From: Actinomadura sp. WMMA1423
Lineage (GTDB): Bacteria; Actinomycetota; Actinomycetes; Streptosporangiales; Streptosporangiaceae
Direction: 5' to 3'
DNA length: 64,000 nt
Assembly (NCBI RefSeq): GCF_006547145.1
Contig: NZ_CP041244.1
Location: 6,572,001-6,636,000 of the forward strand
Part shown: positions 1-64,000 of the stretch, in pieces
Numbering within the stretch: position 1 is the first letter of the stretch
How the letters are laid out: every line of letters starts with the position of its first letter
Position numbers and translations under genes: made by a program
Notes under the pieces: generated by a model
The model's input: only the letters and a program-made list of their open reading frames with translations
Told to the model about the DNA's origin: nothing
Database searches by the model: none

Positions 1-1107
1 GGCGGTCTCCTGCTGGCGCAGCCAGCGGATCTCGGCCTCGATGAACTCGTCGATGTCGCCGTCGAGGACCGCGGAGGGGTTGCCGGCCTCGATGCCGGTG
101 CGCAGGTCCTTCACGATCTGGTACGGGTGCAGCACGTAGTTGCGGATCTGGGTGCCCCAGCTCGTGGTGGCGTCGCCGCGGATCTTGGAGAGCTCCTCCG
201 CCTCCTCCATGCGCTTGCGCTCCAGCAGCTTGGCCTGGAGGACGTTCATGGCGGTGGCCTTGTTCTGCAGCTGGCTGCGCTCGTTCTGGCAGGACACGAC
301 GATGCCGGTGGGGAGGTGGGTGATCCGCACGGCCGAGTCGGTGGTGTTGACGCCCTGGCCGCCGGGCCCCGACGACCGGTACACGTCGATCCGCAGTTCG
401 CTCTCGTCGATCTCGATGTGGTCGCTCTGCTCCACCACGGGCACGACGTCCAGGCCCGCGAACGACGTCTGCCGCCGGCCCTGGTTGTCGAAGGGGGAGA
501 TCCGGACGAGCCGGTGGGTGCCGTGCTCGCCGCGCAGCGTCCCGTAGGCGTAGGGGGCCTTCACCGTGAAGGTGGTCGACTTGATCCCGGCCTCTTCGGC
601 GTAGGACGTCTCGTAGACCTCCGTCGGGTAGCCGTGCCGCTCGGCCCAGCGCAGGTACATCCGCTGGAGCTGCTCGGCCCAGTCGGCCGCGTCCACCCCG
701 CCGGCCTGCGCGTTGATGGTGACCAGCGCCTCGCGCGCGTCGTACTGGCCCGACATGAGGGTGCGCACCTCGAGCTGCTGGACGGCCTTGTGCAGGGTGG
801 CCAGCTCCTCGTCGGCCTCCGTGCGGGTGTCGGCGTCGTCCATCTCCCGGGCCATCTCGTACAGCGTGGCGGCGTCCTCCAGCCGCTGCCGCAGGCCCTC
901 GACCCGGTTGAGCTCGCTTTCCAGGTACGACAGCCGGCGCGTCACCGCCTGGGCGCGCTCCTGGTCGCTCCACAGGTCGGGGTCGGCCGACTGCTCGCGC
1001 AGCTCGGCGATGTCGCGGCGCATGCCGTCGAGGTCCAGCACCTCCTCGATGCTGGACAGGGTCGAGCCGAGCTCCTTGAGCTGTTCTTCGGGTTCGATGC
1101 CAGCCAC
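1..1107 (-). CDS. prfB: Peptide chain release factor 2 (RF2), 3' end cut by window
   Basis: Class I release factor that reads UGA and UAA stop codons and triggers peptidyl-tRNA hydrolysis in the ribosomal A site. The translated minus strand carries the RF2 anticodon-like tripeptide SPF (in RISPFDN) and the catalytic GGQ loop ([15 protein letters not shown]). It starts at GTG 1107 ([10 protein letters not shown]). 369 codons are visible, only a handful short of the family length, so the stop lies just left of base 1. No in-frame UGA and no CTTTGA frameshift signal occurs near codon 25, so the E. coli-type autoregulatory frameshift is absent, as is usual for actinobacteria. It is divergent from the lipoprotein gene at 1243. 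Confidence 0.97.
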
Positions 1108-1242
1108 GGTCCGAGCTTATCGCCGTCCGGCACTGCTCACCGCCGTCCCCGCACCGCGCACCGCCCGCTCCGGTGCCGCGTGACGCCTGTTCAGGCGGCG
1201 TGCACCGCCGGATGGCGGACCACCGGAGGTCCCGCCAATATC

Positions 1243-2376
1243 ATGCTGATGGCAGAATCACGGGCCGAAGAGGTCGGCCGAGGGCGGCCGGCCCTGGAAT
1301 CTCGGTCCGGGGGACGGGTCTTGCACAGCTTCCTGCGGGTGGTCGCGGCCGGGGTGCTGCTCGCCCTGCTCACCGCCGCGGGCTGCGCCGAGGGCAAGAC
1401 GGAGGCGCGGCCCACCCCCACCATGCCCGCGACCTCCCCGCCCGCGCCGGTGGTGCTGACCCCGCAGGTCGCGGACCGGGCGTTCCGCTCCTACGTCACC
1501 GACGAGGACGTGGCCAGGGCGGCGGGCGACGAGCGCCTCGCGCTGACCTGGACGTCCGACGGGCAGGCCCAGCTCACCGCGGCCGAGTTCCGCAAGGCCG
1601 CCTACGACGGCGACCCGGTGCGGCGCTTCGTCTACGGCAGGCCCAAGCTGTACGTGCCGAAGCTGAAGGACGCCGCCTACCCGCAGTGGTTCGTGGTGTC
1701 GGTCGACCGCTCCGCCATGAACCAGGCCAAGAGCAGGCGCAGGGTGCTGATGGGCTTCATCTTGCGCGGGCCGTCCGACCACTGGAAACTCACGCTCGCG
1801 ACCGTCATGCAGGACAAGGCCAAGGAGCCGAAGGTCGCGATCGACTCCTCCGGTTACGCGACCGCCCTGAGCGCGGCCGACGCCTCCGTGCTGATCCGCC
1901 CCCGCGACGTCGGCGGGATCCAGGCGACGATCGCCGCAGAGGGGCCGCGCAGCGTCGCCTCGAAGGTGATGCGGTCCAATCGAGTCACCACGGGCTTCTA
2001 CCAGGACGCCAAGCGCGCCAGGAAGAAGGCCAAGAAGAAGGACATCACCTACACGGTCGTCTACACGGCGACGCCGTTCCCCTACTTCGGGCTTCGCGCC
2101 GAGCGCGGCGGTGGGCTCGTCCTCTACTCGCTCTTCCGCAACACCTCGCTGGTCGCCAAGGACCCCGAGACGCCGAAGCCGGAGATCCCGCAGGAGGCCG
2201 AGCACCTTCTCGACGGGACGGTCGAGGGCAACGAGGTCGACACCACGGCGACGCTGCACTTCGCCGCGTTCGACCCGCCCAAGGCCAAGAAGCGCACCGA
2301 CCAGGCGAAGGCGAACATGCTCGCCGACGACGGCGCCGTCACCAAGGCGGGCACCCCGCCGCTCAAGAAGCCCTAG
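1243..2376 (+). CDS. Secreted lipoprotein of unknown function
   Basis: Predicted cell-surface lipoprotein of about 377 residues. An arginine-containing N-region leads to a hydrophobic stretch (VVAAGVLLALLTAAGC) with the lipobox cysteine near residue 48, followed by a Thr/Pro-rich linker and a soluble domain with no family I recognise. ATG 1243 is chosen because GGAGGT lies 13 nt upstream; ATG 1249 or TTG 1321 would give a shorter, more typical signal peptide and cannot be excluded. Only the part after 1243 is real; the open frame to its left is antisense to prfB. The Lys-rich patch around residue 260 is unusual. Similar actinobacterial proteins are annotated only as hypothetical. Confidence 0.8.
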   Translation: MLMAESRAEEVGRGRPALESRSGGRVLHSFLRVVAAGVLLALLTAAGCAEGKTEARPTPTMPATSPPAPVVLTPQVADRAFRSYVTDEDVARAAGDERLALTWTSDGQAQLTAAEFRKAAYDGDPVRRFVYGRPKLYVPKLKDAAYPQWFVVSVDRSAMNQAKSRRRVLMGFILRGPSDHWKLTLATVMQDKAKEPKVAIDSSGYATALSAADASVLIRPRDVGGIQATIAAEGPRSVASKVMRSNRVTTGFYQDAKRARKKAKKKDITYTVVYTATPFPYFGLRAERGGGLVLYSLFRNTSLVAKDPETPKPEIPQEAEHLLDGTVEGNEVDTTATLHFAAFDPPKAKKRTDQAKANMLADDGAVTKAGTPPLKKP

Positions 2377-2415
2377 GACGCTCCGGCGGCCGTGAGCGCG
2401 TTGCCGGACCCGGTG

Positions 2416-2631
2416 TCAGCCGTAGACGCGCTGGAGGACGAGTGCCGCGAACAGCAGCGCGACGAGGATCGCCAGGACGACCGCGGGCGGCACGGGCGAG
2501 CCGTGGTCGTGCAGCTCCGAGCGGGCCTCCCGGCAGGTGGGGCAGCGCCCCTCCACCACCGGGTTCGAGCACCGAGCGCAGATGAGATGTTCGCAGCTCA
2601 TGTCGTGGGCCCCAATCTCCGACAACGGCAC
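2416..2631 (-). CDS. Small zinc-ribbon, single-TM membrane protein
   Basis: 71-residue protein starting at GTG 2631 (VPLSEIGAHDMSCEHL); an internal ATG at 2601 is the alternative start. The N-terminal part holds CEHLICARC and CPTC, a four-cysteine set able to bind one zinc ion; the C-terminal part is one hydrophobic helix (AVVLAILVALLFAALVL). A cytoplasmic zinc ribbon anchored by a C-terminal helix is the likely topology. It is divergent from ftsE. No function is known to me; conservation beside ftsEX in other actinobacteria would have to be checked. Confidence 0.75.
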   Translation of the reverse strand: MPLSEIGAHDMSCEHLICARCSNPVVEGRCPTCREARSELHDHGSPVPPAVVLAILVALLFAALVLQRVYG

Positions 2632-3011
2632 GCGGTCCGTGCGGGAAGCGTCGGCCTGTCTGGTCGTTCGTCCAGCGATTAGGTATCTTTCGCCATCATC
2701 CAGCGTAGCCGGACTGTATGGTCGTTCCGGCAAGTCCGGGGGCAAAGCCGGTATGAAACGACCGGACGTCGGGAGACGGTTCACATGGCACTGATCGGAC
2801 GTCACGCACAGATCGGACGCGGTGCCGGCCCTGGGCGCCCGTACCGTTCCGAGTGGGACGAGGTGGTCGCCTCTCCCCTCTACACTGCTCGAAGGCTTCG
2901 CGTCCCACCTGGCCGCGAAACCGGGCGGCGCAGGCAAGGGGCCACGGATGCTTCCGTGGCCGCGGGCCGGCCCGCTCCCCAACCCCTACAGCGAACCGCC
3001 GTGATGCAGCC
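2632..3011 (+). promoter_or_regulatory. ftsE upstream region with TACACT minus-10 and two hairpins
   Basis: This 380-nt gap holds no convincing gene. TACACT at 2881-2886 is a good actinobacterial minus-10 for ftsE, giving a leader of about 120 nt; no clear minus-35 is visible. The leader contains a perfect 8-bp hairpin (2941-2960, arms GCCACGGA/TCCGTGGC, loop TGCT) followed by the palindrome GCGGGCCGGCCCGC (2962-2975). A direct repeat GATCGGACG lies near 2793 and 2811. The hairpins lack a T-run, so they are more likely leader structure than terminators. Confidence 0.4.
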
Positions 3012-3701
3012 GTGATCCACTTCGACAACGTCACCAAGGTCTACCCGAGCCAGAACCGGCCCGCCCTGCAGCATGTGAACGTCGCCATCGAGAAGGGCGA
3101 GTTCCTGTTCCTGGTGGGTCCGTCCGGTTCGGGGAAGTCGACCTTCCTGCGCCTCATCCTGAAGGAGGAGCGTCCTTCCCAGGGTCACGTGCACGTGGCG
3201 GGCAAGGACCTGAGCAGGCTGACCAACTGGAAGGTGCCGCACCTGCGCCGCAGGATCGGCTGCGTCTTCCAGGACTTCCGCCTCCTGCCCAACAAGAACG
3301 TCTTCGAGAACGTCGCGTTCGCCCTCGAGGTGATCGGCAAGCCGCGGCGGTTCATCGGCAAGGTCGTCCCCGAGGTCATCGACCTCGTCGGCCTGGAGGG
3401 CAAGGCCCACCGGATGCCGGACGAGCTGTCCGGCGGCGAGCAGCAGCGCGTCGCCATCGCGCGCGCGTTCGTCAACCGCCCGATGATCCTGCTGGCCGAC
3501 GAGCCGACCGGGAACATCGACCCCGCCACCTCGATCGGCATCATGAAGGTGCTGGACCGGATCAACCGGACCGGCACCACGGTCGTCATGGCCACCCACG
3601 ACGCCGCCATCGTCGACGCGTTCCGCAAGCGCGTGGTCGAGCTGGAGGACGGCCGCGTCGTCCGCGACCAGTCCCGCGGCGTGTACGGGCAGGCGTACTG
3701 A
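3012..3701 (+). CDS. ftsE: Cell-division ATP-binding protein FtsE
   Basis: ABC-type ATPase that pairs with FtsX and transmits ATP-driven movement across the membrane to control peptidoglycan hydrolases at the septum. 229 residues from GTG 3012, the usual length. Walker [10 protein letters not shown] (residues 36-44), Q-loop in [12 protein letters not shown] signature [15 protein letters not shown], Walker [11 protein letters not shown] and the H-loop in MATHDAAIV are all intact. The open frame to the left of 3012 is leader. ftsX follows 156 nt downstream on the same strand. Confidence 0.97.
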
Positions 3702-3857
3702 CACAGGCGCGCCGGAACGGGCGCAGCGAAATCTGAACCATCGATTCCCGCCGGGTCGTAGGACATCCCGAGGGGTGCCCGGGAGGCGGCCGCAGGCGCC
3801 GCGTCCCGCGGGCGCCCCGGCTCCCGGCCCGGCAACGGCGATCAAGGACAGCGAGGC

Positions 3858-4763
3858 ATGCGCGTACAGTTCGTTCTCCAGGAGATCTGGATCGGTCTCC
3901 GCAGGAACATGACGATGACGATCTCCCTCGTCATCACCGTCGCCATCGCCATGGCGCTATTCGGCACCGGGCTGCTCCTCCGGCAGCAGGTCTCCGCGTC
4001 CAAGAGCTACTGGTACGACAAGATCGAAGTGTCGATCTTCCTGTGCGCCAAGACGAGCTCCAACCCCGTCTGCCAGAAGCAGGACGTCACCGACCAGCAG
4101 CGGCAGACGCTCAAGTCGCAGCTGGAGAAGATGCCGCAGGTCTCGCAGGTCCAGTACGAGAACAAGCAGCAGGCCTACACCCGCTTCAAGGACCGCTTCG
4201 CCGGCTCGCCCGGCTTCGTGGAGAGCACCCGCGAGGGCGACATCCCCGACTCGTTCCGGGTGAAGCTGAAGAACCCGGAGGAGTACAAGGCGGTCGCCCA
4301 GGCGATGCTCAACCAGCCCGGCGTCGACTCGGTGATCAACGAGCAGGAGATCCTGAAACGGTTCTTCCGGATCCTGAACGGCCTCCAGGTCGCGGCGCTG
4401 ACGATCGCGCTGATCCAGGTGATCGCCGCGGTGATGCTGGTGGGCAACACCGTCCGGCTGTCGGCGTTCAACCGGCGCCGGGAGACCGGGATCATGCGGC
4501 TCGTCGGCGCGTCCAACACCTATATCCAGATGCCCTTCATCCTGGAGGGCGCCATCGCCGGGCTGATCGGCGGGTTGTTCGCCTCCGTCTTGTTGATCTT
4601 CAGTAAGAAACTCCTGGTCGACAGACTCGCGGGGGACGTCCAGCTCGTCAGCCAGCTCGGCTGGAGCGTGGTGATCCTCGTCATCATCGTGTCGATCTGC
4701 TTCGGCGTCCTGCTGTGCGCCGTCTCCTCGTTCCTGACCCTGCGCAGATACCTGAAGATCTGA
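3858..4763 (+). CDS. ftsX: Cell-division membrane protein FtsX
   Basis: Permease-like partner of FtsE; its extracellular loop activates cell-wall hydrolases (RipC/EnvC-type systems). 301 residues with the expected four transmembrane helices: one near residues 20-45, then three in the C-terminal half (about 175-200, 223-250, 270-295). The large extracytoplasmic domain between helices 1 and 2 contains two cysteines (CAKTSSNPVC) likely to form a disulfide. Starts at ATG 3858 next to AGCGAGGC. The motif ETGIMRLVGASN before helix 3 is the family's FtsE-coupling region. Confidence 0.97.
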   Translation: MRVQFVLQEIWIGLRRNMTMTISLVITVAIAMALFGTGLLLRQQVSASKSYWYDKIEVSIFLCAKTSSNPVCQKQDVTDQQRQTLKSQLEKMPQVSQVQYENKQQAYTRFKDRFAGSPGFVESTREGDIPDSFRVKLKNPEEYKAVAQAMLNQPGVDSVINEQEILKRFFRILNGLQVAALTIALIQVIAAVMLVGNTVRLSAFNRRRETGIMRLVGASNTYIQMPFILEGAIAGLIGGLFASVLLIFSKKLLVDRLAGDVQLVSQLGWSVVILVIIVSICFGVLLCAVSSFLTLRRYLKI

Positions 4764-4814
4764 TGCCGCGGCCGGATCCGGCGCAACCGCCGGATCCGGG
4801 CCGCGACGCCGCCC

Positions 4815-4830
4815 TACACTTGGCCGCATG
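4815..4830 (+). promoter_or_regulatory. Leaderless-type promoter minus-10 with out-of-frame ATG
   Basis: TACACT (4815-4820) is followed by exactly 7 nt and ATG 4828, the spacing of actinobacterial leaderless transcripts; the same arrangement is seen before 52226 and 63393. ATG 4828 opens a 13-codon frame that stops at 4869, one frame away from the S41 peptidase reading frame that begins at GTG 4857. Confidence 0.45.
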
Positions 4831-4856
4831 ACCCCCTCCGCGCCCCCGTCGAGCCC

Positions 4857-6035
4857 GTGTCCCCGCTGAACAGGCGACCGGGCGGCGCGCTGCGCGGCGC
4901 CGCCATAGCCGCCGCGGTCGTCTGCGCCTACGGGGCAGGGGTCGTCAGCGGCTCGGGCTCCGAGCGCCACGCGGCCGTGGCCGGAGGCGGCTCCGTACTG
5001 GACGAGGCGGCCGCGAAGATCGGCGGCCGCGCCGCGCGGCCCGTCGACCGCGGCGAGCTCGACCGCGCCGCCATCGAGGGCATGCTGCGCGGGCTCGGCG
5101 ACAGGTGGGCGCACTACTACTCGGCCCGCGAGTACGACGACGTCGAAGGGCGCCTCACCGGCCGCTACAGCGGCGTAGGGCTGTGGCTCGGCAGCGAGGA
5201 CGGCGGCGCCCGCGTGCTGGTGGCGAGCGTCCAGCCCGGTACCCCCGCCGCCCGGGCAGGCGTCCGGGCCGGCGACGTCGTCACCCGCGTCGGGCGGGCC
5301 TCCGTGACCGGCTGGGACATCTCACGCGTGGCCGAGGCGCTGCGCGGACGTCCGGACGAGACCGTCGAACTCACCGTGGAACGCGAGCGTCGAACCAGGT
5401 TGTTCCACCTCGTCCGCACAAGGGTCTCCGGAGGGGACGTCACCGTGACCGAACTCCCCGAGCACGCGCGGATGATCCGCGTCGGCGCCTTCACCCGCGG
5501 GACTGGCGGGCAGGTCCGCGCGGCCGTGACCGGGCGGTCACCGGCGGACCGCCCCGGCGGCGGCGTCCTGCTCGACCTGCGCGGCAACCCCGGCGGGCTG
5601 GTCGACGAGGCGGTCGAGACGGCGTCGGCCTTCCTGCCCGGCGGCCTCGTGGTGACCTACGAGCCGCGCGGCAGGCCCGTCCAGCGACGCACCGTCACGG
5701 CCCCCGGCGACGCGCGGACACCGCTCGTGGTGCTCGTCGACGCGGGAACCGCCAGCGCCGCGGAGATCGTCGCGGGCTCCCTGCGCGACCGCGACCGCGC
5801 GGTGATCGTAGGATCGCGTACGTACGGGAAGGGCTCGGTGCAGGAACCCCTCCGGCTGGCCGACGGGTCGGTCATCGAGCTGACCGTCGGTCGCTACCGC
5901 ACGCCGAGCGGCCGTAACCTCGACGGGGTCGGCATCGAACCCGACGTGGAGGTCTCCGCCGACCGCCCCGCGAAGGCGGCCGAGCGGCGCGCCCGGACGG
6001 TGCTGCGCGGCCTCGACGCGACGATGCCGGGCTAG
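4857..6035 (+). CDS. S41 family C-terminal-processing peptidase (CtpA-like)
   Basis: Secreted or membrane-anchored serine protease of the carboxyl-terminal-processing family, which trims C-terminal tails of envelope proteins. A signal/anchor helix (about residues 12-32) precedes a PDZ domain (about 105-180, GVGLWL...[15 protein letters not shown]) and the S41 domain. The nucleophile is Ser300 in AGTASAAEI and the general base Lys325 in RTYGKGSVQ. The frame starts at GTG 4857 without a visible ribosome-binding site; an ATG at 4828 in another frame fits the promoter better (see finding). It lies between ftsX and smpB on the same strand. Confidence 0.9.
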
Positions 6036-6136
6036 GGACGAAATGCCGGACTAGGCGACGATGCTGGTACAGGTGGCGGCGCCGGACCAAGACGAGACGC
6101 CGCACCAAGACGAGACGCCGGACAAGGACTGAGGAC

Positions 6137-6628
6137 GTGGCACGGGACACCGGGCGCAAGAAGGACACCGGGCGCAAGCTCATCGCCCAGAACAAACGGG
6201 CCCGCTACGACTACCACATCGACGACACGTGGGAAGCGGGCATGGTGCTCATGGGCACCGAGGTCAAGGCCCTGCGCGCCGGCCGCGCCTCCCTCGCCGA
6301 CGGCTTCGCGCACGTGCGGGACGGGGAGGTGTGGCTGGAGAACGTCCACATCCCCGAGTACACGCAGGGGACCTGGACCAACCACGCGCCCCGCCGGCGC
6401 CGCAAGCTGCTGCTGCACCGCCGCGAGATCCAGAAGATCATCGCGAAGTCGGAGGAGCCGGGCTGGACGCTGATCCCGCTCTCGCTGTACTTCAAGGACG
6501 GCAAGGCCAAGGTCGAGATCGGCCTCGCCCGTGGTAAGAAGACCTACGACAAGCGCCAGGCCATCGCCAAGCGGGAAGCCGACCGGGAGATGCAGAAGGC
6601 GGCGGCGGCCCGGTTCAGGAGACGGTGA
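6137..6628 (+). CDS. smpB: SsrA-binding protein SmpB
   Basis: Binds the tRNA-like domain of tmRNA and brings it to stalled ribosomes; its C-terminal tail mimics mRNA in the decoding centre. 163 residues from GTG 6137, with the conserved core ([41 protein letters not shown]) and a basic C-terminal tail. The partner RNA gene ssrA is 2.3 kb downstream. Just upstream (6085-6120) the 17-nt unit ACCAAGACGAGACGCCG occurs twice in tandem. Confidence 0.97.
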
Positions 6629-6631
6629 AGG

Positions 6632-8575
6632 GTGTCGATGACGAACCGAGGCCGGAGGCGGGCCCGTGCCGTGGCCCGCGGGCCGCTCCTTTCGCCCCGG
6701 CGCCGCCGGGTGGTCGCGCTGGCCGCCTGCGGCGGCCTCGTCGGGACGATGACGACCGGGTGCTGGGCCGAGCCCTCAGCGATGCCCGCCGTGCGCGACT
6801 TCCTCATCGCCTGGCAGGTCGGCAACTACGAGGCCGCGGCCGGGCGGACCGTCGGCGCCGACCGCAGGCAGGTCGAGGGCGCCCTCGGCCGTGTCCGCGA
6901 GCAGCTCGACGCCGCGTCCCTGCGGCTCTCCCTCGGTACCGAGGTCGAGGGCTCCGGGGTCGACCAGATCGTCAAGAAGGGCGACGAGGCCGACGCCCGT
7001 TTCACCGTGAAGATCGACCTGGGTGAGAACGGCCAGCCGTGGGAGTACCCGGGCCTCATGCACCTGCGCCGCGTCGGCGGCAAGTGGAAGGTCGTCTGGG
7101 ACCCGTCCATCATCAACACCAAGCTGAAGCCGGGGCAGCGCCTCGCCGTGGTGTCGGAGGCCCCGAAGCGCGCCCCCATCACCGACACCGGGGGCCAGAG
7201 CGCGCTGCGCGAGATCGACGCCTACCAGTTCGGGGTGTTCCCCGGGCAGCTCGCCGACCCGCAGAAGACCATCGACCAGCTCGCCAAGCAGACCAAGATC
7301 GACGGTGGCCGGCGGCTGGACTCCGAGCGCCTCCTCGGCCGCGTCCGGTCCGCGCCGCCGCAGACGTTCCTGCCGCTGCTGACCCTGCAGGCCCCCACCC
7401 ACAACGCGTTGAGCCAGCGCCTCGCCCACATCCCCGGGCTTCGCTTCCAGGCGGTCCGCGCGCCGATCGGGCCCGCGTACGCGCCCGAGCTGATCGGCAA
7501 CCTCGGCCCGGCCACCGCCGACCGGCTCCAGCAGGTCGGCGCCCCCTACCAGCCGGGTGACACGATCGGCGTCGACGGCATCCAGCTGCTCCAGCAGCGA
7601 CGCCTCGCCGGCACCCCCACCGTCAGCGTCGTCGCGCAGGACGAGTCCGGCAAGAACACCGAGCGGCTGCGCTCCTGGTCCGGCCAGGAGCCGCAGGAGG
7701 TCCAGACGACCCTCGACCCCGTCTTCCAGCGCAGCGCCGACGCCGCACTGGCCAACGTGCCGTACCCGGCGTCGATGGTGGCCGTGCGGCCGAGCACCGG
7801 CGAGGTGCTCGCCGTGTCAAACCACAACACCGGCGGACGGAACCTCGCCTTCGAGGCCCACTACCAGCCTGGCCTCACGTTCGGGATCGTGTCCGCGGGA
7901 GCCCTGTTCACCCAGGCCGGCATGAACCAGTCCACCAAGACCACCTGCCCCGGCACGGTGACCATAGGCGGCAAGACCTTCACCAACAGAGCCCGTTCCG
8001 ACAGCACCTTCGCCAACCACTTCGCGGCGTCCTGCAAGACGACCCTCGCGCAGCTGAGCGGCAAGCTGGACGCGCAGACCCTACTCCGGGAGGCGGGCCA
8101 GCTCGGCATCGGCAAGAACTGGGGCCTCGGCGTCCCGGCCTTCACCGGATCCGTCCCGGCCCCCGCGAACGACGGCGACAAGGCCGCGGCCATGATCGGC
8201 GAGGGCGGCGTCCAGGCCAGCCCCCTGGCGATGGCCATGGTGGCCGCCGCGGCGTACAGCGGCACCTGGCGGCCGCCCTACGTCATGAAGAACCCCTCCA
8301 CGACGGCCCAGGCGCCGCCGACCGTGAGTCCGCCGGGTGAGACCATCTCCAACCTCAAGAGGGTCCTGAAGCGCTCCGCGACCCACGGCAGCGCCCACGG
8401 GGCGCGCGTGGTGGGCGACCTCGGCGGCGTGGCCGACCTCACCACCTACAACGAGGGCGGCCGTCCCAAGACCGTCACGTGGTTCGTCGGCTCCAGCCGC
8501 GACCGGGCCTTCGCGATCGCCGTCGAGGGCCCCGTCAACACCCCGAGCATCGCCGCGAAGTTCCTGGGCGGTTAG
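6632..8575 (+). CDS. Penicillin-binding-protein homologue lacking catalytic motifs (pseudoenzyme)
   Basis: 647-residue exported protein: basic N-terminus, hydrophobic segment and possible lipobox (MTTGC, Cys44), NTF2-like MecA_N-type domain (about 50-175), PBP dimerisation region and a C-terminal fold colinear with class B PBP transpeptidases. The active-site SxxK is L415-T-F-G418 (QPGLTFGIV), SxN is S467-C-K469, and KTG is D596-L-G598. With serine and lysine both missing it should not acylate or bind beta-lactams covalently. Start GTG 6632 lies 3 nt after smpB (ATG 6638 also possible), so it is probably co-transcribed. A scaffold or regulatory role in the cell-wall machinery is inference. 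Confidence 0.85.
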   Translation: MSMTNRGRRRARAVARGPLLSPRRRRVVALAACGGLVGTMTTGCWAEPSAMPAVRDFLIAWQVGNYEAAAGRTVGADRRQVEGALGRVREQLDAASLRLSLGTEVEGSGVDQIVKKGDEADARFTVKIDLGENGQPWEYPGLMHLRRVGGKWKVVWDPSIINTKLKPGQRLAVVSEAPKRAPITDTGGQSALREIDAYQFGVFPGQLADPQKTIDQLAKQTKIDGGRRLDSERLLGRVRSAPPQTFLPLLTLQAPTHNALSQRLAHIPGLRFQAVRAPIGPAYAPELIGNLGPATADRLQQVGAPYQPGDTIGVDGIQLLQQRRLAGTPTVSVVAQDESGKNTERLRSWSGQEPQEVQTTLDPVFQRSADAALANVPYPASMVAVRPSTGEVLAVSNHNTGGRNLAFEAHYQPGLTFGIVSAGALFTQAGMNQSTKTTCPGTVTIGGKTFTNRARSDSTFANHFAASCKTTLAQLSGKLDAQTLLREAGQLGIGKNWGLGVPAFTGSVPAPANDGDKAAAMIGEGGVQASPLAMAMVAAAAYSGTWRPPYVMKNPSTTAQAPPTVSPPGETISNLKRVLKRSATHGSAHGARVVGDLGGVADLTTYNEGGRPKTVTWFVGSSRDRAFAIAVEGPVNTPSIAAKFLGG

Positions 8576-8909
8576 GCGCGTCAGGCCTTTTGCCGGTTCT
8601 TTACCGGAGGGACGCAACCAACCCGCCTCCCACGTGCGTCTTTACGGGTGACTGAGCCACCGCTTGGGGGGTTGCGGACTCAGTCGCCGTGATGAGACCA
8701 GAGCCTCGTCTCGGGGGAGGCTCTGCCGTCCGGACCGGCCCGACCCTGCCGGTCGACCCCGGTGGACGCGACACCGCTCGCGTCCACCGGGGTTCACGTG
8801 TGCCCGGCGGGAATCACTTTGCCCCGGCACGCGTTATCCTTGTAACGTCATCGTGCGGACGTCCTGCTCGCTGATCGGCGACGGGACGGTCGCTTTGACA
8901 ACTGAACAT
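8576..8909 (+). promoter_or_regulatory. Intergenic region upstream of ssrA
   Basis: No gene is seen here. It contains a short dyad GAGCCTC...GAGGCTC (8701-8724), a strong terminator (separate entry) and, further right, TATCCT (about 8830-8835), a plausible minus-10 for a tmRNA precursor. TTGACA at 8895-8900 is too close to the mature 5' end to act as its minus-35. The promoter assignment is weak. Confidence 0.35.
8757..8792 (+). terminator. Strong hairpin terminator after the PBP-like gene
   Basis: Perfect 15-bp stem (CCCCGGTGGACGCGA paired with TCGCGTCCACCGGGG) with a 6-nt loop. There is only a weak T-tract, as is common in actinobacteria. It separates the smpB-PBP transcript from ssrA. Confidence 0.7.
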
Positions 8910-9279
8910 GGGGGTGACCGGCTTCGACTTCGGTCGTTCGAGCCAGGGGAAGCGGGTCGAGGGTTGCTGTCGTGACCTCGTAAATCCTGTGACAGCAAAC
9001 CAATAACTGCCAACAAGAAGCAGTCCGAGTTCGCCCTCGCCGCCTGAGCGAGGAGCGAACTCTGTCAGCCCGGGCGCGTCTCCGTCCCGGGGTCTGGCAT
9101 CGTAAGGAGACTCCACCTGCCAGTTCGGTCGCGGGACCGGTAGGGACAACAAACAGCGGCTGAGCCCGTCGGCGACACGCCTGCGTGAGCGCCGGGGCTG
9201 AGAAAACGTCAAGCAGGCTGCACCCGGAGAAGCCCTGACCCATCACCGAAGGACGCGGGTTCGATTCCCGCCACCTCCA
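8910..9279 (+). ncRNA. ssrA: Transfer-messenger RNA (tmRNA)
   Basis: Mature RNA of about 370 nt. The 5' end GGGGGTG pairs with CACCTCC (9272-9278) to make the acceptor stem, followed by discriminator A9279; CCA is not encoded. The T-arm GCGGG-TTCGATT-CCCGC lies just before it. The tag reading frame runs from GCC 9009 to TGA 9045 and encodes ANKKQSEFALAA, with the usual ALAA degradation signal. The last 32 nt are the integration target of the element to the right and the gene is restored intact at attL. Confidence 0.95.
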
Positions 9280-9281
9280 CG
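9248..9281. other. attL core (34-bp direct repeat, ssrA 3' end)
   Basis: Identical over 34 bp to 47247-47280 and differing on both sides immediately beyond. The core spans the T-arm and acceptor stem of tmRNA, a classic tyrosine-recombinase target. The integrase gene lies directly inside this end. Confidence 0.93.
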
Positions 9282-9286
9282 GCAAG

Positions 9287-9325
9287 AGAAGCCGCTGATC
9301 AGACGAGTTCTGGTCGGCGGCTTCT
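9287..9325 (+). terminator. Element-supplied terminator for ssrA
   Basis: 16-bp arms (9287-9302 and 9310-9325, with G-U pairs) end in a TTCTTGT tail 6 bases inside the element. It replaces the original terminator of ssrA, which was displaced to 47282-47449. Confidence 0.75.
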
Positions 9326-9331
9326 TGTATG

Positions 9332-9350
9332 TGCGCCCACTTTACGCCCA
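9332..9350. other. Candidate integrase arm-type site (left)
   Basis: TGCGCCCACTTTACGCCCA matches 16 of 19 positions of 47111-47129 in the same orientation. Each copy itself contains a near direct repeat of the GCGCCC/ACGCCC type. Position just inside both att cores fits arm-type integrase binding sites. Confidence 0.4.
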
Positions 9351-9352
9351 CG

Positions 9353-10564
9353 TTAGGAGCCTCTCCTGCCGAGCGCCTTGGCCGCCTCGGCGGACGCCAC
9401 GCTACGCCCCATGTAGACGTCCTGGGTCATCGATGGCTTGGCGTGTCCGAGGTGGTCGGCGATCGCGCGAGCGCTCAGGCCGGCGTCGTCCAGCCGGGTC
9501 GCGACGGTCTTCCGGAACGTGTGCGAGGTGACCCACCCGAACCGCTCGGCGTCCACGCGCCCGAGCACCTCCTTGATGTCCCGGTTGCCGTTGGACGGGT
9601 TACGCACCCCGCCGAACAGCCCCGGGAACAGTAGGCCCACGTCCTCAGCCGGGCGCTGGACGGTCCGGCCATCCTCGGCAAGGACCGTGACCTGCCGGTC
9701 GCCGTACGGCCACGTCATCGCCATGCGGCGGCGGCACAGCTCCACCACGTGGACGGGCAGGGCGATCACGCGCCAGCCCGCCTCGGTCTTCGGGCGGAGC
9801 TGCAGCACCGTGCCGAGGCCCTTCAGGCGCGCGGCGGTCGCACACACCTCCAGCACGCCGGCCTCCAGGTCGACCACCTTGGCGCGCACGCCGAGCGCCT
9901 CGCCGATCCGCATGCCGGTGCCGTCGAGGAACTCCACCAAGTCGACGACGTCCAGCTCCCGCGCGCCCTCGTCCGCGGCGACCTTCGTCAGCATCTCCGT
10001 CTCGTCCTCGACCGTCAGCGCCCGCGGCCGCGCCTTGCGGCCGGTCGAGATCTTCGCGACATCGCGGACCGGGTTCGCGTCGAGGGCGCCGTGCCTGACG
10101 ACCATCCCGAGCAGCAGGGAGAGCACGGACTTGGCCGTGCGCGCCGCGCTCGGGCCGTGGTTCGTGCGCACAGCCTTCACGAACGCGTCGCACCGCGGCA
10201 CGTCGATCTCGCGCACGAGCAGGCCGCCCAACGCCTTCAGGATGCGGTCGAGCGCACGCTCGTAGATCTCCCGCGTCTGCGGGGTCAGCGTCTCGGACTC
10301 GGCGATCTCGGCCTGCCACAGCTTCGCCGCGTCGCGCAGCCGGGTCTCCGCCGTGATCTCGCCGCCGGCAGGCGGGCCGACGCGGTCGCGGATGGCTTCC
10401 TTCAGCCGGCGCTCGGCCGCGGCCTGGGTGGTGCCGTACCGGGTGATCTCGCGGACCTCGCCGTCGTGGTCGCGATAGCTCGCGCGGGCCCTGATCCGGC
10501 GCGGCCCGAGCTTCTGGAAGCGGACCTTCCCGGCCGTGCCTACGGGAAGAGGGGGACGTCCCAC
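9353..10564 (-). CDS. int: Tyrosine-recombinase integrase
   Basis: 403-residue site-specific recombinase that joins attP to the ssrA attB site. N-terminal arm-binding region, SAM-like core-binding domain (about 75-165) and catalytic domain with Arg219 (GMRIGEAL), Lys259, His348-x-x-Arg351 (SHTFR), His374 (HLGH) and the nucleophile Tyr384 (QDVY). Start GTG 10564 is preceded by GGAGAG and lies 2 nt after the repressor stop, so the two genes probably form one transcript. The gene ends 72 bp from attL. Confidence 0.96.
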   Translation of the reverse strand: MGRPPLPVGTAGKVRFQKLGPRRIRARASYRDHDGEVREITRYGTTQAAAERRLKEAIRDRVGPPAGGEITAETRLRDAAKLWQAEIAESETLTPQTREIYERALDRILKALGGLLVREIDVPRCDAFVKAVRTNHGPSAARTAKSVLSLLLGMVVRHGALDANPVRDVAKISTGRKARPRALTVEDETEMLTKVAADEGARELDVVDLVEFLDGTGMRIGEALGVRAKVVDLEAGVLEVCATAARLKGLGTVLQLRPKTEAGWRVIALPVHVVELCRRRMAMTWPYGDRQVTVLAEDGRTVQRPAEDVGLLFPGLFGGVRNPSNGNRDIKEVLGRVDAERFGWVTSHTFRKTVATRLDDAGLSARAIADHLGHAKPSMTQDVYMGRSVASAEAAKALGRRGS

Positions 10565-10566
10565 AA

Positions 10567-11448
10567 CTACTCTCCGCGCTCGTCATAAAGATGCGGATTT
10601 TCATCGAACTCATAAATCATTTGCTCGACTGCCTCTTCGGTCTCATCGAGGTGTTTGGCGATATCGGCGGGGGCCATACTCTGCTCGTACAAGGCTCGCA
10701 CGCGACGGACGAGCTGCTGACGTGCGCGCAGTGCATCATCCGCCGGACCTGTTCTATCTTCGAGAGTTACTGATCCATCTTCGTTCTTGCGCGCTAGCGA
10801 GACGTACTTCCTGAGCGCGGCATGCCTGGATGCGTACGGACCAGTCTTGAGAGCGTGCCCATGTCTCTCGCCTGCTGTGCCACGAGGCCGTAGCGTCAGA
10901 TAGTAGTCCTTGCCTTCCCTGGTCAAGGTGAAAGCGCCCTTCTCCACGGGGAAGCAAGGTGATGTGTCCCCACCCTTCGCGCGCTGATCGAGGTGGTGCT
11001 CCGCCACTCTACTGAGATAGTTAGTCATCCACTCAAGGGCGTGCCATATTTCGTTGCGCGCGTCCCGGACATCCTCCGGGAGATCCGGTTGCATGAGATC
11101 TTGCATGCTGCCGTATTTCTTGATCAGCTCCGCGAATTGTTGACCATATCCCTCTGCGGCCTTTGTTGAGGCCAGCCATTGCCGTGCCGTCTCGGCGGCC
11201 TCGAAAAGGAGGTTGTCTGGTGGCGACACCATCTCTTCGATGGTCGTGTTGAACACGCGCGCAATCGCCGCCGCCTCATCCAGGCGGATTGGGCGCTGGC
11301 CCTTTTCAAGGCGCGTGATGCCGGACGGGTCGAGTTTGATGGCGTAGCTGGCCAGCTCGTTAGCTAGCTCTCGCTGACTCCAGCCCCGCTTGATGCGTGC
11401 GTCGCGCACCCAGGCACCCAGGCGACGCTCCGCACTGACCTCGCTCAC
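10567..11448 (-). CDS. XRE-family repressor (probable lysogeny repressor)
   Basis: About 293 residues. The N-terminal helix-turn-helix (AWVRDARIKRGWSQRELANELASY...GITRLEKGQRPI) is followed by a helical region and a C-terminal part of unknown fold. GTG 11448 is chosen; GTG 11457 is equally possible, and the open frame further upstream is in the control region. It is divergent from the early genes and immediately precedes the integrase, the usual place of a phage repressor. Its base composition is clearly lower in GC than its neighbours (for example 10590-10800), suggesting separate acquisition. Confidence 0.8.
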   Translation of the reverse strand: MSEVSAERRLGAWVRDARIKRGWSQRELANELASYAIKLDPSGITRLEKGQRPIRLDEAAAIARVFNTTIEEMVSPPDNLLFEAAETARQWLASTKAAEGYGQQFAELIKKYGSMQDLMQPDLPEDVRDARNEIWHALEWMTNYLSRVAEHHLDQRAKGGDTSPCFPVEKGAFTLTREGKDYYLTLRPRGTAGERHGHALKTGPYASRHAALRKYVSLARKNEDGSVTLEDRTGPADDALRARQQLVRRVRALYEQSMAPADIAKHLDETEEAVEQMIYEFDENPHLYDERGE

Positions 11449-11651
11449 ACACTCCACCCCACATCTGCCAAGCGCTGCACACGGCGCAACGGTAATGCGG
11501 GGTGCGCATTGACGCAAGGGGGTGGCGTGTGCTGTGCTGTGTGACGCGCAGCGCCGTTGCGTCGCCAGCAGTACCTTCCGGGGGCCCGGCGAGGGCCGAA
11601 CCGCCAAGTACAGACCTCGCCGGGCTATCCCCACCTACCAGCGGAGATGTC
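11449..11651. promoter_or_regulatory. Divergent control region between repressor and early genes
   Basis: About 200 nt between the divergent repressor and excisionase-like genes. TTGACG near 11510 could be a minus-35 for the rightward promoter. GACGCAA (about 11512) and TTGCGTC (about 11557) form a spaced inverted repeat, and GCGCAAC occurs near 11482. These are operator candidates for the repressor; none is proven. Confidence 0.35.
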
Positions 11652-11885
11652 ATGCACGTTACCAACGGCAGTCGACCGGCACACGCACGTGCCGAGGACC
11701 GGCTGCTGCCGTTCGAGGAGATCGTCGAGCGGCTCCCTATGCCCGAGGCTTCCATCCGGTGGAAGCGCCACAAGGGCGAGATGGACTTCATCTTCCGCCT
11801 CGGCCGACGCCTGGTCGCCTGGGAGTCCGACCTGCTCAACTGGGTCGAAGAGCAGGCCGCCAAGGACCGGGCGGCGACCCGATGA
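11652..11885 (+). CDS. Excisionase-like small DNA-binding protein
   Basis: 77 residues from ATG 11652, with a good ribosome-binding site (GCGGAGAT). The core (EEIVERLPMPEASIRWKRHKGEMDFIFRLGRRLVAWESDLLNWVEEQ) resembles the AlpA/MerR-type winged helix of recombination directionality factors, with the strand-turn-strand wing and the final W..DL.NW helix. First gene of the rightward early operon and divergent from int-repressor, as expected for Xis. A general early regulator is the alternative. Confidence 0.65.
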   Translation: MHVTNGSRPAHARAEDRLLPFEEIVERLPMPEASIRWKRHKGEMDFIFRLGRRLVAWESDLLNWVEEQAAKDRAATR

Positions 11886-12202
11886 GGGCGCCCGCGATCC
11901 AGGTTGGCGCCCTCATCGAGTTGCAGGTCGACCGGCACGGCTTCGTGGACGAGACCGCCGCCAACCGCGCGTGCGCCGCTGTGGACGCTGACGGCGGGCT
12001 GGCGACCGTGCTGATCCATGGCGTCCTCCGGTCCGCCGACGCCTCCGCCAGCGCGGCCCGCCAGGTTGGCGCGGCGCTCGCGACCGCCGCCCGCATCGAC
12101 GTCCTCGGGAACGGTCCTGCGGTCGTTGCATGGGCCGCCCTCGTCCAGGGCTTCGCCGCCGAGGAACGCAGCTTCCGAGCGACCGGCCGCCTGACCGGCT
12201 GA
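11882..12202 (+). CDS. Hypothetical early protein
   Basis: 106 residues, ATG 11882 overlapping the previous stop (ATGA), so translation is coupled. Composition is Ala-rich with alternating hydrophobic segments (IQVGALIELQVDRHGFVDE; ATVLIHGVLRSAD), no transmembrane segment and no motif I recognise. Its position between the excisionase-like gene and replication genes suggests an early role only. Confidence 0.65.
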   Translation: MRAPAIQVGALIELQVDRHGFVDETAANRACAAVDADGGLATVLIHGVLRSADASASAARQVGAALATAARIDVLGNGPAVVAWAALVQGFAAEERSFRATGRLTG

Positions 12203-12289
12203 CCCTCCCCACCTCCACACCTCTCCACGCGACGGCACCTTCCCCGGCCGCCGCGCCAGCGATCAACCCTCGACACATTGGGGTGTCCT

Positions 12290-12610
12290 GTGATCAACAA
12301 CCAGCCGGAGGAGTCCGGCACCACGGAGGGGAAGCGGGCCACGCGGAACGCCCGAGCGGCCGAGCGCGAGCGTGAAGCCCAGTACGGCCCCGCCCTCCAG
12401 CTCATCGGCGAAGAGCTGTCCACACTCGTCGACCTGCGCGGCCGCATCGCCCGTGCCCGTGCTATCGCCACCCGGCAGGGTCACGTCGACATCGTGGCGG
12501 CGCTCGACGGCCAGCTCGCCCCGTTTCGGGGTTGCTTCGAGTGCGGCGACCGCGTTGCCCCCGGTTCCTACTGCCCGTCGTGCGGGCTCATCAACCATGA
12601 GGAGGGATAG
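12290..12610 (+). CDS. Zinc-ribbon early protein
   Basis: About 106 residues from GTG 12290 (TTG 12278 is the alternative). A charged helical N-terminal half is followed by a C-terminal zinc ribbon CFECGDRVAPGSYCPSCG. Such ribbons often mediate contact with nucleic acid or polymerase. It is followed without a gap by the replication gene at 12611. Confidence 0.65.
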   Translation: MINNQPEESGTTEGKRATRNARAAEREREAQYGPALQLIGEELSTLVDLRGRIARARAIATRQGHVDIVAALDGQLAPFRGCFECGDRVAPGSYCPSCGLINHEEG

Positions 12611-13450
12611 GTGGCCATCGAGCGCGTCCGCCGCGTCGGGACCTACGCCCCACTGGCCGCCAACTACTTCATGGACGACGCCATCGCCGAGGCCGGCGAG
12701 GCGGCCGAGCTGCTGTTCATCCGCGGGCTGGCTTTCTGCGCCTCGCGACCCGAGCAGGACGGCTACCTGAGCCGGACCCAGCTCGTGCGGTTCGTGGGCG
12801 TTGGGATGAGCGATGCCGTGGAGCGTGCCCGACGGCTCGTCGACGTCGAACTCTGGGAGGCCGTGGACGACGGCTATCAGGTGCGTAGCTGGCTGAAGTG
12901 GAACCGCAGCGCCGACGAGATCGGCCGCTACCGAGCCAAGGACCGCGAGCGGAAGCGCAAGGCGACGGAGGGCGTCTCGGAGGGCGCTGCGGATTCCGAC
13001 ACCACTTCCGCGCGGAATCCGAGCGGAGTCCGCGCGGAGGGTGTCGCGGAATCCAAAACGGCCTCCGACACACAGATGCACTACACATCAGATGCAGTAC
13101 AGGAAGTACCTCCATCGAGTACCTCGATGGAGACCTGCATGGAGCACTCGACCTCCACATCGAAGCGGCCGACGCCCGGCAGCGATGACGACCCGCAGTG
13201 GTGCCGCTTCTGGGACGCCTACCCCCGCAAGGACGGCAAGAAGGTCGCGCGGACCAGGTGGGCGACTGCGGTCAAGAAGACCGACCCCGAAGTGATCATC
13301 ACCGGCGCCGAGCGTTACCGCGACCGGATGGCCCGTGAGGGCACGCCACGCCAGAAGATCAAGATGCCGGAGGGCTGGCTGAACGGGGAGCGTTGGGAAG
13401 ACGAGTCCGGCCCGCACCTGCGCGCCGTCGGCGGATGGTTGGACAACTGA
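12611..13450 (+). CDS. Phage replication organiser protein
   Basis: 279 residues from GTG 12611. The N-terminal part (about 1-120) resembles a winged-helix origin-binding domain (ANYFMDDAI...LSRTQLVRFVGVGMSDAVERARRLVDVELWE). A low-complexity Ser/Thr linker (about 125-190) joins it to a C-terminal domain with the motif WCRFWDAYPRKDGKKVARTRW, common in replication proteins of actinophages and phages of Firmicutes (DnaD/primosome-like). It overlaps the primase-helicase start (TGATG) and so is presumed to load it. Confidence 0.7.
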   Translation: MAIERVRRVGTYAPLAANYFMDDAIAEAGEAAELLFIRGLAFCASRPEQDGYLSRTQLVRFVGVGMSDAVERARRLVDVELWEAVDDGYQVRSWLKWNRSADEIGRYRAKDRERKRKATEGVSEGAADSDTTSARNPSGVRAEGVAESKTASDTQMHYTSDAVQEVPPSSTSMETCMEHSTSTSKRPTPGSDDDPQWCRFWDAYPRKDGKKVARTRWATAVKKTDPEVIITGAERYRDRMAREGTPRQKIKMPEGWLNGERWEDESGPHLRAVGGWLDN

Positions 13451-15030
13451 TGGACGTCCTCCGCGAACTCGTCCTCCCCAAGCTGGAAGGTGTTCGCCAG
13501 TCCGGCGGTTCGTTCTCGGCCCGCTGCCCCGCCCACGACGACCGCAACCCGTCCCTGTCGGTCTCGCCCGGCCATACCCAGCCGGTCGTACTGAAGTGCC
13601 AGGCCGGATGCGAGACCGTGGACATCCTCGCCGCGATCGGGCTCACCGAGGCCGACATCTGCACGCCACGCGACGATCAGCGGCGCGAGGAGTGGACACC
13701 GCACGGGCCCGCCATCGCCGTCTACGACTATGTGGACGAGAACGGCGTCCTGCTGTTCCAGGTCATGCGGACTCTGGGCAAGCAGTTCCCATGCCGCGTC
13801 CCCGACCCGACCGCCAAGCGCGGATACCGCTGGAGCCTCGGCGACACCCGCCGCGTCCTCTACCGGCTGCCCGCGGTGATCGGGGCCTTGCGCGACGGCA
13901 AGCCGGTGTGGATCTGCGAGGGCGAGAAGGACGTCCACGCCCTGGAGGCCCGCGGCGTCGTCGCCACCTGCAACCCGGGCGGGACCGGCCAGGGCTGGCG
14001 CGCCGAATACGGCGAACCTCTCCGGGACGCCGAGGTCACCATCGTTGCCGACGCGGACAAGCCCGGCCAGGCGCACGCCCGGCAGGTTGCCGCCATGCTC
14101 GACGGCATCGCAGCCCGCATCCGCATCGTCGAGGCAGCCGCAGGGAAGGACGCCGCCGACCACCTCGCCGCCGGCAAGACGATCGAGGAGTTCGTCGAGA
14201 CCTGGACCAGCGACGAGCCCGCCAGGGTCGACCTCGCCGTGGACCTGTGGGAGTTCATCGGCCAGTCCGACCCTCCGTACGAGTGGGTCATACCCGGCCT
14301 GCTTGAGCGCGGCGACCGCTTGATCCTCACTGGCTTCGAGGGCCTCGGCAAATCCATGCTGACCCGGCAGCTCGCCGTCTGCGCGGCAGCGGGCATCCAC
14401 CCGTTCGCCTGGGGCGAGACCTACGAGCCGCGGCGCGTCCTGATGATCGACTGCGAGAACTCCGAGCGCCAGGGCCGCCGCCGGTTCCGCCCGCTCGCCG
14501 CCGCCTCCATCAAGACCCGGCGCCGCGTCCCCGACGGCGGGCTCCGGCTCATCCACCGGCCCGAGGGGATCGACCTCACCCGCGAGAACGACGCCGCGTG
14601 GTTCATGGAGCGCGTCACGGCACACCGCCCCGACCTGCTCATCGTGGGCCCGTTCTACCGGCTCCACATGGGCGACATGAACGACGAGCGCGTCGCCCGC
14701 AAGGTCGTCGGCATCCTCGACGCCGCCCGCACCAAGGCCGACTGCGCCCTGGTCACCGAGGCCCACGCCGGGCACGGCGAGGCAGGCAAGAACCGCTCTG
14801 TCCGCCCGCTCGGCTCCTCGCTGCTACTGCGCTGGCCGGAGTTCGGGTTCGGCATCGCGCCCGACCCCGGCAAAGAGGTCCGACCTGGCGAACCGTACCG
14901 CGACGTCGAGGTCCGCCCCTGGCGCGGCGCCCGCGACGAACGCAACTGGCCCACACACCTGACCTGGGGCGACCCCGAGGGATGGCCCTGGCAGATCGCA
15001 CCCGAAACGATCGGAGGAAAGGGATTTTGA
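13450..15030 (+). CDS. Primase-helicase (CHC2-type zinc finger, Toprim, RecA-like ATPase)
   Basis: 526 residues from ATG 13450. The N-terminal zinc finger uses C26-x2-H29 and C50-x3-C54; the Toprim-like region follows (WICEGEKDVHAL and TIVADADKPG), and the C-terminal AAA/RepA-like ATPase has Walker A G295FEGLGKS302, Walker B in LMIDCENS and a downstream LLIVGP strand. The layout matches primase-helicases of actinophages and conjugative elements. It should synthesise primers and unwind DNA for replication of the excised circle. Confidence 0.88.
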   Translation: MDVLRELVLPKLEGVRQSGGSFSARCPAHDDRNPSLSVSPGHTQPVVLKCQAGCETVDILAAIGLTEADICTPRDDQRREEWTPHGPAIAVYDYVDENGVLLFQVMRTLGKQFPCRVPDPTAKRGYRWSLGDTRRVLYRLPAVIGALRDGKPVWICEGEKDVHALEARGVVATCNPGGTGQGWRAEYGEPLRDAEVTIVADADKPGQAHARQVAAMLDGIAARIRIVEAAAGKDAADHLAAGKTIEEFVETWTSDEPARVDLAVDLWEFIGQSDPPYEWVIPGLLERGDRLILTGFEGLGKSMLTRQLAVCAAAGIHPFAWGETYEPRRVLMIDCENSERQGRRRFRPLAAASIKTRRRVPDGGLRLIHRPEGIDLTRENDAAWFMERVTAHRPDLLIVGPFYRLHMGDMNDERVARKVVGILDAARTKADCALVTEAHAGHGEAGKNRSVRPLGSSLLLRWPEFGFGIAPDPGKEVRPGEPYRDVEVRPWRGARDERNWPTHLTWGDPEGWPWQIAPETIGGKGF

Positions 15031-15455
15031 TCAACAGCATCCACGAAGAGATCGGTTGGTTCGCCTGCGCGAACCTGCAATGCCGCAAGCCCCTCGACCG
15101 CGACCACGTCACCCTCGTCACCACCGCGCACATGCGGCGGTTCTGCAGCGTCCTGTGCATTACCGAGGGCCAGGTCGCATGGCACGAGCGGCTCACCGAC
15201 CCCAACGTGCCGGAGTACCAGCGGTACGAGCGGGAGCTGCAGGCCCACATCGCCAGCGGCGAGACCTCCGCCGCTAGCGCGGCCATCATCGCCCGAGTCT
15301 TCGCCGACCACCCCGACTGGTTCCACCGCGGCCCGTGCTGCGAGTGCCCGAAGTGCGGCGGCAACGAGTGCGTCGTCTGGAACCCGGACTGGATGCCGGA
15401 AGGCGTGTCCGGAGTCCACATCTGCCCCACCTGCCAGCCGAAGAAGGAGAGCTGA
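15027..15455 (+). CDS. Multi-cysteine zinc-binding protein
   Basis: 142 residues from TTG 15027, which has a strong ribosome-binding site (GGAGGAAA) and overlaps the previous stop (TTGA). Three cysteine groups are visible: CANLQC with C..C around residue 34, [12 protein letters not shown], and CPTC near the C-terminus. It is probably a nucleic-acid or protein-binding accessory of the replication operon; no family assigned. Confidence 0.65.
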
Positions 15456-15456
15456 A

Positions 15457-15918
15457 ATGGCCGGAGAAACCCAGATCACGATTGTCGGGAACCTCGTCGA
15501 GGACCCGAACCTGCGCTTCACCCCGAGCGGCCAGGCGGTCGCGTCCTTCCGCCTCGCCTCCACGCCCCGGTTCTTCGACAAGGCCGCGAACGGGTGGAAG
15601 GACGGGGAGGCGATGTTCCTGACCTGCAACGTCTGGCGGCAGGCCGCCGAGCACGTCGCCGAGTCCCTCACCCGTGGCATGCGGGTCATCGTGCAGGGAT
15701 GCCTCAAGCAGCGCTCCTACGAGACCCGCGAGGGCGAGAAGCGCACCGTCTTCGAGGTCGAGGTCGACGAGATCGGCCCCTCCCTCCGCAACGCGACCGC
15801 GAAGGTCACCAAGGCCCAGCGGTCCGGCGGCGCCCCGGCCGGCGGCGGGTTCGGCCAGAGCGCGCCCGCCGGCCAGCAGCAGGGCCGCCAGGGCTTCAGC
15901 GACGACCCGCCGTTCTGA
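15457..15918 (+). CDS. ssb: Single-stranded DNA-binding protein
   Basis: 153 residues: an OB-fold ([20 protein letters not shown]...[21 protein letters not shown]), a Gly/Gln-rich linker and the acidic tip DDPPF that recruits replication proteins in the SSB family. Coats ssDNA during phage replication. Start ATG 15457 follows GAAGGAGA. Confidence 0.95.
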
Positions 15919-15944
15919 GCAACCCCCACCAGAAGGAGATCCAC

Positions 15945-16133
15945 ATGCCCATCAGCGAGCAGGCGCCCAAGCGCATCATCCGGTGCCGATACATCCGGGC
16001 GAACGACGAACGATGCACCGGCGAAGTCCTCGATCCCGAGGCCGACGTCCAGTTGTGCCTGAAGCACACCGCGCGGGTCGTCGAGCACGCCCGCGCGACC
16101 TACGAGCGGTTCCGGCTGGAGGCGGAGCTGTGA
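15945..16133 (+). CDS. Small hypothetical protein with Cys/His pairs
   Basis: 62 residues from ATG 15945 with AGAAGGAGAT upstream. CRYIRANDERC...CLKHT is a possible single zinc site of the phage CGSCH type, followed by a helix. Unknown function; part of the early operon. Confidence 0.6.
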   Translation: MPISEQAPKRIIRCRYIRANDERCTGEVLDPEADVQLCLKHTARVVEHARATYERFRLEAEL

Positions 16134-16234
16134 ACGACTTCCAACGGCGGTGGGCCGTCACGATGGTCCGCCTCGTGCCCCTGGTGCTCGTCGCCCTGCT
16201 CGTTATCGCCGCCCTCATCGACGCGACCCGATGA
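16130..16234 (+). CDS. Single-TM micropeptide
   Basis: 34 residues from GTG 16130, overlapping the previous stop. Almost the whole peptide is one hydrophobic helix (MVRLVPLVLVALLVIAALI) with a positively charged N-terminus. It is supported by coupling to the upstream gene and by the non-random hydrophobic sequence. Function unknown. Confidence 0.5.
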   Translation: MNDFQRRWAVTMVRLVPLVLVALLVIAALIDATR

Positions 16235-16246
16235 CCGACCACAACG

Positions 16247-16277
16247 AGGCCGGGGCTGCCCTTAACAGCCCCGGCCT
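16247..16277 (+). other. Perfect 12-bp hairpin before the 16294 gene
   Basis: AGGCCGGGGCTG (16247-16258) pairs with CAGCCCCGGCCT (16266-16277) around a 7-nt loop. No T-run follows; the ribosome-binding site of the 16294 gene (AAGGGGAG) lies 2 nt beyond it. It may set mRNA stability or partial termination inside the early operon. Confidence 0.55.
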
Positions 16278-16293
16278 GAAGGGGAGCCTAGCC

Positions 16294-17094
16294 ATGACCG
16301 ACCAGACCACCACCAGCGTCCACGCCCAGCACATCGCGGACATGCGCGAGGCCGTCGCCACCCTGCGCACCACCGAGCCCGACCGCAACAGTTGGGACGC
16401 GCTCGACAAGCTCGTCGACTTCGCCGAGCAGCAGGGCCTGCACTTCAACCCGGACACGCACGCGAACCTGTGGGGCTTCGGGTCCGTCCGCGTGGTCCTC
16501 AGCGAGCCCGACGGCGGATTCTGGGTCCGGCTGTTCAGCCTCATCGAGCCCACCGGCCTCGACGACGTCGAGCTCTACCGCCTCTTCCTCGAAGAGCTCG
16601 CCGAACAGGACCAGGAGGGCCGCGAAGACGACCACCCCTCCGTGCACCTCATCGAGGCCGGCGACGCGCGGGACCTCCTCGTCCACCACGACTTCGTGAT
16701 GCGCGTTTTCGCCACCCACAGCCCCTGGCGCAAGGAGTACTTCGAGAACACCAAGGAGCTCATGCACCACGCCATGGAGAAGTCCGGGCTCCTCGGCATA
16801 TTCGGCGCCTCACCTACCGGCTTCACGGCCATCGCCCACCTCACCACCGAGGACGGCGAGGCCATCAAGCTGTCCATGCCCATCCGCCGCTTCGACGCCG
16901 ACGAGGTCCCGATCGTGGCCGCGCCCTTCGACGACGCCGCCGAGGGCGAGGAGATGCGCATCACCGACATGACGAGCACGTACGAGATCTGCCGTGCCGA
17001 CGACGCCGCCCGCTCCATCTTCGGCCCGAAGGTCGACGAGGGGACGGCTACCGAGATGGCGTTCCGCGGGCCCGCCCTGACCGCCGAGCAGTAG
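16294..17094 (+). CDS. Hypothetical phage protein
   Basis: 266 residues from ATG 16294, preferred over ATG 16231 because AAGGGGAG precedes it and because a hairpin occupies 16247-16277. Predominantly acidic and alpha/beta in character, with no transmembrane segment and no catalytic motif I recognise. Position between ssb and the packaging genes is where actinophages keep variable early proteins. Confidence 0.65.
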   Translation: MTDQTTTSVHAQHIADMREAVATLRTTEPDRNSWDALDKLVDFAEQQGLHFNPDTHANLWGFGSVRVVLSEPDGGFWVRLFSLIEPTGLDDVELYRLFLEELAEQDQEGREDDHPSVHLIEAGDARDLLVHHDFVMRVFATHSPWRKEYFENTKELMHHAMEKSGLLGIFGASPTGFTAIAHLTTEDGEAIKLSMPIRRFDADEVPIVAAPFDDAAEGEEMRITDMTSTYEICRADDAARSIFGPKVDEGTATEMAFRGPALTAEQ

Positions 17095-17157
17095 CCGACC
17101 GGCCGCCCCGGCGTGCACGCGTGGTGCGTCGGGGCGGCCCGCCGAGAGGAGAGCCCG

Positions 17158-17403
17158 ATGCCCGACCGTCCACAGGACGCGTCCGCCACCCCTGCCGTCG
17201 ATGACGAGCAGCCCGACCAGGTCACCGTCGTCCGTCCGGGGCAGACGCTCGTCATCCGCTACGCCCGGCGCATGCTCAGCGACTACGAAGTCGATCAGCT
17301 CAGGGCCAAGTTCGCCGAACGGATGCCGGGCGTGAACCTCGTCGTCCTCGGCCCCGACATCGAACCCGTCATGGTCTACGACCCCAACCCCGAGCGGGAC
17401 TGA
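17158..17403 (+). CDS. Small acidic hypothetical protein
   Basis: 81 residues from ATG 17158 after a strong GAGAGGAGAG ribosome-binding site. An unstructured acidic start precedes an alpha/beta core (QVTVVRPGQTLVIRY; DYEVDQLRAKFAERMPGVNLVVLG), a pattern seen in small phage proteins of unknown role. HNH gene follows after 2 nt. Confidence 0.65.
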   Translation: MPDRPQDASATPAVDDEQPDQVTVVRPGQTLVIRYARRMLSDYEVDQLRAKFAERMPGVNLVVLGPDIEPVMVYDPNPERD

Positions 17404-17405
17404 CC

Positions 17406-17708
17406 ATGGCCAAGCCCGGCCTCGGCAAGCGCCATCAGGTCATCGCCGTCATCGTCCGCAAGCGAGCCGCGGCCGGCGAGCCCTGCTACCTCTGCCACCA
17501 GCCGATCGACACCCGGCCAGAGAAGGACGGCGGACCACCCACCCGATCCCGCTGGAGCTTCTCCGCCCACCACATCGAGGAGCGCAACAACGGCGGGCAG
17601 ACCGTCCTCGCCAACTACGCCCCCGCCCACTACGGGTGCAACTCCAGCTGGGGCGACGGATCCACCCAGCGCAGCAAGCGCAAGCCCTGGCGCCCGAGGA
17701 AGTGGTGA
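17406..17708 (+). CDS. HNH endonuclease of the packaging region
   Basis: 100 residues. HNH/zinc motif: C-x2-C (CYLC), AHHIEERNNGG and a late Asn/Cys (HYGCNSS). In cos-type siphoviruses an HNH protein encoded next to the terminase is needed for cleavage of packaged DNA; its place here, just before the terminase, fits that role rather than a homing nuclease. Homing cannot be excluded. Confidence 0.8.
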   Translation: MAKPGLGKRHQVIAVIVRKRAAAGEPCYLCHQPIDTRPEKDGGPPTRSRWSFSAHHIEERNNGGQTVLANYAPAHYGCNSSWGDGSTQRSKRKPWRPRKW

Positions 17709-17709
17709 C

Positions 17710-18132
17710 GTGCTCACCGTCGTGACCGGCCCGCCCTGCGTCGGCAAGACCACCCACGTCCAGACGCACGCCAAGCCCGGCGACATCGTCGTCGACTACG
17801 ACGCCCTCGCCGTCGCGCTCGGCAGCCCGGACAGCCACGACCACCCCGCCCCCGTCGCCTACGTCGCCAAGGCCGCACGCCAGACCGCGATCCGCGCAGC
17901 CATCGGCTGCCACCGCGGCGGCGCCCGAGTATGGATCATCGACACCAGCCCCAGCCCCGGCCGGCAACGCCAGTACGCCAAGGCAGGAGCCCAGGTCATC
18001 ACCCTCACCGCACCGCCCGAGGTACTGCACGCCAGGGCCAAGGACCGGCCCAAGGCCTGGCACCGCCTGATCGACACCTGGCTCGCCGAACACGGAGAGC
18101 AAGCAGACCCCAGGGGCATGCGGGCATGGTGA
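17710..18132 (+). CDS. Small P-loop kinase-like protein
   Basis: 140 residues from GTG 17710. Walker A GPPCVGKTT at the N-terminus, then VVDYDAL and WIIDTSPS, typical of short AAA/adenylate-kinase-like nucleotide kinases found in actinophages. The substrate cannot be told. It begins 1 nt after the HNH stop. Confidence 0.75.
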   Translation: MLTVVTGPPCVGKTTHVQTHAKPGDIVVDYDALAVALGSPDSHDHPAPVAYVAKAARQTAIRAAIGCHRGGARVWIIDTSPSPGRQRQYAKAGAQVITLTAPPEVLHARAKDRPKAWHRLIDTWLAEHGEQADPRGMRAW

Positions 18133-18157
18133 CCACGATCAACCGAGAGGAGAGCCC

Positions 18158-18307
18158 ATGACCACCCGACCACGCGACCGCGTTGCCGCAGGTCAGCGGT
18201 TTTTGATCACGGATATAGGAAGACCCGTCACCAAGTCCACGTTTTCTCTCCCCTCGCGAGAGAAAACGGTGACGGGCTGTGATGAGCGCAGGTCAGGGGG
18301 CGTGTGA
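18158..18307 (+). CDS. Possible 49-residue protein before the terminase
   Basis: ATG 18158 has the same strong GAGAGGAGAGCCC ribosome-binding site as the gene at 17158 and the frame stays open for 49 codons to 18307, overlapping the next start. The encoded peptide is basic and unremarkable, and the frame runs through the large hairpin at 18224-18276, so it may be only a leader. Confidence 0.35.
   Translation: MTTRPRDRVAAGQRFLITDIGRPVTKSTFSLPSREKTVTGCDERRSGGV
18224..18276. other. Composite hairpin upstream of the terminase genes
   Basis: Outer arms CCCGTCAC (18224-18231) and GTGACGGG (18269-18276); inner 11-bp arms CGTTTTCTCTC (18240-18250) and GAGAGAAAACG (18258-18268); an 8-nt bulge (18232-18239) lies on the left side only. 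No T-run follows. Location between HNH and terminase is where cos or pac sites are expected. Confidence 0.6.
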
Positions 18308-18558
18308 TGGGGCCGGTGGAGGAGGCGGCGCGGGCCGAGGTGGCGTCGATGGGCAAGGAGGCCGAGGCGAGCACGCTTGGGGCGTCGGCGATCGACCTGG
18401 CGCGGCGGCAGGACAAGGCGACCCTCCCTCAGCAGGCGGCGCAGGTGGCGAAGGAGCTGCGGGAGACGCTGCGCCGGTTGGCTGATCTGTGGCCGCCGGC
18501 GCCGGCGAAGGACGGGCTGGACGAGCTGCGGTCGCGGCGTGAGGAGCGCGGCGCGTGA
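18307..18558 (+). CDS. Probable terminase small subunit
   Basis: About 83 residues from ATG 18307 (GTG 18304 is adjacent). Mostly helical, Ala/Arg/Glu-rich (LPQQAAQVAKELRETLRRLADLW...LDELRSRREERG), matching the short helical small subunits placed directly before large terminases in actinophages. The stop overlaps the large-subunit start (GTGA). The assignment rests mainly on position. Confidence 0.6.
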   Translation: MGPVEEAARAEVASMGKEAEASTLGASAIDLARRQDKATLPQQAAQVAKELRETLRRLADLWPPAPAKDGLDELRSRREERGA

Positions 18559-20114
18559 GCCTGCGGGGTGCGCGGCGGCCGCGGCTTCGGACGGTCCCGG
18601 CCTACGAGCGGACGTGGGGCGCGGATGTCCGGGACCTGGCGGGGCTGGCCGGCCTCGACCTGGACGAGTGGCAGGCCGACGTCTTGAACGACTTCACCGC
18701 CGAGTCGCCGACCGCGCCGAGGCAGTGGAACAGCCTGGAGAACGTCCTGATCGTCGGGAGGCAAAACGGAAAAGGTGGAGCGCTGGAGGCCTACGTCCTG
18801 GCGTGCCTGTTCCTGTTCGACGACCCGCTGATCCTGTTCAGCGCCCACCAGTTCGACACGGCGCGGGAGATGTTCCTGCGGATCCAAGAGCTGATCATGG
18901 GGTGCCCGGACCTGTCGCGGCGGGTGCGGAAAGTGTCGGAGGCCCACGGTAAGGAGGGCATCCTGCTGCGGTCCGGGCAGCGGCTGCTGTTCAAGGCCCG
19001 CTCGGACAAGTCCGCGCGGGGGTTCTCCGGCGACAAGACGATCCTGGACGAAGCGTTCAAGCTAGATGCGGCGATGATGGGCGCGATCATGCCGACGATG
19101 TCCGCGCGCCCGAACCCCCAGATCGTCTACGCCAGCAGCCAGGGCTGGGAGATCTCCGAGCAGCTCGGCAAGCTGAGGCATCGGGCGCTGGCCGCGATCT
19201 GCGCGCGGCACGCGGCCGCCGGTGAGGCGGTCGAGGGGATCGCCGAGCGGCTCGGCCTGGCCGCGGAGGTGGTGGGCCGGTACCTGAAGAAGGGCGCCGC
19301 GGCGGGGGACGGGCTGGCGTTCTTGGAGTGGTCGTTGCCGGACGACCATCCGCGGGTGAAGGGCGCGATGGCCGACCCGCGGTTGTGGGCGCAGGCGAAC
19401 CCGGCGTACGGGATCCGGTTGACCGAGCGGTTCGTCGCGGCCGAGCTCCGCACGATGGGCGCGGTCGAGTTCGCCCGCGAGCGGCTCGGCATCTCCGACT
19501 ACCCGCCCGACGAGGAGGACGAGGGCGGTTGGGAGGTCATCACCGAGCAGCAGTGGGGCCGCCAGGCCGTCCAGGGCGAGGGCCCGCGCCCGGGCGACGA
19601 GGGCGCGCGGCGGCCGGCGTTCAGTGTCGACATGACGCCTGACCGGTCGATGGCGGCGATCGGCGCGGCGTTCCGCGACGAGGGCGGGGCGCTGGTGCTG
19701 GAGGTGATCGCGCACGAGGCGGGGTCGACGTGGGTTGTGCCGCGGGTGGTGGACCTGTGCGAGCGGTACGAGGTGGCGGCGGTCGCGGTCGACAAGGGCG
19801 GCCCGGCGTCGAGCTTGATCCGGCAGCTGGAGGACGCCGGGATCGAGGTGATGAGCCTGGGTTCGGGTGAGGTCGCGCAGGCGTACGGGCAGGTGGTGGA
19901 CGGGATCACCGACTCCCGCGACGTGGTGCACCTGGACCAGGAGCCGCTGAACGACGCGGTCAAGGGCGCTACGGACCGGCCGCTCGGGGATCGCAAGACG
20001 TGGGACCGGCGGGGCGACGCCGACATCTGTCCGCTGGTCGCGGTGACGAACGCGGCGTATGCACACAACGAGCGGGGTGCCGAGGACGACGACCCGCTGA
20101 ACGACATCTGGTAG
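18555..20114 (+). CDS. Terminase large subunit
   Basis: 519-residue DNA-packaging motor and nuclease. ATPase Walker A-like G68RQNGKG74, adenine-binding region before it (LDEWQADVL), Walker B near residue 160 (KTILDEAF), and a C-terminal RNase H-like nuclease (FSVDMTPDRSMAAIG; VAAVAVDKGGPASS). A helix-rich insert of about 40 residues (RHRALAAICARHAAAGEAV...) lies between the two domains. Start GTG 18555 overlaps the small subunit. Confidence 0.95.
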   Translation: MSLRGARRPRLRTVPAYERTWGADVRDLAGLAGLDLDEWQADVLNDFTAESPTAPRQWNSLENVLIVGRQNGKGGALEAYVLACLFLFDDPLILFSAHQFDTAREMFLRIQELIMGCPDLSRRVRKVSEAHGKEGILLRSGQRLLFKARSDKSARGFSGDKTILDEAFKLDAAMMGAIMPTMSARPNPQIVYASSQGWEISEQLGKLRHRALAAICARHAAAGEAVEGIAERLGLAAEVVGRYLKKGAAAGDGLAFLEWSLPDDHPRVKGAMADPRLWAQANPAYGIRLTERFVAAELRTMGAVEFARERLGISDYPPDEEDEGGWEVITEQQWGRQAVQGEGPRPGDEGARRPAFSVDMTPDRSMAAIGAAFRDEGGALVLEVIAHEAGSTWVVPRVVDLCERYEVAAVAVDKGGPASSLIRQLEDAGIEVMSLGSGEVAQAYGQVVDGITDSRDVVHLDQEPLNDAVKGATDRPLGDRKTWDRRGDADICPLVAVTNAAYAHNERGAEDDDPLNDIW

Positions 20115-20121
20115 CCGGATA

Positions 20122-20156
20122 TCAACCAATGTTGAGGTTCCTGCCAACCATGGTTG
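20122..20156. promoter_or_regulatory. Pair of palindromes with TTGACA between terminase and portal
   Basis: TCAAC-CAAT-GTTGA (20122-20135) and CAACCATGGTTG (20145-20156) share the half-site CAACC/GGTTG. Their centres are 22 bp apart, two helical turns. TTGACA (20154-20159) overlaps the second palindrome and may be a minus-35. This looks like an operator-promoter within the late operon. Confidence 0.5.
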
Positions 20157-20172
20157 ACAATAGGCGGGTGGA

Positions 20173-20466
20173 GTGCGCGTGGTAGCGGTTGGGGCGGCGG
20201 GTCGGCCGGGGGCGCTGAGGCGTCGCCTGGCGGCCCGCCGCGCGACTGGGGTACCCGTGATCGCCCGCGCGGCTGGCGCGGTCGGGACGGCGCTGCGGGC
20301 CGTGCTGGCGGGGGTTCTGGCGGTGCGGGCCTTGGCGGGTGTGGTGCTGGTGGCGTACGGGGCGTATGAGGCGTGGCACCCGGCCGGGTTCATCGTGGCC
20401 GGCGCGGCGCTGCTGGCCGACCGGCTCGACGATCGGCGGCGGCCCGGCGAAGGGTCCTCGCCGTGA
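20173..20466 (+). CDS. Small membrane protein between terminase and portal
   Basis: 97 residues from GTG 20173. Very basic N-terminus, then hydrophobic stretches (AVGTALRAVLAGVLAVRALAGVVLVAYGAY; AGFIVAGAALLADRL) giving one or two membrane helices. The stop overlaps the portal start. Function unknown. Confidence 0.6.
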   Translation: MRVVAVGAAGRPGALRRRLAARRATGVPVIARAAGAVGTALRAVLAGVLAVRALAGVVLVAYGAYEAWHPAGFIVAGAALLADRLDDRRRPGEGSSP

Positions 20467-21659
20467 GCGTCCTGTTCGGCCGCGGCGTCGAGCGGCGCGC
20501 GGCGAACCTCGGTTCGTTCTTCGCCGCCTCCAGCGTGATCCCTGCGAACTCCGAGGCCGGCGGACCGGTGCCGGGCGGTACGGGCATCGAGTGGAGCTTG
20601 CAGAAGGTCGCGGTGTGGGGGTGCGTGAATCTCACCGCGACGATTGCCGAGTGCATGCCGATCGAGGTGTTCTCCTCCGACGCGCCCGACAAGCGGCGCC
20701 TGCCGGTCCCGGCGTGGCTGGCCGACCTCGGCGGCGACGGGCACGGGCTGCCCGACTGGCTGTATCAGGCGGTCCTGTCGTTCATGCTGCGCGGCAACCT
20801 GTACGGCATCGTCCCGGACGGGATGCGCGACACGCTGCGCGGCACCCCGACGATGATCCAGTTGCAGCACCCCGACCACGTGAGCGTCCACCAGCCGTGG
20901 AACGGGGACCCGCCGGAGTGGCGGATGAACGGCCGCGAGGTCCCGACCCGGGACGTGTGGCACCGGCGGGTGTACCCGGTGCCGGGTCGGCTGCTGGGTG
21001 CGTCTCCGATCGAGTACGGCGCCGGGGTCGTCTCGCTGGGGGTGGAGTCGACGCAGTTCGGGCTCCGCTGGTTCCATCAGGGCGCGCACCCGTCCGGGCT
21101 GCTGACCACGGACGCGCATCTGAAGCCCGACCAGGCGAAGACGGCTAAGGAGCGGTTCCTGTCGGCGCTGCGCGGCGGCGCGCGCGAGCCGCTCGTCCTC
21201 GGCGGAGGGTGGAAGTTCCAGACGATCCAGGTCGCGCCGAACGAGTCGCAGATGCTGGAGACCCAGGGCGCCACCTCGGCCGAGTGCTGCCGGCTGTTCG
21301 GGCCCGGGTACGCGCAGATCTTCGGGTACGAGACGGGCGAGTCCCTGACCTACGCCAACATCGAGCAACGCAGCTTGGACCTGCTGACCTACAGCGTGGA
21401 TCCGTGGCTGGTGCGGCTGGAGCGGATCTTGACGATGCTGCTGCCGGCGGGCCGGAACGTGAAGTTCAACCGCAAGGGCCTGCTGCGCAGCGACCTGCTG
21501 ACGCGGTATCAGGCGCACGAGATCGCGTTGCGGAACCGCATGGGCACCGTGAACGAGGCTCGTGCTGAGGAAGACCTGCCGCCGCTGGAGGGCGGCGACG
21601 AGCTACCCGCGGAGGCCAGTCCGGCGCCGCCGCCCGTCCCGGTGAAGGTGCAGAACTGA
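20463..21659 (+). CDS. Portal protein (HK97 family)
   Basis: 398 residues from GTG 20463. Forms the dodecameric ring through which DNA enters the capsid. Recognisable features: VWGCVNLTATIAECMPIEVF near the N-terminus, the stem/wing region with PDHVSVHQPWNGDPPEW, a crown-side PSGLLTTDAHLKPDQAKTAK and FGYETGESLTYANIEQ. The protease start overlaps its stop (TGATG). Confidence 0.92.
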   Translation: MSVLFGRGVERRAANLGSFFAASSVIPANSEAGGPVPGGTGIEWSLQKVAVWGCVNLTATIAECMPIEVFSSDAPDKRRLPVPAWLADLGGDGHGLPDWLYQAVLSFMLRGNLYGIVPDGMRDTLRGTPTMIQLQHPDHVSVHQPWNGDPPEWRMNGREVPTRDVWHRRVYPVPGRLLGASPIEYGAGVVSLGVESTQFGLRWFHQGAHPSGLLTTDAHLKPDQAKTAKERFLSALRGGAREPLVLGGGWKFQTIQVAPNESQMLETQGATSAECCRLFGPGYAQIFGYETGESLTYANIEQRSLDLLTYSVDPWLVRLERILTMLLPAGRNVKFNRKGLLRSDLLTRYQAHEIALRNRMGTVNEARAEEDLPPLEGGDELPAEASPAPPPVPVKVQN

Positions 21660-22324
21660 TGAACAAGGCTGACCGCGCCGTGCGGAAGGGCGTCGAGCGC
21701 CGCCACTACGGCATCCAGTTGGAGGTCCGCAAGGCCGCCAGCGGCGACGGGCCGACCACCGTCGAGGGCTACGCCTCGGTGACCGAGCACGGCTTCGAGA
21801 TGTGGGACCCGTTCGGCGCCTACACCGAGGTCATGCGCGAGGGTGCGTTCAAGAAGACCCTGTCGGAGCACCCGCAGGTGCAGCTGCTACTCAACCATGG
21901 CGGCGTGTCGATGGCCTACACCAAGGCCGGGACGCTCCGGTTGGCCGAGGACAGCCAGGGCCTGCACATGTCCGCCGACGTCAACCCGATCCGCACGGAC
22001 GTCCGTGACATGCTCACGGCGATCGAGGACGGCGCGGTCGACGAGATGAGCTTCGCGTTCCGCGTGATCCGGCAGCAGTGGAGCCCGGACTACGACCAGC
22101 GCGACATCTACGAAGTGGACATGCACCGCGGCGACGTGTCGGTGGTGAACTTCGGGGCGAACCCGGCGACCAACGTGGCGATGAGGTCGCAGGACTGGGA
22201 CCGCATGTCCGACGAGGACGCGCTGTCCCTCTATGAGCGGCTCGGCCGCCGGTTCGCCGCCGCGCCGGCGGCCGGGCTTCCACTTGGCGCCGTGACCGCC
22301 GAGAGTGAACTGCTGGGTCTGTGA
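21659..22324 (+). CDS. Prohead protease (HK97/U35 type)
   Basis: 221 residues. Cuts the capsid delta domain during maturation. The family pattern is present: VEGYASV, the conserved His in LLNHG, and the Ser in DEMSFAFRV, with the late strand DVSVVNFGANP. Translationally coupled to the portal gene. Confidence 0.92.
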   Translation: MNKADRAVRKGVERRHYGIQLEVRKAASGDGPTTVEGYASVTEHGFEMWDPFGAYTEVMREGAFKKTLSEHPQVQLLLNHGGVSMAYTKAGTLRLAEDSQGLHMSADVNPIRTDVRDMLTAIEDGAVDEMSFAFRVIRQQWSPDYDQRDIYEVDMHRGDVSVVNFGANPATNVAMRSQDWDRMSDEDALSLYERLGRRFAAAPAAGLPLGAVTAESELLGL

Positions 22325-22331
22325 ACAAAGA

Positions 22332-22362
22332 GCCCCGGCGGGTGCTGGAACACCCCCGGGGC
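22332..22362 (+). terminator. Hairpin after the protease gene
   Basis: Arms GCCCCGG/CCGGGGC with inner GGGTG/CACCC, one bulged C and a 6-nt loop. Lies between the protease and the inserted GIY-YIG gene; probably a partial terminator or RNA-processing structure. Confidence 0.5.
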
Positions 22363-22388
22363 GTGGCCAACCTGGATGAGAGGTCGAC

Positions 22389-22862
22389 ATGGCCGAGTCT
22401 ACGAAACCCTGCACCGTCTACCAGTACTTCGGCGTCAGCGGGCAACTGCTGTACGTCGGGATCACCGAGCGGGGTGTCCGGCGGGCGCACGAGCACGCGG
22501 ACCTGAAGGACTGGTGGGAGCTGGCGGTCGGGTGCACGCTGGAGCACTTCGCGACGCGGGACGAGGTGCTCGCCCGGGAGGCCGACCTGATCCGGCGGTT
22601 CCGGCCGCCGTACAACCAGCAGCACAATCCGGAGCGGGCGCTGCCGCTGGCGGAGCGGTCGGGCGCGAGCGTCCTCGCGCAGCCGAAGCCGCGCGGTGTG
22701 ACGCCCGGGACGCTGAAGGCCCGGCGCCGGGCCTACTACGCCGCGACGCCCGAGCAGCGGGCGCAAATGCCCTGCGTGCACTGCCAGGAGCGGCCGACGC
22801 ACCGCGGCCCGTCCTGTCTTATTTGCCAACAAGCCCGACCGAAGTACACTTCCGATCAGTAG
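22389..22862 (+). CDS. GIY-YIG endonuclease inserted in the head operon
   Basis: 157 residues from ATG 22389 (GAGAGG upstream). The GIY-YIG core is VYQYFGVSGQLLYVGIT; the Arg-containing helix RRAHEHADLKDW, the catalytic Glu in READLIRRF and the Asn in PPYNQQHN follow in order. The C-terminal part carries a zinc ribbon (CVHC...CLIC). It interrupts the usual protease-capsid adjacency, so it behaves as a free-standing homing-type nuclease. Confidence 0.85.
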   Translation: MAESTKPCTVYQYFGVSGQLLYVGITERGVRRAHEHADLKDWWELAVGCTLEHFATRDEVLAREADLIRRFRPPYNQQHNPERALPLAERSGASVLAQPKPRGVTPGTLKARRRAYYAATPEQRAQMPCVHCQERPTHRGPSCLICQQARPKYTSDQ

Positions 22863-22929
22863 CCCGCGTCTAAGACGCGCCGGGGACCCCGCCGGACTCA
22901 GATCGTGTGAGCACCACGGGAGTTCCCAC

Positions 22930-22968
22930 CCATCAGGGGACCGGGCGTTCATTGCCGTTCCCTGATGG
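22930..22968 (+). promoter_or_regulatory. Hairpin touching the capsid ribosome-binding site
   Basis: Arms CCATCAGGG (22930-22938) and CCCTGATGG (22960-22968). The right arm overlaps the first bases of GGAGCT (22967-22972), the ribosome-binding site for ATG 22977. Confidence 0.55.
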
Positions 22969-22976
22969 AGCTACCG

Positions 22977-24473
22977 ATGCTCAAATTCCTCCGCGAGCAG
23001 CTGGAGAAGCTGCTGGAGAAGCGCGCCAACCTGAAGGCCGACCTCGACGAGGTCCTGAAGGCGCCGACCGCCGAGAAGCGCGACCTGAACGCCGACGAGG
23101 CGAAGGTCTGGACCGAGAAGCGCGACGCGATCGTCAAGCTGGACGACGAGGAGATCAAGCCCCTCCAGGCCCGGATCGCCGAGCTGGAGGACCAGGCCAA
23201 GCGCGAGCAGGCCGCCAACGAGCTGCGCGCCAAGTACGGCGCCGAGAAGCCCGACGCCCCCACCGAGCGCCGCACCGCCGGCGCGCAGGTGAACGAGCCG
23301 CTCACCTACCAGCGCGGCGGCCCGCACTCCTACTTCCTCGACCTGGCCCGCGCGCAGCTGCGCAGTGACTCCGGCGCGGCCGATCGGCTCCAGCGGCACG
23401 CCGCCGAGCTGCGGGTGGAGATGCCCGCCCGGGAGAAGCGCCGCGAGGAGGCCGCCCGCCGCGAGCTGCGCGGCCTGGGCGACCTGTCGGAGCGGGCGCG
23501 GGAGAGCGCGTTCGAGAGGCGCACGAACCCGAACAGGACGGACGGGCAGGGCGGCTACTTCGTGCCGCCGCTGTGGCTGATCGACGACTACGTGGACCTG
23601 CCGCGGTACGGGCGGCCGACCGCGAACCTGTGCCGGAACATGACGCTGCCGGGCGGCACCGACTCGATCAACATGCCGAAGGTCGCGACCGGCACCGCCA
23701 CCGGCGTGCAGACCGCCGACGCCGGATCGGTCACCTCGACCGACATGACGGACGCGACGGTGAGCGCGCCGGTCCGCACGATCGCCGGTCAGCAGGACGT
23801 CGCGATCCAGCTGCTGGACCAGTCCCCGATCGGGTTCGACGAGATCGTGTTCTCGGACCTGATCGCCGACTACAACCAGCGCGTCGACGTCCAGGTCCTC
23901 GCCGGCACCGGCTCCAACGGGCAGGTCACCGGGATCCTGAACGTCGGGTCGATCAACTCGGTGACCTACACCGACGCGTCGCCGACGCTGCCGGAGCTGT
24001 ACCCGCCGCTGGCGCAGGCCGCGAGCAAGGTCTACACCGGCCGCAAGATGCCCGCCACGGCGGCGGTGCTGCTGCCCTCCATCTGGTACTGGGGGACGGC
24101 GCAGCTCGACACGACCAACCGGCCGCTGATCGTGCCGCCCGCGGTGGCGTCCAACCCGATGGCCGACCAGAACGGCCTGGGCACCGAGGGCCCGGTCGGG
24201 ATGCTGTCAATCGGCCTGCCCGCCGTGCTGGACGGGAACCTGCCCTCCAACCTCGGTACGGGCACCAACGAGTCCCGCGTGATCGTGGCGCGGTTCCCCG
24301 ACCTGTACCTGTGGGAGGGGTCGATGCGGACCCGGGTCCTTCAGGAGGTCCTGTCCGGGACGCTCCAGGTCCGGTTCCAGGTCTACAACTACGTCGCGTT
24401 CATGGCGAACCGGCGTCCCGAGGCCATCTCCGTCGTCTCCGGTACCGGCGTGATCCCGCCGGCCGGTTACTGA
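22977..24473 (+). CDS. Major capsid protein (HK97 fold) with N-terminal scaffold domain
   Basis: 498 residues from ATG 22977; ATG 22965 in frame lies inside the hairpin and lacks a ribosome-binding site. Residues about 1-90 are a coiled coil (LREQLEKLLEKRANLKADLDEVL...) acting as the fused scaffold (delta) domain removed by the protease. The remainder has the HK97 capsid pattern: NRTDGQGGYFVPPLWLIDDY, AGTGSNGQVTGILNVG, and the late FQVYNYVAFMANRRPEAI. Confidence 0.94.
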   Translation: MLKFLREQLEKLLEKRANLKADLDEVLKAPTAEKRDLNADEAKVWTEKRDAIVKLDDEEIKPLQARIAELEDQAKREQAANELRAKYGAEKPDAPTERRTAGAQVNEPLTYQRGGPHSYFLDLARAQLRSDSGAADRLQRHAAELRVEMPAREKRREEAARRELRGLGDLSERARESAFERRTNPNRTDGQGGYFVPPLWLIDDYVDLPRYGRPTANLCRNMTLPGGTDSINMPKVATGTATGVQTADAGSVTSTDMTDATVSAPVRTIAGQQDVAIQLLDQSPIGFDEIVFSDLIADYNQRVDVQVLAGTGSNGQVTGILNVGSINSVTYTDASPTLPELYPPLAQAASKVYTGRKMPATAAVLLPSIWYWGTAQLDTTNRPLIVPPAVASNPMADQNGLGTEGPVGMLSIGLPAVLDGNLPSNLGTGTNESRVIVARFPDLYLWEGSMRTRVLQEVLSGTLQVRFQVYNYVAFMANRRPEAISVVSGTGVIPPAGY

Positions 24474-24482
24474 TCACAGGCT

Positions 24483-24516
24483 GGGCGGCCCCTGGGCCCC
24501 CGAGCGGGGGCCGCCC
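24483..24516 (+). terminator. Terminator-like hairpin after the capsid gene
   Basis: Perfect 10-bp arms GGGCGGCCCC/GGGGCCGCCC, 14-nt loop, no T-run. Placed where phages reduce read-through after the highly expressed capsid gene. Confidence 0.6.
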
Positions 24517-24535
24517 TCATAGCAGGGAGGTGGAC

Positions 24536-24859
24536 ATGGCTGACCACGACCTGGCGGCGGAGCTTCAGGGCTACCGCGACGAGCTGGCGACGTGCGAGGC
24601 GCGCGGCCTGGACGAGCGCGCCGGCCTGGTGCGCAAGGAGATCACGCGAGTGGAGGACGAGATCCGCGAGGCGGCCGAGGGCCTGGAGCGCGAGGCGGCC
24701 GGGCACGAGGAGGCCGGGCAGGACGTCCGCGCGGCCGAGGCGCGCGTCAAGGCCCGCGAGTACCGCGAGGTGCTGCCGGCCGAGGCGCGGCCCAAGCGCG
24801 GCCCGGGCCGGCCCCGCAAGGAGACCGCCGAGGACAAGACGCCGAAGGAACGGGCGTAG
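24536..24859 (+). CDS. Coiled-coil protein with AT-hook-like tail
   Basis: 107 residues from ATG 24536, with GGGAGGTGG upstream. Residues about 5-85 are a long charged helix (LAAELQGYRDELATCEARG...ERAGLVRKEITRVEDEIREA); the tail KRGPGRPRKE holds the GRP core of an AT-hook, a minor-groove DNA-binding element. Its place after the capsid suggests a head-associated or packaged DNA-binding protein; this is inference. Confidence 0.65.
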   Translation: MADHDLAAELQGYRDELATCEARGLDERAGLVRKEITRVEDEIREAAEGLEREAAGHEEAGQDVRAAEARVKAREYREVLPAEARPKRGPGRPRKETAEDKTPKERA

Positions 24860-24862
24860 CCG

Positions 24863-25444
24863 ATGGCCGCGACCGACCTGTTCACCCTCGAGGACGCCAA
24901 GGCGCAGCTGAACATCGACCCGGACAACACCGACTCCGACGCGGAGCTGGCCGGGTACATCAGCGGCGTCACGCGCGTCGTCGAGCGGTACGTCGGCGCG
25001 GTCATCCACCGGACCGTGACCGAGCAGTTCGACGGCGGCGCCGGCGAGGTGCTGCTGTCGAACATCCCGGTCGCGTCGGTCACCACCGTCACCGACAGCG
25101 GGACCGACCTCGAGGCCGGCGCCTACTCGGCGACGGAGTCGGGTGTGCTGTCGCGGGTGGCGGGGGCGGCGCGGACGGCGTTCCTGCCGGGCTTGCAGAG
25201 CGTCCAGGTGGTCTACGTCGCGGGGAAGGTCGCCGACACCACGGCCGTGAAGGACGAGCTGGCGGAGGTTCGGCTGGCCGGGCTGATCATCCTTCAGCAC
25301 ATGTGGGAGACGCAGCGCCCGGCGGCCGCGGGCCCGTTCTCGCAGGCCTCCGACGACTTCGATCCCCGGTACGCCTACAGCGTGCCGCGCCGGGCGCAGG
25401 AGCTGCTTGGCGTCGAGATCGGCGAGTGGGCGGGGTTCGCGTGA
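24863..25444 (+). CDS. Head-tail connector protein (HK97 gp6-like)
   Basis: 193 residues. Opens with FTLEDAKAQLNIDPDNTDSDAELAGYISGVTRVVERYVG, the pattern of the adaptor family that forms the ring below the portal. Followed by a beta-rich middle and a helix with LILQHMW. Starts 3 nt after the preceding stop. Confidence 0.82.
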   Translation: MAATDLFTLEDAKAQLNIDPDNTDSDAELAGYISGVTRVVERYVGAVIHRTVTEQFDGGAGEVLLSNIPVASVTTVTDSGTDLEAGAYSATESGVLSRVAGAARTAFLPGLQSVQVVYVAGKVADTTAVKDELAEVRLAGLIILQHMWETQRPAAAGPFSQASDDFDPRYAYSVPRRAQELLGVEIGEWAGFA

Positions 25445-25911
25445 GCACGCAGATTCCCGACGCGATCGACCGCCTCGTTGCCCTCTTCGAGGCCTCGCTG
25501 CCGGCCGGGACGCTCGTCGCGGACGGCCCGCAGGTGTCCTTCCCCACCGGGGAGTGGGCGGTGGTCGGCGGGGACGGCCCGGTCGACGAGGAGGAGGACG
25601 CCGCCCGCTCCACCCAGGCGTGGAAAGGCCTGGGCGCGCTCGTGCGCGACGAGTCGATCGACGTCGTGTGCGCGGTCGGCTCCAGCACGGGGAACGCGGA
25701 GACGACGCTACGGCCCCGGCGGGAGGCGGCTACGGCGCTGCTGAAGGCGATCGAGGACGGTCTGCGCGCCGACCCCGGTCTGGGCGGTTTCACCACCGGC
25801 GGCGCGGCCGCCGTGAGCGACGTGGCGCTGCGCTACCCCACCAACAGCCAGGGCCTGGCGGCGGTCCTGGTGTTCACGATCAACATCCCGGTCCGGTCCC
25901 GGATCACCTGA
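25441..25911 (+). CDS. Neck / tail-terminator-like protein
   Basis: 156 residues from GTG 25441, overlapping the connector stop. It has the size, order and final strand pattern (AAVLVFTINIPVRSRI) of tail-terminator or neck proteins that close the tail tube below the head. Exact role uncertain. Confidence 0.6.
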   Translation: MSTQIPDAIDRLVALFEASLPAGTLVADGPQVSFPTGEWAVVGGDGPVDEEEDAARSTQAWKGLGALVRDESIDVVCAVGSSTGNAETTLRPRREAATALLKAIEDGLRADPGLGGFTTGGAAAVSDVALRYPTNSQGLAAVLVFTINIPVRSRIT

Positions 25912-25921
25912 GGAGGAGTCG

Positions 25922-26167
25922 ATGCGCAAGAGGTTCATCGGCCCGGCGAACCCGGGCCGCGACGAGGCCGGCAAGAAGGTCGACCTCGGCCACGAGATCA
26001 ACGTGCGAGGCAGCTACGTCGGCAACGTCCGCTCCGGCGAGGTCATCGACATCCCCGACGCCCTGTGCGCGGGGAGCGACGACGACCCGGCGCCGGTCTG
26101 GCCGGCGGACCTGTGGGAGGACGTCACCGACGTCGCCCCCGTGAAGACCAAGAAGGGTGAGGACTGA
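25922..26167 (+). CDS. Small head-tail region protein
   Basis: 81 residues from ATG 25922 (GGAGGAG upstream). Short beta pattern (VDLGHEINVRGSYVGNVRSGEVIDIP) and an acidic C-terminus. Similar small proteins occur just before major tail proteins. Its stop overlaps the next start. Confidence 0.6.
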   Translation: MRKRFIGPANPGRDEAGKKVDLGHEINVRGSYVGNVRSGEVIDIPDALCAGSDDDPAPVWPADLWEDVTDVAPVKTKKGED

Positions 26168-27195
26168 TGGGGACCCGGAGCGGTCTGGACGCGCAGCTGG
26201 GGTTCGCGCCGGAGGTCACGTTCGGGACCGGCGTCACGCCGACGCGGTTCGTCGAGTTCGACAACGAAGACATGAAGTTCATGCCGACGTGGCTGGAAGG
26301 CGAAGGCCTGCGCGCCGGCCGCAAGTTCAAGCGCGCCTCCCGCGTCTCGGTCAGCCGGAAGGACGTCAACGGCAAGGTCGACATCAAGGTCCCCAACAAG
26401 GGCCTTGGCCTGCTGCTGAAGGCGATGATCGGGTCGTCGGCGACGGCGACGCAGATCGGTTCGTCGGACGCCTACGAGCAGATCCACACCCCCGGCGACA
26501 TGTTCGGCAAGTCGCTCACGGTTCAGGTGGGGCGGCCCGAGCCAGGCACCGGCACGGTGCGGCCGTTCACCTACACCGGCTGCAAGGTCACCCAGTGGGA
26601 GATGACCGTCCAGGACGGCGACCACCTCAAGCTCAGCGTGACGATGGACGGCCGGGACGAGGACACCGGCACGGCGCTGGCCACCGCGAGCTACGCCAGC
26701 GGGGCGGAGTTGTTCAACTTCTCCCACGCCACGCTGCGCCTGGGAGGCACCCCGGCCACCGCAGGCGGCGCGACGACCATCACCGGCGGCACCGCCGTCG
26801 CCGCGGTCGTCAACCAGATCCAGCTCAAGGGCGAGTCGCCGATGGCCGTGGACAGGTACGGCGTGGGGAACGCCGGCCTGAAGGCCGAGCAGTTGGAGAA
26901 CGACTACCCCACCGTCACCGGCAGCCTCGACGCCGAGTTCGCCAAGGCCGAACTGTACGACGTGTACAAGGCCTACCAGGCGCTCGCGCTGGAACTCACC
27001 CTGGAGTTCGGGGAGGCCGACACCGGCGAGCCGTTCCACCTCAGCTTCATCGCCCCGGCGATCAAGTTCAAGGAGTCCGGGCCGAGCGTGGACGGCCCCG
27101 GCCTGGTCAAGGCCAGCGTGGACTTCGAGGTCTACGACAACGGCGTTGACCCGGCCTACCAGTTCCGGTACGTCAGTACAGATACCACTCTCTGA
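26167..27195 (+). CDS. Major tail (tube) protein
   Basis: 342 residues. Forms the hexameric rings of the non-contractile tail tube. N-terminal pattern GLDAQLGFAPEVTFGTGVTPTRFVEF followed by beta strands, with the domain ending PAIKFKESGPSVDGPGLVKASVDFEVYD typical of actinophage tube proteins. Its length suggests an extra decorative domain in the middle (about 180-230). Confidence 0.85.
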   Translation: MGTRSGLDAQLGFAPEVTFGTGVTPTRFVEFDNEDMKFMPTWLEGEGLRAGRKFKRASRVSVSRKDVNGKVDIKVPNKGLGLLLKAMIGSSATATQIGSSDAYEQIHTPGDMFGKSLTVQVGRPEPGTGTVRPFTYTGCKVTQWEMTVQDGDHLKLSVTMDGRDEDTGTALATASYASGAELFNFSHATLRLGGTPATAGGATTITGGTAVAAVVNQIQLKGESPMAVDRYGVGNAGLKAEQLENDYPTVTGSLDAEFAKAELYDVYKAYQALALELTLEFGEADTGEPFHLSFIAPAIKFKESGPSVDGPGLVKASVDFEVYDNGVDPAYQFRYVSTDTTL

Positions 27196-27222
27196 GCGAT
27201 AACTACTACTAACATGTAGGGG

Positions 27223-28002
27223 GTGAACACGGCGCAATGTTCGTTCGACGGATGCAAGAACAAGATGCGGCACAGTGGCACCGGCTTGTGTGCGACGCAT
27301 CGCCGGATGCAGCTTCGCGGGGAGGAGTTGCGGCCATTGCGCCGTTCCGCCTCGCAGACCAGTTCGACGTGTACCGGTCCCGAGTGCTCGCGCCCAGCAG
27401 AAGCCCACGATCTCTGCAAGGCGCACGGGAATCAGCTACGCAAGTACGGCGAACTCCATGTGATCGGGGATCGAGAGCACAGAGCCAGCAAGCATCGCGA
27501 GGCGTGGGCGCGAAGGTCGCCCGAGGATCGGCGCGCGCACATCGAGAAGATGATCGCTGGTCGTCCCTCAGTAAGGACGCTGGAGCATTCCCAGAATCTG
27601 TCTCAGTCGCTCCGCGCGATGTGGGAGGAGAAGCGGAAGGACGCAGAGCCGTACGAGCGCCTGTGTCTCACGTGCGGCCAGACGTTCACCGTTGTCCCCA
27701 AGCCGGGCGGCAAGCAGTACTACTGCACGCTCGAATGCAGGCGGATGTATCAGCGGCTGCGACGGTACGGCCTGACCTACCAGGAATACCGGGCGCTCAT
27801 GGAGCGCCAAGGCGGCGTCTGTGCGCTCTGCCGACAGGAATGGAGAGGCTGGGGCGGCAGGACGGGGCTGCACGTGGACCACTGCCACCGAACGGGGCGG
27901 GTGCGCGGCCTTCTGTGCGGCGACTGCAACACGGCGCTCGGGAGGTTCGGCGATGATCCGGTCCTTCTTCGGCGCGCTGCGGAGTACCTCGAAGGCGGGT
28001 GA
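27223..28002 (+). CDS. Endonuclease VII-type HNH nuclease inserted in tail operon
   Basis: 259 residues from GTG 27223. N-terminal zinc modules (CSFDGCKN...C.TH; CTGPECSRP...CKAHG; CLTCGQTF...CTLECRR) precede the recombination endonuclease VII motif: GVCALCRQEW, LHVDHCHRTGRVRGLLCGDCN. The flanking and coding DNA is lower in GC than the tail genes. It separates the tube protein from the next tail gene, so it is probably a mobile nuclease; a resolvase role is the alternative. Confidence 0.88.
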   Translation: MNTAQCSFDGCKNKMRHSGTGLCATHRRMQLRGEELRPLRRSASQTSSTCTGPECSRPAEAHDLCKAHGNQLRKYGELHVIGDREHRASKHREAWARRSPEDRRAHIEKMIAGRPSVRTLEHSQNLSQSLRAMWEEKRKDAEPYERLCLTCGQTFTVVPKPGGKQYYCTLECRRMYQRLRRYGLTYQEYRALMERQGGVCALCRQEWRGWGGRTGLHVDHCHRTGRVRGLLCGDCNTALGRFGDDPVLLRRAAEYLEGG

Positions 28003-28008
28003 TCTCTG

Positions 28009-28515
28009 ATGCACGTCTCCGTCTCATCCCGTGACCTGGCCCGCCTCGGCCGGGACCTTCAGCGTGCGGGCCGCAAGGACCTGAAGAAGGAAGCGCTGAA
28101 GCGGATGCGGCGGAGCGTGCAGCCGATCGCGCCGGAGATCAAGCGGGCAGTGAAGGCGACGCCGGGCGGGACGAGCGAGGGCCGGTCGGTCGCGGCGCGG
28201 GCTGCTCGGCCCCGCCGGCTGCGCGACGCGACCGCCCGCGGCGTCCAGGTCAAGGCGAGCCTCACCGGGAAGTACGCCGGCGTCCGCCTGCGGGTGGACA
28301 CCCGCCATTTCCCGGACGGGGAGAAGAACCTCCCCAAGTACCTGGAGGGGACGCTGCCGCGGTGGCGGTCCCCGTCGTGGGGCCACGACCCGTGGAAGGT
28401 GCAGCGGGCCCACCCCTACTTCTTCGTGACCATCCGGCCGCACATCCCTGCCGTGCAGGCCGAGGTCGCGAAGGTGATCAAGGAAACGATGGACGAGCTA
28501 GGCGGCGGCACATGA
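28009..28515 (+). CDS. Tail-completion protein (gp10-like)
   Basis: 168 residues, basic N-terminal half (RDLARLGRDLQRAGRKDLKKEALKRMRR...) then HPYFFVTIRPHIPAVQAEVAKVI, the hallmark of HK97 gp10-like minor tail/completion proteins. In most siphoviruses this gene precedes the tube gene; here it follows, perhaps because of the nuclease insertion or local rearrangement. Confidence 0.65.
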   Translation: MHVSVSSRDLARLGRDLQRAGRKDLKKEALKRMRRSVQPIAPEIKRAVKATPGGTSEGRSVAARAARPRRLRDATARGVQVKASLTGKYAGVRLRVDTRHFPDGEKNLPKYLEGTLPRWRSPSWGHDPWKVQRAHPYFFVTIRPHIPAVQAEVAKVIKETMDELGGGT

Positions 28516-29003
28516 TCATCACGATTCAGAAATGCCTCGTTCCCGCATGCGAGGGCGCGAGCCACAAGTGGGAGTTCGAGACGCCCACCCTCCGCGAGTT
28601 CCAGCGAATGGAGAAGATCGCCGGGATCGGCGTCGACCAGTTCGCCGGCGGCCTGGACGACGCGCTGGACACCGGCATCACCAGCGCGGCGATCGATGCG
28701 GTGCTGGCGATGGTCGACATGCTGCATCGCCGTGAAGGCGTCAAGGTGCCCTTCGAGGACATCGACATCGACCCCAGCGACTTCAAGCTGGACGTGGCGG
28801 ACGGCGACCTGGAGGACAACGACGAGCCCGGCGAGGCCGCGGAGGACGGCGAGGGAAAAGACCCCGACCCGACTCCGCCCTCCCACCCCCACGAGGCGGC
28901 GGCGCCGGACGCTCCGGCATCTGGCCCCGCGACCGGGGAGGCGTCCAAGCCCAAGTCATCGCCTACGCAGACGGACTCTGGCGGTGGTTCGGCCTCACCC
29001 TGA
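28512..29003 (+). CDS. Tail assembly chaperone G
   Basis: 163 residues from ATG 28512. Helical N-terminal domain (TPTLREFQRMEKIAG...IDAVLAMVDMLHR) followed by an acidic, Pro-rich tail. A GGGAAAA slip site at 28853-28859 allows the longer GT product. Together they hold the tape-measure protein during tail assembly. Confidence 0.85.
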   Translation: MIITIQKCLVPACEGASHKWEFETPTLREFQRMEKIAGIGVDQFAGGLDDALDTGITSAAIDAVLAMVDMLHRREGVKVPFEDIDIDPSDFKLDVADGDLEDNDEPGEAAEDGEGKDPDPTPPSHPHEAAAPDAPASGPATGEASKPKSSPTQTDSGGGSASP

Positions 29004-29107
29004 TCACCGTCTGGGACCTGACCCCGCCCGAGTTCGTGGGGCTCGTCCAGTTCATCGACCAGCGCAGGCGCGAGGAGAGGGAGGAGGCGAACCGTGGCGA
29101 GTACTGA
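28512..29107 (+). CDS. Tail assembly chaperone GT (-1 frameshift product)
   Basis: Read 28512-28859 then 28859-29107, giving 198 residues. After the slip the frame continues to the conserved T domain (VQAQVIAYADGLWRWFGLTL, ITVWDLTPPEFVGLVQFI), which has no start codon of its own. The product ends 14 nt inside the tape-measure gene. This arrangement is general in siphoviruses. Confidence 0.88.
28853..28859 (+). promoter_or_regulatory. Programmed -1 frameshift slippery heptamer
   Basis: G-GGA-AAA in the zero frame (codons GAG GGA AAA), the canonical XXXYYYZ heptamer. Both tRNAs can re-pair one base back, and the new frame encodes the T domain. Confidence 0.88.
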
Positions 29108-32066
29108 AACCAGGAGAATCCAGTTCGACTTCATCGCCCGGGACCGGGGCGTGCAGCGCACGACCCGCGAGACCGGCGAAGCCATCGAGGACATGAACGA
29201 TGGCGTGGAGGCCGGCTCGGGGAAGATGGGCAAGCTCGGCGCGGTCGCCGGGAAGCTCGGCCCGATCCTCGGCGCGGTCGCCGGCGCCGCGGCGCTCATC
29301 GGCCCGGCCATCGCCAAGGGCCTGGACGCCCAAGAGGCCGGCGCGAAGCTCCAGGCGCAACTGGGCGTCACGGCCAAGGAGTCGCAGCGGATCGGCGGGG
29401 TCGCCGGGCGGCTGTACTCCAAGGCCTACGGCGAGAACATGGACGAGGTCCGCGAGTCCATCACCAAGGTCATCCAGAACATGGACGGCATGCGGACCGC
29501 GAGCTCGGCGGATTTGCAGGCCACCAGCAAGCGCGCGATGGACCTGGCCGCGGTGATGGGCGAGGAGGTCGGGCCGGTCACGGTCGCGGTCGGTCAGATG
29601 ATGAAGACCGGCCTGGCCAAGAACTCGCGCGAGGCCTTCGACATCCTGACGCGCGGCGCGCAGATGGGCGCCAACAAGGCCGAAGACTTGTTGGAGACGT
29701 TCAACGAGTACAGCACTCAGTTCCGCGACTTGGGCCTGTCGGGCGCGCAGGCCATGGGCATCATCCAGCAGGGCTTGCAGGGCGGCGCGAGGGACGCCGA
29801 TGTCGTCGCTGACGCGATGAAGGAACTGAACATCCGCGTCCAGGACATGTCCGCGGCGCCCGCGCTGGAGAAGCTCGGCCTGAACGCGGACAAGATGGCG
29901 GCCGCGTTCGGCAAGGGCGGCCCGGTCGCGCGGCAGGCCCTCGACCAGATCACCGACCGGCTCCGCAAGGTCACCGACCCCACCAAGCGGTACGCGCTCG
30001 CGCAGCAGATCCTCGGCACCCAGAGCGAGGACATGGGCAAGGCGCTGCTGAAGATCGACCCGTCCGAGGCCACGAAGAAGATGGGCCAGTTCACCGGGGC
30101 GACGGACCGGGCCGGGAAGGCGCTGCACGGCACGTTCAAGGCGCGGCTGACGGGGTTCAAGCGGACCGTCGAGACGCAGGTGACCCAGGTCGCCGCGAAG
30201 GCCTTGGACGGGCTGGCGAAGTTCGGCGGGCAGATCCGCAAGGGCTTCCAGCTCCCGAAGACGGGCAAGGCCGTCAACGACTGGCAGCGGTTCGGGGTCG
30301 AACTGCGGAAGGTCGCGGACTGGGCGCGCAGCAAGCTCGTCCCGGCGCTGCGCGACATGGGCGACTGGATCTCCAAGAAGATCGCCCCGGCGATCACCAA
30401 GTTCTACAAGACGGCGCTGAAGGATCTGTTCGCTCAGCTCCGCCGCATCTACGGCGAGATCGCCAAGAGCGACGTTCCGTGGGAGAAGATCCTCAAGGTC
30501 TTCCGGCGGATCTACGAGTTCGTGATCAAGTTCTTCCTGAAGATGTGGTCGGTCGAGTTCAAGATCGCGCTGAAGATCGTGGGGACGTGGATCGTCTACT
30601 CGATCAAGAGTTTCCGGTTGCTGTGGAAGGTCCTGGAGATCGGCTGGGCGTCGATCAAGAAGGGCTGGAAGGCGTGGCTGGAGTACTACGGCAAGGCCAA
30701 GCCCGCGATCGACAAGATCAAGGACGCGGTCGTGCGGTCCACGACCACGATGACCCGGATGTTTCTGAACTTCGCGACCAACGTGGTGAAGGGCGCGGCG
30801 AAGGCCTTCGGGTGGGTGCCCGGCCTGGGCGGCAAGCTCAAGGGCGCCGCGAAGGCCATGGAGAAGTTCCGCAAGGACGTCAACGACGAGATCGGCAAGA
30901 TCACCGCCAAGCGGAACGTGAACATGACCGTCAACGCGCGGGGGCTGTGGGTCAACGCCCACGACCCCGCCCGCCGGTTCCCCGGCCTGGCCAAGGCCAA
31001 GGGCGGCCCGATCCCCAGCATCGGCCCCGAATCGTCGCGCGCCTACGACTCGGTCCCGGCGCTGCTGAGGGTGGACGAGCACGTGTGGACGCCGGAGGAG
31101 GTCGATGACGTCGGTGGGCACGGCGCGATGCTCCGGCTCCGCGCCCTGGCCCGCAAGGGGCTGCTGAAGGGCTACTCCGGCGGCGGTCGGGTGTCCCAGG
31201 GGATGGGCCTGACGGCCACCACCCCGAACGTCCGGGCGATCCGCCAGGACCTCGCGCCGATCCCCGCCGGGATGACGAAGCTGTTCCTCCAGATCGCCAA
31301 GACGCTGGCGAAGATGTTCGGTGGCGCGAACGGCGTCGTCGCCGCGGCCCGGTCCATGATCGGCTACCCCTACAGCTGGGGCGGCGGCGGTAAGGGCGGA
31401 CCCTCCTACGGCATCGGCCGGGGCGCCGGCACCTATGGCTTCGACTGCTCGGGCCTCACTGAGTACGCGTGGTGGAAGGGCGCGAAGGTCTCCATCGGCG
31501 GCGATACCTACAGCCAGTTCCCCAACTCCCACGCCACCTCCAGGCGCCCCGGGGCGCTGGGGTTCCCGCACATGGGCCATGTCGTCATCGCCAGCGACAA
31601 GCCGGGCCACATCATCCAGGCGCCGTTCACCGGGTCCCACGTCCAGGAGGTCGCGTCCGGCCGCGGTTACGCCTGGCGGTGGCCCAACGGCGCGCGGTTC
31701 TACACCGGCGGCGCGGTCGGGCAGGCCGCGAGGGCGGCGATGTACGGGGCGACCCGGCAGCGGGTGAGGGCCGAGCAGCTCGGGATGCTCGGCAACCCCG
31801 GACGGCGCCGCAAGCGCGGCGGCCGCGTCGGGTTCGGGACCCCCTACCTGGTGGGTGAGGAGTCGGCCGAGGTGATGGTCCCGGCCTCGGCCGGGACGGT
31901 GCACCGCGCCGGGTCGAAGGTCGTCGTGGTCCACCAGCACATCGACGTGACCGTGAAGGTCCCGCCGACCGTCGACAAGGGCGCGATCGGCCGCGAGATC
32001 AACGAGTGCCTGTTCGAGTACAAGAAGCGCGGCGGGCGCCTCGCCGCGGCGGGAGGGCGGGCCTGA
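29094..32066 (+). CDS. Tape-measure protein with NlpC/P60 peptidase domain
   Basis: 990 residues from GTG 29094. Sets tail length and passes DNA through the envelope. Gly/Ala-rich hydrophobic segment near 45-75, long helical body, basic amphipathic region (about 450-560) and a C-terminal NlpC/P60 domain (about 745-870) with Cys785 (FDCSGLTEY) and His829 (HMGHVVIA). The domain should open peptidoglycan during entry. The final part (KRGGRVGFGTPYLVGEESAEVMVP) is a family motif. Confidence 0.93.
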   Translation: MASTETRRIQFDFIARDRGVQRTTRETGEAIEDMNDGVEAGSGKMGKLGAVAGKLGPILGAVAGAAALIGPAIAKGLDAQEAGAKLQAQLGVTAKESQRIGGVAGRLYSKAYGENMDEVRESITKVIQNMDGMRTASSADLQATSKRAMDLAAVMGEEVGPVTVAVGQMMKTGLAKNSREAFDILTRGAQMGANKAEDLLETFNEYSTQFRDLGLSGAQAMGIIQQGLQGGARDADVVADAMKELNIRVQDMSAAPALEKLGLNADKMAAAFGKGGPVARQALDQITDRLRKVTDPTKRYALAQQILGTQSEDMGKALLKIDPSEATKKMGQFTGATDRAGKALHGTFKARLTGFKRTVETQVTQVAAKALDGLAKFGGQIRKGFQLPKTGKAVNDWQRFGVELRKVADWARSKLVPALRDMGDWISKKIAPAITKFYKTALKDLFAQLRRIYGEIAKSDVPWEKILKVFRRIYEFVIKFFLKMWSVEFKIALKIVGTWIVYSIKSFRLLWKVLEIGWASIKKGWKAWLEYYGKAKPAIDKIKDAVVRSTTTMTRMFLNFATNVVKGAAKAFGWVPGLGGKLKGAAKAMEKFRKDVNDEIGKITAKRNVNMTVNARGLWVNAHDPARRFPGLAKAKGGPIPSIGPESSRAYDSVPALLRVDEHVWTPEEVDDVGGHGAMLRLRALARKGLLKGYSGGGRVSQGMGLTATTPNVRAIRQDLAPIPAGMTKLFLQIAKTLAKMFGGANGVVAAARSMIGYPYSWGGGGKGGPSYGIGRGAGTYGFDCSGLTEYAWWKGAKVSIGGDTYSQFPNSHATSRRPGALGFPHMGHVVIASDKPGHIIQAPFTGSHVQEVASGRGYAWRWPNGARFYTGGAVGQAARAAMYGATRQRVRAEQLGMLGNPGRRRKRGGRVGFGTPYLVGEESAEVMVPASAGTVHRAGSKVVVVHQHIDVTVKVPPTVDKGAIGREINECLFEYKKRGGRLAAAGGRA

Positions 32067-32524
32067 TGGCCGACTTCGAGTTCAACATCGTCAAGGGCCG
32101 CATGGCGTACTACGCAGCCTTGCCGGCAGCGAATGACGCGCTGATCGCGGTCCTGCTGAAGTCGTCTGGGCTGGAGGCGGACGGTGCCCTGAAGGACTAC
32201 GACAACCTGTCGGTCCTGCTGGCCGGGACGACCGACGAGGCGACGTTCACCAACTACGCCCGCAAGACCCTCACCAGCGTGACCGCCACGGTCGACGACA
32301 CCAACGACCGGGTCGACGTCGACGCCGATGACCTGTCCTGGGCGACGGCCGGCGGCGCATCGAACAACACCCTCGGCAAGCTGCTCATCTGCTACGACCC
32401 GGACACCACGGGCGGCACCGACGCGGACCTGATCCCCCTCACCGCACACGACATCTCGGTGACGACCGATGGCACGACGCTGAACATCGCGTTTCCCTCC
32501 GGCGGGTTCTACCGGGCGACCTGA
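32066..32524 (+). CDS. Minor tail protein
   Basis: 152 residues from ATG 32066 (TGATG overlap with the tape measure). Beta-rich, with AYYAALPAANDALIAVLLKSSGLEADGAL and a repeated pattern of short strands; similar proteins follow the tape measure in many actinophages. It may be a tail-tip component. Confidence 0.7.
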   Translation: MADFEFNIVKGRMAYYAALPAANDALIAVLLKSSGLEADGALKDYDNLSVLLAGTTDEATFTNYARKTLTSVTATVDDTNDRVDVDADDLSWATAGGASNNTLGKLLICYDPDTTGGTDADLIPLTAHDISVTTDGTTLNIAFPSGGFYRAT

Positions 32525-34716
32525 TGGCCTTCAGCATCGTCGGCGCAGGCAGCGACGGGGCTAACGCCTCGTCGCTGTCCGGCACGTCCTGGCCCGCGGG
32601 AGTCGCGGCCGGGGACGTGTTCCTCCTGTGGTGGACGATGCAGAACACCTCGACCCCCGACACCTCCCCGGGCGGCGCGACGCAGGTGTCCCTCCAGGTC
32701 GGCGACTCCGGGTCCATGCAGGTCGGGTTCTACGTCAAGGTCTGCACCGGCGCCGAGTCCGGGACGATCACCCTCAACGGGTCCGCCGCGAACCGGCAGT
32801 CGGCCGAATGGGTCGTCATCCGCGGCGCGCACACCACCTCCCCGATCGACACCTGGCAGGTCCGCGACGAGGCCTCGGCGGTGTCCTCGCACGCCTGCCC
32901 CGGCGTGACGCTCGGATACGCCAACTGCGGGATCGTGACCGCGATCTCCGAGCGCGCCTCCAGCGGCACCACCGGCTGGACGCCCCCCAGCGGGTACACC
33001 GAGCGCGCCGACTCCACCACTCTGGCCACCGGCACCGGCGGTACGGTCGGAGCGATCGCCGACGACGGGCTGGCCACCACCCGTTCGGCTGGCGCGACGG
33101 TGACGCCGCCGAACTGGACGTCGACCAACGCGTTCGCGAGCGCGAACGTCCTGGTCTGGACGGTGTCCCTGCGGCCCGCGCCGACGTCGATCAACGCCAG
33201 CGCCGGGCGGGTGACCGGCACCGGGACCGCGCGGCCCGTCACCGCCGCCAAGACCCTCACGGCAGGACGTGTCACCGGGACCGGCACCGCCCGGCCGGTC
33301 ACCACGACGCAGCTGCACGTCGTCGGCCGCGTCACCGGCACCGGGACGGCCCGGCCGGTCGAGGTGTTCACCGCCTCCTCCGGGCAGGCGGTGTTCCCTG
33401 TCCTGTCGATCGAGGCCGCGTTCGCCTCGGGGGCATCCACGTCGACGCTGCTGACGCTGGACGACCCGACCCGCGGCCGGCTGAACACCGGCACCCTCGG
33501 CGACGGCACCGCCTCGGACCCGACCTGGGTGGAGCTCGCCGACCGCGCCACCGAGGGCACGGGCAGCGTCATCCGCGGGTCCCAGCGGGTCGACTCCCCG
33601 ATCGTCACCTACGACCCCGGGACCCTGTCAGTACCGCTCGCCAACCGCGACCGCGACCTCGACCCCTCCAACCTGAACGGTCCGCACGTCGACCCGCTGA
33701 ACGGCACCAGCCGCGTCACCGCGATGCGCGCCGTCCGGGTCCGTGCGACGTGGGCGGACGTCACCTACGAGCTGTTCCAGGGCACGGCCGACCAGTGGCT
33801 GGTCGCCTACCAGGACCCCGGGCAGGCGGTCACCACCCTCACCGCCACCGACGCCTTCAAGGTCCTGGCCGGTATCTCCCGCGGCGCGGTCCCCCCGGCC
33901 GGTGAAGGCGAGAGCAGCGGCGCCCGCATCAACCGGATCCTCGACTCGGCCGGATGGGGCCCGCTGGACCGCATCATCGACGACGGCGACACCGCCGTCC
34001 AGCAGACCGCCCTGGAGGGTGAGGCGCTCGGCGAGCTCCAGCTCGTCGCCGACTCCGAGATCGGCGAGCTGTACGTCGACGGCGGCGGCCGCGTCCGGTT
34101 CCGGGCCCGCAACGCCCTGCTGCAAGACGAACGCTCCAACACCTCCCAGGCCACCTTCGGCGACGACGGAAACGAACTCCCCTACAAGGACCTCGCCGTC
34201 GCGACCGACGACGCGACGTTCTACAACGAGGTCCGCGTGACCCGCGCCGCCCGCGCCACCGACGAGGGCGACCCGCCGGACGAGCCGGTCGAGCAGGTCG
34301 CCTCGGACGGCGCGTCGCAGGCGCTGTTCTACAAGCGGACCTTCACCCCGCCGTCCGCGCCGGTCCTGATGGCCGACACCGACGCCGCGGCGTACGCGCA
34401 GTGGCTCGTCAGCGTCTCCGCCGAGCCCGAGCTCCGGTTCACCGAACTGGTCATCGAACCCGCCGTCCAGCCGGCCGAGCTGTGGCCGCAGGCCCTCGGC
34501 CGGCAGATCGGGGACCGGATCACCGTCATCCGGCGGCCGCCCGGCGGCGGCGACCCCATCGAAATGGACTGCTTCATCCGCGGGATCGTGCACGAGTTCG
34601 GCGGCGAGGAGTGGACAACGAAATGGACGTTGCAGTCCGCGACCCGGTACGGGCGGTTCCTGGTGCTCGATGACGTGCTACTCGGGCAGCTCGGCAGTAA
34701 CCGGCTGGCCTACTAA
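32524..34716 (+). CDS. Large tail-tip protein with three GRVTGTGTARPV repeats
   Basis: 730 residues. The N-terminal third is a lectin/jelly-roll-like beta domain (SFS...GDVFLLWWTM; SAEWVVIRGAH). Three copies of GRVTGTGTARPV in exact 60-nt steps (33205, 33265, 33325) form a linker. The C-terminal half (from about residue 290) is a distal-tail/baseplate-hub type region ending GRFLVLDDVLLGQLGSNRLAY. It probably carries the host-recognition surface. Confidence 0.8.
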   Translation: MAFSIVGAGSDGANASSLSGTSWPAGVAAGDVFLLWWTMQNTSTPDTSPGGATQVSLQVGDSGSMQVGFYVKVCTGAESGTITLNGSAANRQSAEWVVIRGAHTTSPIDTWQVRDEASAVSSHACPGVTLGYANCGIVTAISERASSGTTGWTPPSGYTERADSTTLATGTGGTVGAIADDGLATTRSAGATVTPPNWTSTNAFASANVLVWTVSLRPAPTSINASAGRVTGTGTARPVTAAKTLTAGRVTGTGTARPVTTTQLHVVGRVTGTGTARPVEVFTASSGQAVFPVLSIEAAFASGASTSTLLTLDDPTRGRLNTGTLGDGTASDPTWVELADRATEGTGSVIRGSQRVDSPIVTYDPGTLSVPLANRDRDLDPSNLNGPHVDPLNGTSRVTAMRAVRVRATWADVTYELFQGTADQWLVAYQDPGQAVTTLTATDAFKVLAGISRGAVPPAGEGESSGARINRILDSAGWGPLDRIIDDGDTAVQQTALEGEALGELQLVADSEIGELYVDGGGRVRFRARNALLQDERSNTSQATFGDDGNELPYKDLAVATDDATFYNEVRVTRAARATDEGDPPDEPVEQVASDGASQALFYKRTFTPPSAPVLMADTDAAAYAQWLVSVSAEPELRFTELVIEPAVQPAELWPQALGRQIGDRITVIRRPPGGGDPIEMDCFIRGIVHEFGGEEWTTKWTLQSATRYGRFLVLDDVLLGQLGSNRLAY

Positions 34717-34728
34717 GGAGGATGGGAT

Positions 34729-35190
34729 ATGGGTCTGGGATTCAAGACCTTCGCGGTCGGTGAGGTGCTCGGCGCAGCCGACGTCAACGGCTATCTGATG
34801 CGGCAGACCATTCCCGCGTTCTCATCCAGCGCGGCGATCATCGCCGGTATCACGAGCCCGGAGACGGGACAGCACGCGGTCGCCCGCGACACCGGGAAGC
34901 TCTGGTACTACGACGGGACGGCGTGGCGCCCGACCTGGCAGTCCGGCATCCAGCTCGTGAGCTTCAGCAGCAAGACCAAGCATTCGCTGGTGGTGAACTT
35001 CCCGACCGCGTTCGGGGCGGCGCCGTCGATGTGTGTGAACATCGCGACAGGTGCCGGGGCCACCGAAATGTGGGTGGCGCGCATCACCGAAATCTCCGCG
35101 ACCAATTTCACGATCTTCGTGTTCAGCACGAACGGGTCCACCGGCACGTGGACGAATATCGAAGTGGAGTGGCTCGCGTTCCGTAAGTGA
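34729..35190 (+). CDS. Short tail fibre protein with lectin-like C-terminus
   Basis: 153 residues from ATG 34729, preceded by AAGGAGGATGG. N-terminal attachment part (FKTFAVGEVLGAADVNGYLMRQ; GQHAVARDTGKLWYYDGTAW) and a C-terminal beta domain (SLVVNFPTAFGAAPSMCVNI...WTNIEVEWLAFRK) that resembles H-type lectin domains of phage receptor-binding proteins. Confidence 0.72.
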   Translation: MGLGFKTFAVGEVLGAADVNGYLMRQTIPAFSSSAAIIAGITSPETGQHAVARDTGKLWYYDGTAWRPTWQSGIQLVSFSSKTKHSLVVNFPTAFGAAPSMCVNIATGAGATEMWVARITEISATNFTIFVFSTNGSTGTWTNIEVEWLAFRK

Positions 35191-35216
35191 CCCCCCGGCA
35201 GTTTGAGGAGTATCCA

Positions 35217-35993
35217 GTGAGCGACCCTGTTCCGGCGAACCCGACCGGCAAACCGATCGTTTTCTATTCGCCCCATCAGGACGACGAGACCCTGTTCATG
35301 GGGCAGGCCATCGCGCACCACGCCCTCGCGGGCCGTGAGGTGCACGTGGTGCTGCTGTGCAACGGGGCCCTGTCCGGAGCCCGCGCGATGCTCAACGGCA
35401 CGGCGAGCAGCGGGTTCTGGGGCGGCTACCACTACCCGCCGCGCGAGGGGTACGCGCCGCTGAGCGAGGACGACTTCGGGCTCGCCCGGACGCGGGAGTT
35501 CGTGGCGGCGTGCGCGCAGCTCGGAGTGCCGGCGGAACGGGTTCACCTCGGCCGCGCGGACGCGCCCGCGGCGACGTCGGCGGACCTGCCGGACGGCATC
35601 TCCACCAGCTGGGCGACGGACGTCATGCAGTCGTGGGCGACGCGCTTCGCCGCCGAGGGCTGGCCGTCCGTGGGGCACTACACGATGTGGTGGGGCGACA
35701 ACCACGCCGATCACGCCGCCCTGGGCAACGCGCTGAAGTCCCTCCGCAGCTCGGCCCCGGCCGCGTTCGTGGACGCGCGATGGCTGGTGAAGCCCGAGCA
35801 GGCCAGCGCGGCGGGCGCGGCGGCCTACACGATCTCGGCGACGTACTCGGCGATGGCCGTGCAGATGGCCCGCCGCGCCGGCTGGTGCTACCGGTCCTGG
35901 CAGCCCCCCGCCTGCTACGCGGTCGGCTACCACTCCGTCTCGTACTTCACGGGGCCCGAGAACGGGACCGCGAACTACATCGTCAAGCCGTAG
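35217..35993 (+). CDS. PIG-L / LmbE-type deacetylase in the tail operon
   Basis: 258 residues from GTG 35217 (GAGGAG 8 nt upstream; GTG 35187 is the weaker alternative). Family zinc motifs: SPH20QDDE24 after the first strand and DNH163ADH166 in the middle. PIG-L proteins remove N-acetyl groups from GlcNAc-containing substrates such as mycothiol precursors. Placed directly after the tail fibre, it could modify a GlcNAc-type surface receptor or wall polymer; substrate is unknown. No signal peptide is visible. Confidence 0.85.
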   Translation: MSDPVPANPTGKPIVFYSPHQDDETLFMGQAIAHHALAGREVHVVLLCNGALSGARAMLNGTASSGFWGGYHYPPREGYAPLSEDDFGLARTREFVAACAQLGVPAERVHLGRADAPAATSADLPDGISTSWATDVMQSWATRFAAEGWPSVGHYTMWWGDNHADHAALGNALKSLRSSAPAAFVDARWLVKPEQASAAGAAAYTISATYSAMAVQMARRAGWCYRSWQPPACYAVGYHSVSYFTGPENGTANYIVKP

Positions 35994-36024
35994 CGCAGCC
36001 GGATCGGAGAGGTGATGGACGGGG

Positions 36025-36333
36025 GTGACGATGGCCGATGAGTCCACGATCGCCTGGCGCCTGGCACAGATCGAGAACGCCGTCCGTGACCTCGGCAACC
36101 GGGTCGTGCCCATGGACCTGTACTCCCGCGACCGCGCCGAGATCGAGCGGGACATCGCCGAACTCCGCGCGCAGCTCGCCGAGGAGAAGCTCGCCCGCAA
36201 GGAGGCCGACCGGGATCTCAAGGCGGAGATCACCGGCCAGGGGTCGAACTGGCGGCAGGCGATCTACGCGGGTGTCATCCCCGGCGCGCTGTTCCTGGTC
36301 GGCATCCTCCTCCAGCTCAAGGGCGGCAAGTGA
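36025..36333 (+). CDS. Coiled-coil membrane protein of the lysis region
   Basis: 102 residues from GTG 36025 (ATG 36031 also possible). A helix ([12 protein letters not shown]) and long coiled coil ([34 protein letters not shown]) lead to one C-terminal transmembrane helix ([16 protein letters not shown]). This pattern is widespread beside actinophage lysis genes and is sometimes called holin-like. Confidence 0.7.
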
Positions 36334-36893
36334 TGGCTGAGCGGGTGGGGTGGGTGCGCCGGAACTTCGGGGTGATGGCGGTGGGTGTGGCGTTCCTGGT
36401 GCTGGCCGCGTGGACGTGGTCGGCGGTCGGCGACCTGAAGGGCGACAACCGGGAGATGCGGCGCGACCGCGACCTCCTCGCGCAGCAGGTGCGGCAGATG
36501 GGTGGGGTGCCGCTGAAGTCGCCTACGCCCGGCCCGGCGGGATCACCGGGCACGCCGGGTGCGGAGGGCCGTCCTGGCTCGCCAGGCGCCTCGGGTGCGC
36601 CGGGTTCGCGCGGCCCGGCAGGGTCGGCGGGTGCGGCAGGTTCGCCCGGGCGGGCCGGGCCGTCCGGTCAGCCGGGGACGCCTGGCGCGGCGGGGCAGCC
36701 GGGCAAGGACGGCGCGTCCGGTGCGACGGGACCGCAGGGGCCCGCGGGTCCGGCCGGCCCGAAGGGCGACCCGGGCGAGCGGGGGCCGTCCGGCCCGGCG
36801 GGGCCGGTGTGCCCGGAGGGCTACCACCAGGAGACGGTCCCGGTCGTCACGGCGGGCGGCCCGACCGACTCTGCGATATGCGTCAAGGACTGA
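36333..36893 (+). CDS. Membrane-anchored collagen-like protein
   Basis: 186 residues from ATG 36333. N-terminal transmembrane helix ([16 protein letters not shown]), a short coiled coil, 31 uninterrupted Gly-X-Y triplets (about residues 68-160), then a small C-terminal domain with two cysteines (VCPEGYHQ...ICVKD). The triplets should trimerise as a collagen triple helix. In phages such repeats occur in tail fibres and in lysis-associated proteins; the N-terminal anchor favours an envelope role. Confidence 0.8.
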
Positions 36894-36903
36894 AGGAGAG
36901 CAT

Positions 36904-37704
36904 GTGAGCTACACCGCCGCCGCCGCGATCAAGGCGGCCGAGGGCGAACTCGGGACCCGCGAGACCGGCACGAACAACACCCCCTACAACCACTGGCTCG
37001 GCGCGATCCCCGGCTACCCGCATGGCGGCTACGGCTACGCCTGGTGCTGCTCGTTTCAGGGCTGGGTGGCCGACCAGGCGGAGGGCGAGGCCAACCGCGA
37101 CTACCCGCGCACGGCCGGGTGTGAGGTCGCCGTCGGGTGGTTCAAGGCGCACGAGCGGTGGAGCTCCACCCCGCACGTCGGGGACTGGGTGTTCTACGGC
37201 CCGCGCGGCGGCACGCACGTCGAGCTCGTCGTCGCCGTCTCCTCGAGTTCCATCACGACGATCGGCGGCAACACCTCCGGTTCCCTCGAGGGCCGCTACT
37301 TCAACGGCGACGGCGTGTACCGCAAGACCGTCGCGCGCAACTCTGACCGCATCTACGGCTACGGCCGCCCCGACTACGAGGAGGACGACATGCCCAGCGA
37401 GAAGGCGCTCTGGCAGTGGGACGGGATCGAGGCGCCCGCCGGCCCGGACGGCAAGCCCCTCAACCCGAAGAACCCCACCTGGCGGCCGGACTCCTACCTG
37501 CGTGAGACCTACATGTGGGTGCGGCGCGTCCAGCGCGAGCAGGCCGCGACGCAGGCGACGGTCATCGAGCTGTCGAAGGCCGTCGCGCAGCTCGCCGCCG
37601 ACCGGGGTCAGCAGGTCGACCCGGACGCCCTGGTCCAGCGGATCACGTCCGCGATCGAGAACGTCACGGTTCGCCTCGACGTCGCCGACGAGTCGACCGC
37701 CTGA
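36904..37704 (+). CDS. Endolysin with CHAP domain
   Basis: 266 residues from GTG 36904 after AAGGAGAG. The N-terminal CHAP amidase/peptidase has Cys48 (YAWCCSF) and His105 (GGTHVELV); about residues 1-150. The C-terminal part has a helical region (YMWVRRVQREQAATQATVIELSKAVAQL) that probably binds or oligomerises. Cleaves host peptidoglycan at lysis; holin gene lies downstream. Confidence 0.9.
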   Translation: MSYTAAAAIKAAEGELGTRETGTNNTPYNHWLGAIPGYPHGGYGYAWCCSFQGWVADQAEGEANRDYPRTAGCEVAVGWFKAHERWSSTPHVGDWVFYGPRGGTHVELVVAVSSSSITTIGGNTSGSLEGRYFNGDGVYRKTVARNSDRIYGYGRPDYEEDDMPSEKALWQWDGIEAPAGPDGKPLNPKNPTWRPDSYLRETYMWVRRVQREQAATQATVIELSKAVAQLAADRGQQVDPDALVQRITSAIENVTVRLDVADESTA

Positions 37705-37705
37705 C

Positions 37706-38248
37706 ATGCGGATCTACTACGACTCGGAGTTCCTGGAGGACGGCCGGACGATCGAGCTGATCTCGATCGGTCTGGTGGCCGAGGACGGCCGCGAGTACTA
37801 CGCGGTGAACTGGGACATGCCGTGGCGCCGCATCGTGCGGCACGAGTGGCTCCGCGCGAACGTCGTCCCGTCCCTGCCGGTCGTCCGGCACGACGGCATC
37901 CGCCCGTTGCGGAAGCCTTTCCTCGACCGTGCGCACCCGGACGTGAAGCGCCGCGCCCGGATCGCCGACGAGGTCCGCGACTTCCTCCAGGCGACGCCCG
38001 ACGTGGAGCTGTGGGCGTCCTACGGCGCATACGACCACGTTGTCCTGTGCCAGCTCTGGGGCGCGATGGTCGACCTGCCGGACGGCGTGCCGATGTTCAC
38101 GCGCGACCTTCAGCAGGAGGCCGCGCGGCTCGGTAACCCGCCGCTGCCTGAGCAGGCGGGCGGGTTCCACAACGCGCTGGCGGACGCCCGCCACGTGAAG
38201 ACCGTGGCGGAGTTCCTGACCGTCATGCCAACTGGCAAGAAGGAGTGA
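37706..38248 (+). CDS. RNase AS-like 3'-5' exoribonuclease
   Basis: 180 residues from ATG 37706. Starts with the family hallmark MRIYYDSEFLEDGRTIELISIGLV; DEDDh residues D6, E8, D110 (YGAYDHVV), H155 and D160 (HNALADAR) are all present. The closest known family is the mycobacterial Rv2179c / polyadenylate-specific RNase AS group. It is unusual to find it between endolysin and holin; it may degrade host transcripts late in infection or act in the lysogen. Confidence 0.85.
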   Translation: MRIYYDSEFLEDGRTIELISIGLVAEDGREYYAVNWDMPWRRIVRHEWLRANVVPSLPVVRHDGIRPLRKPFLDRAHPDVKRRARIADEVRDFLQATPDVELWASYGAYDHVVLCQLWGAMVDLPDGVPMFTRDLQQEAARLGNPPLPEQAGGFHNALADARHVKTVAEFLTVMPTGKKE

Positions 38249-38250
38249 GC

Positions 38251-38481
38251 ATGTCCGCACCCGTGGAAGCCAAGGTCAAGGCGCAGAGCCTCGCGACGCT
38301 CGTCGCTGGCTTCGTCGTCGCGTGGATCGTGGTGGAGGTCCCGGCGCTGGCCGGGCTCGCCGACGTCCTCCAGGCGCTCATCATCGGCGGGATCGCGACG
38401 GCGGTCGGCGCGGTGACGGGGTGGCTGACCAAGCACACCCCGCGCGCCCCGGCGCAGGTGCCGCCCGCGCCGCGCCTCTGA
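38251..38481 (+). CDS. Holin-like protein
   Basis: 76 residues from ATG 38251 (AAGGAG upstream). Two hydrophobic helices (SLATLVAGFVVAWIVVEV; ALIIGGIATAVGAVTGWL) and a short Pro-rich tail match small actinophage holins. Last gene of the rightward late operon and followed by a terminator. Confidence 0.78.
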   Translation: MSAPVEAKVKAQSLATLVAGFVVAWIVVEVPALAGLADVLQALIIGGIATAVGAVTGWLTKHTPRAPAQVPPAPRL

Positions 38482-38513
38482 TCGCGGGCGGTCCCCCCGA
38501 GCCGCCCGACGCG

Positions 38514-38551
38514 AACGCCCCTCGCTCTCCTCCGGGAGGGCGGGGGGCGTT
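38514..38551 (+). terminator. Terminator of the late operon
   Basis: AACGCCCC (38514-38521) pairs with GGGGCGTT (38544-38551); the loop holds its own CCTCC/GGGAGG stem. Followed by TTCG. Confidence 0.8.
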
Positions 38552-38573
38552 TCGCCGTATCCTGGTCTGGCCG

Positions 38574-38645
38574 TCCGGTGTAGCTCAACGGCAGAGCGGC
38601 CCGCGTTGGCGGGCGTGGACCCCGGTTCGATACCGGGCACCGGCA
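38574..38645 (+). tRNA. tRNA-like gene with abnormal anticodon loop
   Basis: 72 nt. Acceptor CCGGTG/CACCGG (first position T-C unpaired), TA, D-arm GCTC-AACGGCA-GAGC, T-arm CCCGG-TTCGATA-CCGGG are all standard. The middle arm pairs perfectly (GCCCG/CGGGC) only with a 6-nt loop CGTTGG, so no normal anticodon with T33 can be assigned. CCA is not encoded. TATCCT at 38558-38563 lies 10 nt upstream as a minus-10. It may be a decayed tRNA or a tRNA mimic. Confidence 0.5.
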
Positions 38646-38706
38646 GCGGCGCCGCTGCTGCCACGGGAAACCCTGGCGCCCGGTGATCCGGCGCAAGCAG
38701 CACGAG

Positions 38707-38735
38707 CGCCCCCGTCCATCAGGGCGGGGGCGTTT
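38707..38735 (+). terminator. Terminator after the tRNA-like gene
   Basis: CGCCCCCG/CGGGGGCG with 10-nt loop and TTT at 38733-38735. Confidence 0.78.
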
Positions 38736-38794
38736 CGCATTTGCGCAGGTAGTGTGTGATGCGTCGGCGGGTGGGGAAGCCCGACCGACGCGAA

Positions 38795-38824
38795 CGGCCC
38801 CGTCTCCTCCGGGAGGCGGGGCCG
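38795..38824. terminator. Bidirectional terminator between converging modules
   Basis: CGGCCCCG/CGGGGCCG with inner CTCC/GGAG. It sits between the rightward late genes and the leftward gene ending at 38842. Confidence 0.72.
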
Positions 38825-38841
38825 CTTCGCTGCGTCCGGGG

Positions 38842-38985
38842 TCAGTCGTCGGGGAATTCGACGGTGATCGTCTTGTTGCCCTTGCAGGTGGTGCAGGTGC
38901 CCGACTTGGTGAAGCCCTTGCCTTCGCAGGCGGGGCAGGGCGCGGTGCGCTTCTCATAGACGATCGGGGAAAGGATCTCTCGCAT
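38842..38985 (-). CDS. 47-residue zinc-ribbon protein (DnaJ-type)
   Basis: ATG 38985 has a strong GGAGG 6 nt upstream. The peptide carries CPACEGKGF and CTTCKGN, a CxxCxGxG pair as in the DnaJ zinc domain, and an acidic end (FPDD). It overlaps the 3' end of the next gene upstream by 32 nt. Function unknown; similar mini-proteins are common in actinophages. Confidence 0.6.
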   Translation of the reverse strand: MREILSPIVYEKRTAPCPACEGKGFTKSGTCTTCKGNKTITVEFPDD

Positions 38986-39154
38986 CGGGGGCCTCCATCA
39001 TCTCGCGGTACTCTTCGCTGTCCTTGGGGATGACGCCGCACTTGCGGCACCCGAAGGTGTCCTCGCGTGCCCGCGCCGGGTCGGCTTCGTGCTTGCCGCC
39101 CATGGGGCAGGGTGCCTTGGCGAGGCGCCGTCCTTCCTCGCTGAACTTCCACAT
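38954..39154 (-). CDS. 66-residue CxxC protein
   Basis: ATG 39154, with TACGCT (39163-39168 on the minus strand) 8 nt upstream, a leaderless-type promoter. Contains CPMGGKH and CRKCG as a possible zinc site. Unknown function; the end overlaps the start region of the 38842 gene. Confidence 0.5.
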   Translation of the reverse strand: MWKFSEEGRRLAKAPCPMGGKHEADPARAREDTFGCRKCGVIPKDSEEYREMMEAPDARDPFPDRL

Positions 39155-39249
39155 GTTTGCTGAGCGTAGCCTCCTCGTGTCTGCTCGTGGTTGGGATGGA
39201 ATCCGCGGCCCCGGGTCCCACCGCGCCGGGGATGACCGGGGCCGCGGGT

Positions 39250-39516
39250 CTAGGTGCGGACCGCGAGGAGTCCGGTGATGGCGACGGCCGCGCTGATGAC
39301 GTCGTGCGCCTCGGCGAGCGGCTCACCCCAGTGCGTCCAGAACCACAGGCGCCCGGCGTCGTCTTCGCGGCGGCGGCAGGTGATCCGCACGGCGCGGGGG
39401 ACCTCGCCCGCGGCCTTGACGATGAGCTGCCCGTCGAGGGCGACGTCGAGGCCGCGGGCGGCCAGGTGCGCGTGGAGCGCGGCGAGCCGGTCCCTGGTGT
39501 CGGCGTAGTCGGTCAC
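39250..39516 (-). CDS. Small conserved protein B of a duplicated pair
   Basis: 88 residues from GTG 39516, overlapping the upstream stop (GTGA). Begins VTDYADTRDRLAALHAHLAAR and contains RAVRITCRRRE and WFWTHWGEPLAEAHDV. It is clearly paralogous to 48951-49217 outside the element (same length, most residues alike). Function unknown. Confidence 0.75.
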   Translation of the reverse strand: MTDYADTRDRLAALHAHLAARGLDVALDGQLIVKAAGEVPRAVRITCRRREDDAGRLWFWTHWGEPLAEAHDVISAAVAITGLLAVRT

Positions 39517-39950
39517 CGCTTCACGTCCAGCCGCCGCATGACCTCGTCGGCGACGGCGTCCACGTCGGCGATGGGGCCGAGGTCGTCGCCGTGGTGCCAG
39601 GTGAACCGGCCCCGGTACGCGCCGATCGTGCGAGGGACGCCGCTCCGGGTTCTGGTGGCGATGCTGACCGCGCTCAGGTACGCCTCGACGCCGCGGACCC
39701 GGAGCGCGTCGCGCAGGGCGTGCCGGGCCCGCCCGCAGTCGACAGCGTCGGCCTCGTCGAGCAGCTCCGCCAGGCCGCCGACGCTCCCGGCGCCGAGGGT
39801 CAGCGACCCGTCCGCGCCGTCCTTGACCGCCTGGAAGGGGGCGTGCGCCTGGTCGGTCACCTTGACGATCCAGCCGGGGAACTCCTCGCTGAGGTCGGCG
39901 AGACGCTCGCCGATGTCGTCGGCGGTGCCGGTCTTGGGTATCTTCCCCAT
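39513..39950 (-). CDS. Small conserved protein A of a duplicated pair
   Basis: 145 residues from ATG 39950 (AAAGGAGT upstream). Acidic N-terminal half and a C-terminal patch PRTIGAYRGRFTWHHGDDLGPIADVDAVADEV. Paralogue of 49214-49657. The pair is always in the order A-B with a GTGA overlap. No family known to me. Confidence 0.75.
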   Translation of the reverse strand: MGKIPKTGTADDIGERLADLSEEFPGWIVKVTDQAHAPFQAVKDGADGSLTLGAGSVGGLAELLDEADAVDCGRARHALRDALRVRGVEAYLSAVSIATRTRSGVPRTIGAYRGRFTWHHGDDLGPIADVDAVADEVMRRLDVKR

Positions 39951-39971
39951 AGCCCGACTCCTTTCGGGTCA

Positions 39972-40036
39972 GGCCCCGGAACCACCGGCGCTTCACCGCC
40001 GGCCGGGGCCGCCTTGTGTGTCCCAAGACACACAAG
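39972..40036 (-). promoter_or_regulatory. Leader hairpins before the A-B pair
   Basis: A two-tier hairpin (outer GGCCCCGG/CCGGGGCC at 39972-40010, inner CCGGCG/CGCCGG) adjoins a second one, CTTGTGTGT/ACACACAAG (40013-40036). The first is conserved in position and sequence at 49681-49721 before the chromosomal pair. Attenuation of the pair is possible. Confidence 0.55.
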
Positions 40037-40082
40037 CGCACGCCCGACCGGGTGAGGGGTCCACTCCCTACCCCGCTGCCGA

Positions 40083-40101
40083 GGGGTACAGTCCGTACCC
40101 C
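40083..40101 (-). terminator. Hairpin at the end of the HTH-TPR gene
   Basis: GGGGTAC/GTACCCC with 5-nt loop, directly beyond the stop codon at 40102. Confidence 0.6.
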
Positions 40102-41331
40102 CTAGACGATCAGCCGCAGCGACCGCGCCAGGTCGCGGACCTCATCGGCTACCGTCGCCGGCGGAGACACCAGCAGCTCGGCCACCATCGACCGCGCGAA
40201 CAACGAGAACGCGAACGTGTCGGCCGAGATCCCCTCCGCCTTACGCATCAGGTGCACGGCGGCGACGTCATCGCCCTCACGGTGGTGAGCGCGCGCGACC
40301 TCGACCAGGTACCGCGACTGGCGGGTACGGCTCGGGATCGCGGCCGGGTCGATCCGGTCCGCCGCACGCAACGCCAGACCCGGCTTCTGCAGGTCGAGAT
40401 GCATGGTCACCGCGTAGTGCTCGACCATCCCCCGGCCGATCATCAGCCACGGGTGCGCGTACCCGGCCGGCAGGCCCCGGGCGGCACGCTCGGCCTCATC
40501 GTGGTGACGCCACGCATCACCCTCCCGGCCGACCTTGGCATGCGACAACGCGATGGCCAGGTGCATCAGGCTGAACAGCGCCAACTGCTCGGCGCTCTTG
40601 CCGGGGCGGAGCATATCGGCGACGTCGCGGGCCAGCTCCACACGCGCGTCGGCCGCCTCGCCCGCGTCGCGCCACACGTGGTTGAGGTACCAGGCGGCGC
40701 CCGCGATGGCCGCCGGGTCGTCGGCGTCAGCCGCGGCGTGCATCGCCCGGTCACTGGTCAGGTAGACCAGCTCCGGCGCGGGCTGGAACGTCGTGTAGAG
40801 CTGCGCGAGGTGGTAGACCTGCGCGAGCTGCCGGGACGCCTGGCGGCGCTCGGCCCCGTCCAGGGCGCGGGCGGAGGCGCGGGCATCGGCGATCAGCCCC
40901 GGCAGTCGGCCAGCGACCGCGCCGCGCTCGTGCTTCTTGGTGTGCCACAGCCGCCACGCCTGCTCGACCCGCCCGGTGAGCACGTCCGCCGGCATCGGGT
41001 CGTCCCCGGCCGTGACGGGGTAGGCGGCCAGGCTGTTGCGGATGACGTCCAACGACTCGTGCGCGTGCTTGGTGTAGGCGGCGCGCGACAGCCGCTGATC
41101 GCCCACCAGGTCCGCGAGGTCGTCCAGGCCGAGGACGTCGGCCAAGCGGATCAGCATCGGCAACCGGGGGAGGCCGAGCCGTCCGGTTTCCAGGCCCTTC
41201 ACCCATTCGGCGGATCGCCCGACCAGCCCGCCGAGCACGGCGCGGCTCCTGCCGGTCCGCTCGCGGTAATACGCCAACCGCTGGGCAAAGGGGGCATCTG
41301 GAGCAAGTCCTGCGCTGTTAGTGTTGGGCAT
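40102..41331 (-). CDS. XRE-HTH regulator with TPR-like C-terminal domain
   Basis: 409 residues from ATG 41331 (CAGGAGGTG upstream). HTH at about 15-75 (FAQRLAYYRERTGRSRAVLGGLVGRSAEWVKGLETGRLGLP), followed by about 300 residues of helical pairs typical of TPR peptide-sensing regulators. It lies directly downstream of the 62-bp repeat array, whose dyads are its probable operators. A counterpart of the same architecture (49883) lies beside the duplicated A-B pair outside the element. Confidence 0.82.
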   Translation of the reverse strand: MPNTNSAGLAPDAPFAQRLAYYRERTGRSRAVLGGLVGRSAEWVKGLETGRLGLPRLPMLIRLADVLGLDDLADLVGDQRLSRAAYTKHAHESLDVIRNSLAAYPVTAGDDPMPADVLTGRVEQAWRLWHTKKHERGAVAGRLPGLIADARASARALDGAERRQASRQLAQVYHLAQLYTTFQPAPELVYLTSDRAMHAAADADDPAAIAGAAWYLNHVWRDAGEAADARVELARDVADMLRPGKSAEQLALFSLMHLAIALSHAKVGREGDAWRHHDEAERAARGLPAGYAHPWLMIGRGMVEHYAVTMHLDLQKPGLALRAADRIDPAAIPSRTRQSRYLVEVARAHHREGDDVAAVHLMRKAEGISADTFAFSLFARSMVAELLVSPPATVADEVRDLARSLRLIV

Positions 41332-41422
41332 AGCCCCGCACCTCCTGAGACGTCGACACTCTCAGCGTAGGTCGCGGGGCCCTTCGCGTGACAGGGATTC
41401 CGGACGTGCAAGAGCCCCCCGC

Positions 41423-41622
41423 GCGCACGGGCCGGACCTCCCGCCGCTATCACTTCGGTGATCGCCGAAGTGATGCCTACGCCCGCGCACGGGCCGGACC
41501 CGCCATCACTGTGGTGGTTGCCAAAGTGATGCGTCTCGCGCAGATCTGCGCACGACCCGGACACCGCCATCACTTCCCCACTTGGCGAAGTGATGCGCCC
41601 GCCCCCGCGCGCACGGGCCGGG
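41423..41622. repeat. 62-bp tandem array with 26-bp dyads and TraB-site-like octamers
   Basis: GCGCAC begins the units at 41423, 41485, 41548 and 41609 (steps 62, 63, 61). Each start is followed by GGGCCGGA, GGGCCGGA, GACCCGGA or GGGCCGGG. The first three units contain a 26-bp dyad ATCACTT...AAGTGAT (41449-41474, 41505-41530, 41569-41594); in the first the arms are 10 bp and perfect. It is noncoding and lies between the HTH-TPR gene and the transfer genes. Confidence 0.85.
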
Positions 41623-41640
41623 CACTCGACGAGCAGCAGC

Positions 41641-41672
41641 GAGCCCCGCCGGTCGGTGACCTGACGGGGCTC
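41641..41672 (-). terminator. Terminator after the basic membrane protein gene
   Basis: GAGCCCCG/CGGGGCTC with a 16-nt loop, between the stop at 41691 and the repeat array. Confidence 0.7.
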
Positions 41673-41690
41673 TCGGCGTGGTGGCCGCGG

Positions 41691-42071
41691 CTACCGTCGT
41701 CGGCTGCTCGACGAGGTGCGGCGCCCGGAGCTGCTGCTCGGCGTGCGCCGGGTCCTGGCGGTGCGGCGCCGCCGCTTCTGCTGGCGGGCCATGGTCTTGC
41801 GGTTGCGCTCGGCGTAGGTGCCGGCGAGGACGGCCGCGCCGGTCAGTGCAGCGATCAGCACGACGCAGACGGTCGAGATCAGGGTGAACCCGAACTCCAC
41901 CAGGATCGCCGTGGCGCTGAGGCCGGCGAACCCGGCGCCGGCCCACGCGGCGCGCGAGCGTGCCCAGTGCGCGGAGCGGGTGTGCGAGCGGACGCGGGTG
42001 CCGTCCTTGCGGACGTAGGAGGTGACCCGCGGCTTCTGCTGGGTGCGGCCGGTGGGCTTTCTCGGAGGCAT
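41691..42071 (-). CDS. Basic two-TM membrane protein (spread-type)
   Basis: 126 residues. A basic N-terminal part (PPRKPTGRTQQKPRVTSYVRKDGTRVRSHTRS), two hydrophobic helices (about 45-85) and a highly basic Arg/Ser tail. The N-terminal pattern TSYVRKDGTRVRSHTRS is common in small proteins of actinomycete conjugative elements, where spread (Spd) proteins are membrane proteins needed for movement through the mycelium. Assignment to Spd is inference from context. Confidence 0.65.
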   Translation of the reverse strand: MPPRKPTGRTQQKPRVTSYVRKDGTRVRSHTRSAHWARSRAAWAGAGFAGLSATAILVEFGFTLISTVCVVLIAALTGAAVLAGTYAERNRKTMARQQKRRRRTARTRRTPSSSSGRRTSSSSRRR

Positions 42072-42257
42072 GATCTTCCCTTCGGTGGCGGGTTAGGTCC
42101 GCCGGATCGGGTTAGTTCCGTAACCGCCGCCCTGTGCGGCGGTCACTCGTGCTCTGGCCTGCGAAGAGTTAGGTGGGTTAGGTGGGTTGGGGCAGTGAGG
42201 TGCGGGCCCCGCACAGGCCCCCAGGGCGCGTCTCCGGGGGTGTGCGGGGGAGGTCAC
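42072..42257. other. Gap with hairpin and telomere-like G-rich repeat
   Basis: ACCGCCGC/GCGGCGGT (42123-42143) is a hairpin placed as terminator of the leftward FtsK-like gene. TTAGGTGGG occurs twice in tandem at 42169-42186 and GGGTTAG also at 42104 and 42093, giving a G-rich plus strand that could form a two-tetrad quadruplex. No gene is seen. Confidence 0.45.
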
Positions 42258-44372
42258 TCACTGCTCGTCGAGGTCGGCGGTCGACCGGTCCGCGATGGCC
42301 TTGCGGAGTTGCCCGGGGTCGAGTCGGCGGACGTTGCCGGCGTTGGTGGTGGGCACGCCCTCGTCCTCCAGGCGCTCCCTCAGAGCCGTGCCGTTCAGCG
42401 TCCGATAGGGCGCCCAGTGCGGGGCGAGGTCGCGCAGCAGCGCGGGCACGTCGGCGAGCCGGACGCGCTCGGCGCCGAGCACCTCGTCGAGGTCGGCCAG
42501 CAGGTCGCGCTCCTCGATCGCCGGCCGCGCCCGATCGGTGCCGGGCACCTGGCGGTTCCTGCGCCGAAGCTCGGTCAGGGCCCGGTCGACGAGCGGCGTC
42601 ACCTGGTCGTGGTCCTTGGCGACGCTGAGGAAGTAGGCCTGGACCATCTCCGAGCGTTCCCCGGAGAAGCCCTTGACCAGCGCGGTTCCCTTGTCGGTGC
42701 CAGGGATGAGGTCGGTGGCGCGGTGCCCGCCCCGGTACGCGCCCTGCCCGAGCAGCGCGTCGTTGGCGACGTGGTCACCGACCGCGAACGCGATGCCGTT
42801 GGAGCAGTTGCGGGTCACGTCCCGCGGCATGCTCGTCGACGTCGGCGCCTGCGTGGAGACGATGAAGTGGATGCCGCGCTTGCGGCCCAGCTTGACGATC
42901 TCGACGACCAGCCATGAGATCTCGTCGCCGTGCTCGCGGTGGTTCAGCGCGACGTGCGCCTCCTCCAGCAGGCACACCAGCGGGTGAAGCCCCGGCACCT
43001 TGTCGGCCACGGTCCGCGTCACCTCGGGTTCCTGGCACTGCACCAGCAACTGCCCGCGGTCCTGGACCTCGGCGTGCAGCTCGCGCAGGTCGACGAGAAT
43101 CTCCTCGATCCGCTCGTCTTCGGCGCCCATCACGTACCGCGCGCACCTCGGACGGAAGCTCTCGAAGTCGTAGTTGGAGTCCGGGACCCAGATGCGCAGC
43201 TCGGCCGTGGGGTCCAGGGCGGCGCCGGCCATGATGACCCGCGCCGCGCTGGACTTCCCCTGCCCGGGGATGCCGCCGACGATGGTGTTCCGGCCGATCA
43301 GCGGCGCGACGGTCGGGTCACCGCGCAGCGTCCGCCCGAACGGGACGCCCTTGAACACGTCGACCAGGCCCTCGTCGAGGAGCGGGTACGGGCCCGCGCC
43401 CTCCTCAAGGGCGCCCTTGTCGGCGACCCACAGATCCAGGACCCCGGCCTCACCGCCGGTCGAGGGCCACACTTCCTTTGCGAGCCGGTAGAGACCGGAC
43501 GCCAGGTCGGCGCGGCGCCGCGCGATGCGGTCGGCGGTGACGCCGGCGGGCAGCCTCAACACCGCATGCGTCCCCCGGCCGTCGCGGCGGGCGGTGGTGA
43601 TGTACTGGAGCGGCAGGCCGTCCTTGAGGTAGGCGGTGATCTGCGGGATGCGCAGCGCCTCCAGCGCCCTCGCAATCGTCGTCTCGTCGATCTGAACGTC
43701 CATGTCGACGTCACCGGCCGTCCCGACCCAGCGGGCTTCGTCGCGGTTCTCGTGACGCAGGCCGATGCCCCACAGCGCCAGCAGCACCACCAGCGGCGCC
43801 ACCAGCGCGACGGGGAGCCACAGCAGCGTCACCACCACGACGGTGAACTCGGTGACTTCGGCGACCGCGACGAACGGCGTCACGACCTGCGTCACGTCCT
43901 GGCGCGCGACGGCGAGCAGCACACCGACCGCGCCGAGCCCACCGACCGTGACCAGGCCGGCCTTCGGCGCGGCCGTGATGACCCGGCCGGGGATCTCGAT
44001 CAGGTCCATGCGGCGCTGGTGCCGGTCGCGTCGCCACTCCGCCGCCTTCTCCTCCCAATCGAGGGCGGCGGCGTGGTCGCCCATGGCTTCGGCGGCGCGG
44101 AGCATCCGCTCATACCGGCCGCCGGTCCGCCGCTCCCACGCTCGGCCGGCGACCACGACGACGCCGGTCACGACGTAGCCGCCGTGCTCGGCGAGCAGCC
44201 GCGCGGCCGGGCTGTCCACGACGGAGTAGACGACGTCCAGGACACCGGCCGGGCCCTTGCCGTCCTCCTCGTCGAGGTCGACGATCTCCCCTTCGAGAGC
44301 CTCCTCCTCGGCGTCGTCCTTCCCCAAAGACACGCTTTCGGGGACGACGTACAGGCGGGGTGTCCGCGTCAC
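42258..44372 (-). CDS. FtsK/SpoIIIE-type DNA translocase (TraB-like)
   Basis: 704 residues from GTG 44372 (GTGA overlap with the DUF2637 gene). N-terminal membrane part with helices at about 66-77, 140-157 and 178-204, then the motor domain: Walker A GGIPGQGKSS (366-375) and Walker B LVCLLEEAH (465-473), sensor STQAPTSTSMP. The C-terminal end (about 640-700) resembles the winged-helix gamma domain that reads DNA octamers in TraB and FtsK. Actinomycete TraB pumps double-stranded DNA between hyphae. A cell-division FtsK is excluded by size and context. Confidence 0.85.
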   Translation of the reverse strand: MTRTPRLYVVPESVSLGKDDAEEEALEGEIVDLDEEDGKGPAGVLDVVYSVVDSPAARLLAEHGGYVVTGVVVVAGRAWERRTGGRYERMLRAAEAMGDHAAALDWEEKAAEWRRDRHQRRMDLIEIPGRVITAAPKAGLVTVGGLGAVGVLLAVARQDVTQVVTPFVAVAEVTEFTVVVVTLLWLPVALVAPLVVLLALWGIGLRHENRDEARWVGTAGDVDMDVQIDETTIARALEALRIPQITAYLKDGLPLQYITTARRDGRGTHAVLRLPAGVTADRIARRRADLASGLYRLAKEVWPSTGGEAGVLDLWVADKGALEEGAGPYPLLDEGLVDVFKGVPFGRTLRGDPTVAPLIGRNTIVGGIPGQGKSSAARVIMAGAALDPTAELRIWVPDSNYDFESFRPRCARYVMGAEDERIEEILVDLRELHAEVQDRGQLLVQCQEPEVTRTVADKVPGLHPLVCLLEEAHVALNHREHGDEISWLVVEIVKLGRKRGIHFIVSTQAPTSTSMPRDVTRNCSNGIAFAVGDHVANDALLGQGAYRGGHRATDLIPGTDKGTALVKGFSGERSEMVQAYFLSVAKDHDQVTPLVDRALTELRRRNRQVPGTDRARPAIEERDLLADLDEVLGAERVRLADVPALLRDLAPHWAPYRTLNGTALRERLEDEGVPTTNAGNVRRLDPGQLRKAIADRSTADLDEQ

Positions 44373-45193
44373 GGAGCCCCCTCCACGGCGAGAGCCTCAC
44401 GGACGAGCCGGGCCTTCGGGTGCCCGATCCGGAGCTCGCGCCGGAGCTGGCGGACCGAGGGGAGAGCACCGGTCGCGAGCACCTCGGCATACCGGTCCCG
44501 GGCGGTCGCGACCACCGGGACGAGGTCCGGCTCGACGGGGGGTTCCTCGCACTGCTCCGGCTCGTCGTCCGGCGCCTCCGGGAGCGCGGGCGGGAGCGTC
44601 TCGCGAGAGGGCTCGATCTCGTCCCACAGCGCGTACCCGTCCGCCGCCTGACCAGCGGACCCGAGGTCCGGGAGCGGCCACCAGGACGGCGACGCAACGA
44701 CCGTTGCGGCTCCACCGTCCGGCGCCGCAAGCTCGGCGTCGAGACCGGTGGTCGCGACAGGGGCTCGCGTGACGAGCCGGTGAAGGGTGCGCAGCAGGAC
44801 GAGGAGGCCGAGCATCGAAGCGACCGGAGGCACCGCCGCGGTGAGCTGGTCGCTCAGCTCGTGGTCGACGTGCCCGACGTTGAACGCCAGCGAGACACCC
44901 CATCCGGTGGTCGCGATCGCCCCGGGCAGGAACAGATCCGCCCACGACAGGGCGCTCTTGCGGAGGCGGTGGCCCTCCAGCGTGAGGGCGAACAGGCCGA
45001 GCTCACCGACGCCGATGAACACGTCGACCATGGCCGGGAACGACATGGCCTTCCAGTCGTTGAGGCCGTGCTCGATCGCCCAGCCGTACAGGCCCGCCCA
45101 GGACTGGGCGAACCCGACGCCGGTGGCGGCCAGGACGCCGGCGGCCATGAGCGCGACGGACGCCAGGTGCGCGATGCGGGTGGTGCGGTTCAT
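44369..45193 (-). CDS. DUF2637-type membrane protein
   Basis: 274 residues from ATG 45193. Four hydrophobic helices in the first 140 residues (VALMAAGVLAATGVGFAQSW; VDVFIGVGELGLFALTL; GAIATTGWGVSLAFNVGHV; SMLGLLVLLRTL), then a Pro/Glu-rich linker and a C-terminal helix-turn-helix-like end (LPSVRQLRRELRIGHPKARLVREAL). This family accompanies FtsK/TraB genes on actinomycete plasmids and ICEs. Overlaps both neighbours. Confidence 0.8.
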   Translation of the reverse strand: MNRTTRIAHLASVALMAAGVLAATGVGFAQSWAGLYGWAIEHGLNDWKAMSFPAMVDVFIGVGELGLFALTLEGHRLRKSALSWADLFLPGAIATTGWGVSLAFNVGHVDHELSDQLTAAVPPVASMLGLLVLLRTLHRLVTRAPVATTGLDAELAAPDGGAATVVASPSWWPLPDLGSAGQAADGYALWDEIEPSRETLPPALPEAPDDEPEQCEEPPVEPDLVPVVATARDRYAEVLATGALPSVRQLRRELRIGHPKARLVREALAVEGAP

Positions 45194-45657
45194 CGCCCCG
45201 TCACCTCACTCGGCAGGCCGTCCACGGTCCAGCGCAGGTCCTCGATGGTCCGGGCCGCGAGCGCGGCGGCGAGCCGGTCGGAGAGTTCGCCGACGTCCAG
45301 GCGGCCGGCGGCGAAGTGGCTGTGGAGCGCCTCCACGAACACGTCGCGCTCGGCGTCGCCGATCCGGGCGCCCTTCCGGCACGACAGCAGGACACTGGAC
45401 ACCGTCTCCGTCTGTAACACGGGCACGGCCCGGCGCTGGCGCTCGGCGGTCAGGGCGCGCATCCGGTCCTGGTAGATCCGCGCCGACCACAGGCACGCGA
45501 ACCACACCGTCCCGCCCGTCGTCCCGAGCGCCCACAGCGCCGACACGATCGGGTGCGCGATGAAGAAGGCGAACAACCCGGTGCCGAGCAGGACGGCGGC
45601 GGCCAGGAGCAGCACGCCGAACAGCACGTCCCCCGGCTCACGGCCGCGGCGCCTCAC
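45190..45657 (-). CDS. Membrane protein with C-terminal DUF1707-like domain
   Basis: 155 residues from GTG 45657, overlapping the upstream stop. Two helices (VLFGVLLLAAAVLLGTGLFAFF; IVSALWALGTTGGTVWFAC) are followed by IGDAERDVFVEALHSHFAAG, a DUF1707-type pattern which normally stands at the N-terminus of such proteins. Probably part of the transfer complex; function unknown. Confidence 0.65.
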   Translation of the reverse strand: MRRRGREPGDVLFGVLLLAAAVLLGTGLFAFFIAHPIVSALWALGTTGGTVWFACLWSARIYQDRMRALTAERQRRAVPVLQTETVSSVLLSCRKGARIGDAERDVFVEALHSHFAAGRLDVGELSDRLAAALAARTIEDLRWTVDGLPSEVTGR

Positions 45658-45923
45658 CGGGACACCTTCCCCGCGCGCAGGATGATCCCGGTGATGACCG
45701 CGCACGTCTCGGGCTCCCACCCGGCCAGCCACTCCAGGATGCGCCGGTCGTAGGCGCCGAGCTCGACGCCGGCGGCCTCGCACGCCGCGGTGAGCTGGTC
45801 GAGGGACAGGCGCCCCATGGTGCCGGGCGCGGTGCGGGCGTGCGCGTAGACGTGGGAGACGGTGTCGGCGGCCTGCTGGTCGGTCTCGTACGGGCCGACG
45901 TCGGCCGGTAGGTTCTCCTGCAT
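45654..45923 (-). CDS. Small hypothetical protein of the transfer operon
   Basis: 89 residues from ATG 45923 with the strong site AAGGAGGT. Helical and soluble (LSLDQLTAACEAAGVELGAYDRRILEWLAGW). Its stop overlaps the next gene. Seen in similar operons of actinomycete elements; no function known. Confidence 0.7.
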   Translation of the reverse strand: MQENLPADVGPYETDQQAADTVSHVYAHARTAPGTMGRLSLDQLTAACEAAGVELGAYDRRILEWLAGWEPETCAVITGIILRAGKVSR

Positions 45924-45957
45924 GGTTCAGACCTCCTTGGAAGGTCGGGATCTAGGG

Positions 45958-45988
45958 GCCCGCCCGGCGGTAGGGTCGCCGGGCGGGT
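45958..45988 (-). terminator. Terminator after the DUF6907-like gene
   Basis: 12-bp arms GCCCGCCCGGCG/CGCCGGGCGGGT around a 7-nt loop, between the stop at 46002 and the start at 45923. Confidence 0.75.
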
Positions 45989-46001
45989 CCCGCTGGTGTC
46001 G

Positions 46002-46676
46002 TTACTCGACGGGGCGGTTGCGGCGGGCGGCGCTGGTCAGGTCCAGCAGCGTCCGCGTGAGGCCCTCGGCCTCGGCGATGCTCATCACCCGGTCGCTGTC
46101 GATCTGGATGGACAGGTCGGGCTCCAGGCCGGGGACCATCTGCATGTGCACCGGCCCCGGCCTGCCCTCCACGCTCAGCAGGTGCACCTCCTCGTGGTGC
46201 TCCGCGCACCACGCCGGGTGCCCGTCGACCGTCTTCACGCCCTGCCCGGCCCGTGCGATGGCGACCAGCTCCAGGAGGCGGGCCGCGAACTCCTCGGCCT
46301 CGTCCGGGGTGAACTGGATGCCGGTCGGCTTGTCGTCGCGGCCCAGCTCGATGCGCGGGCCGATCTCGCGGTAGTGCTGGCGCAGGAACATGCGCGCCTC
46401 GTCGGGGGGATCGCCCTCGCGGGACTCGCACTCGTCCGCCGCGGTGAGGATCACCGAGCGGCCCGCACCGGTGTGCAGGCGGTCGTCGTAGTGGTCGTGC
46501 TCGACGTGCAACTCCGGGGCGTCGCACCAGGCCGGGCAGCCGTTGGGCAGCCAGGTCGGCCGCGGACCGTTCGTCTCGGCGGCGCGGACCGTGTCCGGCT
46601 CGCCTCCGGGCCAGCTGCCGGCGATGCTCGCCTCGACCGCCTCCTGCGGCCTGTCGGCGTCAGTAGTGTTGCCCAT
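46002..46676 (-). CDS. DUF6907-type protein with two CPAWC/HPAWC modules
   Basis: 224 residues from ATG 46676 (GAGGAGGTCC upstream). Contains CPAWCDAPELHVEHDHYDD (about 47-65) and HPAWCAEHHEEVHLL (about 153-167), the Cys/His motif of the DUF6907 family, probably zinc-binding. The family is abundant on actinomycete mobile elements. First gene of the leftward transfer operon. Confidence 0.75.
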   Translation of the reverse strand: MGNTTDADRPQEAVEASIAGSWPGGEPDTVRAAETNGPRPTWLPNGCPAWCDAPELHVEHDHYDDRLHTGAGRSVILTAADECESREGDPPDEARMFLRQHYREIGPRIELGRDDKPTGIQFTPDEAEEFAARLLELVAIARAGQGVKTVDGHPAWCAEHHEEVHLLSVEGRPGPVHMQMVPGLEPDLSIQIDSDRVMSIAEAEGLTRTLLDLTSAARRNRPVE

Positions 46677-46766
46677 GGGTCAGGACCTCCTCGTCCTGGT
46701 CAAGGGCCTCGGTTTGCGGTGGTGACGCTTGCCGGGGCCCGCCGTATTGGCGGGGGATCGAACTTG

Positions 46767-46832
46767 GTAGCTACAGAGTAAACAGAAAGCTGGTAGCTAC
46801 ACAAGTCCTGTGCAAGGATTCTCCGTAGCTAC
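46767..46832. promoter_or_regulatory. Three GTAGCTAC palindromes upstream of the RHH gene
   Basis: GTAGCTAC at 46767-46774, 46793-46800 and 46825-46832, each followed by A. Centre distances are 26 and 32 bp. The array lies between the divergent DUF6907-like and RHH genes and probably serves as an operator. Confidence 0.65.
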
Positions 46833-46855
46833 ACGACGTGCGGAGGAGTGCCCCC

Positions 46856-47098
46856 ATGGCCGAGAAGTCCCGCAGGACCCCGACCAGACCCATCCGGGTG
46901 CCCATCCCGCTGTGGGACGCCTACGGCCGCGTGTGCGAGAGACTCGGCACCGACCGCACGCCGGACCTCCTCGACCACATGCGCGCACGGATCCGCGAGT
47001 ACGGGAACGCGGACGAGTTGGCCATGCTGGATGAGGCGGAGCAAGAGCTTGCCGAGCGGCGGGCCCGCAAGGGCGGTCGGCCGCCGAAGGGCGCATGA
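46856..47098 (+). CDS. Ribbon-helix-helix-like DNA-binding protein
   Basis: 80 residues from ATG 46856 with GGAGGAG upstream. The N-terminal strand TRPIRVPIPLWDAYGRVCERLG and the following helices fit the ribbon-helix-helix fold; the C-terminus is a charged helix ending in the AT-hook-like KGGRPPKG. Likely binds the GTAGCTAC palindromes immediately upstream and controls the divergent promoters. It is the only rightward gene in the right arm. Confidence 0.65.
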   Translation: MAEKSRRTPTRPIRVPIPLWDAYGRVCERLGTDRTPDLLDHMRARIREYGNADELAMLDEAEQELAERRARKGGRPPKGA

Positions 47099-47246
47099 GG
47101 GCGCCACGTTTGCGCCCGTTTTACGCCCGGAATATGACCGCCAACAGCCAACGGCAGTCAACGGATACACACACTGAGAAGCGCCGCTTACGCTGGTAAA
47201 ACCACGATCGCCAACGACAGCCCAAGATGATCGTCCGGGCTGTCTG
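47099..47246. other. Right arm of the att region
   Basis: No gene. TGCGCCCGTTTTACGCCCG (47111-47129) matches the site at 9332-9350 in the same orientation. CCAAC-containing repeats follow (47141-47163 and 47211). These are candidate integrase and excisionase binding sites. Confidence 0.4.
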
Positions 47247-47280
47247 GAAGGACGCGGGTTCGATTCCCGCCACCTCCACG
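47247..47280. other. attR core (34-bp repeat, tmRNA 3' fragment)
   Basis: Identical to 9248-9281. It restores only the T-arm and acceptor 3' strand and is not a functional ssrA. The bases to the right are the original downstream chromosome. Confidence 0.93.
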
Positions 47281-47281
47281 A

Positions 47282-47449
47282 GTCGGGCCACCGCGTTCGG
47301 CGCCCTTGAGGCGCCTTCCCGGTGGCCCGTTGTGTTTTCCGGGGGGCGACCCCCCGACCCCCCCGTGTCGGGCCACCGTGTTCGGCGCCTTGAGGCGCCT
47401 TCCCGGTGGCCCGTTGTGTTTTCCGGGGGGCGACCCCCGAACCCCCCGT
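47282..47449 (+). terminator. Two tandem copies of the original ssrA terminator
   Basis: Units of 85 bp (47282-47366) and 83 bp (47367-47449) are nearly identical. Each has a long hairpin (CGGGCCACCG.../...CGGTGGCCCG with an inner GGCGCC(C)TTGAGGCGCC stem), a TTGTGTTTTCC tail and a CGGGGGG/CCCCCCG stem. They would follow ssrA directly after excision. Confidence 0.85.
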
Positions 47450-48255
47450 CATCCTTCTCGCCGGAACTTCGCCCATCGCCGGGTCAGGTCGGCGTGCAAC
47501 ACCACCCAGGCGGCCGGATCCCGCTCGGCGTGACGCCGCCACCGCTCGGCGAACACTGCCGAGAACAGGTCGACGTCAGCCGGGTCCGCCGCCGTCCATG
47601 ACGGGAATCGAGCCAGCCAGTCCGCCGCGCCGGCCGGGCTATGACCTGCCTTGAGCAGCCACGGCAGCAGCAGTCCCAGCTCCACCCACGCGGCACCGCG
47701 AGACGCGAACGCCCAGTCGACCAGCACGGCCCGACCATCGGGAGTGATCAGCAAGTTCTCGGCGTTGACGTCGGTGTGCAGTAGCGCCGCCCCGGACATT
47801 GGCGACACGTCTTCGGCGACGCTCTCCCAGCGGCGCTCCACCCGCATCCGTACGACCTCCGGGCATCGGGCCACCTGGAGCGCGTGCACCGTCTTGGCGA
47901 GGAGGTCCAGGTCGGGTGAACCGGGCGCGAAGTCGGCGTGCCGCCCGTCCACGTGCTCGAACCCCAGCGCGAGCCACCCCCCGGCATCAACCGTCCAGTG
48001 GAGCCGGGGGGCGAACTCGTTCATGTGCGGGACGATCCTGGCCTCGTTACGCAACGACCGGACTTCCGGGCCATCGGTGTCAGCCGCCACCTTCCGCGCG
48101 GCCTTGATGAACACCCTTCCGCCCGCTGTGTGGACGGTGGCGGCGACGTCGGCGTGATTCCCGGCCGGTGCGGGCTCGACCTTGCGGATCGGGCCGGTGT
48201 GCGCCTCGATCGTGCCGAGCACCTCGGGCGGCAGATCGATCCAGTCGCTGCGCAT
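47449..48255 (-). CDS. Aminoglycoside-phosphotransferase-fold kinase
   Basis: 268 residues from ATG 48255 (GAGGAG upstream). Protein-kinase-like small-molecule kinase: Lys in GGRVFIKAAR, catalytic loop H160TDVNAEN167 (HxD...N) and metal-binding D180 (VLVDWAF). The substrate is not predictable; resistance should not be assumed. Its stop codon lies in the second terminator copy and it converges on ssrA. Confidence 0.85.
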   Translation of the reverse strand: MRSDWIDLPPEVLGTIEAHTGPIRKVEPAPAGNHADVAATVHTAGGRVFIKAARKVAADTDGPEVRSLRNEARIVPHMNEFAPRLHWTVDAGGWLALGFEHVDGRHADFAPGSPDLDLLAKTVHALQVARCPEVVRMRVERRWESVAEDVSPMSGAALLHTDVNAENLLITPDGRAVLVDWAFASRGAAWVELGLLLPWLLKAGHSPAGAADWLARFPSWTAADPADVDLFSAVFAERWRRHAERDPAAWVVLHADLTRRWAKFRREG

Positions 48256-48266
48256 GAGGCTCCTCG

Positions 48267-48815
48267 TCACAATCGGATGGTGAGCGGCCCCTCCGGCACC
48301 AGCCCGTCCCAACTGCGCGTGGCCACCTTGCCGCCCATGTCGTTGCACTCCGGCGGACAGCAGGACGACCCTGACTCGTCGTCCCAGAACTCGGGATCGA
48401 CGTACAGGCCGGTGGCCTTCAGGTACGGGATGGTGCGGGCGAGGGCGGCACCCGAGCGGATGTCATCGTCCATCACGGGCCGGTGGTGGATCACCGAGCC
48501 TGCGAACGCCAGACCAATCCGAAGGTATACCTCGGTCCGCTGGAGCGCCTCGTGCCACGCCTCGTCGACTGGCCGGGTGAGGACGATCCTGACGTAGGCG
48601 GCCGGATCCTTGCGGGCCTGGCGGCGGATCTGCCCGGCGGCCATGAGGAAGACCAGCATCTGGCCGATCACGCGCTCGGTGTAGGCGTGGGATGTGTGGT
48701 GCTTCTTGCGGAAGTCGTGCGTGAGCAGGTCGAACGCCCATGCGGGGATCAGTTCGCGCGGGTCCGTGGCCGCTAAGGCGTTGGGGCCGGCCGCCCGTTC
48801 GAGGGTGGTGGTCAT
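48267..48815 (-). CDS. Hypothetical protein
   Basis: 182 residues from ATG 48815 with GGAGG upstream. Helical, with LIPAWAFDLLTHDFRKKHHTSHAYTERVIGQMLVF and a late CCPPEC cysteine cluster. The gene ends 11 nt before the kinase gene and is probably co-transcribed with it. I do not recognise the family. Confidence 0.7.
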   Translation of the reverse strand: MTTTLERAAGPNALAATDPRELIPAWAFDLLTHDFRKKHHTSHAYTERVIGQMLVFLMAAGQIRRQARKDPAAYVRIVLTRPVDEAWHEALQRTEVYLRIGLAFAGSVIHHRPVMDDDIRSGAALARTIPYLKATGLYVDPEFWDDESGSSCCPPECNDMGGKVATRSWDGLVPEGPLTIRL

Positions 48816-48950
48816 TGGAACCTCCAGGCGCGCTCTATGAGGGTTGGACCGCAGTCCCGGGTGCGCGCCTTCAACCCGGGGCCGCGGTGTCGAGGGAGCG
48901 GCGCGGCCGGGAGAACGGGGGGCGATCTCCACCGGTCGCGCCGCCCGGGC

Positions 48951-49217
48951 TCATGCCCGTACCGCCAACAGTCCGGTGATGGCGACGGCGGCGCCGATGA
49001 TGTCGTGGGCTGGGGCGAGCGGCTCGCCCCAGTGGGTGAAGAACCAGAGTTGCCGGCCGTCCTTGTCGCGCGGGCGGGAGGTGATGTGCACGGCGCGGGG
49101 GATCTCGGCCTTCACCCTCACGGTGAGATGCCCGTCCAGCTCGACGTCGAGCCCGCGCGCGGCGAGGTGCGCATGGAGTGCGGCGAGCCGGGCCTTGGAG
49201 TCGGCGTAGTCGGTCAC
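48951..49217 (-). CDS. Chromosomal paralogue of small protein B
   Basis: 88 residues from GTG 49217. It aligns end to end with 39250-39516 (VTDYADSKARLAALHAHLAA; WFFTHWGEPLAPAHDI). Same GTGA overlap with gene A. Unknown function. Confidence 0.75.
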   Translation of the reverse strand: MTDYADSKARLAALHAHLAARGLDVELDGHLTVRVKAEIPRAVHITSRPRDKDGRQLWFFTHWGEPLAPAHDIIGAAVAITGLLAVRA

Positions 49218-49657
49218 CGCCGGTCCTCCAGGTCCAAGCGGCGCATGACCTCGTCGGCGACCTGGTCCACGTCGGCGATGGGGCCGAGATTGCCGCCGTC
49301 GTGCCAGGTGAACCTTCCCCGGTACGCGCCGATAGTGCGCGGGACCCCGGTCCTGGCCCTGATGGCGATGCTGACCGCGCTCAGGTAGGCCTCGGCGCCG
49401 CGGGCGCGGAGCGCGTCGCGCAGGGCGTGCCGGGCGCGCCCGCAGCCGAGCGCGTCGGCCTCGTCGAGCAGAACCGCTAATCCGTCAACGGTCCCGGCGC
49501 CGAGCGTCAGCGACCCGTCCGCGGCGTCCTGGACGGCCTGGAAGGGGGCGTGCGCGGTGTCGGTCAGCTTGACCGTCCAGCCAGGGAACTCCTCACTGAG
49601 ACCGGTGAGCCGCTCGCCGATGTCGTCGGCGCCGCCGGCCTTGGGTACGTTGCTCAT
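49214..49657 (-). CDS. Chromosomal paralogue of small protein A
   Basis: 147 residues from ATG 49657. It aligns end to end with 39513-39950 (ADDIGERLTGLSEEFPGW; VPRTIGAYRGRFTWHDGGN). The upstream hairpin is also conserved. Confidence 0.75.
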   Translation of the reverse strand: MSNVPKAGGADDIGERLTGLSEEFPGWTVKLTDTAHAPFQAVQDAADGSLTLGAGTVDGLAVLLDEADALGCGRARHALRDALRARGAEAYLSAVSIAIRARTGVPRTIGAYRGRFTWHDGGNLGPIADVDQVADEVMRRLDLEDRR

Positions 49658-49680
49658 CAGCCCGACTCCCGTTCGGGTCA

Positions 49681-49721
49681 GGCCCCGGAACCTCCCGGCG
49701 TTCGCGCGCCGGGCCGGGGCC
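49681..49721 (-). promoter_or_regulatory. Conserved leader hairpin of the chromosomal A-B pair
   Basis: Outer GGCCCCGG/CCGGGGCC and inner CCCGGCG/CGCCGGG, the same two-tier design and position as 39972-40010. Confidence 0.55.
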
Positions 49722-49882
49722 GCACTTGTATCGGCTCGGGGCACGCCTTCACGATTTCGAGCGGCCGCCCCGTTACGCCTCAGTGAAAGCCATGTCACCG
49801 TGCGCTGGTAGGCGGATACTGGCGGTCAGGAGGCGGGCTGTTCAGAGGGTCCGCCTGACCGGTCCCGGCGAATGGTGCACGC

Positions 49883-51169
49883 ATGGCCGACACAGAACTC
49901 CCGCGCTGGGCGGCGCGCTTGAACACCGAGCGCGAAGCCCGCGGATGGTCGAAGCCGAGGATGGCGCGCGCCTTGTACAGTGCCCGTGACCTGCGGCCTA
50001 ACCGCACACAGGTGGAATCGCTCGCCCGCCAGATCCGCAAGTACGAGAGGGGCGAGCACTTCCCCCGTGAGTGGGCCACCGCATACGCGGCAGCATTCGA
50101 AATCGGAGAAGTTGAGCTGTTTGGGCGACTTGACGATGGCCATGACAATGGGGACGTGGACCGCCGCACACTCCTCGGCCTCGCGGCCACCGCCGCCGCA
50201 GCCAGCTCCTTAGCCCGCGACGCAGCACCCCTGCGGGAAGCATTCGAGGTCGCGGTCGCCGCCGACGCCGGCGACCGCGACGCCGACACCTGGGAGCGCG
50301 TCGCCTACGACTACGCCCATGAGGTCGGCTGGTCTCCCGCCGCCGTCCTGCAGCCGGAACTCGCGGCGGACTTCGCCGAGTTGACCCGCCTCGTCCCCTC
50401 CGCTCGCGGGACCGCCGAGCTCCGCCTGATCCACGTCGCCGCCCAACTCGCCGCGCTCATGGCGATCAACCTGACCAGCCTCGGCGAGGACCGCGCCGCG
50501 CGCCGCTGGTGGCGCACCGCCTCCCGCGCCGCCGACCGGACCGGTGACCACGCCATCGCCGCCCGCGTCCGAGGTCGCGCCGCCCTCATCTCCCTCTACA
50601 CCGAGACACCCCGCCTGTCGGTCATTGAAGCGGCCGAGGAGGCGATCGCCGTCGGGCGAGGCATCGCCGCCAGCGTCGTCAACGGGCACGCCGCCAAAGC
50701 TCAGGCACTCGCTGAGCTCGGAAGACATGACGAGGCCGCCGACGCCCTCGAGGACCTTTGCGGCGTCTTCGAGCAACTCCCCGAAGCCGTCCGAAAGGAC
50801 CGGGGTAGTTGGGGCTGGTCGGTCGGTCGGCTCCACTTCGTCACCAGCCTCGTCCGCACCTGCGCCGGAAACGTGGAGCCGGCGATGCAAGCCCAGGAGG
50901 CAGGGTTGGCGGTCTGCTCGGCCCAGAGTTGGAAGTTCCGCGGCCAGATCGAGATGCAGCGCGCCGGCGTACTGATCCACATTGGCGACGTCGACGAAGG
51001 CGCCGAACACATGACGCGGGTCCTGGAGGCGCTGCCGCCCGAACAGCGCGGCGACGGTCTTCTGCGAGGTAGTGCGCTCACCTCGTTGCGGTTCGCAGCG
51101 CCCGCTCAAGCAGGGCGCTCTTCCATTCGCCGAGCACGGGAACTACTGGCATCGACAGGAGACCGATGA
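49883..51169 (+). CDS. XRE-HTH regulator with TPR-like domain
   Basis: 428 residues. HTH at about 8-80 (WAARLNTEREARGWSKPRMARALYSA...ESLARQIRKYERGEHFP), then helical repeats of the TPR type to the end. No ribosome-binding site is seen at ATG 49883. It is divergent from the A-B pair and overlaps the acetyltransferase start (ATGA). It parallels the 40102 regulator inside the element. Confidence 0.82.
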   Translation: MADTELPRWAARLNTEREARGWSKPRMARALYSARDLRPNRTQVESLARQIRKYERGEHFPREWATAYAAAFEIGEVELFGRLDDGHDNGDVDRRTLLGLAATAAAASSLARDAAPLREAFEVAVAADAGDRDADTWERVAYDYAHEVGWSPAAVLQPELAADFAELTRLVPSARGTAELRLIHVAAQLAALMAINLTSLGEDRAARRWWRTASRAADRTGDHAIAARVRGRAALISLYTETPRLSVIEAAEEAIAVGRGIAASVVNGHAAKAQALAELGRHDEAADALEDLCGVFEQLPEAVRKDRGSWGWSVGRLHFVTSLVRTCAGNVEPAMQAQEAGLAVCSAQSWKFRGQIEMQRAGVLIHIGDVDEGAEHMTRVLEALPPEQRGDGLLRGSALTSLRFAAPAQAGRSSIRRARELLASTGDR

Positions 51170-51732
51170 CCCCAGACCTCACCTTCACCCGCCATGACCC
51201 GGCTGACGCGGAGAAGATCCTCGGCACCGTGATCGTGCCGGTCTACGTCGCCTCTCACCGGGACGCGGTCGACCAGCCGTTCTACTCCGCGGAGCGATTC
51301 GGTGAGCGAGTCCTCAGCTACATCAGAGTTCCCGGGTTCCAGCTCGTCGTCGCGCACGTCGGGGACGAGCCGGTCGGGCAGGCGTTCGGATGCACCTTGC
51401 CGGCGAAGACGCGCTGGTGGGACGGACTGACCACGCCGGTCCCGGACGGGTTCACCGTCGAGACCGGGTCGAGGACGTTCGCGTTCAACGAGCTGATGGT
51501 CGTCCCGGAGTGGCAGGGCAAGGGGGTGGCGCACTCGCTCCACGATGCGCTGCTGGAGGGCCGGGCTGAGGAGCGGGCGACGCTCCTGGTCCGGCAGGAC
51601 AACGACTCCGCGCAGCGCGCGTACGCGCGGTGGGGGTGGCGCAAGGCGGGCAGGGCGCAGCCGTTTCCCGATTCGCCGCACTTCGATGTGATGATCGTTG
51701 ATCTGCCGCTGGGTGGCCGCCGCGTGCCGTGA
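51166..51732 (+). CDS. GNAT-family N-acetyltransferase
   Basis: 188 residues from ATG 51166. Acetyl-CoA-binding motif A FNELMVVPEWQGKGVAHSLHDALL and motif B ATLLVRQDNDSAQRAYARWGWRKAGR. Transfers acetyl to an unknown amine. Coupled to the upstream HTH-TPR gene. Confidence 0.88.
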   Translation: MTPDLTFTRHDPADAEKILGTVIVPVYVASHRDAVDQPFYSAERFGERVLSYIRVPGFQLVVAHVGDEPVGQAFGCTLPAKTRWWDGLTTPVPDGFTVETGSRTFAFNELMVVPEWQGKGVAHSLHDALLEGRAEERATLLVRQDNDSAQRAYARWGWRKAGRAQPFPDSPHFDVMIVDLPLGGRRVP

Positions 51733-51806
51733 GTTCGCGGGCCGTGCATCCTCGCCGTACTGCTCGTGCTCGAATGTCGGCCGGGCGGGTGGCCTCGCGT
51801 GAGGGG

Positions 51807-52133
51807 TTAGGGGTGTTCCAGGGCCCAGGCGCAGATGGCGGAGAGGGGTTCTTGCAGGGTTCTGCCTAGTGCGGTCAGGGTGTATTCGACGTGCTGCGGG
51901 GCGGTCTCCTTGAGGACTCGCCGCTCGACCAGCCCGTCGCCTTCCATGCTCCGGAGGGTCTCGGTCAGCACCTTCTGGGTGATGCCGGGCAGCCTGCGGC
52001 GCAGTTCCGCGTGCCGCTGCGGTCCGGCGAGCAGCGCGTAGATCAGCAGGACCCGCCATTTCGCGGCCAGCCGCTCCAGCGCCTGCCGGGTCGCGCAGCT
52101 CTCCTCAAGGACGTCGGGTATCACCAGTTCCAC
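51807..52133 (-). CDS. HxlR-family transcriptional regulator
   Basis: 108 residues. Winged-helix pattern of the family: early Cys (EESCATRQ), LAAKWRVLLIYALLAGPQRHAELRRRLPGITQKVLTETLR cut here as one helix-turn-helix, then the wing ALGRTLQEPL. Divergent from the MBL-fold gene, which it probably controls, sensing an electrophile or redox signal. Confidence 0.9.
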   Translation of the reverse strand: MELVIPDVLEESCATRQALERLAAKWRVLLIYALLAGPQRHAELRRRLPGITQKVLTETLRSMEGDGLVERRVLKETAPQHVEYTLTALGRTLQEPLSAICAWALEHP

Positions 52134-52212
52134 GGGCTCTCCCTCCGGCGGGGCGCCTGAAGGCGGATGGGCACCTGGAAGTGCCTTCTGGCCGGTCCGG
52201 GAGCCGGGTGCC

Positions 52213-52228
52213 TAGTGTCCCGGGCATG
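52213..52228 (+). promoter_or_regulatory. Leaderless promoter of the MBL-fold gene
   Basis: TAGTGT (52213-52218), 7 nt, then ATG 52226; no ribosome-binding site is present. Confidence 0.6.
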
Positions 52229-53047
52229 ACAGAGCTGAGAATTCACACCTACACGGCAGCAGAGCCCGGGATCTTCGTCAACAGCTATCTGCTGGAGGCG
52301 GCGGACGGCGTGGTGCTCGTCGACGCGGGGCTGCTGGTGTCGGACGCGCGGGCGCTGGCCGCGCGGATCGAGGCGCTGCGCAAGCCGCTGCTCGCGGCGT
52401 TCGTGACGCATCCCCATCCGGACCACTACAACGGGCTGCCGTACCTGGCCGGCGACGACGTTCCGGTCTACGCGACGGCGCCGGTCGCCGAGACGATCGA
52501 GCGGACCGCGGTCGCCAAGCGCGAGCAGTGGCAGCCCACCTACGGCGCGGAGTGGCCGGACCGGTTCCGGGTGCCGGATCGGCCGCTGGACGGCGGCGGA
52601 ACCGTGGACGTCGCCGGGCTGCGGATCCAGGTGCACGACGTCGGAGGCGCCGAGAGCCACGCAGACTCCTACCTCCTCGTCGAGGCCGGCGAGAAGCGGT
52701 GCGCCTTCATCGGCGACCTCGCCTTCGACGGTGTGCACTCCTACACGGCGGACGGCCACTCCGGCGCGTGGCTGGACGCGCTCGACCGGCTGGTGGACGA
52801 GCTTGCCGGGATCCCGCTCTACCCGGGCCACGGCGCGCCCGGCGACACGGGCCTTCTGACGCGGCAGCGGCAGTACCTGCTGATGTACCGGGAGGCGGTG
52901 GCTCGTGCGGCCGCCGGCGCGCCGAGTCTGAGCGAGGCCCAGAAGCTGGAGCTGACGCGGCTCATGGCCCGCTACCTGCCGGAGGCGCCCCTCGACTGGC
53001 TGGTGGGGCTGGGCGCGGACGCCGTCGCCGCCGAGCTCGCCGCCTGA
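52226..53047 (+). CDS. Metallo-beta-lactamase-fold hydrolase
   Basis: 273 residues from ATG 52226. Metal-binding motif THPHPDHYNG (HxHxDH), later GGAESHADSYLL, FIGDLAFDG and YPGHGAP, the order of the MBL superfamily. Probable zinc hydrolase; substrate unknown. Followed by an alpha/beta hydrolase 25 nt downstream and divergent from hxlR, so the three likely form a small detoxification unit. Confidence 0.88.
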   Translation: MTELRIHTYTAAEPGIFVNSYLLEAADGVVLVDAGLLVSDARALAARIEALRKPLLAAFVTHPHPDHYNGLPYLAGDDVPVYATAPVAETIERTAVAKREQWQPTYGAEWPDRFRVPDRPLDGGGTVDVAGLRIQVHDVGGAESHADSYLLVEAGEKRCAFIGDLAFDGVHSYTADGHSGAWLDALDRLVDELAGIPLYPGHGAPGDTGLLTRQRQYLLMYREAVARAAAGAPSLSEAQKLELTRLMARYLPEAPLDWLVGLGADAVAAELAA

Positions 53048-53072
53048 TCCCCGACCGACGCCCAGGAGAGTC

Positions 53073-53981
53073 ATGGCCACCGTCAGAACCGAACGGATCA
53101 CTTTCGACAGCGAGGGGACCGAGCTGGTGGGCGCGCTCCGGATCCCGGAGGCGGACGCCGCCGGCGCACGGCCCGCCGTCGCGTTCACCGGCCCCTTCAC
53201 CGGGGTGAAAGACCAGGTGGTGGGCACCTACGCCGAGTTGCTCGCGCAGGCGGGGCTGGTCACGCTGGCCTTCGACCACCGGGGCTTCGGGGAGAGCGGC
53301 GGGCCCCGCGGGCATGAGGACGGCCAGGGGAAACTGGCCGATCTGAGGGCCGCGGTCGGCGTGCTGGCCGGCCGGCCCGAGGCCGACCCGGACCGGATCG
53401 GCGTGGTCGGGGTCTGCCTCGGCGGCGGTTACGCCGTACGGGCCGCCGCCGCGGACCCCCGCGTGAAGGCGGTGGCGGGAATCGCGGGCGCCTACAACAG
53501 CCCGGCGCGGATCGTCCAGGCGATGGGCGTCGACGCCTACCGGTCCGCGCTCGGCGGCTTCCTGGACCGGTACGACGAGTACCTTCCCGCCGTCGCGCCC
53601 GGCGGTGCCGAAGCGGCGATGGCGGGCGACGAGCCGTACGAGTACTACGGCACCGCGCGGTCCGCCTCGCCCGACTGGCGCAACGAGGTCACCAGAGGAT
53701 CGCTGCACTCCCTGATGACCTTCGACGCCCTCGGCGCGGCGGACCTCCTCGCCGCCACCCCGCTCCTCGTCGTCCACGGAAAGTCCGACGCCTACTGCTC
53801 ACCCGAGCAGGCTCGGGAGTTCTACGAACGCAAGCCGGGCGCCAAGGAGATCCTCTGGCTGGACACGGACCGGCACATCGATCTCTACGACGTGGAACCG
53901 CACGTCACCCGGGCCGCCCGGGCGACCGCCGACTTCCTCTTCCGTGGACTCGGATCCGCAGGCCCGGACGCGCCGGGGTGA
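53073..53981 (+). CDS. Alpha/beta hydrolase (dienelactone-hydrolase-like)
   Basis: 302 residues from ATG 53073 (GGAGAG upstream). The nucleophile elbow GVCLGGGYA has Cys instead of Ser, as in dienelactone hydrolases; the oxyanion region FDHRGFGES precedes it, the acid is likely in VHGKSDAY and the His in DTDRHIDLY. Same transcript as the MBL gene. Confidence 0.85.
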   Translation: MATVRTERITFDSEGTELVGALRIPEADAAGARPAVAFTGPFTGVKDQVVGTYAELLAQAGLVTLAFDHRGFGESGGPRGHEDGQGKLADLRAAVGVLAGRPEADPDRIGVVGVCLGGGYAVRAAAADPRVKAVAGIAGAYNSPARIVQAMGVDAYRSALGGFLDRYDEYLPAVAPGGAEAAMAGDEPYEYYGTARSASPDWRNEVTRGSLHSLMTFDALGAADLLAATPLLVVHGKSDAYCSPEQAREFYERKPGAKEILWLDTDRHIDLYDVEPHVTRAARATADFLFRGLGSAGPDAPG

Positions 53982-54005
53982 GAGACGCCGATCGGGGGCG
54001 CCCTG

Positions 54006-55235
54006 TCACAGGCGCATGATGACCAGGGCGGTGTCGTCGGTGATGCCGCCTGAGGGCAGCATGTCCCGCAGCAGGGCGTCGGCGAGGGCCTCGGGATCGG
54101 AGTGCCGGTGCCGGACGAGGGAGCCGGCCAGCCGGGACAGGCCGGTGTCGATGTCCTCGCGGCGGCGCTCGATGAGGCCGTCGGTGTACAGGACCAGGAC
54201 CGATCCCTCGGCGAAGGCGCAGTCGGCCTGCCGGCGGGAGGTGTGCTCGAAGGCGGCCGCCAGCGGGGGGTCGGTGGCCTGGTCGAGGAACGAGACGGTG
54301 GCGTCGCGGTTCAGCAGGGCGGGCGGGAGGTGCCCCGCGCTGCTGTAGGTGAGGGCGCGGGCCGTCCAGTCGATGAAGACGCTGACCGCGGTGGCGGCCT
54401 CGGCGCCGTCCACGGACCGGGCGTACAGGCCGAGGGCTTCCAGGGCTTGGGCGGGGCCCTCGGCGACGCGGGAGGTGGAGCCCAGCGCCGCGCGCAGCTG
54501 ACCCATCACCTTGGCCGCGGTCAGGCCGTGGCCGACGACGTCGCCTACGGCGACCGCGATCCGGTCGCCGTCCAGATCGACCAGGTCGTACCAGTCGCCG
54601 CAGACGTTCAGCGAGCCGATCGCGGGTCGGTAGCGCACGGCGGCGCGGTGACCGCCGATCTCCCGGGCGGCGGGAAGCATCGCCTCCTGCAGGGCCAGGG
54701 CGACCTCGCGCTCGCGGGCATGCGCTCGCCGCAGCCGCTCGTTGACCTGCTGCAGTTCCTTGGCCCGGGTGTACAGGTCGGCCTCCAGCACCTGGGTCCG
54801 GTCCTCGCCGAGGCGGGCGCCTCGGGCGCGGATGAGTTCGGTGACCTCCTCCACCCGGTGCAGCAGCAGCGCGACCTTCCCGTCGGGACCGTGGACGGGG
54901 GTGTTGACCGGACTCCAGTACCGCTCCTGCCACACCCCGGGACGCTCCGGATCCTCCACGTCGTAGCGCTGCAACGCCATGGCGTCGCGTTCCCCGGTGG
55001 CTGCCACCCGCCGCAGCGACGCGTGCAGGTTGCGCATGCCGGTGGCGGTGGGGTCGTTGGGGTTGTCGGGGAAGACGTCGAACAGGTACCGGCCGACCAG
55101 CTGCTCGCGCCTGCGCCCCGACAACCGCGCGTACGCCTCGTTGACGTCGGCGTACACCAGGTCCGGGCTGAGGAGCGCCACCGCGGTCGGCAGCGCCCGG
55201 TACACCGCCCCGTAGTCGATCTCGGCCCCGCTCAC
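54006..55235 (-). CDS. PAS domain PP2C (SpoIIE/RsbU-type) phosphatase
   Basis: 409 residues from GTG 55235. PAS domain (about 10-130), a coiled-coil linker (LYTRAKELQQVNERLRRAHA) and a PP2C domain with CGDWYD, VGDVVGHG, SSAGHLPP, LYTDGL and ITDDTALV metal and family motifs. Dephosphorylates an anti-anti-sigma (STAS) protein in partner-switching stress pathways; the partner is not in this window. Confidence 0.92.
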   Translation of the reverse strand: MSGAEIDYGAVYRALPTAVALLSPDLVYADVNEAYARLSGRRREQLVGRYLFDVFPDNPNDPTATGMRNLHASLRRVAATGERDAMALQRYDVEDPERPGVWQERYWSPVNTPVHGPDGKVALLLHRVEEVTELIRARGARLGEDRTQVLEADLYTRAKELQQVNERLRRAHAREREVALALQEAMLPAAREIGGHRAAVRYRPAIGSLNVCGDWYDLVDLDGDRIAVAVGDVVGHGLTAAKVMGQLRAALGSTSRVAEGPAQALEALGLYARSVDGAEAATAVSVFIDWTARALTYSSAGHLPPALLNRDATVSFLDQATDPPLAAAFEHTSRRQADCAFAEGSVLVLYTDGLIERRREDIDTGLSRLAGSLVRHRHSDPEALADALLRDMLPSGGITDDTALVIMRL

Positions 55236-55417
55236 ACCTGCCCCCGAATGCCCCCAGAACCGTCTTCCTGCTCCTTCCCACAGTAAGCACAGACAGGGGA
55301 CGGGGCCCAGGGCCACTGCGCCCGCGGGCCCGCCGCCTCCGCAGCTCAGCGCCGCCCTGCGGCTCCAGAGCGACGGCCCGGCGCGGCCGCGCCGTCCAAC
55401 GCACGCGCGATCACGGA

Positions 55418-56029
55418 CTAGCGGCGGACCCTGAACCTCAGGTGCAGCACCCGGTCGCCCTGGATGACCACGTGGGGATCCTCCAGCAGATGCCGCCGGT
55501 CGATGCCGCCGAAGAACCGCTTGCCCGACCCGAACACCACCGGCACCACGTCCATCGCCACCTCGTCCACGAGACCGGCCGCGAGGATCTGCCCGCCGAC
55601 GTCGCCGGCGTTCACCGCGACGGTCCGCTCCCCGGCCAGCTCCCGGGCCCTGCCGATCGCGGCCGCCGCGTCGTCGACGAAGTGGTACGAGGCCTCGGGA
55701 TGCCAGCCCTCGGGCTTGGGCCGGTGGGACACCACGACCACATGGTCACCCGCCGGCGGCCGGCCTTCCCAGCCGTTCACCAGGTCGAACAGAGTGCGCC
55801 CCATCACGATCGCGCCGATCGTGGCCCACGTCGAGCGGACGTACTCCGCCGACGCCGCCGAGACCCTGAAGCCGGTCCCGCCCCCGGAATGGTCGTACTC
55901 CCCGTCACCGCCATCGGTGATCGGGACGTCCCCGTTGGAGTACCAGTCGTGGAGAGGTCCGACGTCATCCTTCCCGTCGGCGATGAAGCCGTCGACCGAC
56001 ACCGAGCTGTTCATGATCACTTTGCCCAC
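55418..56029 (-). CDS. Dihydrofolate-reductase-fold (RibD C-terminal-like) protein
   Basis: 203 residues from GTG 56029 after GAGGAGG. Pattern SSVSVDGFIADGKDDV, IVMGRTLFD, VVVVSHRP and LVDEVAMDVVPVVFGSGKRFF is the YyaP/RibD-like reductase family. NADPH-dependent reductase of unknown substrate. Next to the AraC regulator on the same strand. Confidence 0.88.
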   Translation of the reverse strand: MGKVIMNSSVSVDGFIADGKDDVGPLHDWYSNGDVPITDGGDGEYDHSGGGTGFRVSAASAEYVRSTWATIGAIVMGRTLFDLVNGWEGRPPAGDHVVVVSHRPKPEGWHPEASYHFVDDAAAAIGRARELAGERTVAVNAGDVGGQILAAGLVDEVAMDVVPVVFGSGKRFFGGIDRRHLLEDPHVVIQGDRVLHLRFRVRR

Positions 56030-56103
56030 GGGGTCCTCCTCGGGTTCGCTTGCCGCTCGTCTCCGATCTTGTCGCTCCCGAGGGCGCCGGGGCTTGTAAG
56101 AAA

Positions 56104-56940
56104 TCACTCGGCGGGCATCGGGCCGCTGTCCGGTGGGAAGCCGGCCTCGGCGGGGAAGCGGCGCCGCAGGGCCAGGTACTCCGCCGGGGTGTGGCCGGTG
56201 AAGTCCTTGAACTCCCGGCTGAAGTGGGCCCGGTCGAAGTAGCCCGCCGCCTGGGCGAGATCCGACCAGTCGACCGGACGCGGGGCGTCCACGGAGAGGA
56301 TCAGCCGCGCGAAGCGGTAGATCCGCGCCACCCGCTTCGGTGTGACCCCGACATGGGACTTGAACTGCGTGGCCAGATGGTTGCCGCTCACCCCGGCGGC
56401 ATCGGCCAGCGCACCGATCGGGACGGCGCCGTGGGAGAACTCCAGGCGCTGCCCGACGTGGTGGACCAGGCCGAGACCGCGCGACTCGGCGAGTCGCGAA
56501 CGCAGCTCCGCCTCCACCAGGCGCAGGGCCTCGGCGGCGGACGCGACGTCCCCCAACTGGTTGCGGATGCGGTCCAGGGACCGGCGCCAGACGTCGTCGA
56601 CCGGCACCCACCGGTCCCGCAGCCCGGTCACCGGCATGCCGACGAACGGCGAAAGCCCCCAGGGCTTGAAGTGCACCCCGACCAGCCGTACCCGCGCGGG
56701 GTACTCGATGAGGAAGCGCCGCGTCCACAGGCCCATGAACCACCCGTCGGCGAACAGCGCCGACGGCACCGAGGGGTCGGAGTCGCGCAGCCGCGCGGGT
56801 TCGCCCAGGTTGACGAACAGGTGCGCCGAAGGCATCGGCGGCACGTTCATCCGGCGGTGCCGGGGCACCCCGCTGAGGCAGTAGATGTCGTCGATGAACC
56901 CGTCGAGCGGCGGCGCGGGCACCCGAGCGACGTACTCCAT
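56104..56940 (-). CDS. AraC-family transcriptional regulator
   Basis: 278 residues from ATG 56940. An N-terminal ligand/dimer domain and the double HTH at the C-terminus (IGALADAAGVSGNHLATQFK; LAQAAGYFDRAHFSREFK; GHTPAEYLAL). It precedes the DHFR-like gene and may control it. Confidence 0.9.
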   Translation of the reverse strand: MEYVARVPAPPLDGFIDDIYCLSGVPRHRRMNVPPMPSAHLFVNLGEPARLRDSDPSVPSALFADGWFMGLWTRRFLIEYPARVRLVGVHFKPWGLSPFVGMPVTGLRDRWVPVDDVWRRSLDRIRNQLGDVASAAEALRLVEAELRSRLAESRGLGLVHHVGQRLEFSHGAVPIGALADAAGVSGNHLATQFKSHVGVTPKRVARIYRFARLILSVDAPRPVDWSDLAQAAGYFDRAHFSREFKDFTGHTPAEYLALRRRFPAEAGFPPDSGPMPAE

Positions 56941-57013
56941 GGCCCCAGTGTGTCCGAACCCGGCCCCTCCCGCCGCCGGGGCCCTCGCGTTCCCTCGGGA
57001 AGTCATCAGGTCG

Positions 57014-58015
57014 TCAGAGGCGGAGCAGCCTCAAGAGCCAGCTCTTCTTGGGGGGCCCGCGGAGCGACATGATCCTGTCCATGTGCGCTCTGGTCTCGGC
57101 GGTGCTGAAAGGCGTCAACTCGATCCTGCCATCGACGGAACTGGCGTTGACCTGGGCGCTCGGCTGGGACTCCCGGCAGCCGGGAGGCGTGGGACCGGAC
57201 CCGGACTGTTGGGTGGGCGAAGGTCGCGAAGTCGGCGCTGAGGTCGAAGTCGAGGCCGAAGTCGAGGGTGAGGCCGAAGCCGAGGACGGGGAGCGGGTGA
57301 GGGCGGGGCCTGAGGAGGGCGTAGCGATCGTGACCGAGCCGGCTGTGGTCGAGGCCGCTAACAGGCACGCGCGCCGTGAGTCGAGGAGATAGTGGACGAC
57401 ACAGACCCAGTCGGCGCCGTCGGGATCACATTCGACTATGACCCGGTCGCCCATCCCTGATTGGATCGCCTTGGCGACGGTGACCTCATTAAGATCATCG
57501 CGGGGCGCCACCAGCACTACGAGCAGTGCGACCGACGAGAGCACAGCGACCACCCGGAGGGCATTGACGGCCGGGCGGGCCAGCCACCGGAATTTCCGCT
57601 CCATGTCCCAGAGGAGTTCCTGGCTCACCCGCTCCAATGCCCTGGCGCGCTCAGAGAACACCTGCCGGTCCAGGCCGTGTTGGCCGGCGGCAATCGTCTC
57701 TTGACGCTGGCCTTCGGAGATCTCCACAAGTGCGTAGGCTGATGCGGCCTTCCCGTATGTATCGTTTGTGAGGAATTCGGCGAGCTGTTCCTGCAGGTCC
57801 TTCCAGAAGGGAAGTGACAGCGGCTCGTTCGAGAAACGCCCTTCCTCTGCCCATCCGGACATCCTCATTGCGGCGTTTCTCAGGCCCTCCGCCAGCGTGC
57901 GCGCCGCGGCCTTTGATTTCGACAGCCGCCCGCGCCACTCCGTCCATGCGTTCACAGGCCCGGCAAGGAGCGCGCCGATGAAGACTCCGAGCAGGCCTAC
58001 CATTGCGCTGCTCAA
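57014..58015 (-). CDS. Membrane protein with Ser/Thr-rich tail
   Basis: 333 residues from TTG 58015 (ATG 58003 alternative). N-terminal helix (VGLLGVFIGALLAG), a helical cytosolic segment, a second helix (ALRVVAVLSSVALLVVLVA) near residue 165 and an external domain with cysteines (ECDPDGADWVC), then a low-complexity Ser/Thr/Pro stretch (about 232-270). GC is lower than in neighbours. Unknown function. Confidence 0.7.
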   Translation of the reverse strand: MSSAMVGLLGVFIGALLAGPVNAWTEWRGRLSKSKAAARTLAEGLRNAAMRMSGWAEEGRFSNEPLSLPFWKDLQEQLAEFLTNDTYGKAASAYALVEISEGQRQETIAAGQHGLDRQVFSERARALERVSQELLWDMERKFRWLARPAVNALRVVAVLSSVALLVVLVAPRDDLNEVTVAKAIQSGMGDRVIVECDPDGADWVCVVHYLLDSRRACLLAASTTAGSVTIATPSSGPALTRSPSSASASPSTSASTSTSAPTSRPSPTQQSGSGPTPPGCRESQPSAQVNASSVDGRIELTPFSTAETRAHMDRIMSLRGPPKKSWLLRLLRL

Positions 58016-58527
58016 GGACGCCGTCCCCGTGCATGTGGAAATTCTGATCTTGATATCACCGCTGCCAGCATGACAGCCATGGTTTGGTGCCTATCCTCCG
58101 CCAGCAAGGCGATGGCAGAGTCCGGCCCGTTCAATGACCGATAGTGGACGGGATGGCGGGGACGCCTTTCTTGTCAGGCGCGCTCGGTACGGAGATGGCG
58201 ATCCGGCCAAGATCCGGGACCGGACGGGACCGGACGGTGCGGCTTCGGCGCCTCGCGATGGCTGCGGTGAGAAGGGGCGAGATTCGGGCACGGAGGCGTA
58301 CTGAAAGACGGCGGTCGCGAGTCCGCCGGGTTCCGCCCTGCGGGGGTGCTCGGGTACGGCGTCTAGCCTCGATCTTTCGTGAGGTCGGTTGGGTCGCGGA
58401 GCGACCCAACCGACTCTTTGTTTTCAGTGGCGGGTCAGCCGCTCGGCCCGACTGACGCGTCGGGTGGGCGGGGTTCCACGGGCCCTGGGGTTTCCTTCCT
58501 GGGTTTGATGGGACGGCTTGTCGCTGG
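58016..58527. other. Noncoding gap with a strong rightward terminator
   Basis: 512 nt without a convincing gene. At 58384-58414 a perfect 13-bp stem (GTCGGTTGGGTCG/CGACCCAACCGAC, loop CGGAG) is followed by TCTTTGTTTT, the best intrinsic terminator of the window. No rightward gene precedes it, so it may end a small RNA or an old element. Confidence 0.55.
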
Positions 58528-59090
58528 TCAGGGTGCGGGCACCATCTGCAGCCGGATGATCGCGGTGGTGATCAGGTCGGTCCAGGGCCAGCGGTCACTG
58601 AGCCGAAGCCGGAGGCGCCTGCCGCCGCGGACCAGGCGCCCGGCGGCGGAGAAGACCCGCAGCCGAAGGCGTTTGGGTTCCCATGTGCGGGCCGGGTGGC
58701 CGGTCAGGGCAAGCATCTGGGTTCAGGCGGTCAGGTCGGCGGCCAGTGCGACGAACCTCCAGCCAGATCTGGTTGGCGGCGGCGCCGTGCAGGGGCAGGT
58801 TGCGCAGGCCGGCGTCCTTGGCGCACCGGATGCGGTCCTCGCAGCGGGCCCGGCGGCGGTGGCGAAGCCCCAGATCGGCGAGCTGTCCGTGCCGGGTGCC
58901 GGTGACGAAACACGTGAAGCGGTGCCCGTCGAGGTCGGTGAACCGCAGCTGCGCGATCCCCGCACCGTCCCCGGACACCACGATCTTGGCCTCGCGGCCG
59001 GTAGTCTTCACTTGGAAAGTGCTCCAGAACTCGGCGCGGACAGGACCTTCAGCAAGCCCTATCCTCCCAGTTCAGGAGCACTTTTCTCAT
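58528..59090 (-). pseudogene. IS1380-type transposase remnant
   Basis: From GTG 59011 the minus frame gives VKTTGREAKIVVSGDGAG, the usual start of these transposases, joined directly to C-terminal sequence (AQLRFTDLDGHRFTCFVTGT; AANQIWLE), so the middle is deleted. A frameshift near 58750 and a TGA for Trp near 58727 follow, then the C-terminal end ALTGHPARTWEPKRLRLRVF...IIRLQMVPAP. GGAAAGTGCTCCAGAACT (59014-59031) and AGTTCAGGAGCACTTTTC (59071-59088) are inverted copies near the right end. Confidence 0.8.
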
Positions 59091-59132
59091 GTCAACGACC
59101 AAGCGGCATCAACCCGCCATGATAGCGCGAGG

Positions 59133-59693
59133 CTAGGACGACTGCTTGGCGGCTCGCCATTCCGGGGCGAGTACTGACCAGACCTCTATGTTCTGGCGCT
59201 CTCCTCGGTAGAGGTAGCTTTCCCGGAGCGTGCCCTCTTTCGTCATTCCGAGCCGCTTCGCCACGGCGATGCTGGGCTGGTTGGCGGACGAGACGTGCCA
59301 TTCCACCCGGTGGATGCCGCGCTCCTCGACGGCCCAGTCGATGATGGCGCGGACCGCCCTGGTCACCAGGCCCCTGCCCGCCGCCGACGGTTCGAGCCAG
59401 CACCCGGCCTCGGCGGTGCCCTGCTCGGCGTCCATCGTCACGAAGAGGACCCCGCCGACCAGCCGGCCGTCCGCCCAGATTCCGTAGATGCGTCCCTTGT
59501 CGGCGGCGGCCTTGTCGGCGTACGCCTGGAGGTGCGAGCGGCTGGACTCCAGGTCCCCGACGCGCTCCGGGAGCCCGACATGCTGCCCGATGAAGTCCCG
59601 TCCCCGGTCGATGTGCGCCAGGAACTCGTCCGCCTGCCACGGTTCGAGCGGCCGCAACTCCGCGCCGTCGTCACCAAGGGACACCGCGTACAT
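59133..59693 (-). CDS. GNAT acetyltransferase (RimJ/RimL type)
   Basis: 186 residues from ATG 59693. ELRPLEPWQADEFLAHI start, motif A GCWLEPSAAGRGLVTRAVRAIIDWA and motif B HVSSANQPSIAVAKRLGMTKEG, then the family end YRGERQNIEVWSVLAPEW. Typical of acetyltransferases of protein N-termini or small amines. Confidence 0.9.
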   Translation of the reverse strand: MYAVSLGDDGAELRPLEPWQADEFLAHIDRGRDFIGQHVGLPERVGDLESSRSHLQAYADKAAADKGRIYGIWADGRLVGGVLFVTMDAEQGTAEAGCWLEPSAAGRGLVTRAVRAIIDWAVEERGIHRVEWHVSSANQPSIAVAKRLGMTKEGTLRESYLYRGERQNIEVWSVLAPEWRAAKQSS

Positions 59694-59873
59694 CTCGCCT
59701 CCACGGTCATAACCAGCAGGAACTGCGAGTGGATCTTCTCACGCGCCCGGCCCTGCGGGACCGCCACGTTCCGCGACGGGGCGACGCCTTGCGCCGGTCG
59801 GCTCCGTTGTGCATTCTCGTTCCGATCTCGCGGCGGTGCTCGACGACCGGCGCCCGACGGAAAAGAGGTGGCC

Positions 59874-60671
59874 GTGGGCGGCGGGCTACGCGGTGCGGCT
59901 TGGGTGGGAGTGGGGGCGGCTGCCGTCGCGGCCGGGACCCTCGTGGTGGTGCTGATCTCCGCCGGCACCTCGGGCTCGTCGGATCCCGCGACCGATCTCC
60001 AGCCCCCCGCGGCGGGGCCGAGATCCTCCGCGCCTCCGATTCGCGACCGCCCCTTCGTGCTGCCTCGCGATACGGCCGGGCAGCGCGCCGTGGTCCGCGC
60101 GTGCATGATCGGCGATCCGGCCATCTATTCGACGACCGGGAAGCGCCCACCGGAGCTGAAGACGACCGGGCCGGGGACACGCGTGTCCGATTTCCGGGTG
60201 CTGGCCACCTCCGTCCGCGACTCCCGCGGGGTCACGGTCCTGCTGGGCAGCAAGGTGGCGCATCGGCTCTGCCTGCTCGACGCTTCCGGCAGGCCCAGCC
60301 CGAACGACCATCTGCCTCATGCGCCCGCCAGGGCCTGGGCGGTCCCGCTTTCGGAGGTCCCGAACGAGGTTCTCTTCGACCAGAGAGGCGGCGGCACGCA
60401 GTTCACCGACCGCCCCCCGGACGAGCAGGTCTGGGAGTCGCACTCGGCCGGCCGGGTGCCGCCGGGCGGCACGCGCCTCACCTTCACGGCCCCGGACGGC
60501 AGGACGGTGGAGGCACCGGTGACCGACCGGTTCTTCGTTCTCAGGAGATCCGGCTACGGTCCCGAGGTACCGAGGCTCGAAGAGATGGTCCAGGTGGCCG
60601 TCAAGCTCTACAACGGTGGTCAGGTCCTGGCCGAGTTCTCCGCGCGGATAGAGGCCGGCCTTCTGGAGTAG
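59874..60671 (+). CDS. Secreted or membrane-anchored hypothetical protein
   Basis: About 265 residues from GTG 59874 (AGAGG 5 nt upstream; GTG 59868 alternative). One N-terminal helix (WVGVGAAAVAAGTLVVVLIS) and an extracellular domain with a Pro-rich linker. A conserved-looking pair of cysteines (RACMIGD; HRLCLLD) may form a disulfide. No family recognised. Confidence 0.72.
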   Translation: MGGGLRGAAWVGVGAAAVAAGTLVVVLISAGTSGSSDPATDLQPPAAGPRSSAPPIRDRPFVLPRDTAGQRAVVRACMIGDPAIYSTTGKRPPELKTTGPGTRVSDFRVLATSVRDSRGVTVLLGSKVAHRLCLLDASGRPSPNDHLPHAPARAWAVPLSEVPNEVLFDQRGGGTQFTDRPPDEQVWESHSAGRVPPGGTRLTFTAPDGRTVEAPVTDRFFVLRRSGYGPEVPRLEEMVQVAVKLYNGGQVLAEFSARIEAGLLE

Positions 60672-60712
60672 GCCTGATCATGGCGAGACCAGGCCGGGGC
60701 CTTCGGGTGGGG

Positions 60713-61120
60713 TCAGTCGCGCCAGGGCATGTGCTGGAGGGTCCAGGTGTTGCCGTCCGGGTCGGTGAAATAGGCGTAGAAGACGCCGCCCATGTCCTCG
60801 ACCGGGTTCACGTCCACGCCGCGCTCGACGAGGCCGGACCTGGCCTGTTCGATGTCGCTGACGACCAGGTGCAGGCCGCGCTGCGTCCCGACCGGCATGT
60901 CCATTCCGGGGAGGCCCTCTGTCAGCGCGATCGAGCAGGCCGAGCCCGGTGGCGTGAGCTGGACGTACCGGACGCCGTCCGACGGGCGCACGTCCACGTC
61001 GACGTGGAAGCCGAGAGAGGCGTAGAAGTCCTTGGCGCGGTCTATGTCGCTGACGGGCACCGGGACGAGTTCGAGCAGGAGCATTCCGGGCCGGACGGGC
61101 AGCACTGGGGACTCGGTCAT
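60713..61120 (-). CDS. VOC-family (glyoxalase-like) protein
   Basis: 135 residues from ATG 61120. Two beta-alpha-beta-beta-beta modules (LVPVPVSDIDRAKDFYASLGFHVDVDV; HLVVSDIEQARSGLVERGVDV) and the end YFTDPDGNTWTLQHMPW. Third gene of the ArsR operon; overlaps the AHSA1 gene (ATGA). Confidence 0.9.
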   Translation of the reverse strand: MTESPVLPVRPGMLLLELVPVPVSDIDRAKDFYASLGFHVDVDVRPSDGVRYVQLTPPGSACSIALTEGLPGMDMPVGTQRGLHLVVSDIEQARSGLVERGVDVNPVEDMGGVFYAYFTDPDGNTWTLQHMPWRD

Positions 61121-61614
61121 GGGTGGTGTCCTTTCGATAGCAAGGCGTCGAGCCGGTCGTAGGACTCGCCCGCGCCGCGTCGCATGGGGGTGCGGAGCAC
61201 GCTGTCGCGTATCTCGCGGGTGGGGTAGCGCACGGTGATGTTCATGGCGGTGCGGCCGTCGCGCTCGTCGAAGACGGTGGTGACCAGGGCTTCGCCGGCC
61301 TCCCAGCCGTCGCGGACCTCGCTCTGCACCAGCCTCGCCGGCGCGTCCACCTCGAGGAAGACGCCGCCGTAGCCCATCTCGGCGCCGTCCGGGCCGTGGG
61401 AGACGAAGCGCCAGGCGCCGCCGGGACGCAGATCGATCTCGCAGACGGAAAGCCGCCAGCCCCGGGCGCCGTGCCACCGCTTGAGCAGCTCCGGCCGGGT
61501 GAACGCGTCGAACACCCGCCGCCGGGGCGCCTCGAACGTCCTGCTGAGCAGGATCTCGGTGTCGGACGGCGTGCCGACCACGAGGCCCGCGCCGCGAGGC
61601 GGCCACGTCGTCAC
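61117..61614 (-). CDS. AHSA1 / SRPBCC-domain protein
   Basis: 165 residues from GTG 61614. ILLSRTFEAPRRRVFDAFTRPELLKRWHG and LRPGGAWRFV...GYGGVFLEV are the activator-of-Hsp90-like lipid/ligand-binding START fold. Coupled to arsR upstream and to the VOC gene downstream. Confidence 0.92.
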   Translation of the reverse strand: MTTWPPRGAGLVVGTPSDTEILLSRTFEAPRRRVFDAFTRPELLKRWHGARGWRLSVCEIDLRPGGAWRFVSHGPDGAEMGYGGVFLEVDAPARLVQSEVRDGWEAGEALVTTVFDERDGRTAMNITVRYPTREIRDSVLRTPMRRGAGESYDRLDALLSKGHHP

Positions 61615-61964
61615 GGCTCGTCCCGCTCGTCGTGCCCCTCTTGCTCCCCGAGCCTTGCGAGCAGGTCGTCGAGCCGCTGGTAGCTCTCCTCCCAGTACTG
61701 GCGGAAGTCCGCGAGCCAGGCCAGGGCGTCCTGGAGCGGGCGGGCCTCGAGCCGGCAGGGCCGCCGCTGCGCGTCCCGGCCGCGCGAGACCAGGCCCGCG
61801 CGCTCCAGCACGCGCAGGTGCTTGGACACGGCGGGCTGGCTCATCGAGAACGGCGCGGCCAGCTCGCCGACCGACGCCTCGCCGTGGGTCAGCCGGGCCA
61901 GGATCGCCCGCCTGGTCGGGTCGGCGAGCGCGGCGAACGTCGCGTCCAGGGTGCTGGTGTCCAC
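61611..61964 (-). CDS. ArsR-family regulator
   Basis: 117 residues from GTG 61964. Winged helix LADPTRRAILARLTHGEASVGELAA then MSQPAVSKHLRVLERAGLVSR. No metal-binding CxC; this branch accompanies AHSA1 genes and represses its own operon. The dyad at 61987-61998 is the probable site. Confidence 0.93.
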   Translation of the reverse strand: MDTSTLDATFAALADPTRRAILARLTHGEASVGELAAPFSMSQPAVSKHLRVLERAGLVSRGRDAQRRPCRLEARPLQDALAWLADFRQYWEESYQRLDDLLARLGEQEGHDERDEP

Positions 61965-61986
61965 TCGATCAACCTTCCGGTTCTAT

Positions 61987-61998
61987 AACCAGTTGGTT
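61987..61998. promoter_or_regulatory. ArsR operator candidate
   Basis: AACCA-GT-TGGTT, 23 bp upstream of GTG 61964 in an AT-rich patch that also contains TATAGA on the minus strand as a minus-10. Confidence 0.5.
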
Positions 61999-62065
61999 TT
62001 GTATCGGTGGACGGCGCGCCCTGTCAAGCGGCCGGCGGCGCGCGCCGACCCGGCGTCACCGCATG

Positions 62066-62503
62066 TCAGGCGGTGGTGAGGGTGGCCATGGCGCGGTCGG
62101 GCTCCCAGTGGGCGCGCAGGGACGTGATCCTGCCCGCGTCGTCCACCGTGTAGACGAGGACGCAGTCGATGGTCATCGTGGCCCCGTCGGGCGTCGTGGT
62201 CGTGATCGTCGCGACGTTGGCGCAGCAGGGGCCGTTGGCGAAGGAGTCGGCGATGTGGAAGCGGAAGCCGGCGATCGTGGCGATGAACGAGGTCCAGAAG
62301 TTCTCGATGCCGTCCGGACCCCGGTGGCCGGCGCCCGCCGGGTCGAGGAAGGACGGGCCGACCGGGTCCTCGATGAGGGCGTCCGGGGCGAAGAGGGCGA
62401 GCCAGTCGTCCTTGCGGCCCTCGGCCACGGCGGTCATGGAGGCGCGGGCGGCGCGCCGGGCCGGGTGGTCGGAGTCGGGGGCGTCCCAGGTGATGGCATC
62501 CAC
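62066..62503 (-). CDS. SnoaL-like / NTF2-fold protein
   Basis: 145 residues from GTG 62503. Cone-shaped NTF2-like pattern (ASMTAVAEGRKDDWLALFAPDALIEDP, GPDGIENFWTSFI, VLVYTVDDAGRI). Members bind or isomerise small hydrophobic compounds such as steroids. It lies 24 nt downstream of the luciferase-like gene on the same strand. Confidence 0.85.
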   Translation of the reverse strand: MDAITWDAPDSDHPARRAARASMTAVAEGRKDDWLALFAPDALIEDPVGPSFLDPAGAGHRGPDGIENFWTSFIATIAGFRFHIADSFANGPCCANVATITTTTPDGATMTIDCVLVYTVDDAGRITSLRAHWEPDRAMATLTTA

Positions 62504-62526
62504 TGTAACTTGTTCTCGTTTCGGGG

Positions 62527-63393
62527 TCAGGAGGCCGTCCTGGCGATGACGGTCTCGGCGAACCGTTCGAGGTGCTCGATCTTCTTGTCCAGCGGCTCGG
62601 TGTCTGGGCCCTTGGTGTAGGGCATCCGGAAGCCGACGATCACGTCGGTGACGCCCTTGTCCTCCAGCCGCTTCACCCCGTCCGGCGTGTAGGCGTCCAT
62701 CGAGATGACGTGCACCTCGAAGGGGTCGCCGGCCTTGCCCTCCGCCTCGCGGATCCGCTCCAGCCTGGCGAGCAGGTCGTCGAGGTCGTCGCCGCCCGCG
62801 TGCATCCAGCCGTCCCCGCGCACCACGGCGCGGCGCAGCGCGGCCTCGCTGTGCCCGCCGACCAGGATCGGGAAGGGCCGCGCCGGGCAGATCTTGAGCG
62901 CCGGGACGTCGAAGTGCTCGCCGTGGTACTCGAAGTACTCGCCGCGGCTCAGCCCCCGCACGATGTCGATGGCCTCGTCCATGCGCCTGCCCCGGCGCTC
63001 CCACGGGACGCCCATCACCTCGAAGTCCTCGCGCCACGGGCTGAGCCCGACGCCGAGGCCGAGCCGCCCGCCGGTCAGGCAGGCGATCGACGTCGCCTGC
63101 TTCGCCACCAGGACGGGCGGACGCACTGGCAGCTTGAGGACGAACGGCGTGAACCGGAGCCGCTCGGTCACCGCCCCCATCGCCGCGATCAGCGTGAACG
63201 TCTCGATGAAGGGCTTGTCCTCCAGGAACTCCCTGTCGCCGTCGGCGGTGTACGGATACACCGAGTCCGACTCCTTCGGATACACCAGCGAGTCGGCGAC
63301 CGACATGCTCGTGTACCCGGCCTGCTCGGCGGCCCTGGCCAGCGGCAGGTAGAACGACGGATCCGTCATGGCCTCGGCGTAGGTGAACCTCAT
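62527..63393 (-). CDS. Luciferase-like F420-dependent oxidoreductase
   Basis: 288 residues from ATG 63393, leaderless. TIM-barrel pattern of the LLM family: SMSVADSLVYP, KLPVRPPVLVAKQATSIACLTGGRLGLGVGLSPWREDFEVMG cut here at its conserved GxGxG-like turn, and PILVGGHSEAALRRAVVRGDGW. Members in actinobacteria use F420 or FMN. With the NTF2-fold gene and the KstR-type operator a role in lipid or steroid breakdown is suggested. Confidence 0.88.
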   Translation of the reverse strand: MRFTYAEAMTDPSFYLPLARAAEQAGYTSMSVADSLVYPKESDSVYPYTADGDREFLEDKPFIETFTLIAAMGAVTERLRFTPFVLKLPVRPPVLVAKQATSIACLTGGRLGLGVGLSPWREDFEVMGVPWERRGRRMDEAIDIVRGLSRGEYFEYHGEHFDVPALKICPARPFPILVGGHSEAALRRAVVRGDGWMHAGGDDLDDLLARLERIREAEGKAGDPFEVHVISMDAYTPDGVKRLEDKGVTDVIVGFRMPYTKGPDTEPLDKKIEHLERFAETVIARTAS

Positions 63394-63400
63394 GGCCGAG

Positions 63401-63418
63401 ATAGTAGAACGTGTTCCA
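63401..63418 (-). promoter_or_regulatory. Leaderless promoter overlapped by a KstR-type operator
   Basis: On the minus strand TACTAT (63406-63401) lies 7 nt before ATG 63393. TAGAACGTGTTCCA (63405-63418) fits the TnnAACnnGTTnnA pattern known for KstR, a TetR-family regulator of sterol catabolism in mycobacteria, and overlaps the minus-10 by two bases. Confidence 0.55.
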
Positions 63419-63459
63419 CTTCGGTGCCAGGGTGCGCCGGGGCGGAGCATCATGGGGCG

Positions 63460-64000
63460 GTGGGCATCTGGGAGGCGCTCGTCGCGGCCGGGACGGAACG
63501 CCGTTTCGCCGCGGGCGAGGTCCTGCTCCGCCAGGGCGAGCCCGCGACGCACGTCCTGCTCCTGACGCGGGGCCGCATCAAGGCGCTGCTGACCCTCCCG
63601 GACGGCGAGGTGCTGCTCCTCGCCGTGCGCGGGCCGGGCGAGATCCTCGGGGAGATCGCCGTGCTCGGCGGCGACGACCGCTCGGCGACCGTCGTCGCGG
63701 TGGACCCGTGCGTCGCGCGCGTCCTGCCCGCGGACCGCTTCCGCTCCCTGCTGCGCTCGGCCGGAGCGGAGGAGGAGATGCTGCGGCGGGCGATGCGGCG
63801 CCTGCGCGAAGGGGAGGCCTGGCGGGCGGAGACGGCGGCCCTGCCCGCCGGCCGCCGCGTCATGCGGGCCCTCCTGCGCCTCGCCGTGCCGAGCGGGGAC
63901 GGGCCGCTCGGCGTGGGGCTCGGCCAGCAGGAGATCGGCCAGGCGGTCGGACTCTCCCGCGGCGTCGTCGCGGCCGAGCTGGCGCGGCTGCGCGACCTCG
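63460..64000 (+). CDS. Crp/Fnr-family regulator, 3' end cut by window
   Basis: 180 codons visible from GTG 63460 (start uncertain). Cyclic-nucleotide-binding fold (FAAGEVLLRQGEPATHVLLLTRGRIKALL...GEILGEIAVLGGDDRSATVVAVDP) and the beginning of the HTH (LGQQEIGQAVGLSRGVVAAELARLRDL). Ligand-contacting residues differ from classic Crp (GEIAVLGGDDRSATV keeps GE and RSA). Divergent from the luciferase-like gene. Confidence 0.88.
   Translation, partial: MGIWEALVAAGTERRFAAGEVLLRQGEPATHVLLLTRGRIKALLTLPDGEVLLLAVRGPGEILGEIAVLGGDDRSATVVAVDPCVARVLPADRFRSLLRSAGAEEEMLRRAMRRLREGEAWRAETAALPAGRRVMRALLRLAVPSGDGPLGVGLGQQEIGQAVGLSRGVVAAELARLRDL

Follow-up and report, generated by a model that had tools for sequence, protein, structure and literature searches.

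AICEs are defined in PMC3218068 by the association of Int, Rep and Tra functions. In the TraB-clt pair, as outlined in PMC3583192, repeated sites lie beside the tra gene, and passages of PMC3583192 and PMC4170104 describe how TraB recognizes 8-bp repeats via a winged-helix domain. The transfer of pZL12 requires a major tra gene and adjacent genes, according to the account in PMC3583192. A sequence-only reading of the locus described here had cautioned that phage-plasmids with tra genes are known in Streptomyces, and rightly so: a passage of PMC4170104, which cites the pFP4 paper, reports plasmid-phages of Streptomyces which conjugate as episomes and make phage particles. In Nonomuraea gerenzanensis (Streptosporangiales), the plasmid-phage PhiNon1 exists as a circle or inserted at a tRNA gene, as stated in PMC5431353.

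The window, i.e., the whole stretch of 64,000 nucleotides of the Actinomadura sp. WMMA1423 chromosome analysed here, holds a 38.0 kb prophage (37,999 bp from one att start to the other) between exact 34-bp repeats at the 3' end of ssrA. The identity of the two copies ends at both edges, without extension on either side, and, as had been claimed from the sequence, this one pair surrounds the phage gene set, from the integrase to the lysis genes (Table 1). Integrase, att repeats, terminase, portal, capsid, tape measure and lysin thus occur in one element, as in a temperate siphovirus prophage, and the genes are open across the virion set. Among 31 further proteins, S78 prohead protease, Phage_capsid, head-tail connector, Phage_tube_2, CHAP and NlpC families were each found once, a tally which gives counts and not which protein carries which family.

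Like PhiNon1, the element is integrated at an RNA gene; PhiNon1 differs in its size (59 kb) and in that FtsK has no occurrence in the main text of its description, on which this comparison is based. Like pZL12, pFP4 and pFP3, the element combines phage structural genes and an FtsK-type tra gene, but these are described as episomes (ParA and DnaB are annotated in pFP3), whereas the window element is integrated and does not show the partition genes that accompany stable episomal replication in plasmid-phages: no ParA/ParB was found among the 49 of 51 predicted proteins that were scanned. It is best read as an integrative siphovirus with an AICE-type module for dsDNA transfer, a variant of a kind already represented by the conjugating plasmid-phages pZL12 and pFP4. 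From the AICE definition it has the tyrosine integrase with an att site in a tmRNA gene (tRNA or tmRNA genes and tyrosine or serine integrases qualify) and an FtsK/SpoIIIE-type Tra, although PF01580 itself is matched at 23.5 bits, just below its cut-off of 24.0 (phrog_1358, FtsK, 9e-25). No RepSA, RepAM or Prim-Pol family was detected in Pfam scans of the same 49 proteins (the 34- and 69-aa genes were left out); a primase-helicase and an SSB are present, which agrees with the earlier proposal that phage-type replication proteins take the place of the AICE Rep.

Table 1. Features of the prophage and its borders (window coordinates; functions are predicted from the matches given)
Feature	Position	Strand	Basis
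attL, 34-bp direct repeat	9248..9281	+	3' end of ssrA (tmRNA gene, 8910-9282)
Tyrosine integrase	9353..10564	-	PF00589 1.6e-14, phrog_1 1.9e-49
HTH regulator, probable repressor	10567..11634	-	PF01381 1e-9; role suggested
CHC2/Toprim/AAA_25 primase-helicase, phage-type replication	13450..15030	+	PF13481 8.8e-29 and others
Single-strand DNA-binding protein (SSB)	15457..15918	+	PF00436 1.7e-29
Terminase large subunit (TerL)	18555..20114	+	phrog_9 1.2e-58
Portal	20463..21659	+	PF04860 9.4e-49
Prohead protease	21659..22324	+	69% identity to annotated HK97 prohead protease of NZ_CP108470, compared via the identical sister protein
HK97-type major capsid protein	22977..24473	+	phrog_2263 5.5e-55
Tail tube protein	26167..27195	+	35% identity to annotated phage tail tube of NZ_CP108470; Phage_tube_2 once among 31 proteins
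Tape measure protein	29094..32066	+	phrog_1272 1.5e-33
Lysin	36904..37704	+	position-based; one CHAP and one NlpC match among 31 proteins
Small membrane protein, possibly holin-like	38251..38481	+	position and membrane spans
HTH/TPR-type regulator	40102..41238	-	phrog_5823 6.1e-81, PF13560
Second repeat array	41416..41625		4 GCGCACGGSCCGG-like units alternating with 3 ATCACT-AGTGAT palindromes
Small basic protein	41691..42071	-	two predicted TM spans; 40% identical homologue in prophage G018
Candidate clt/TRS array	42090..42181	-	CTAACYC four times, oriented as the translocase gene and immediately 3' of it
FtsK/TraB-type dsDNA translocase (predicted)	42258..44372	-	TM helices, Walker A GIPGQGKS, C-terminal helical/winged domain
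DUF2637 membrane protein	44369..45193	-	PF10935 9.4e-8; start/stop overlap with translocase gene
DUF1707 membrane protein	45190..45627	-	PF08044 3.4e-16
89-aa protein	45654..45923	-	97% identical in sister
DUF6907 protein	46002..46676	-	PF21848 2.3e-10
attR, second 34-bp copy	47247..47280	+	100% identical to attL

The minus-strand block announced by the sequence-only reading is indeed found inside the element, convergent to the structural genes, with FtsK/TraB-like, DUF2637, DUF1707 and DUF6907 genes recognized by Pfam or PHROG; the three DUF matches are all above their cut-offs. The membrane proteins which it had called spread-type are there, but the label itself is a guess from their place and membrane spans. 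Of the upstream proteins, 15 of 40 on the phage side match DUF2637, compared to 0 of 23 in the type A genome loci, and neither SpdB2 of pSVH1 nor the upstream protein of pCM32 has a Pfam match, so the partner proteins can at most be called a putative Spd set.

The translocase is homologous to TraB. A profile of 34 relatives aligns with the TraB of pSVH1 over 398 columns (hhalign probability 99.9, E 8.5e-36), and the motor has columns that are invariant over 34 relatives. The AlphaFold2 model (pLDDT 86) resembles the FtsK motor (E 3.7e-15) and the conjugation coupling protein TcpA (2.3e-13). The NCBI equivalog of plasmid TraB, NF041214, gives 30.9 bits (E 1e-7), far from its curated cut-off of 800. 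The family counts 61 genome loci; a tree built from 48 of 120 rows places phage-borne pumps at four positions. An origin in a purely phage FtsK family, which had been raised as an objection, can be discarded: AICE-like loci and plasmids carry this translocase too. The elements pCM32, the Streptomyces record NBC_00562 and a Nonomuraea gerenzanensis locus share the translocase superfamily with the window. From its genes, we take pCM32 to be an AICE; its annotation shows the same layout as the type A loci that have Prim-Pol in the flank. Homologues of the sister prophage's Prim-Pol occur, within the flanking sequence covered, in 17 of 44 type A tree rows, window included (with Pfam confirmation for L034 only). 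AICE-like elements differ from the window element in that no virion genes were seen in them and Prim-Pol is present, as it is in the sister.

The same chromosome contains a sister prophage (C1:5206468-5245358) bordered by an exact 49-bp att in a tRNA-Ile gene. The two prophages share a structural tract of 20,015 bp that is perfectly identical, and the sister's block has the same location, with another translocase (type B); a Prim-Pol (PF09250, 3.8e-38) is encoded by the sister as well. Of 34 other genomes of the order that have a related TerL, at least 5 carry a translocase on the opposite strand, 16-26 kb downstream of the TerL gene. The pump profile is matched somewhere in at least 23 of the 34 TerL-bearing genomes, and near TerL in at least 5, a number which split assemblies may depress; no pump was found near TerL in a set of 29 shorter loci (2.5-4.5 kb each, too short to reach it). 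Prauserella shujinwangii has phage genes and pump in the same layout. A search over 38 records (23 genomes and 15 virus records) established co-location of phage genes and pump in one genome, G349. FtsK is not among the annotated genes of the phage records NBC_01259 and NBC_01335.

The PLSDB plasmid records pPaSha2 and pFP3 already combine phage genes, FtsK and DUF2637. The record of pFP3 (NC_023067) lists terminase, portal, capsid, tape measure, DUF2637 and FtsK, but its FtsK has no BLASTP match at 1e-5 with the translocases of the window or the sister. The 41.9-kb circular pPaSha2 (CP052773, Pseudonocardia alni Shahu) has, much as the window element with its holin-like protein, a holin, then FtsK and DUF2637 on the opposite strand, and an integrase. 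The identities with the window are 34% for terminase, 50% for portal (over 217 aa) and 32% for capsid, and its FtsK is nearer to type B (41%) than to type A (31%). Unlike the window element, pPaSha2 was deposited as a plasmid and carries Bet.

These comparisons bear on the idea that two unrelated elements lie side by side, or that the assembly is chimeric. The composition of the sisters is mosaic, and their 20,015 bp of perfect identity could be an assembly copy. However, no direct repeat of at least 20 bp frames 38.5-47.2 kb on its own, and the layout recurs in the sister, five other genomes, Prauserella and pPaSha2, so this explanation is already contradicted and almost certainly wrong. For the same reasons, 38.8-47.1 kb was rejected as a separate insertion, a doubt raised by the sequence-only reading: it has no repeats of its own, and the sister prophage and at least five prophages elsewhere have the pump at the same place.

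Repeated sites, as in TraB-clt pairs where they may be direct and/or inverted, adjoin the translocase gene. Four copies of CTAACYC are present in 186 bp, and even three copies were reached in none of 20,000 shuffles. This type A motif, which like the type B motif was defined post hoc after inspection of the loci, is found in 33 of 39 close type A loci, 23 of which have at least three copies, and also in the window and pCM32; its density rises from 0.035/kb over the rest of the loci to 9.84/kb in the 300 bp on the 3' side of the gene. The type B motif, GAAACCGG, is found in 42 of 42 type B loci (9.92/kb 3' of the gene vs 0.0115/kb elsewhere), none of which has the type A motif. These counts, from which the window copy (L095) was omitted while the sister (L117) is among the 42, are not independent, because several type B loci seem to be near duplicates, a single element is counted as both L039 and L106, and relatedness among the loci is widespread. 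Copies are directional (99 forward vs 23 reverse), the commonest spacings being 19 and 11 bp. Among more distant type A relatives the motif occurs in 1 of 34 (two of 36 with fewer than 150 bases downstream were omitted). The sister itself has a short array, with a single GAAACCGGTTTC palindrome beside imperfect copies.

Held-out records give similar results. The four type A copies of pCM32 lie 3' of FtsK, as in the window, and are the sole copies in the record; 4 of 5 new prophages have at least two motif copies and one has none. In pSVH1, which served as a positive control, GACCCGG repeats lie right 3' of traB. This plasmid resembles the window in having a homologous translocase followed directly by repeats, but its motor is ~31% identical, the repeat sequence is another, and it is small and devoid of phage genes. 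Neither motif was found 3' of FtsK in pFP3, pPaSha2, NBC_00562 and Nonomuraea, the last two having other palindromes. Short repeats in general are weakly enriched downstream of FtsK, with upstream bins equal or higher, and the signal is carried by the motif itself. C-terminal domains and motif variants, compared by eye, followed no clear rule. The translocase and its adjoining array are, by their sequences, consistent with a TraB-clt pair, and the clade-specific array directly 3' of the gene appears, from the loci compared, to be what is new here.

The first guess for clt had been the array at 41416-41625. It was rejected, since palindrome triplets with the same arm arose in 12 of 60 shuffles within 64 kb; a simple 8-mer cluster test was also negative, and the palindrome has no counterpart in 185 loci beyond the element's copies and one stray match (L142).

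The array at 42.1 kb could instead be a replication origin or an operator. In AICE-like loci of type A, the array separates the pump gene from Prim-Pol, and origins, too, are marked by direct and inverted repeats, for example the pWTY27 iterons mentioned in PMC3583192. We consider this distinctly improbable: the window array accompanies a pump although no Prim-Pol was found, type A arrays occur both with and without Prim-Pol nearby, the palindrome of the sister is next to its pump while Prim-Pol is ~27 kb away (~10 kb on the excised circle), and the motif type tracks the pump type.

It is also improbable that the block, once captured from AICEs, now moves no DNA and persists by chance or because it serves as cargo in superinfection or defence. 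The distribution is patchy (a pump near TerL in the minority of genomes given above), the phage-side partner genes are unlike those of type A genome loci, and dN/dS between the sisters indicates weak or no clear constraint on the DUF1707 (0.58) and DUF6907 (0.70) genes and on the gene at 39250 (0.92). On the contrary, DUF2637 (0.25) and the 89-aa gene (0.19) are constrained, Walker A is intact as are the motor columns, the array is kept with the pump type, and the phage-borne pumps sit at several places of the tree.

The reading that we favor, and judge probable, is that of an integrated temperate siphovirus with a dsDNA-transfer module of the AICE/mycelial-plasmid type as a regular constituent of its genome. 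The integrase would release a circular form of the element from ssrA, and the phage-type proteins would replicate this circle. By one route, the circle would be packaged and released through terminase, head, tail and lysis functions. By the other, an FtsK/TraB-like hexamer may assemble on the directional, clt/TRS-like array 3' of its gene and pump the double-stranded circle into a neighboring hypha or compartment, possibly with the help of the DUF2637 and DUF1707 membrane proteins; there the circle would re-integrate. Given the pump, its likely docking repeats and the same layout elsewhere, this virus and its relatives may be able to move as particles and through mating alike.

Sequences such as KOPS and SRS orient FtsK and SpoIIIE. 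The pump might similarly be oriented by the array and act inside the lysogen only, moving or resolving the element across cross-walls or securing its inheritance, without mating. The modelled fold, which is that of FtsK, the directional array with preferred spacings and the DUF2637/DUF1707 membrane proteins would suit such a role, and spread across septa is known plasmid biology in the account of PMC4170104. We nevertheless hold it to be rather unlikely, because the same clade and array occur in AICE-like elements, where the protein is a conjugation protein by family definition.

A wider version of the dual-route reading is possible but tentative, somewhat short of probable: that this siphovirus lineage of mycelial actinomycetes moves as virions and as pumped dsDNA circles, has traded TraB-clt repeatedly with AICEs, and swaps the translocase and array as a cassette between co-resident prophages. 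If so, the border between prophages and AICEs would be blurred, actinomycete prophages could move without particles by a route that prophage surveys miss, and a cassette swap would give a new transfer specificity and keep co-resident elements from mobilising each other. The type-specific arrays predict where two large translocase clades would have their transfer sites, in phages as well as in AICE-like elements, and this can be tested directly; two sister prophages of one strain with the same virion genes and different pumps, each with repeats of its own type, are a natural experiment on the role of the pump.

A search of 50,697 phage records gave no match for either the translocase or DUF2637, which says nothing on their use since no close TerL is present there either: among the best matches listed, TerLs are 31-42% identical and none reaches 60%, and the capsid behaves likewise. 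The lineage thus appears unsampled among isolates, and we discarded its absence from isolated phages as a sign that it does not form plaques. FtsK-like proteins exist in other phages (phrog_1358; the best structural matches in BFVD are 13-19% identical). At E 1e-60, FtsK_B was found in 5 of 396 genomes drawn across the phylum, its own included, and the repeats of the Nonomuraea element are 84-85% identical to the att region of the sister prophage.

The 3′ end of ssrA forms the left copy of an exact 34-bp direct repeat that encloses 37,999 bp. This bears out the sequence-only reading that one repeat pair surrounds the phage genes and the minus-strand block, which encodes an FtsK/TraB-type dsDNA translocase (the pump). 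By its genes, the enclosed DNA looks like a temperate siphovirus. The pump has a Walker A motif and two transmembrane segments by hydropathy (residues 138–156 and 178–196). In its AlphaFold2 model (mean pLDDT of 86), the C-terminal domain is composed of helices and a short hairpin, which we read as a winged helix.

Positions of features (window coordinates, or C1 for the strain's chromosome)
Feature	Position	Description
Window	C1:6572001-6636000	chromosome of 9.53 Mb
ssrA	8910-9282	
34-bp repeat	9248-9281 and 47247-47280	
Phage part		integrase, HTH regulator, CHC2/Toprim/AAA_25 and SSB (phage-type replication genes), terminase, portal, protease, HK97 capsid, tail tube, tape measure, lysin
Block	38.8-46.7 kb	after the lysis genes, opposite strand: small genes, HTH regulator, two-TM protein, FtsK-like, DUF2637, DUF1707, 89-aa gene, DUF6907
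Tract identical in sister B	18199-38213	counterpart at about C1:5.2146-5.2346 Mb (L114-L115, author's locus labels)
Type A array	42090-42181	four copies
Mixed array	41416-41625	four GCGCACGGSCCGG-like units alternating with three ATCACT-AGTGAT palindromes, period ~62 bp; between HTH regulator and pump operon
End of nucleotide similarity to sister B	44403	just short of the FtsK start
Tandem repeat	47282-47449	two copies of an 84-bp unit, immediately past attR
Gene pairs	39250-39950 (inside); 48951-49657 (just outside attR)	
Sister prophage B	C1:5206468-5245358	
Third translocase relative	G000:C1:663571-664533	own chromosome; weaker (26%)

The same chromosome carries a second prophage, sister B, flanked by an exact 49-bp repeat which contains part of tRNA-Ile; gyrA- and gyrB-like genes adjoin it. 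The structural modules of the two elements are identical across 20,015 bp, and genes starting at 18.3–38.0 kb of the window show no synonymous and two non-synonymous differences. Such identity, with different att sites and diverged flanks, points either to recombination or conversion in the very recent past or to a copy made during assembly. Beyond the tract, the elements are diverged relatives. They share DUF2637 (89% identity, dN/dS 0.25), DUF1707 (90%, 0.58), the 89-aa protein (97%, 0.19) and DUF6907 (57%, 0.70), but the FtsK proteins are only ~34% identical (type A in the window, type B in sister B). The comparison thus shows a block kept at one place in two prophages, with a different pump. 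The two elements also differ in the regulator next to the pump, in the integrase and in the replication arm; sister B has Prim-Pol (PF09250) and DUF3987 genes, by which it is predicted to replicate.

TerL relatives (1e-20) occur in 35 of the 345 genomes of the order, including the strain's own, and 23 of the 34 others match the translocase profile somewhere (1e-15). In five of these 34 (G322, G039, G058, G212 and G018), the pump shares a contig with TerL and lies 16–26 kb downstream of it on the other strand, the same arrangement as in the window, where the distance is 22 kb. No other arrangement within 40 kb is found among the pairs listed; by our rough estimate from genome sizes, about half a co-location event within 40 kb is expected by chance. 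One contig of Prauserella shujinwangii has portal and capsid genes at 511–514 kb and pump and DUF2637 genes at 528–531 kb, and the circular record pPaSha2 (CP052773) has the gene plan of the window element. The possibility that the block is a separate insertion, raised as a refutation of the sequence-only reading, is not borne out: the same placement recurs in sister B, the five genomes, P. shujinwangii and pPaSha2, and the block is judged to belong to the phage. pPaSha2 was deposited as a plasmid; by gene content it is a siphovirus with FtsK and DUF2637. Its portal match is in two pieces, and the gene may be broken. PMC8928166, the genetics paper on its host strain, nowhere uses the name pPaSha2 in the main text.

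Neither pump (searches at 1e-5 and 1e-2) nor DUF2637 has a match among 50,697 phage records; 35 plasmid records are matched by type A and 52 by type B. Type A relatives comprise 61 genome loci and 15 virus contigs, the window's own counted; among the other 14 contigs, five have a portal and seven, including the Prauserella element, a portal or HK97 capsid. Type B relatives comprise 42 virus contigs including sister B; 25 of the other 41 have a Phage_portal gene, and in 19 of the 42 the pump is followed, on its own strand, by a TerL homologue (our count, within the flank examined). The other refutation raised for the sequence-only reading, a purely phage pump family, is not borne out either: type A is also present in plasmid records and in loci resembling AICEs (actinomycete elements with Int, Rep and Tra). 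In a 48-row pump tree (SH-aLRT support only), the window falls in a 7-row type A set (96), with phage genes detected in four by the tests used and three virus contigs without; three type A phage pumps form a clade (100), the pump of locus L101 is beside the Nonomuraea locus (91), and that of the Prauserella element is beside two Prim-Pol-bearing loci (84). Since type A phage pumps fall at four places, pumps may have passed several times between phages and AICE-like elements, in one direction or both.

At the AICE-like locus of Nonomuraea gerenzanensis (L192), genes resembling Prim-Pol, xis and int accompany the pump, and gyrA and gyrB, recognised from sequence, adjoin the locus. It carries two copies, about 15 kb apart, 84–85% identical to the sister B att region, the tRNA-Ile site. 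Because of these copies and the gyrA/gyrB-like neighbours at both loci, it appears that an AICE-like element and a phage of this kind share one type of site.

A clade-specific repeat array lies directly 3′ of the pump stop codon. The type A motif CTAACYC/GRGTTAG occurs 114 times within 300 bp 3′ of the pump, in 33 of 39 loci, mostly in one direction (99 vs 23) and most commonly spaced by 19 and 11 bp; the type B motif GAAACCGG/CCGGTTTC, within GAAACCGGTTTC, has 125 copies in 42 of 42 loci. Because the motifs were defined from the counted loci, their densities (type A, 9.84 per kb in the 300 bp vs 0.035 in the remainder of the same loci; type B, 9.92 vs 0.0115 per kb elsewhere in the loci) are descriptive only, and held-out cases are the test. 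The type A motif is in none of the 42 B loci, the type B motif in 4 of the 39 A loci; among more distant type A relatives, the type A motif is found in 1 of 34. The window element has no type A copies outside its array; none of 20,000 equal-length shuffles reaches even three. Genome-wide, same-strand motif pairs within 30 bp occur at three places, two of them in this array, and the reversed control pattern matches once. Sister B has one such type B palindrome and imperfect copies.

Among held-out cases, pCM32 has four type A copies, all 3′ of its FtsK, and four of five new prophages have 3, 4, 2 and 3; the fifth has none and carries another repeat, CCCTCTAC. Neither motif is found 3′ of FtsK in pPaSha2, pFP3, NBC_00562 and Nonomuraea. 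In the positive control pSVH1, GACCCGG repeats lie directly 3′ of traB; its TRS, the repeat site read by TraB, is GACCCGGA. In two AICE-like type B relatives (L191 and L192), different palindromes, GCTATCGATAGC and GCTAGCGCTAGC, take this place 3′ of FtsK, which suggests that the array rule reaches beyond types A and B. According to two papers (PMC3583192, PMC4170104), TraB recognises 8-bp repeats, and clt sites vary yet contain direct and/or inverted repeats beside tra.

The likeliest role of the pump would be the transfer or spread of a double-stranded circle, because of its TraB homology, the array matched to pump type, the membrane partners and a pump clade common to AICE-like elements. 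This circle would probably move between strains, by conjugation; spread confined to the mycelium would be a less probable account of the same genes.

Streptomyces plasmid-phages that both conjugate and form particles (PMC4170104, PMC3583192) and PhiNon1, a plasmid-phage in Nonomuraea (PMC5431353), are already described. Literature searches in an open-access collection, from which most subscription papers are missing, listed no account of chromosomal siphoviruses that carry AICE-type pump-array cassettes. Conjugative plasmid-phages are already known, and what appears new here is the chromosomal siphovirus with such a cassette. The 2011 AICE survey (PMC3218068) put aside chromosome fragments with at most two of its modules, regarding them as probable remnants, or else as prophages or islands of another sort. 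The window element would land among them, since it has an integrase and Tra but, in contrast to AICEs, no AICE-type Rep.

The ATCACT-AGTGAT palindrome of the mixed array is absent from the other loci compared, bar one stray match in locus L142. The gene pair just outside attR is similar by eye to the pair inside the element, and the first genes of these pairs are 76–77% identical to sister B's copy; the outer pair may be what is left of an older neighbouring element, or of recombination.
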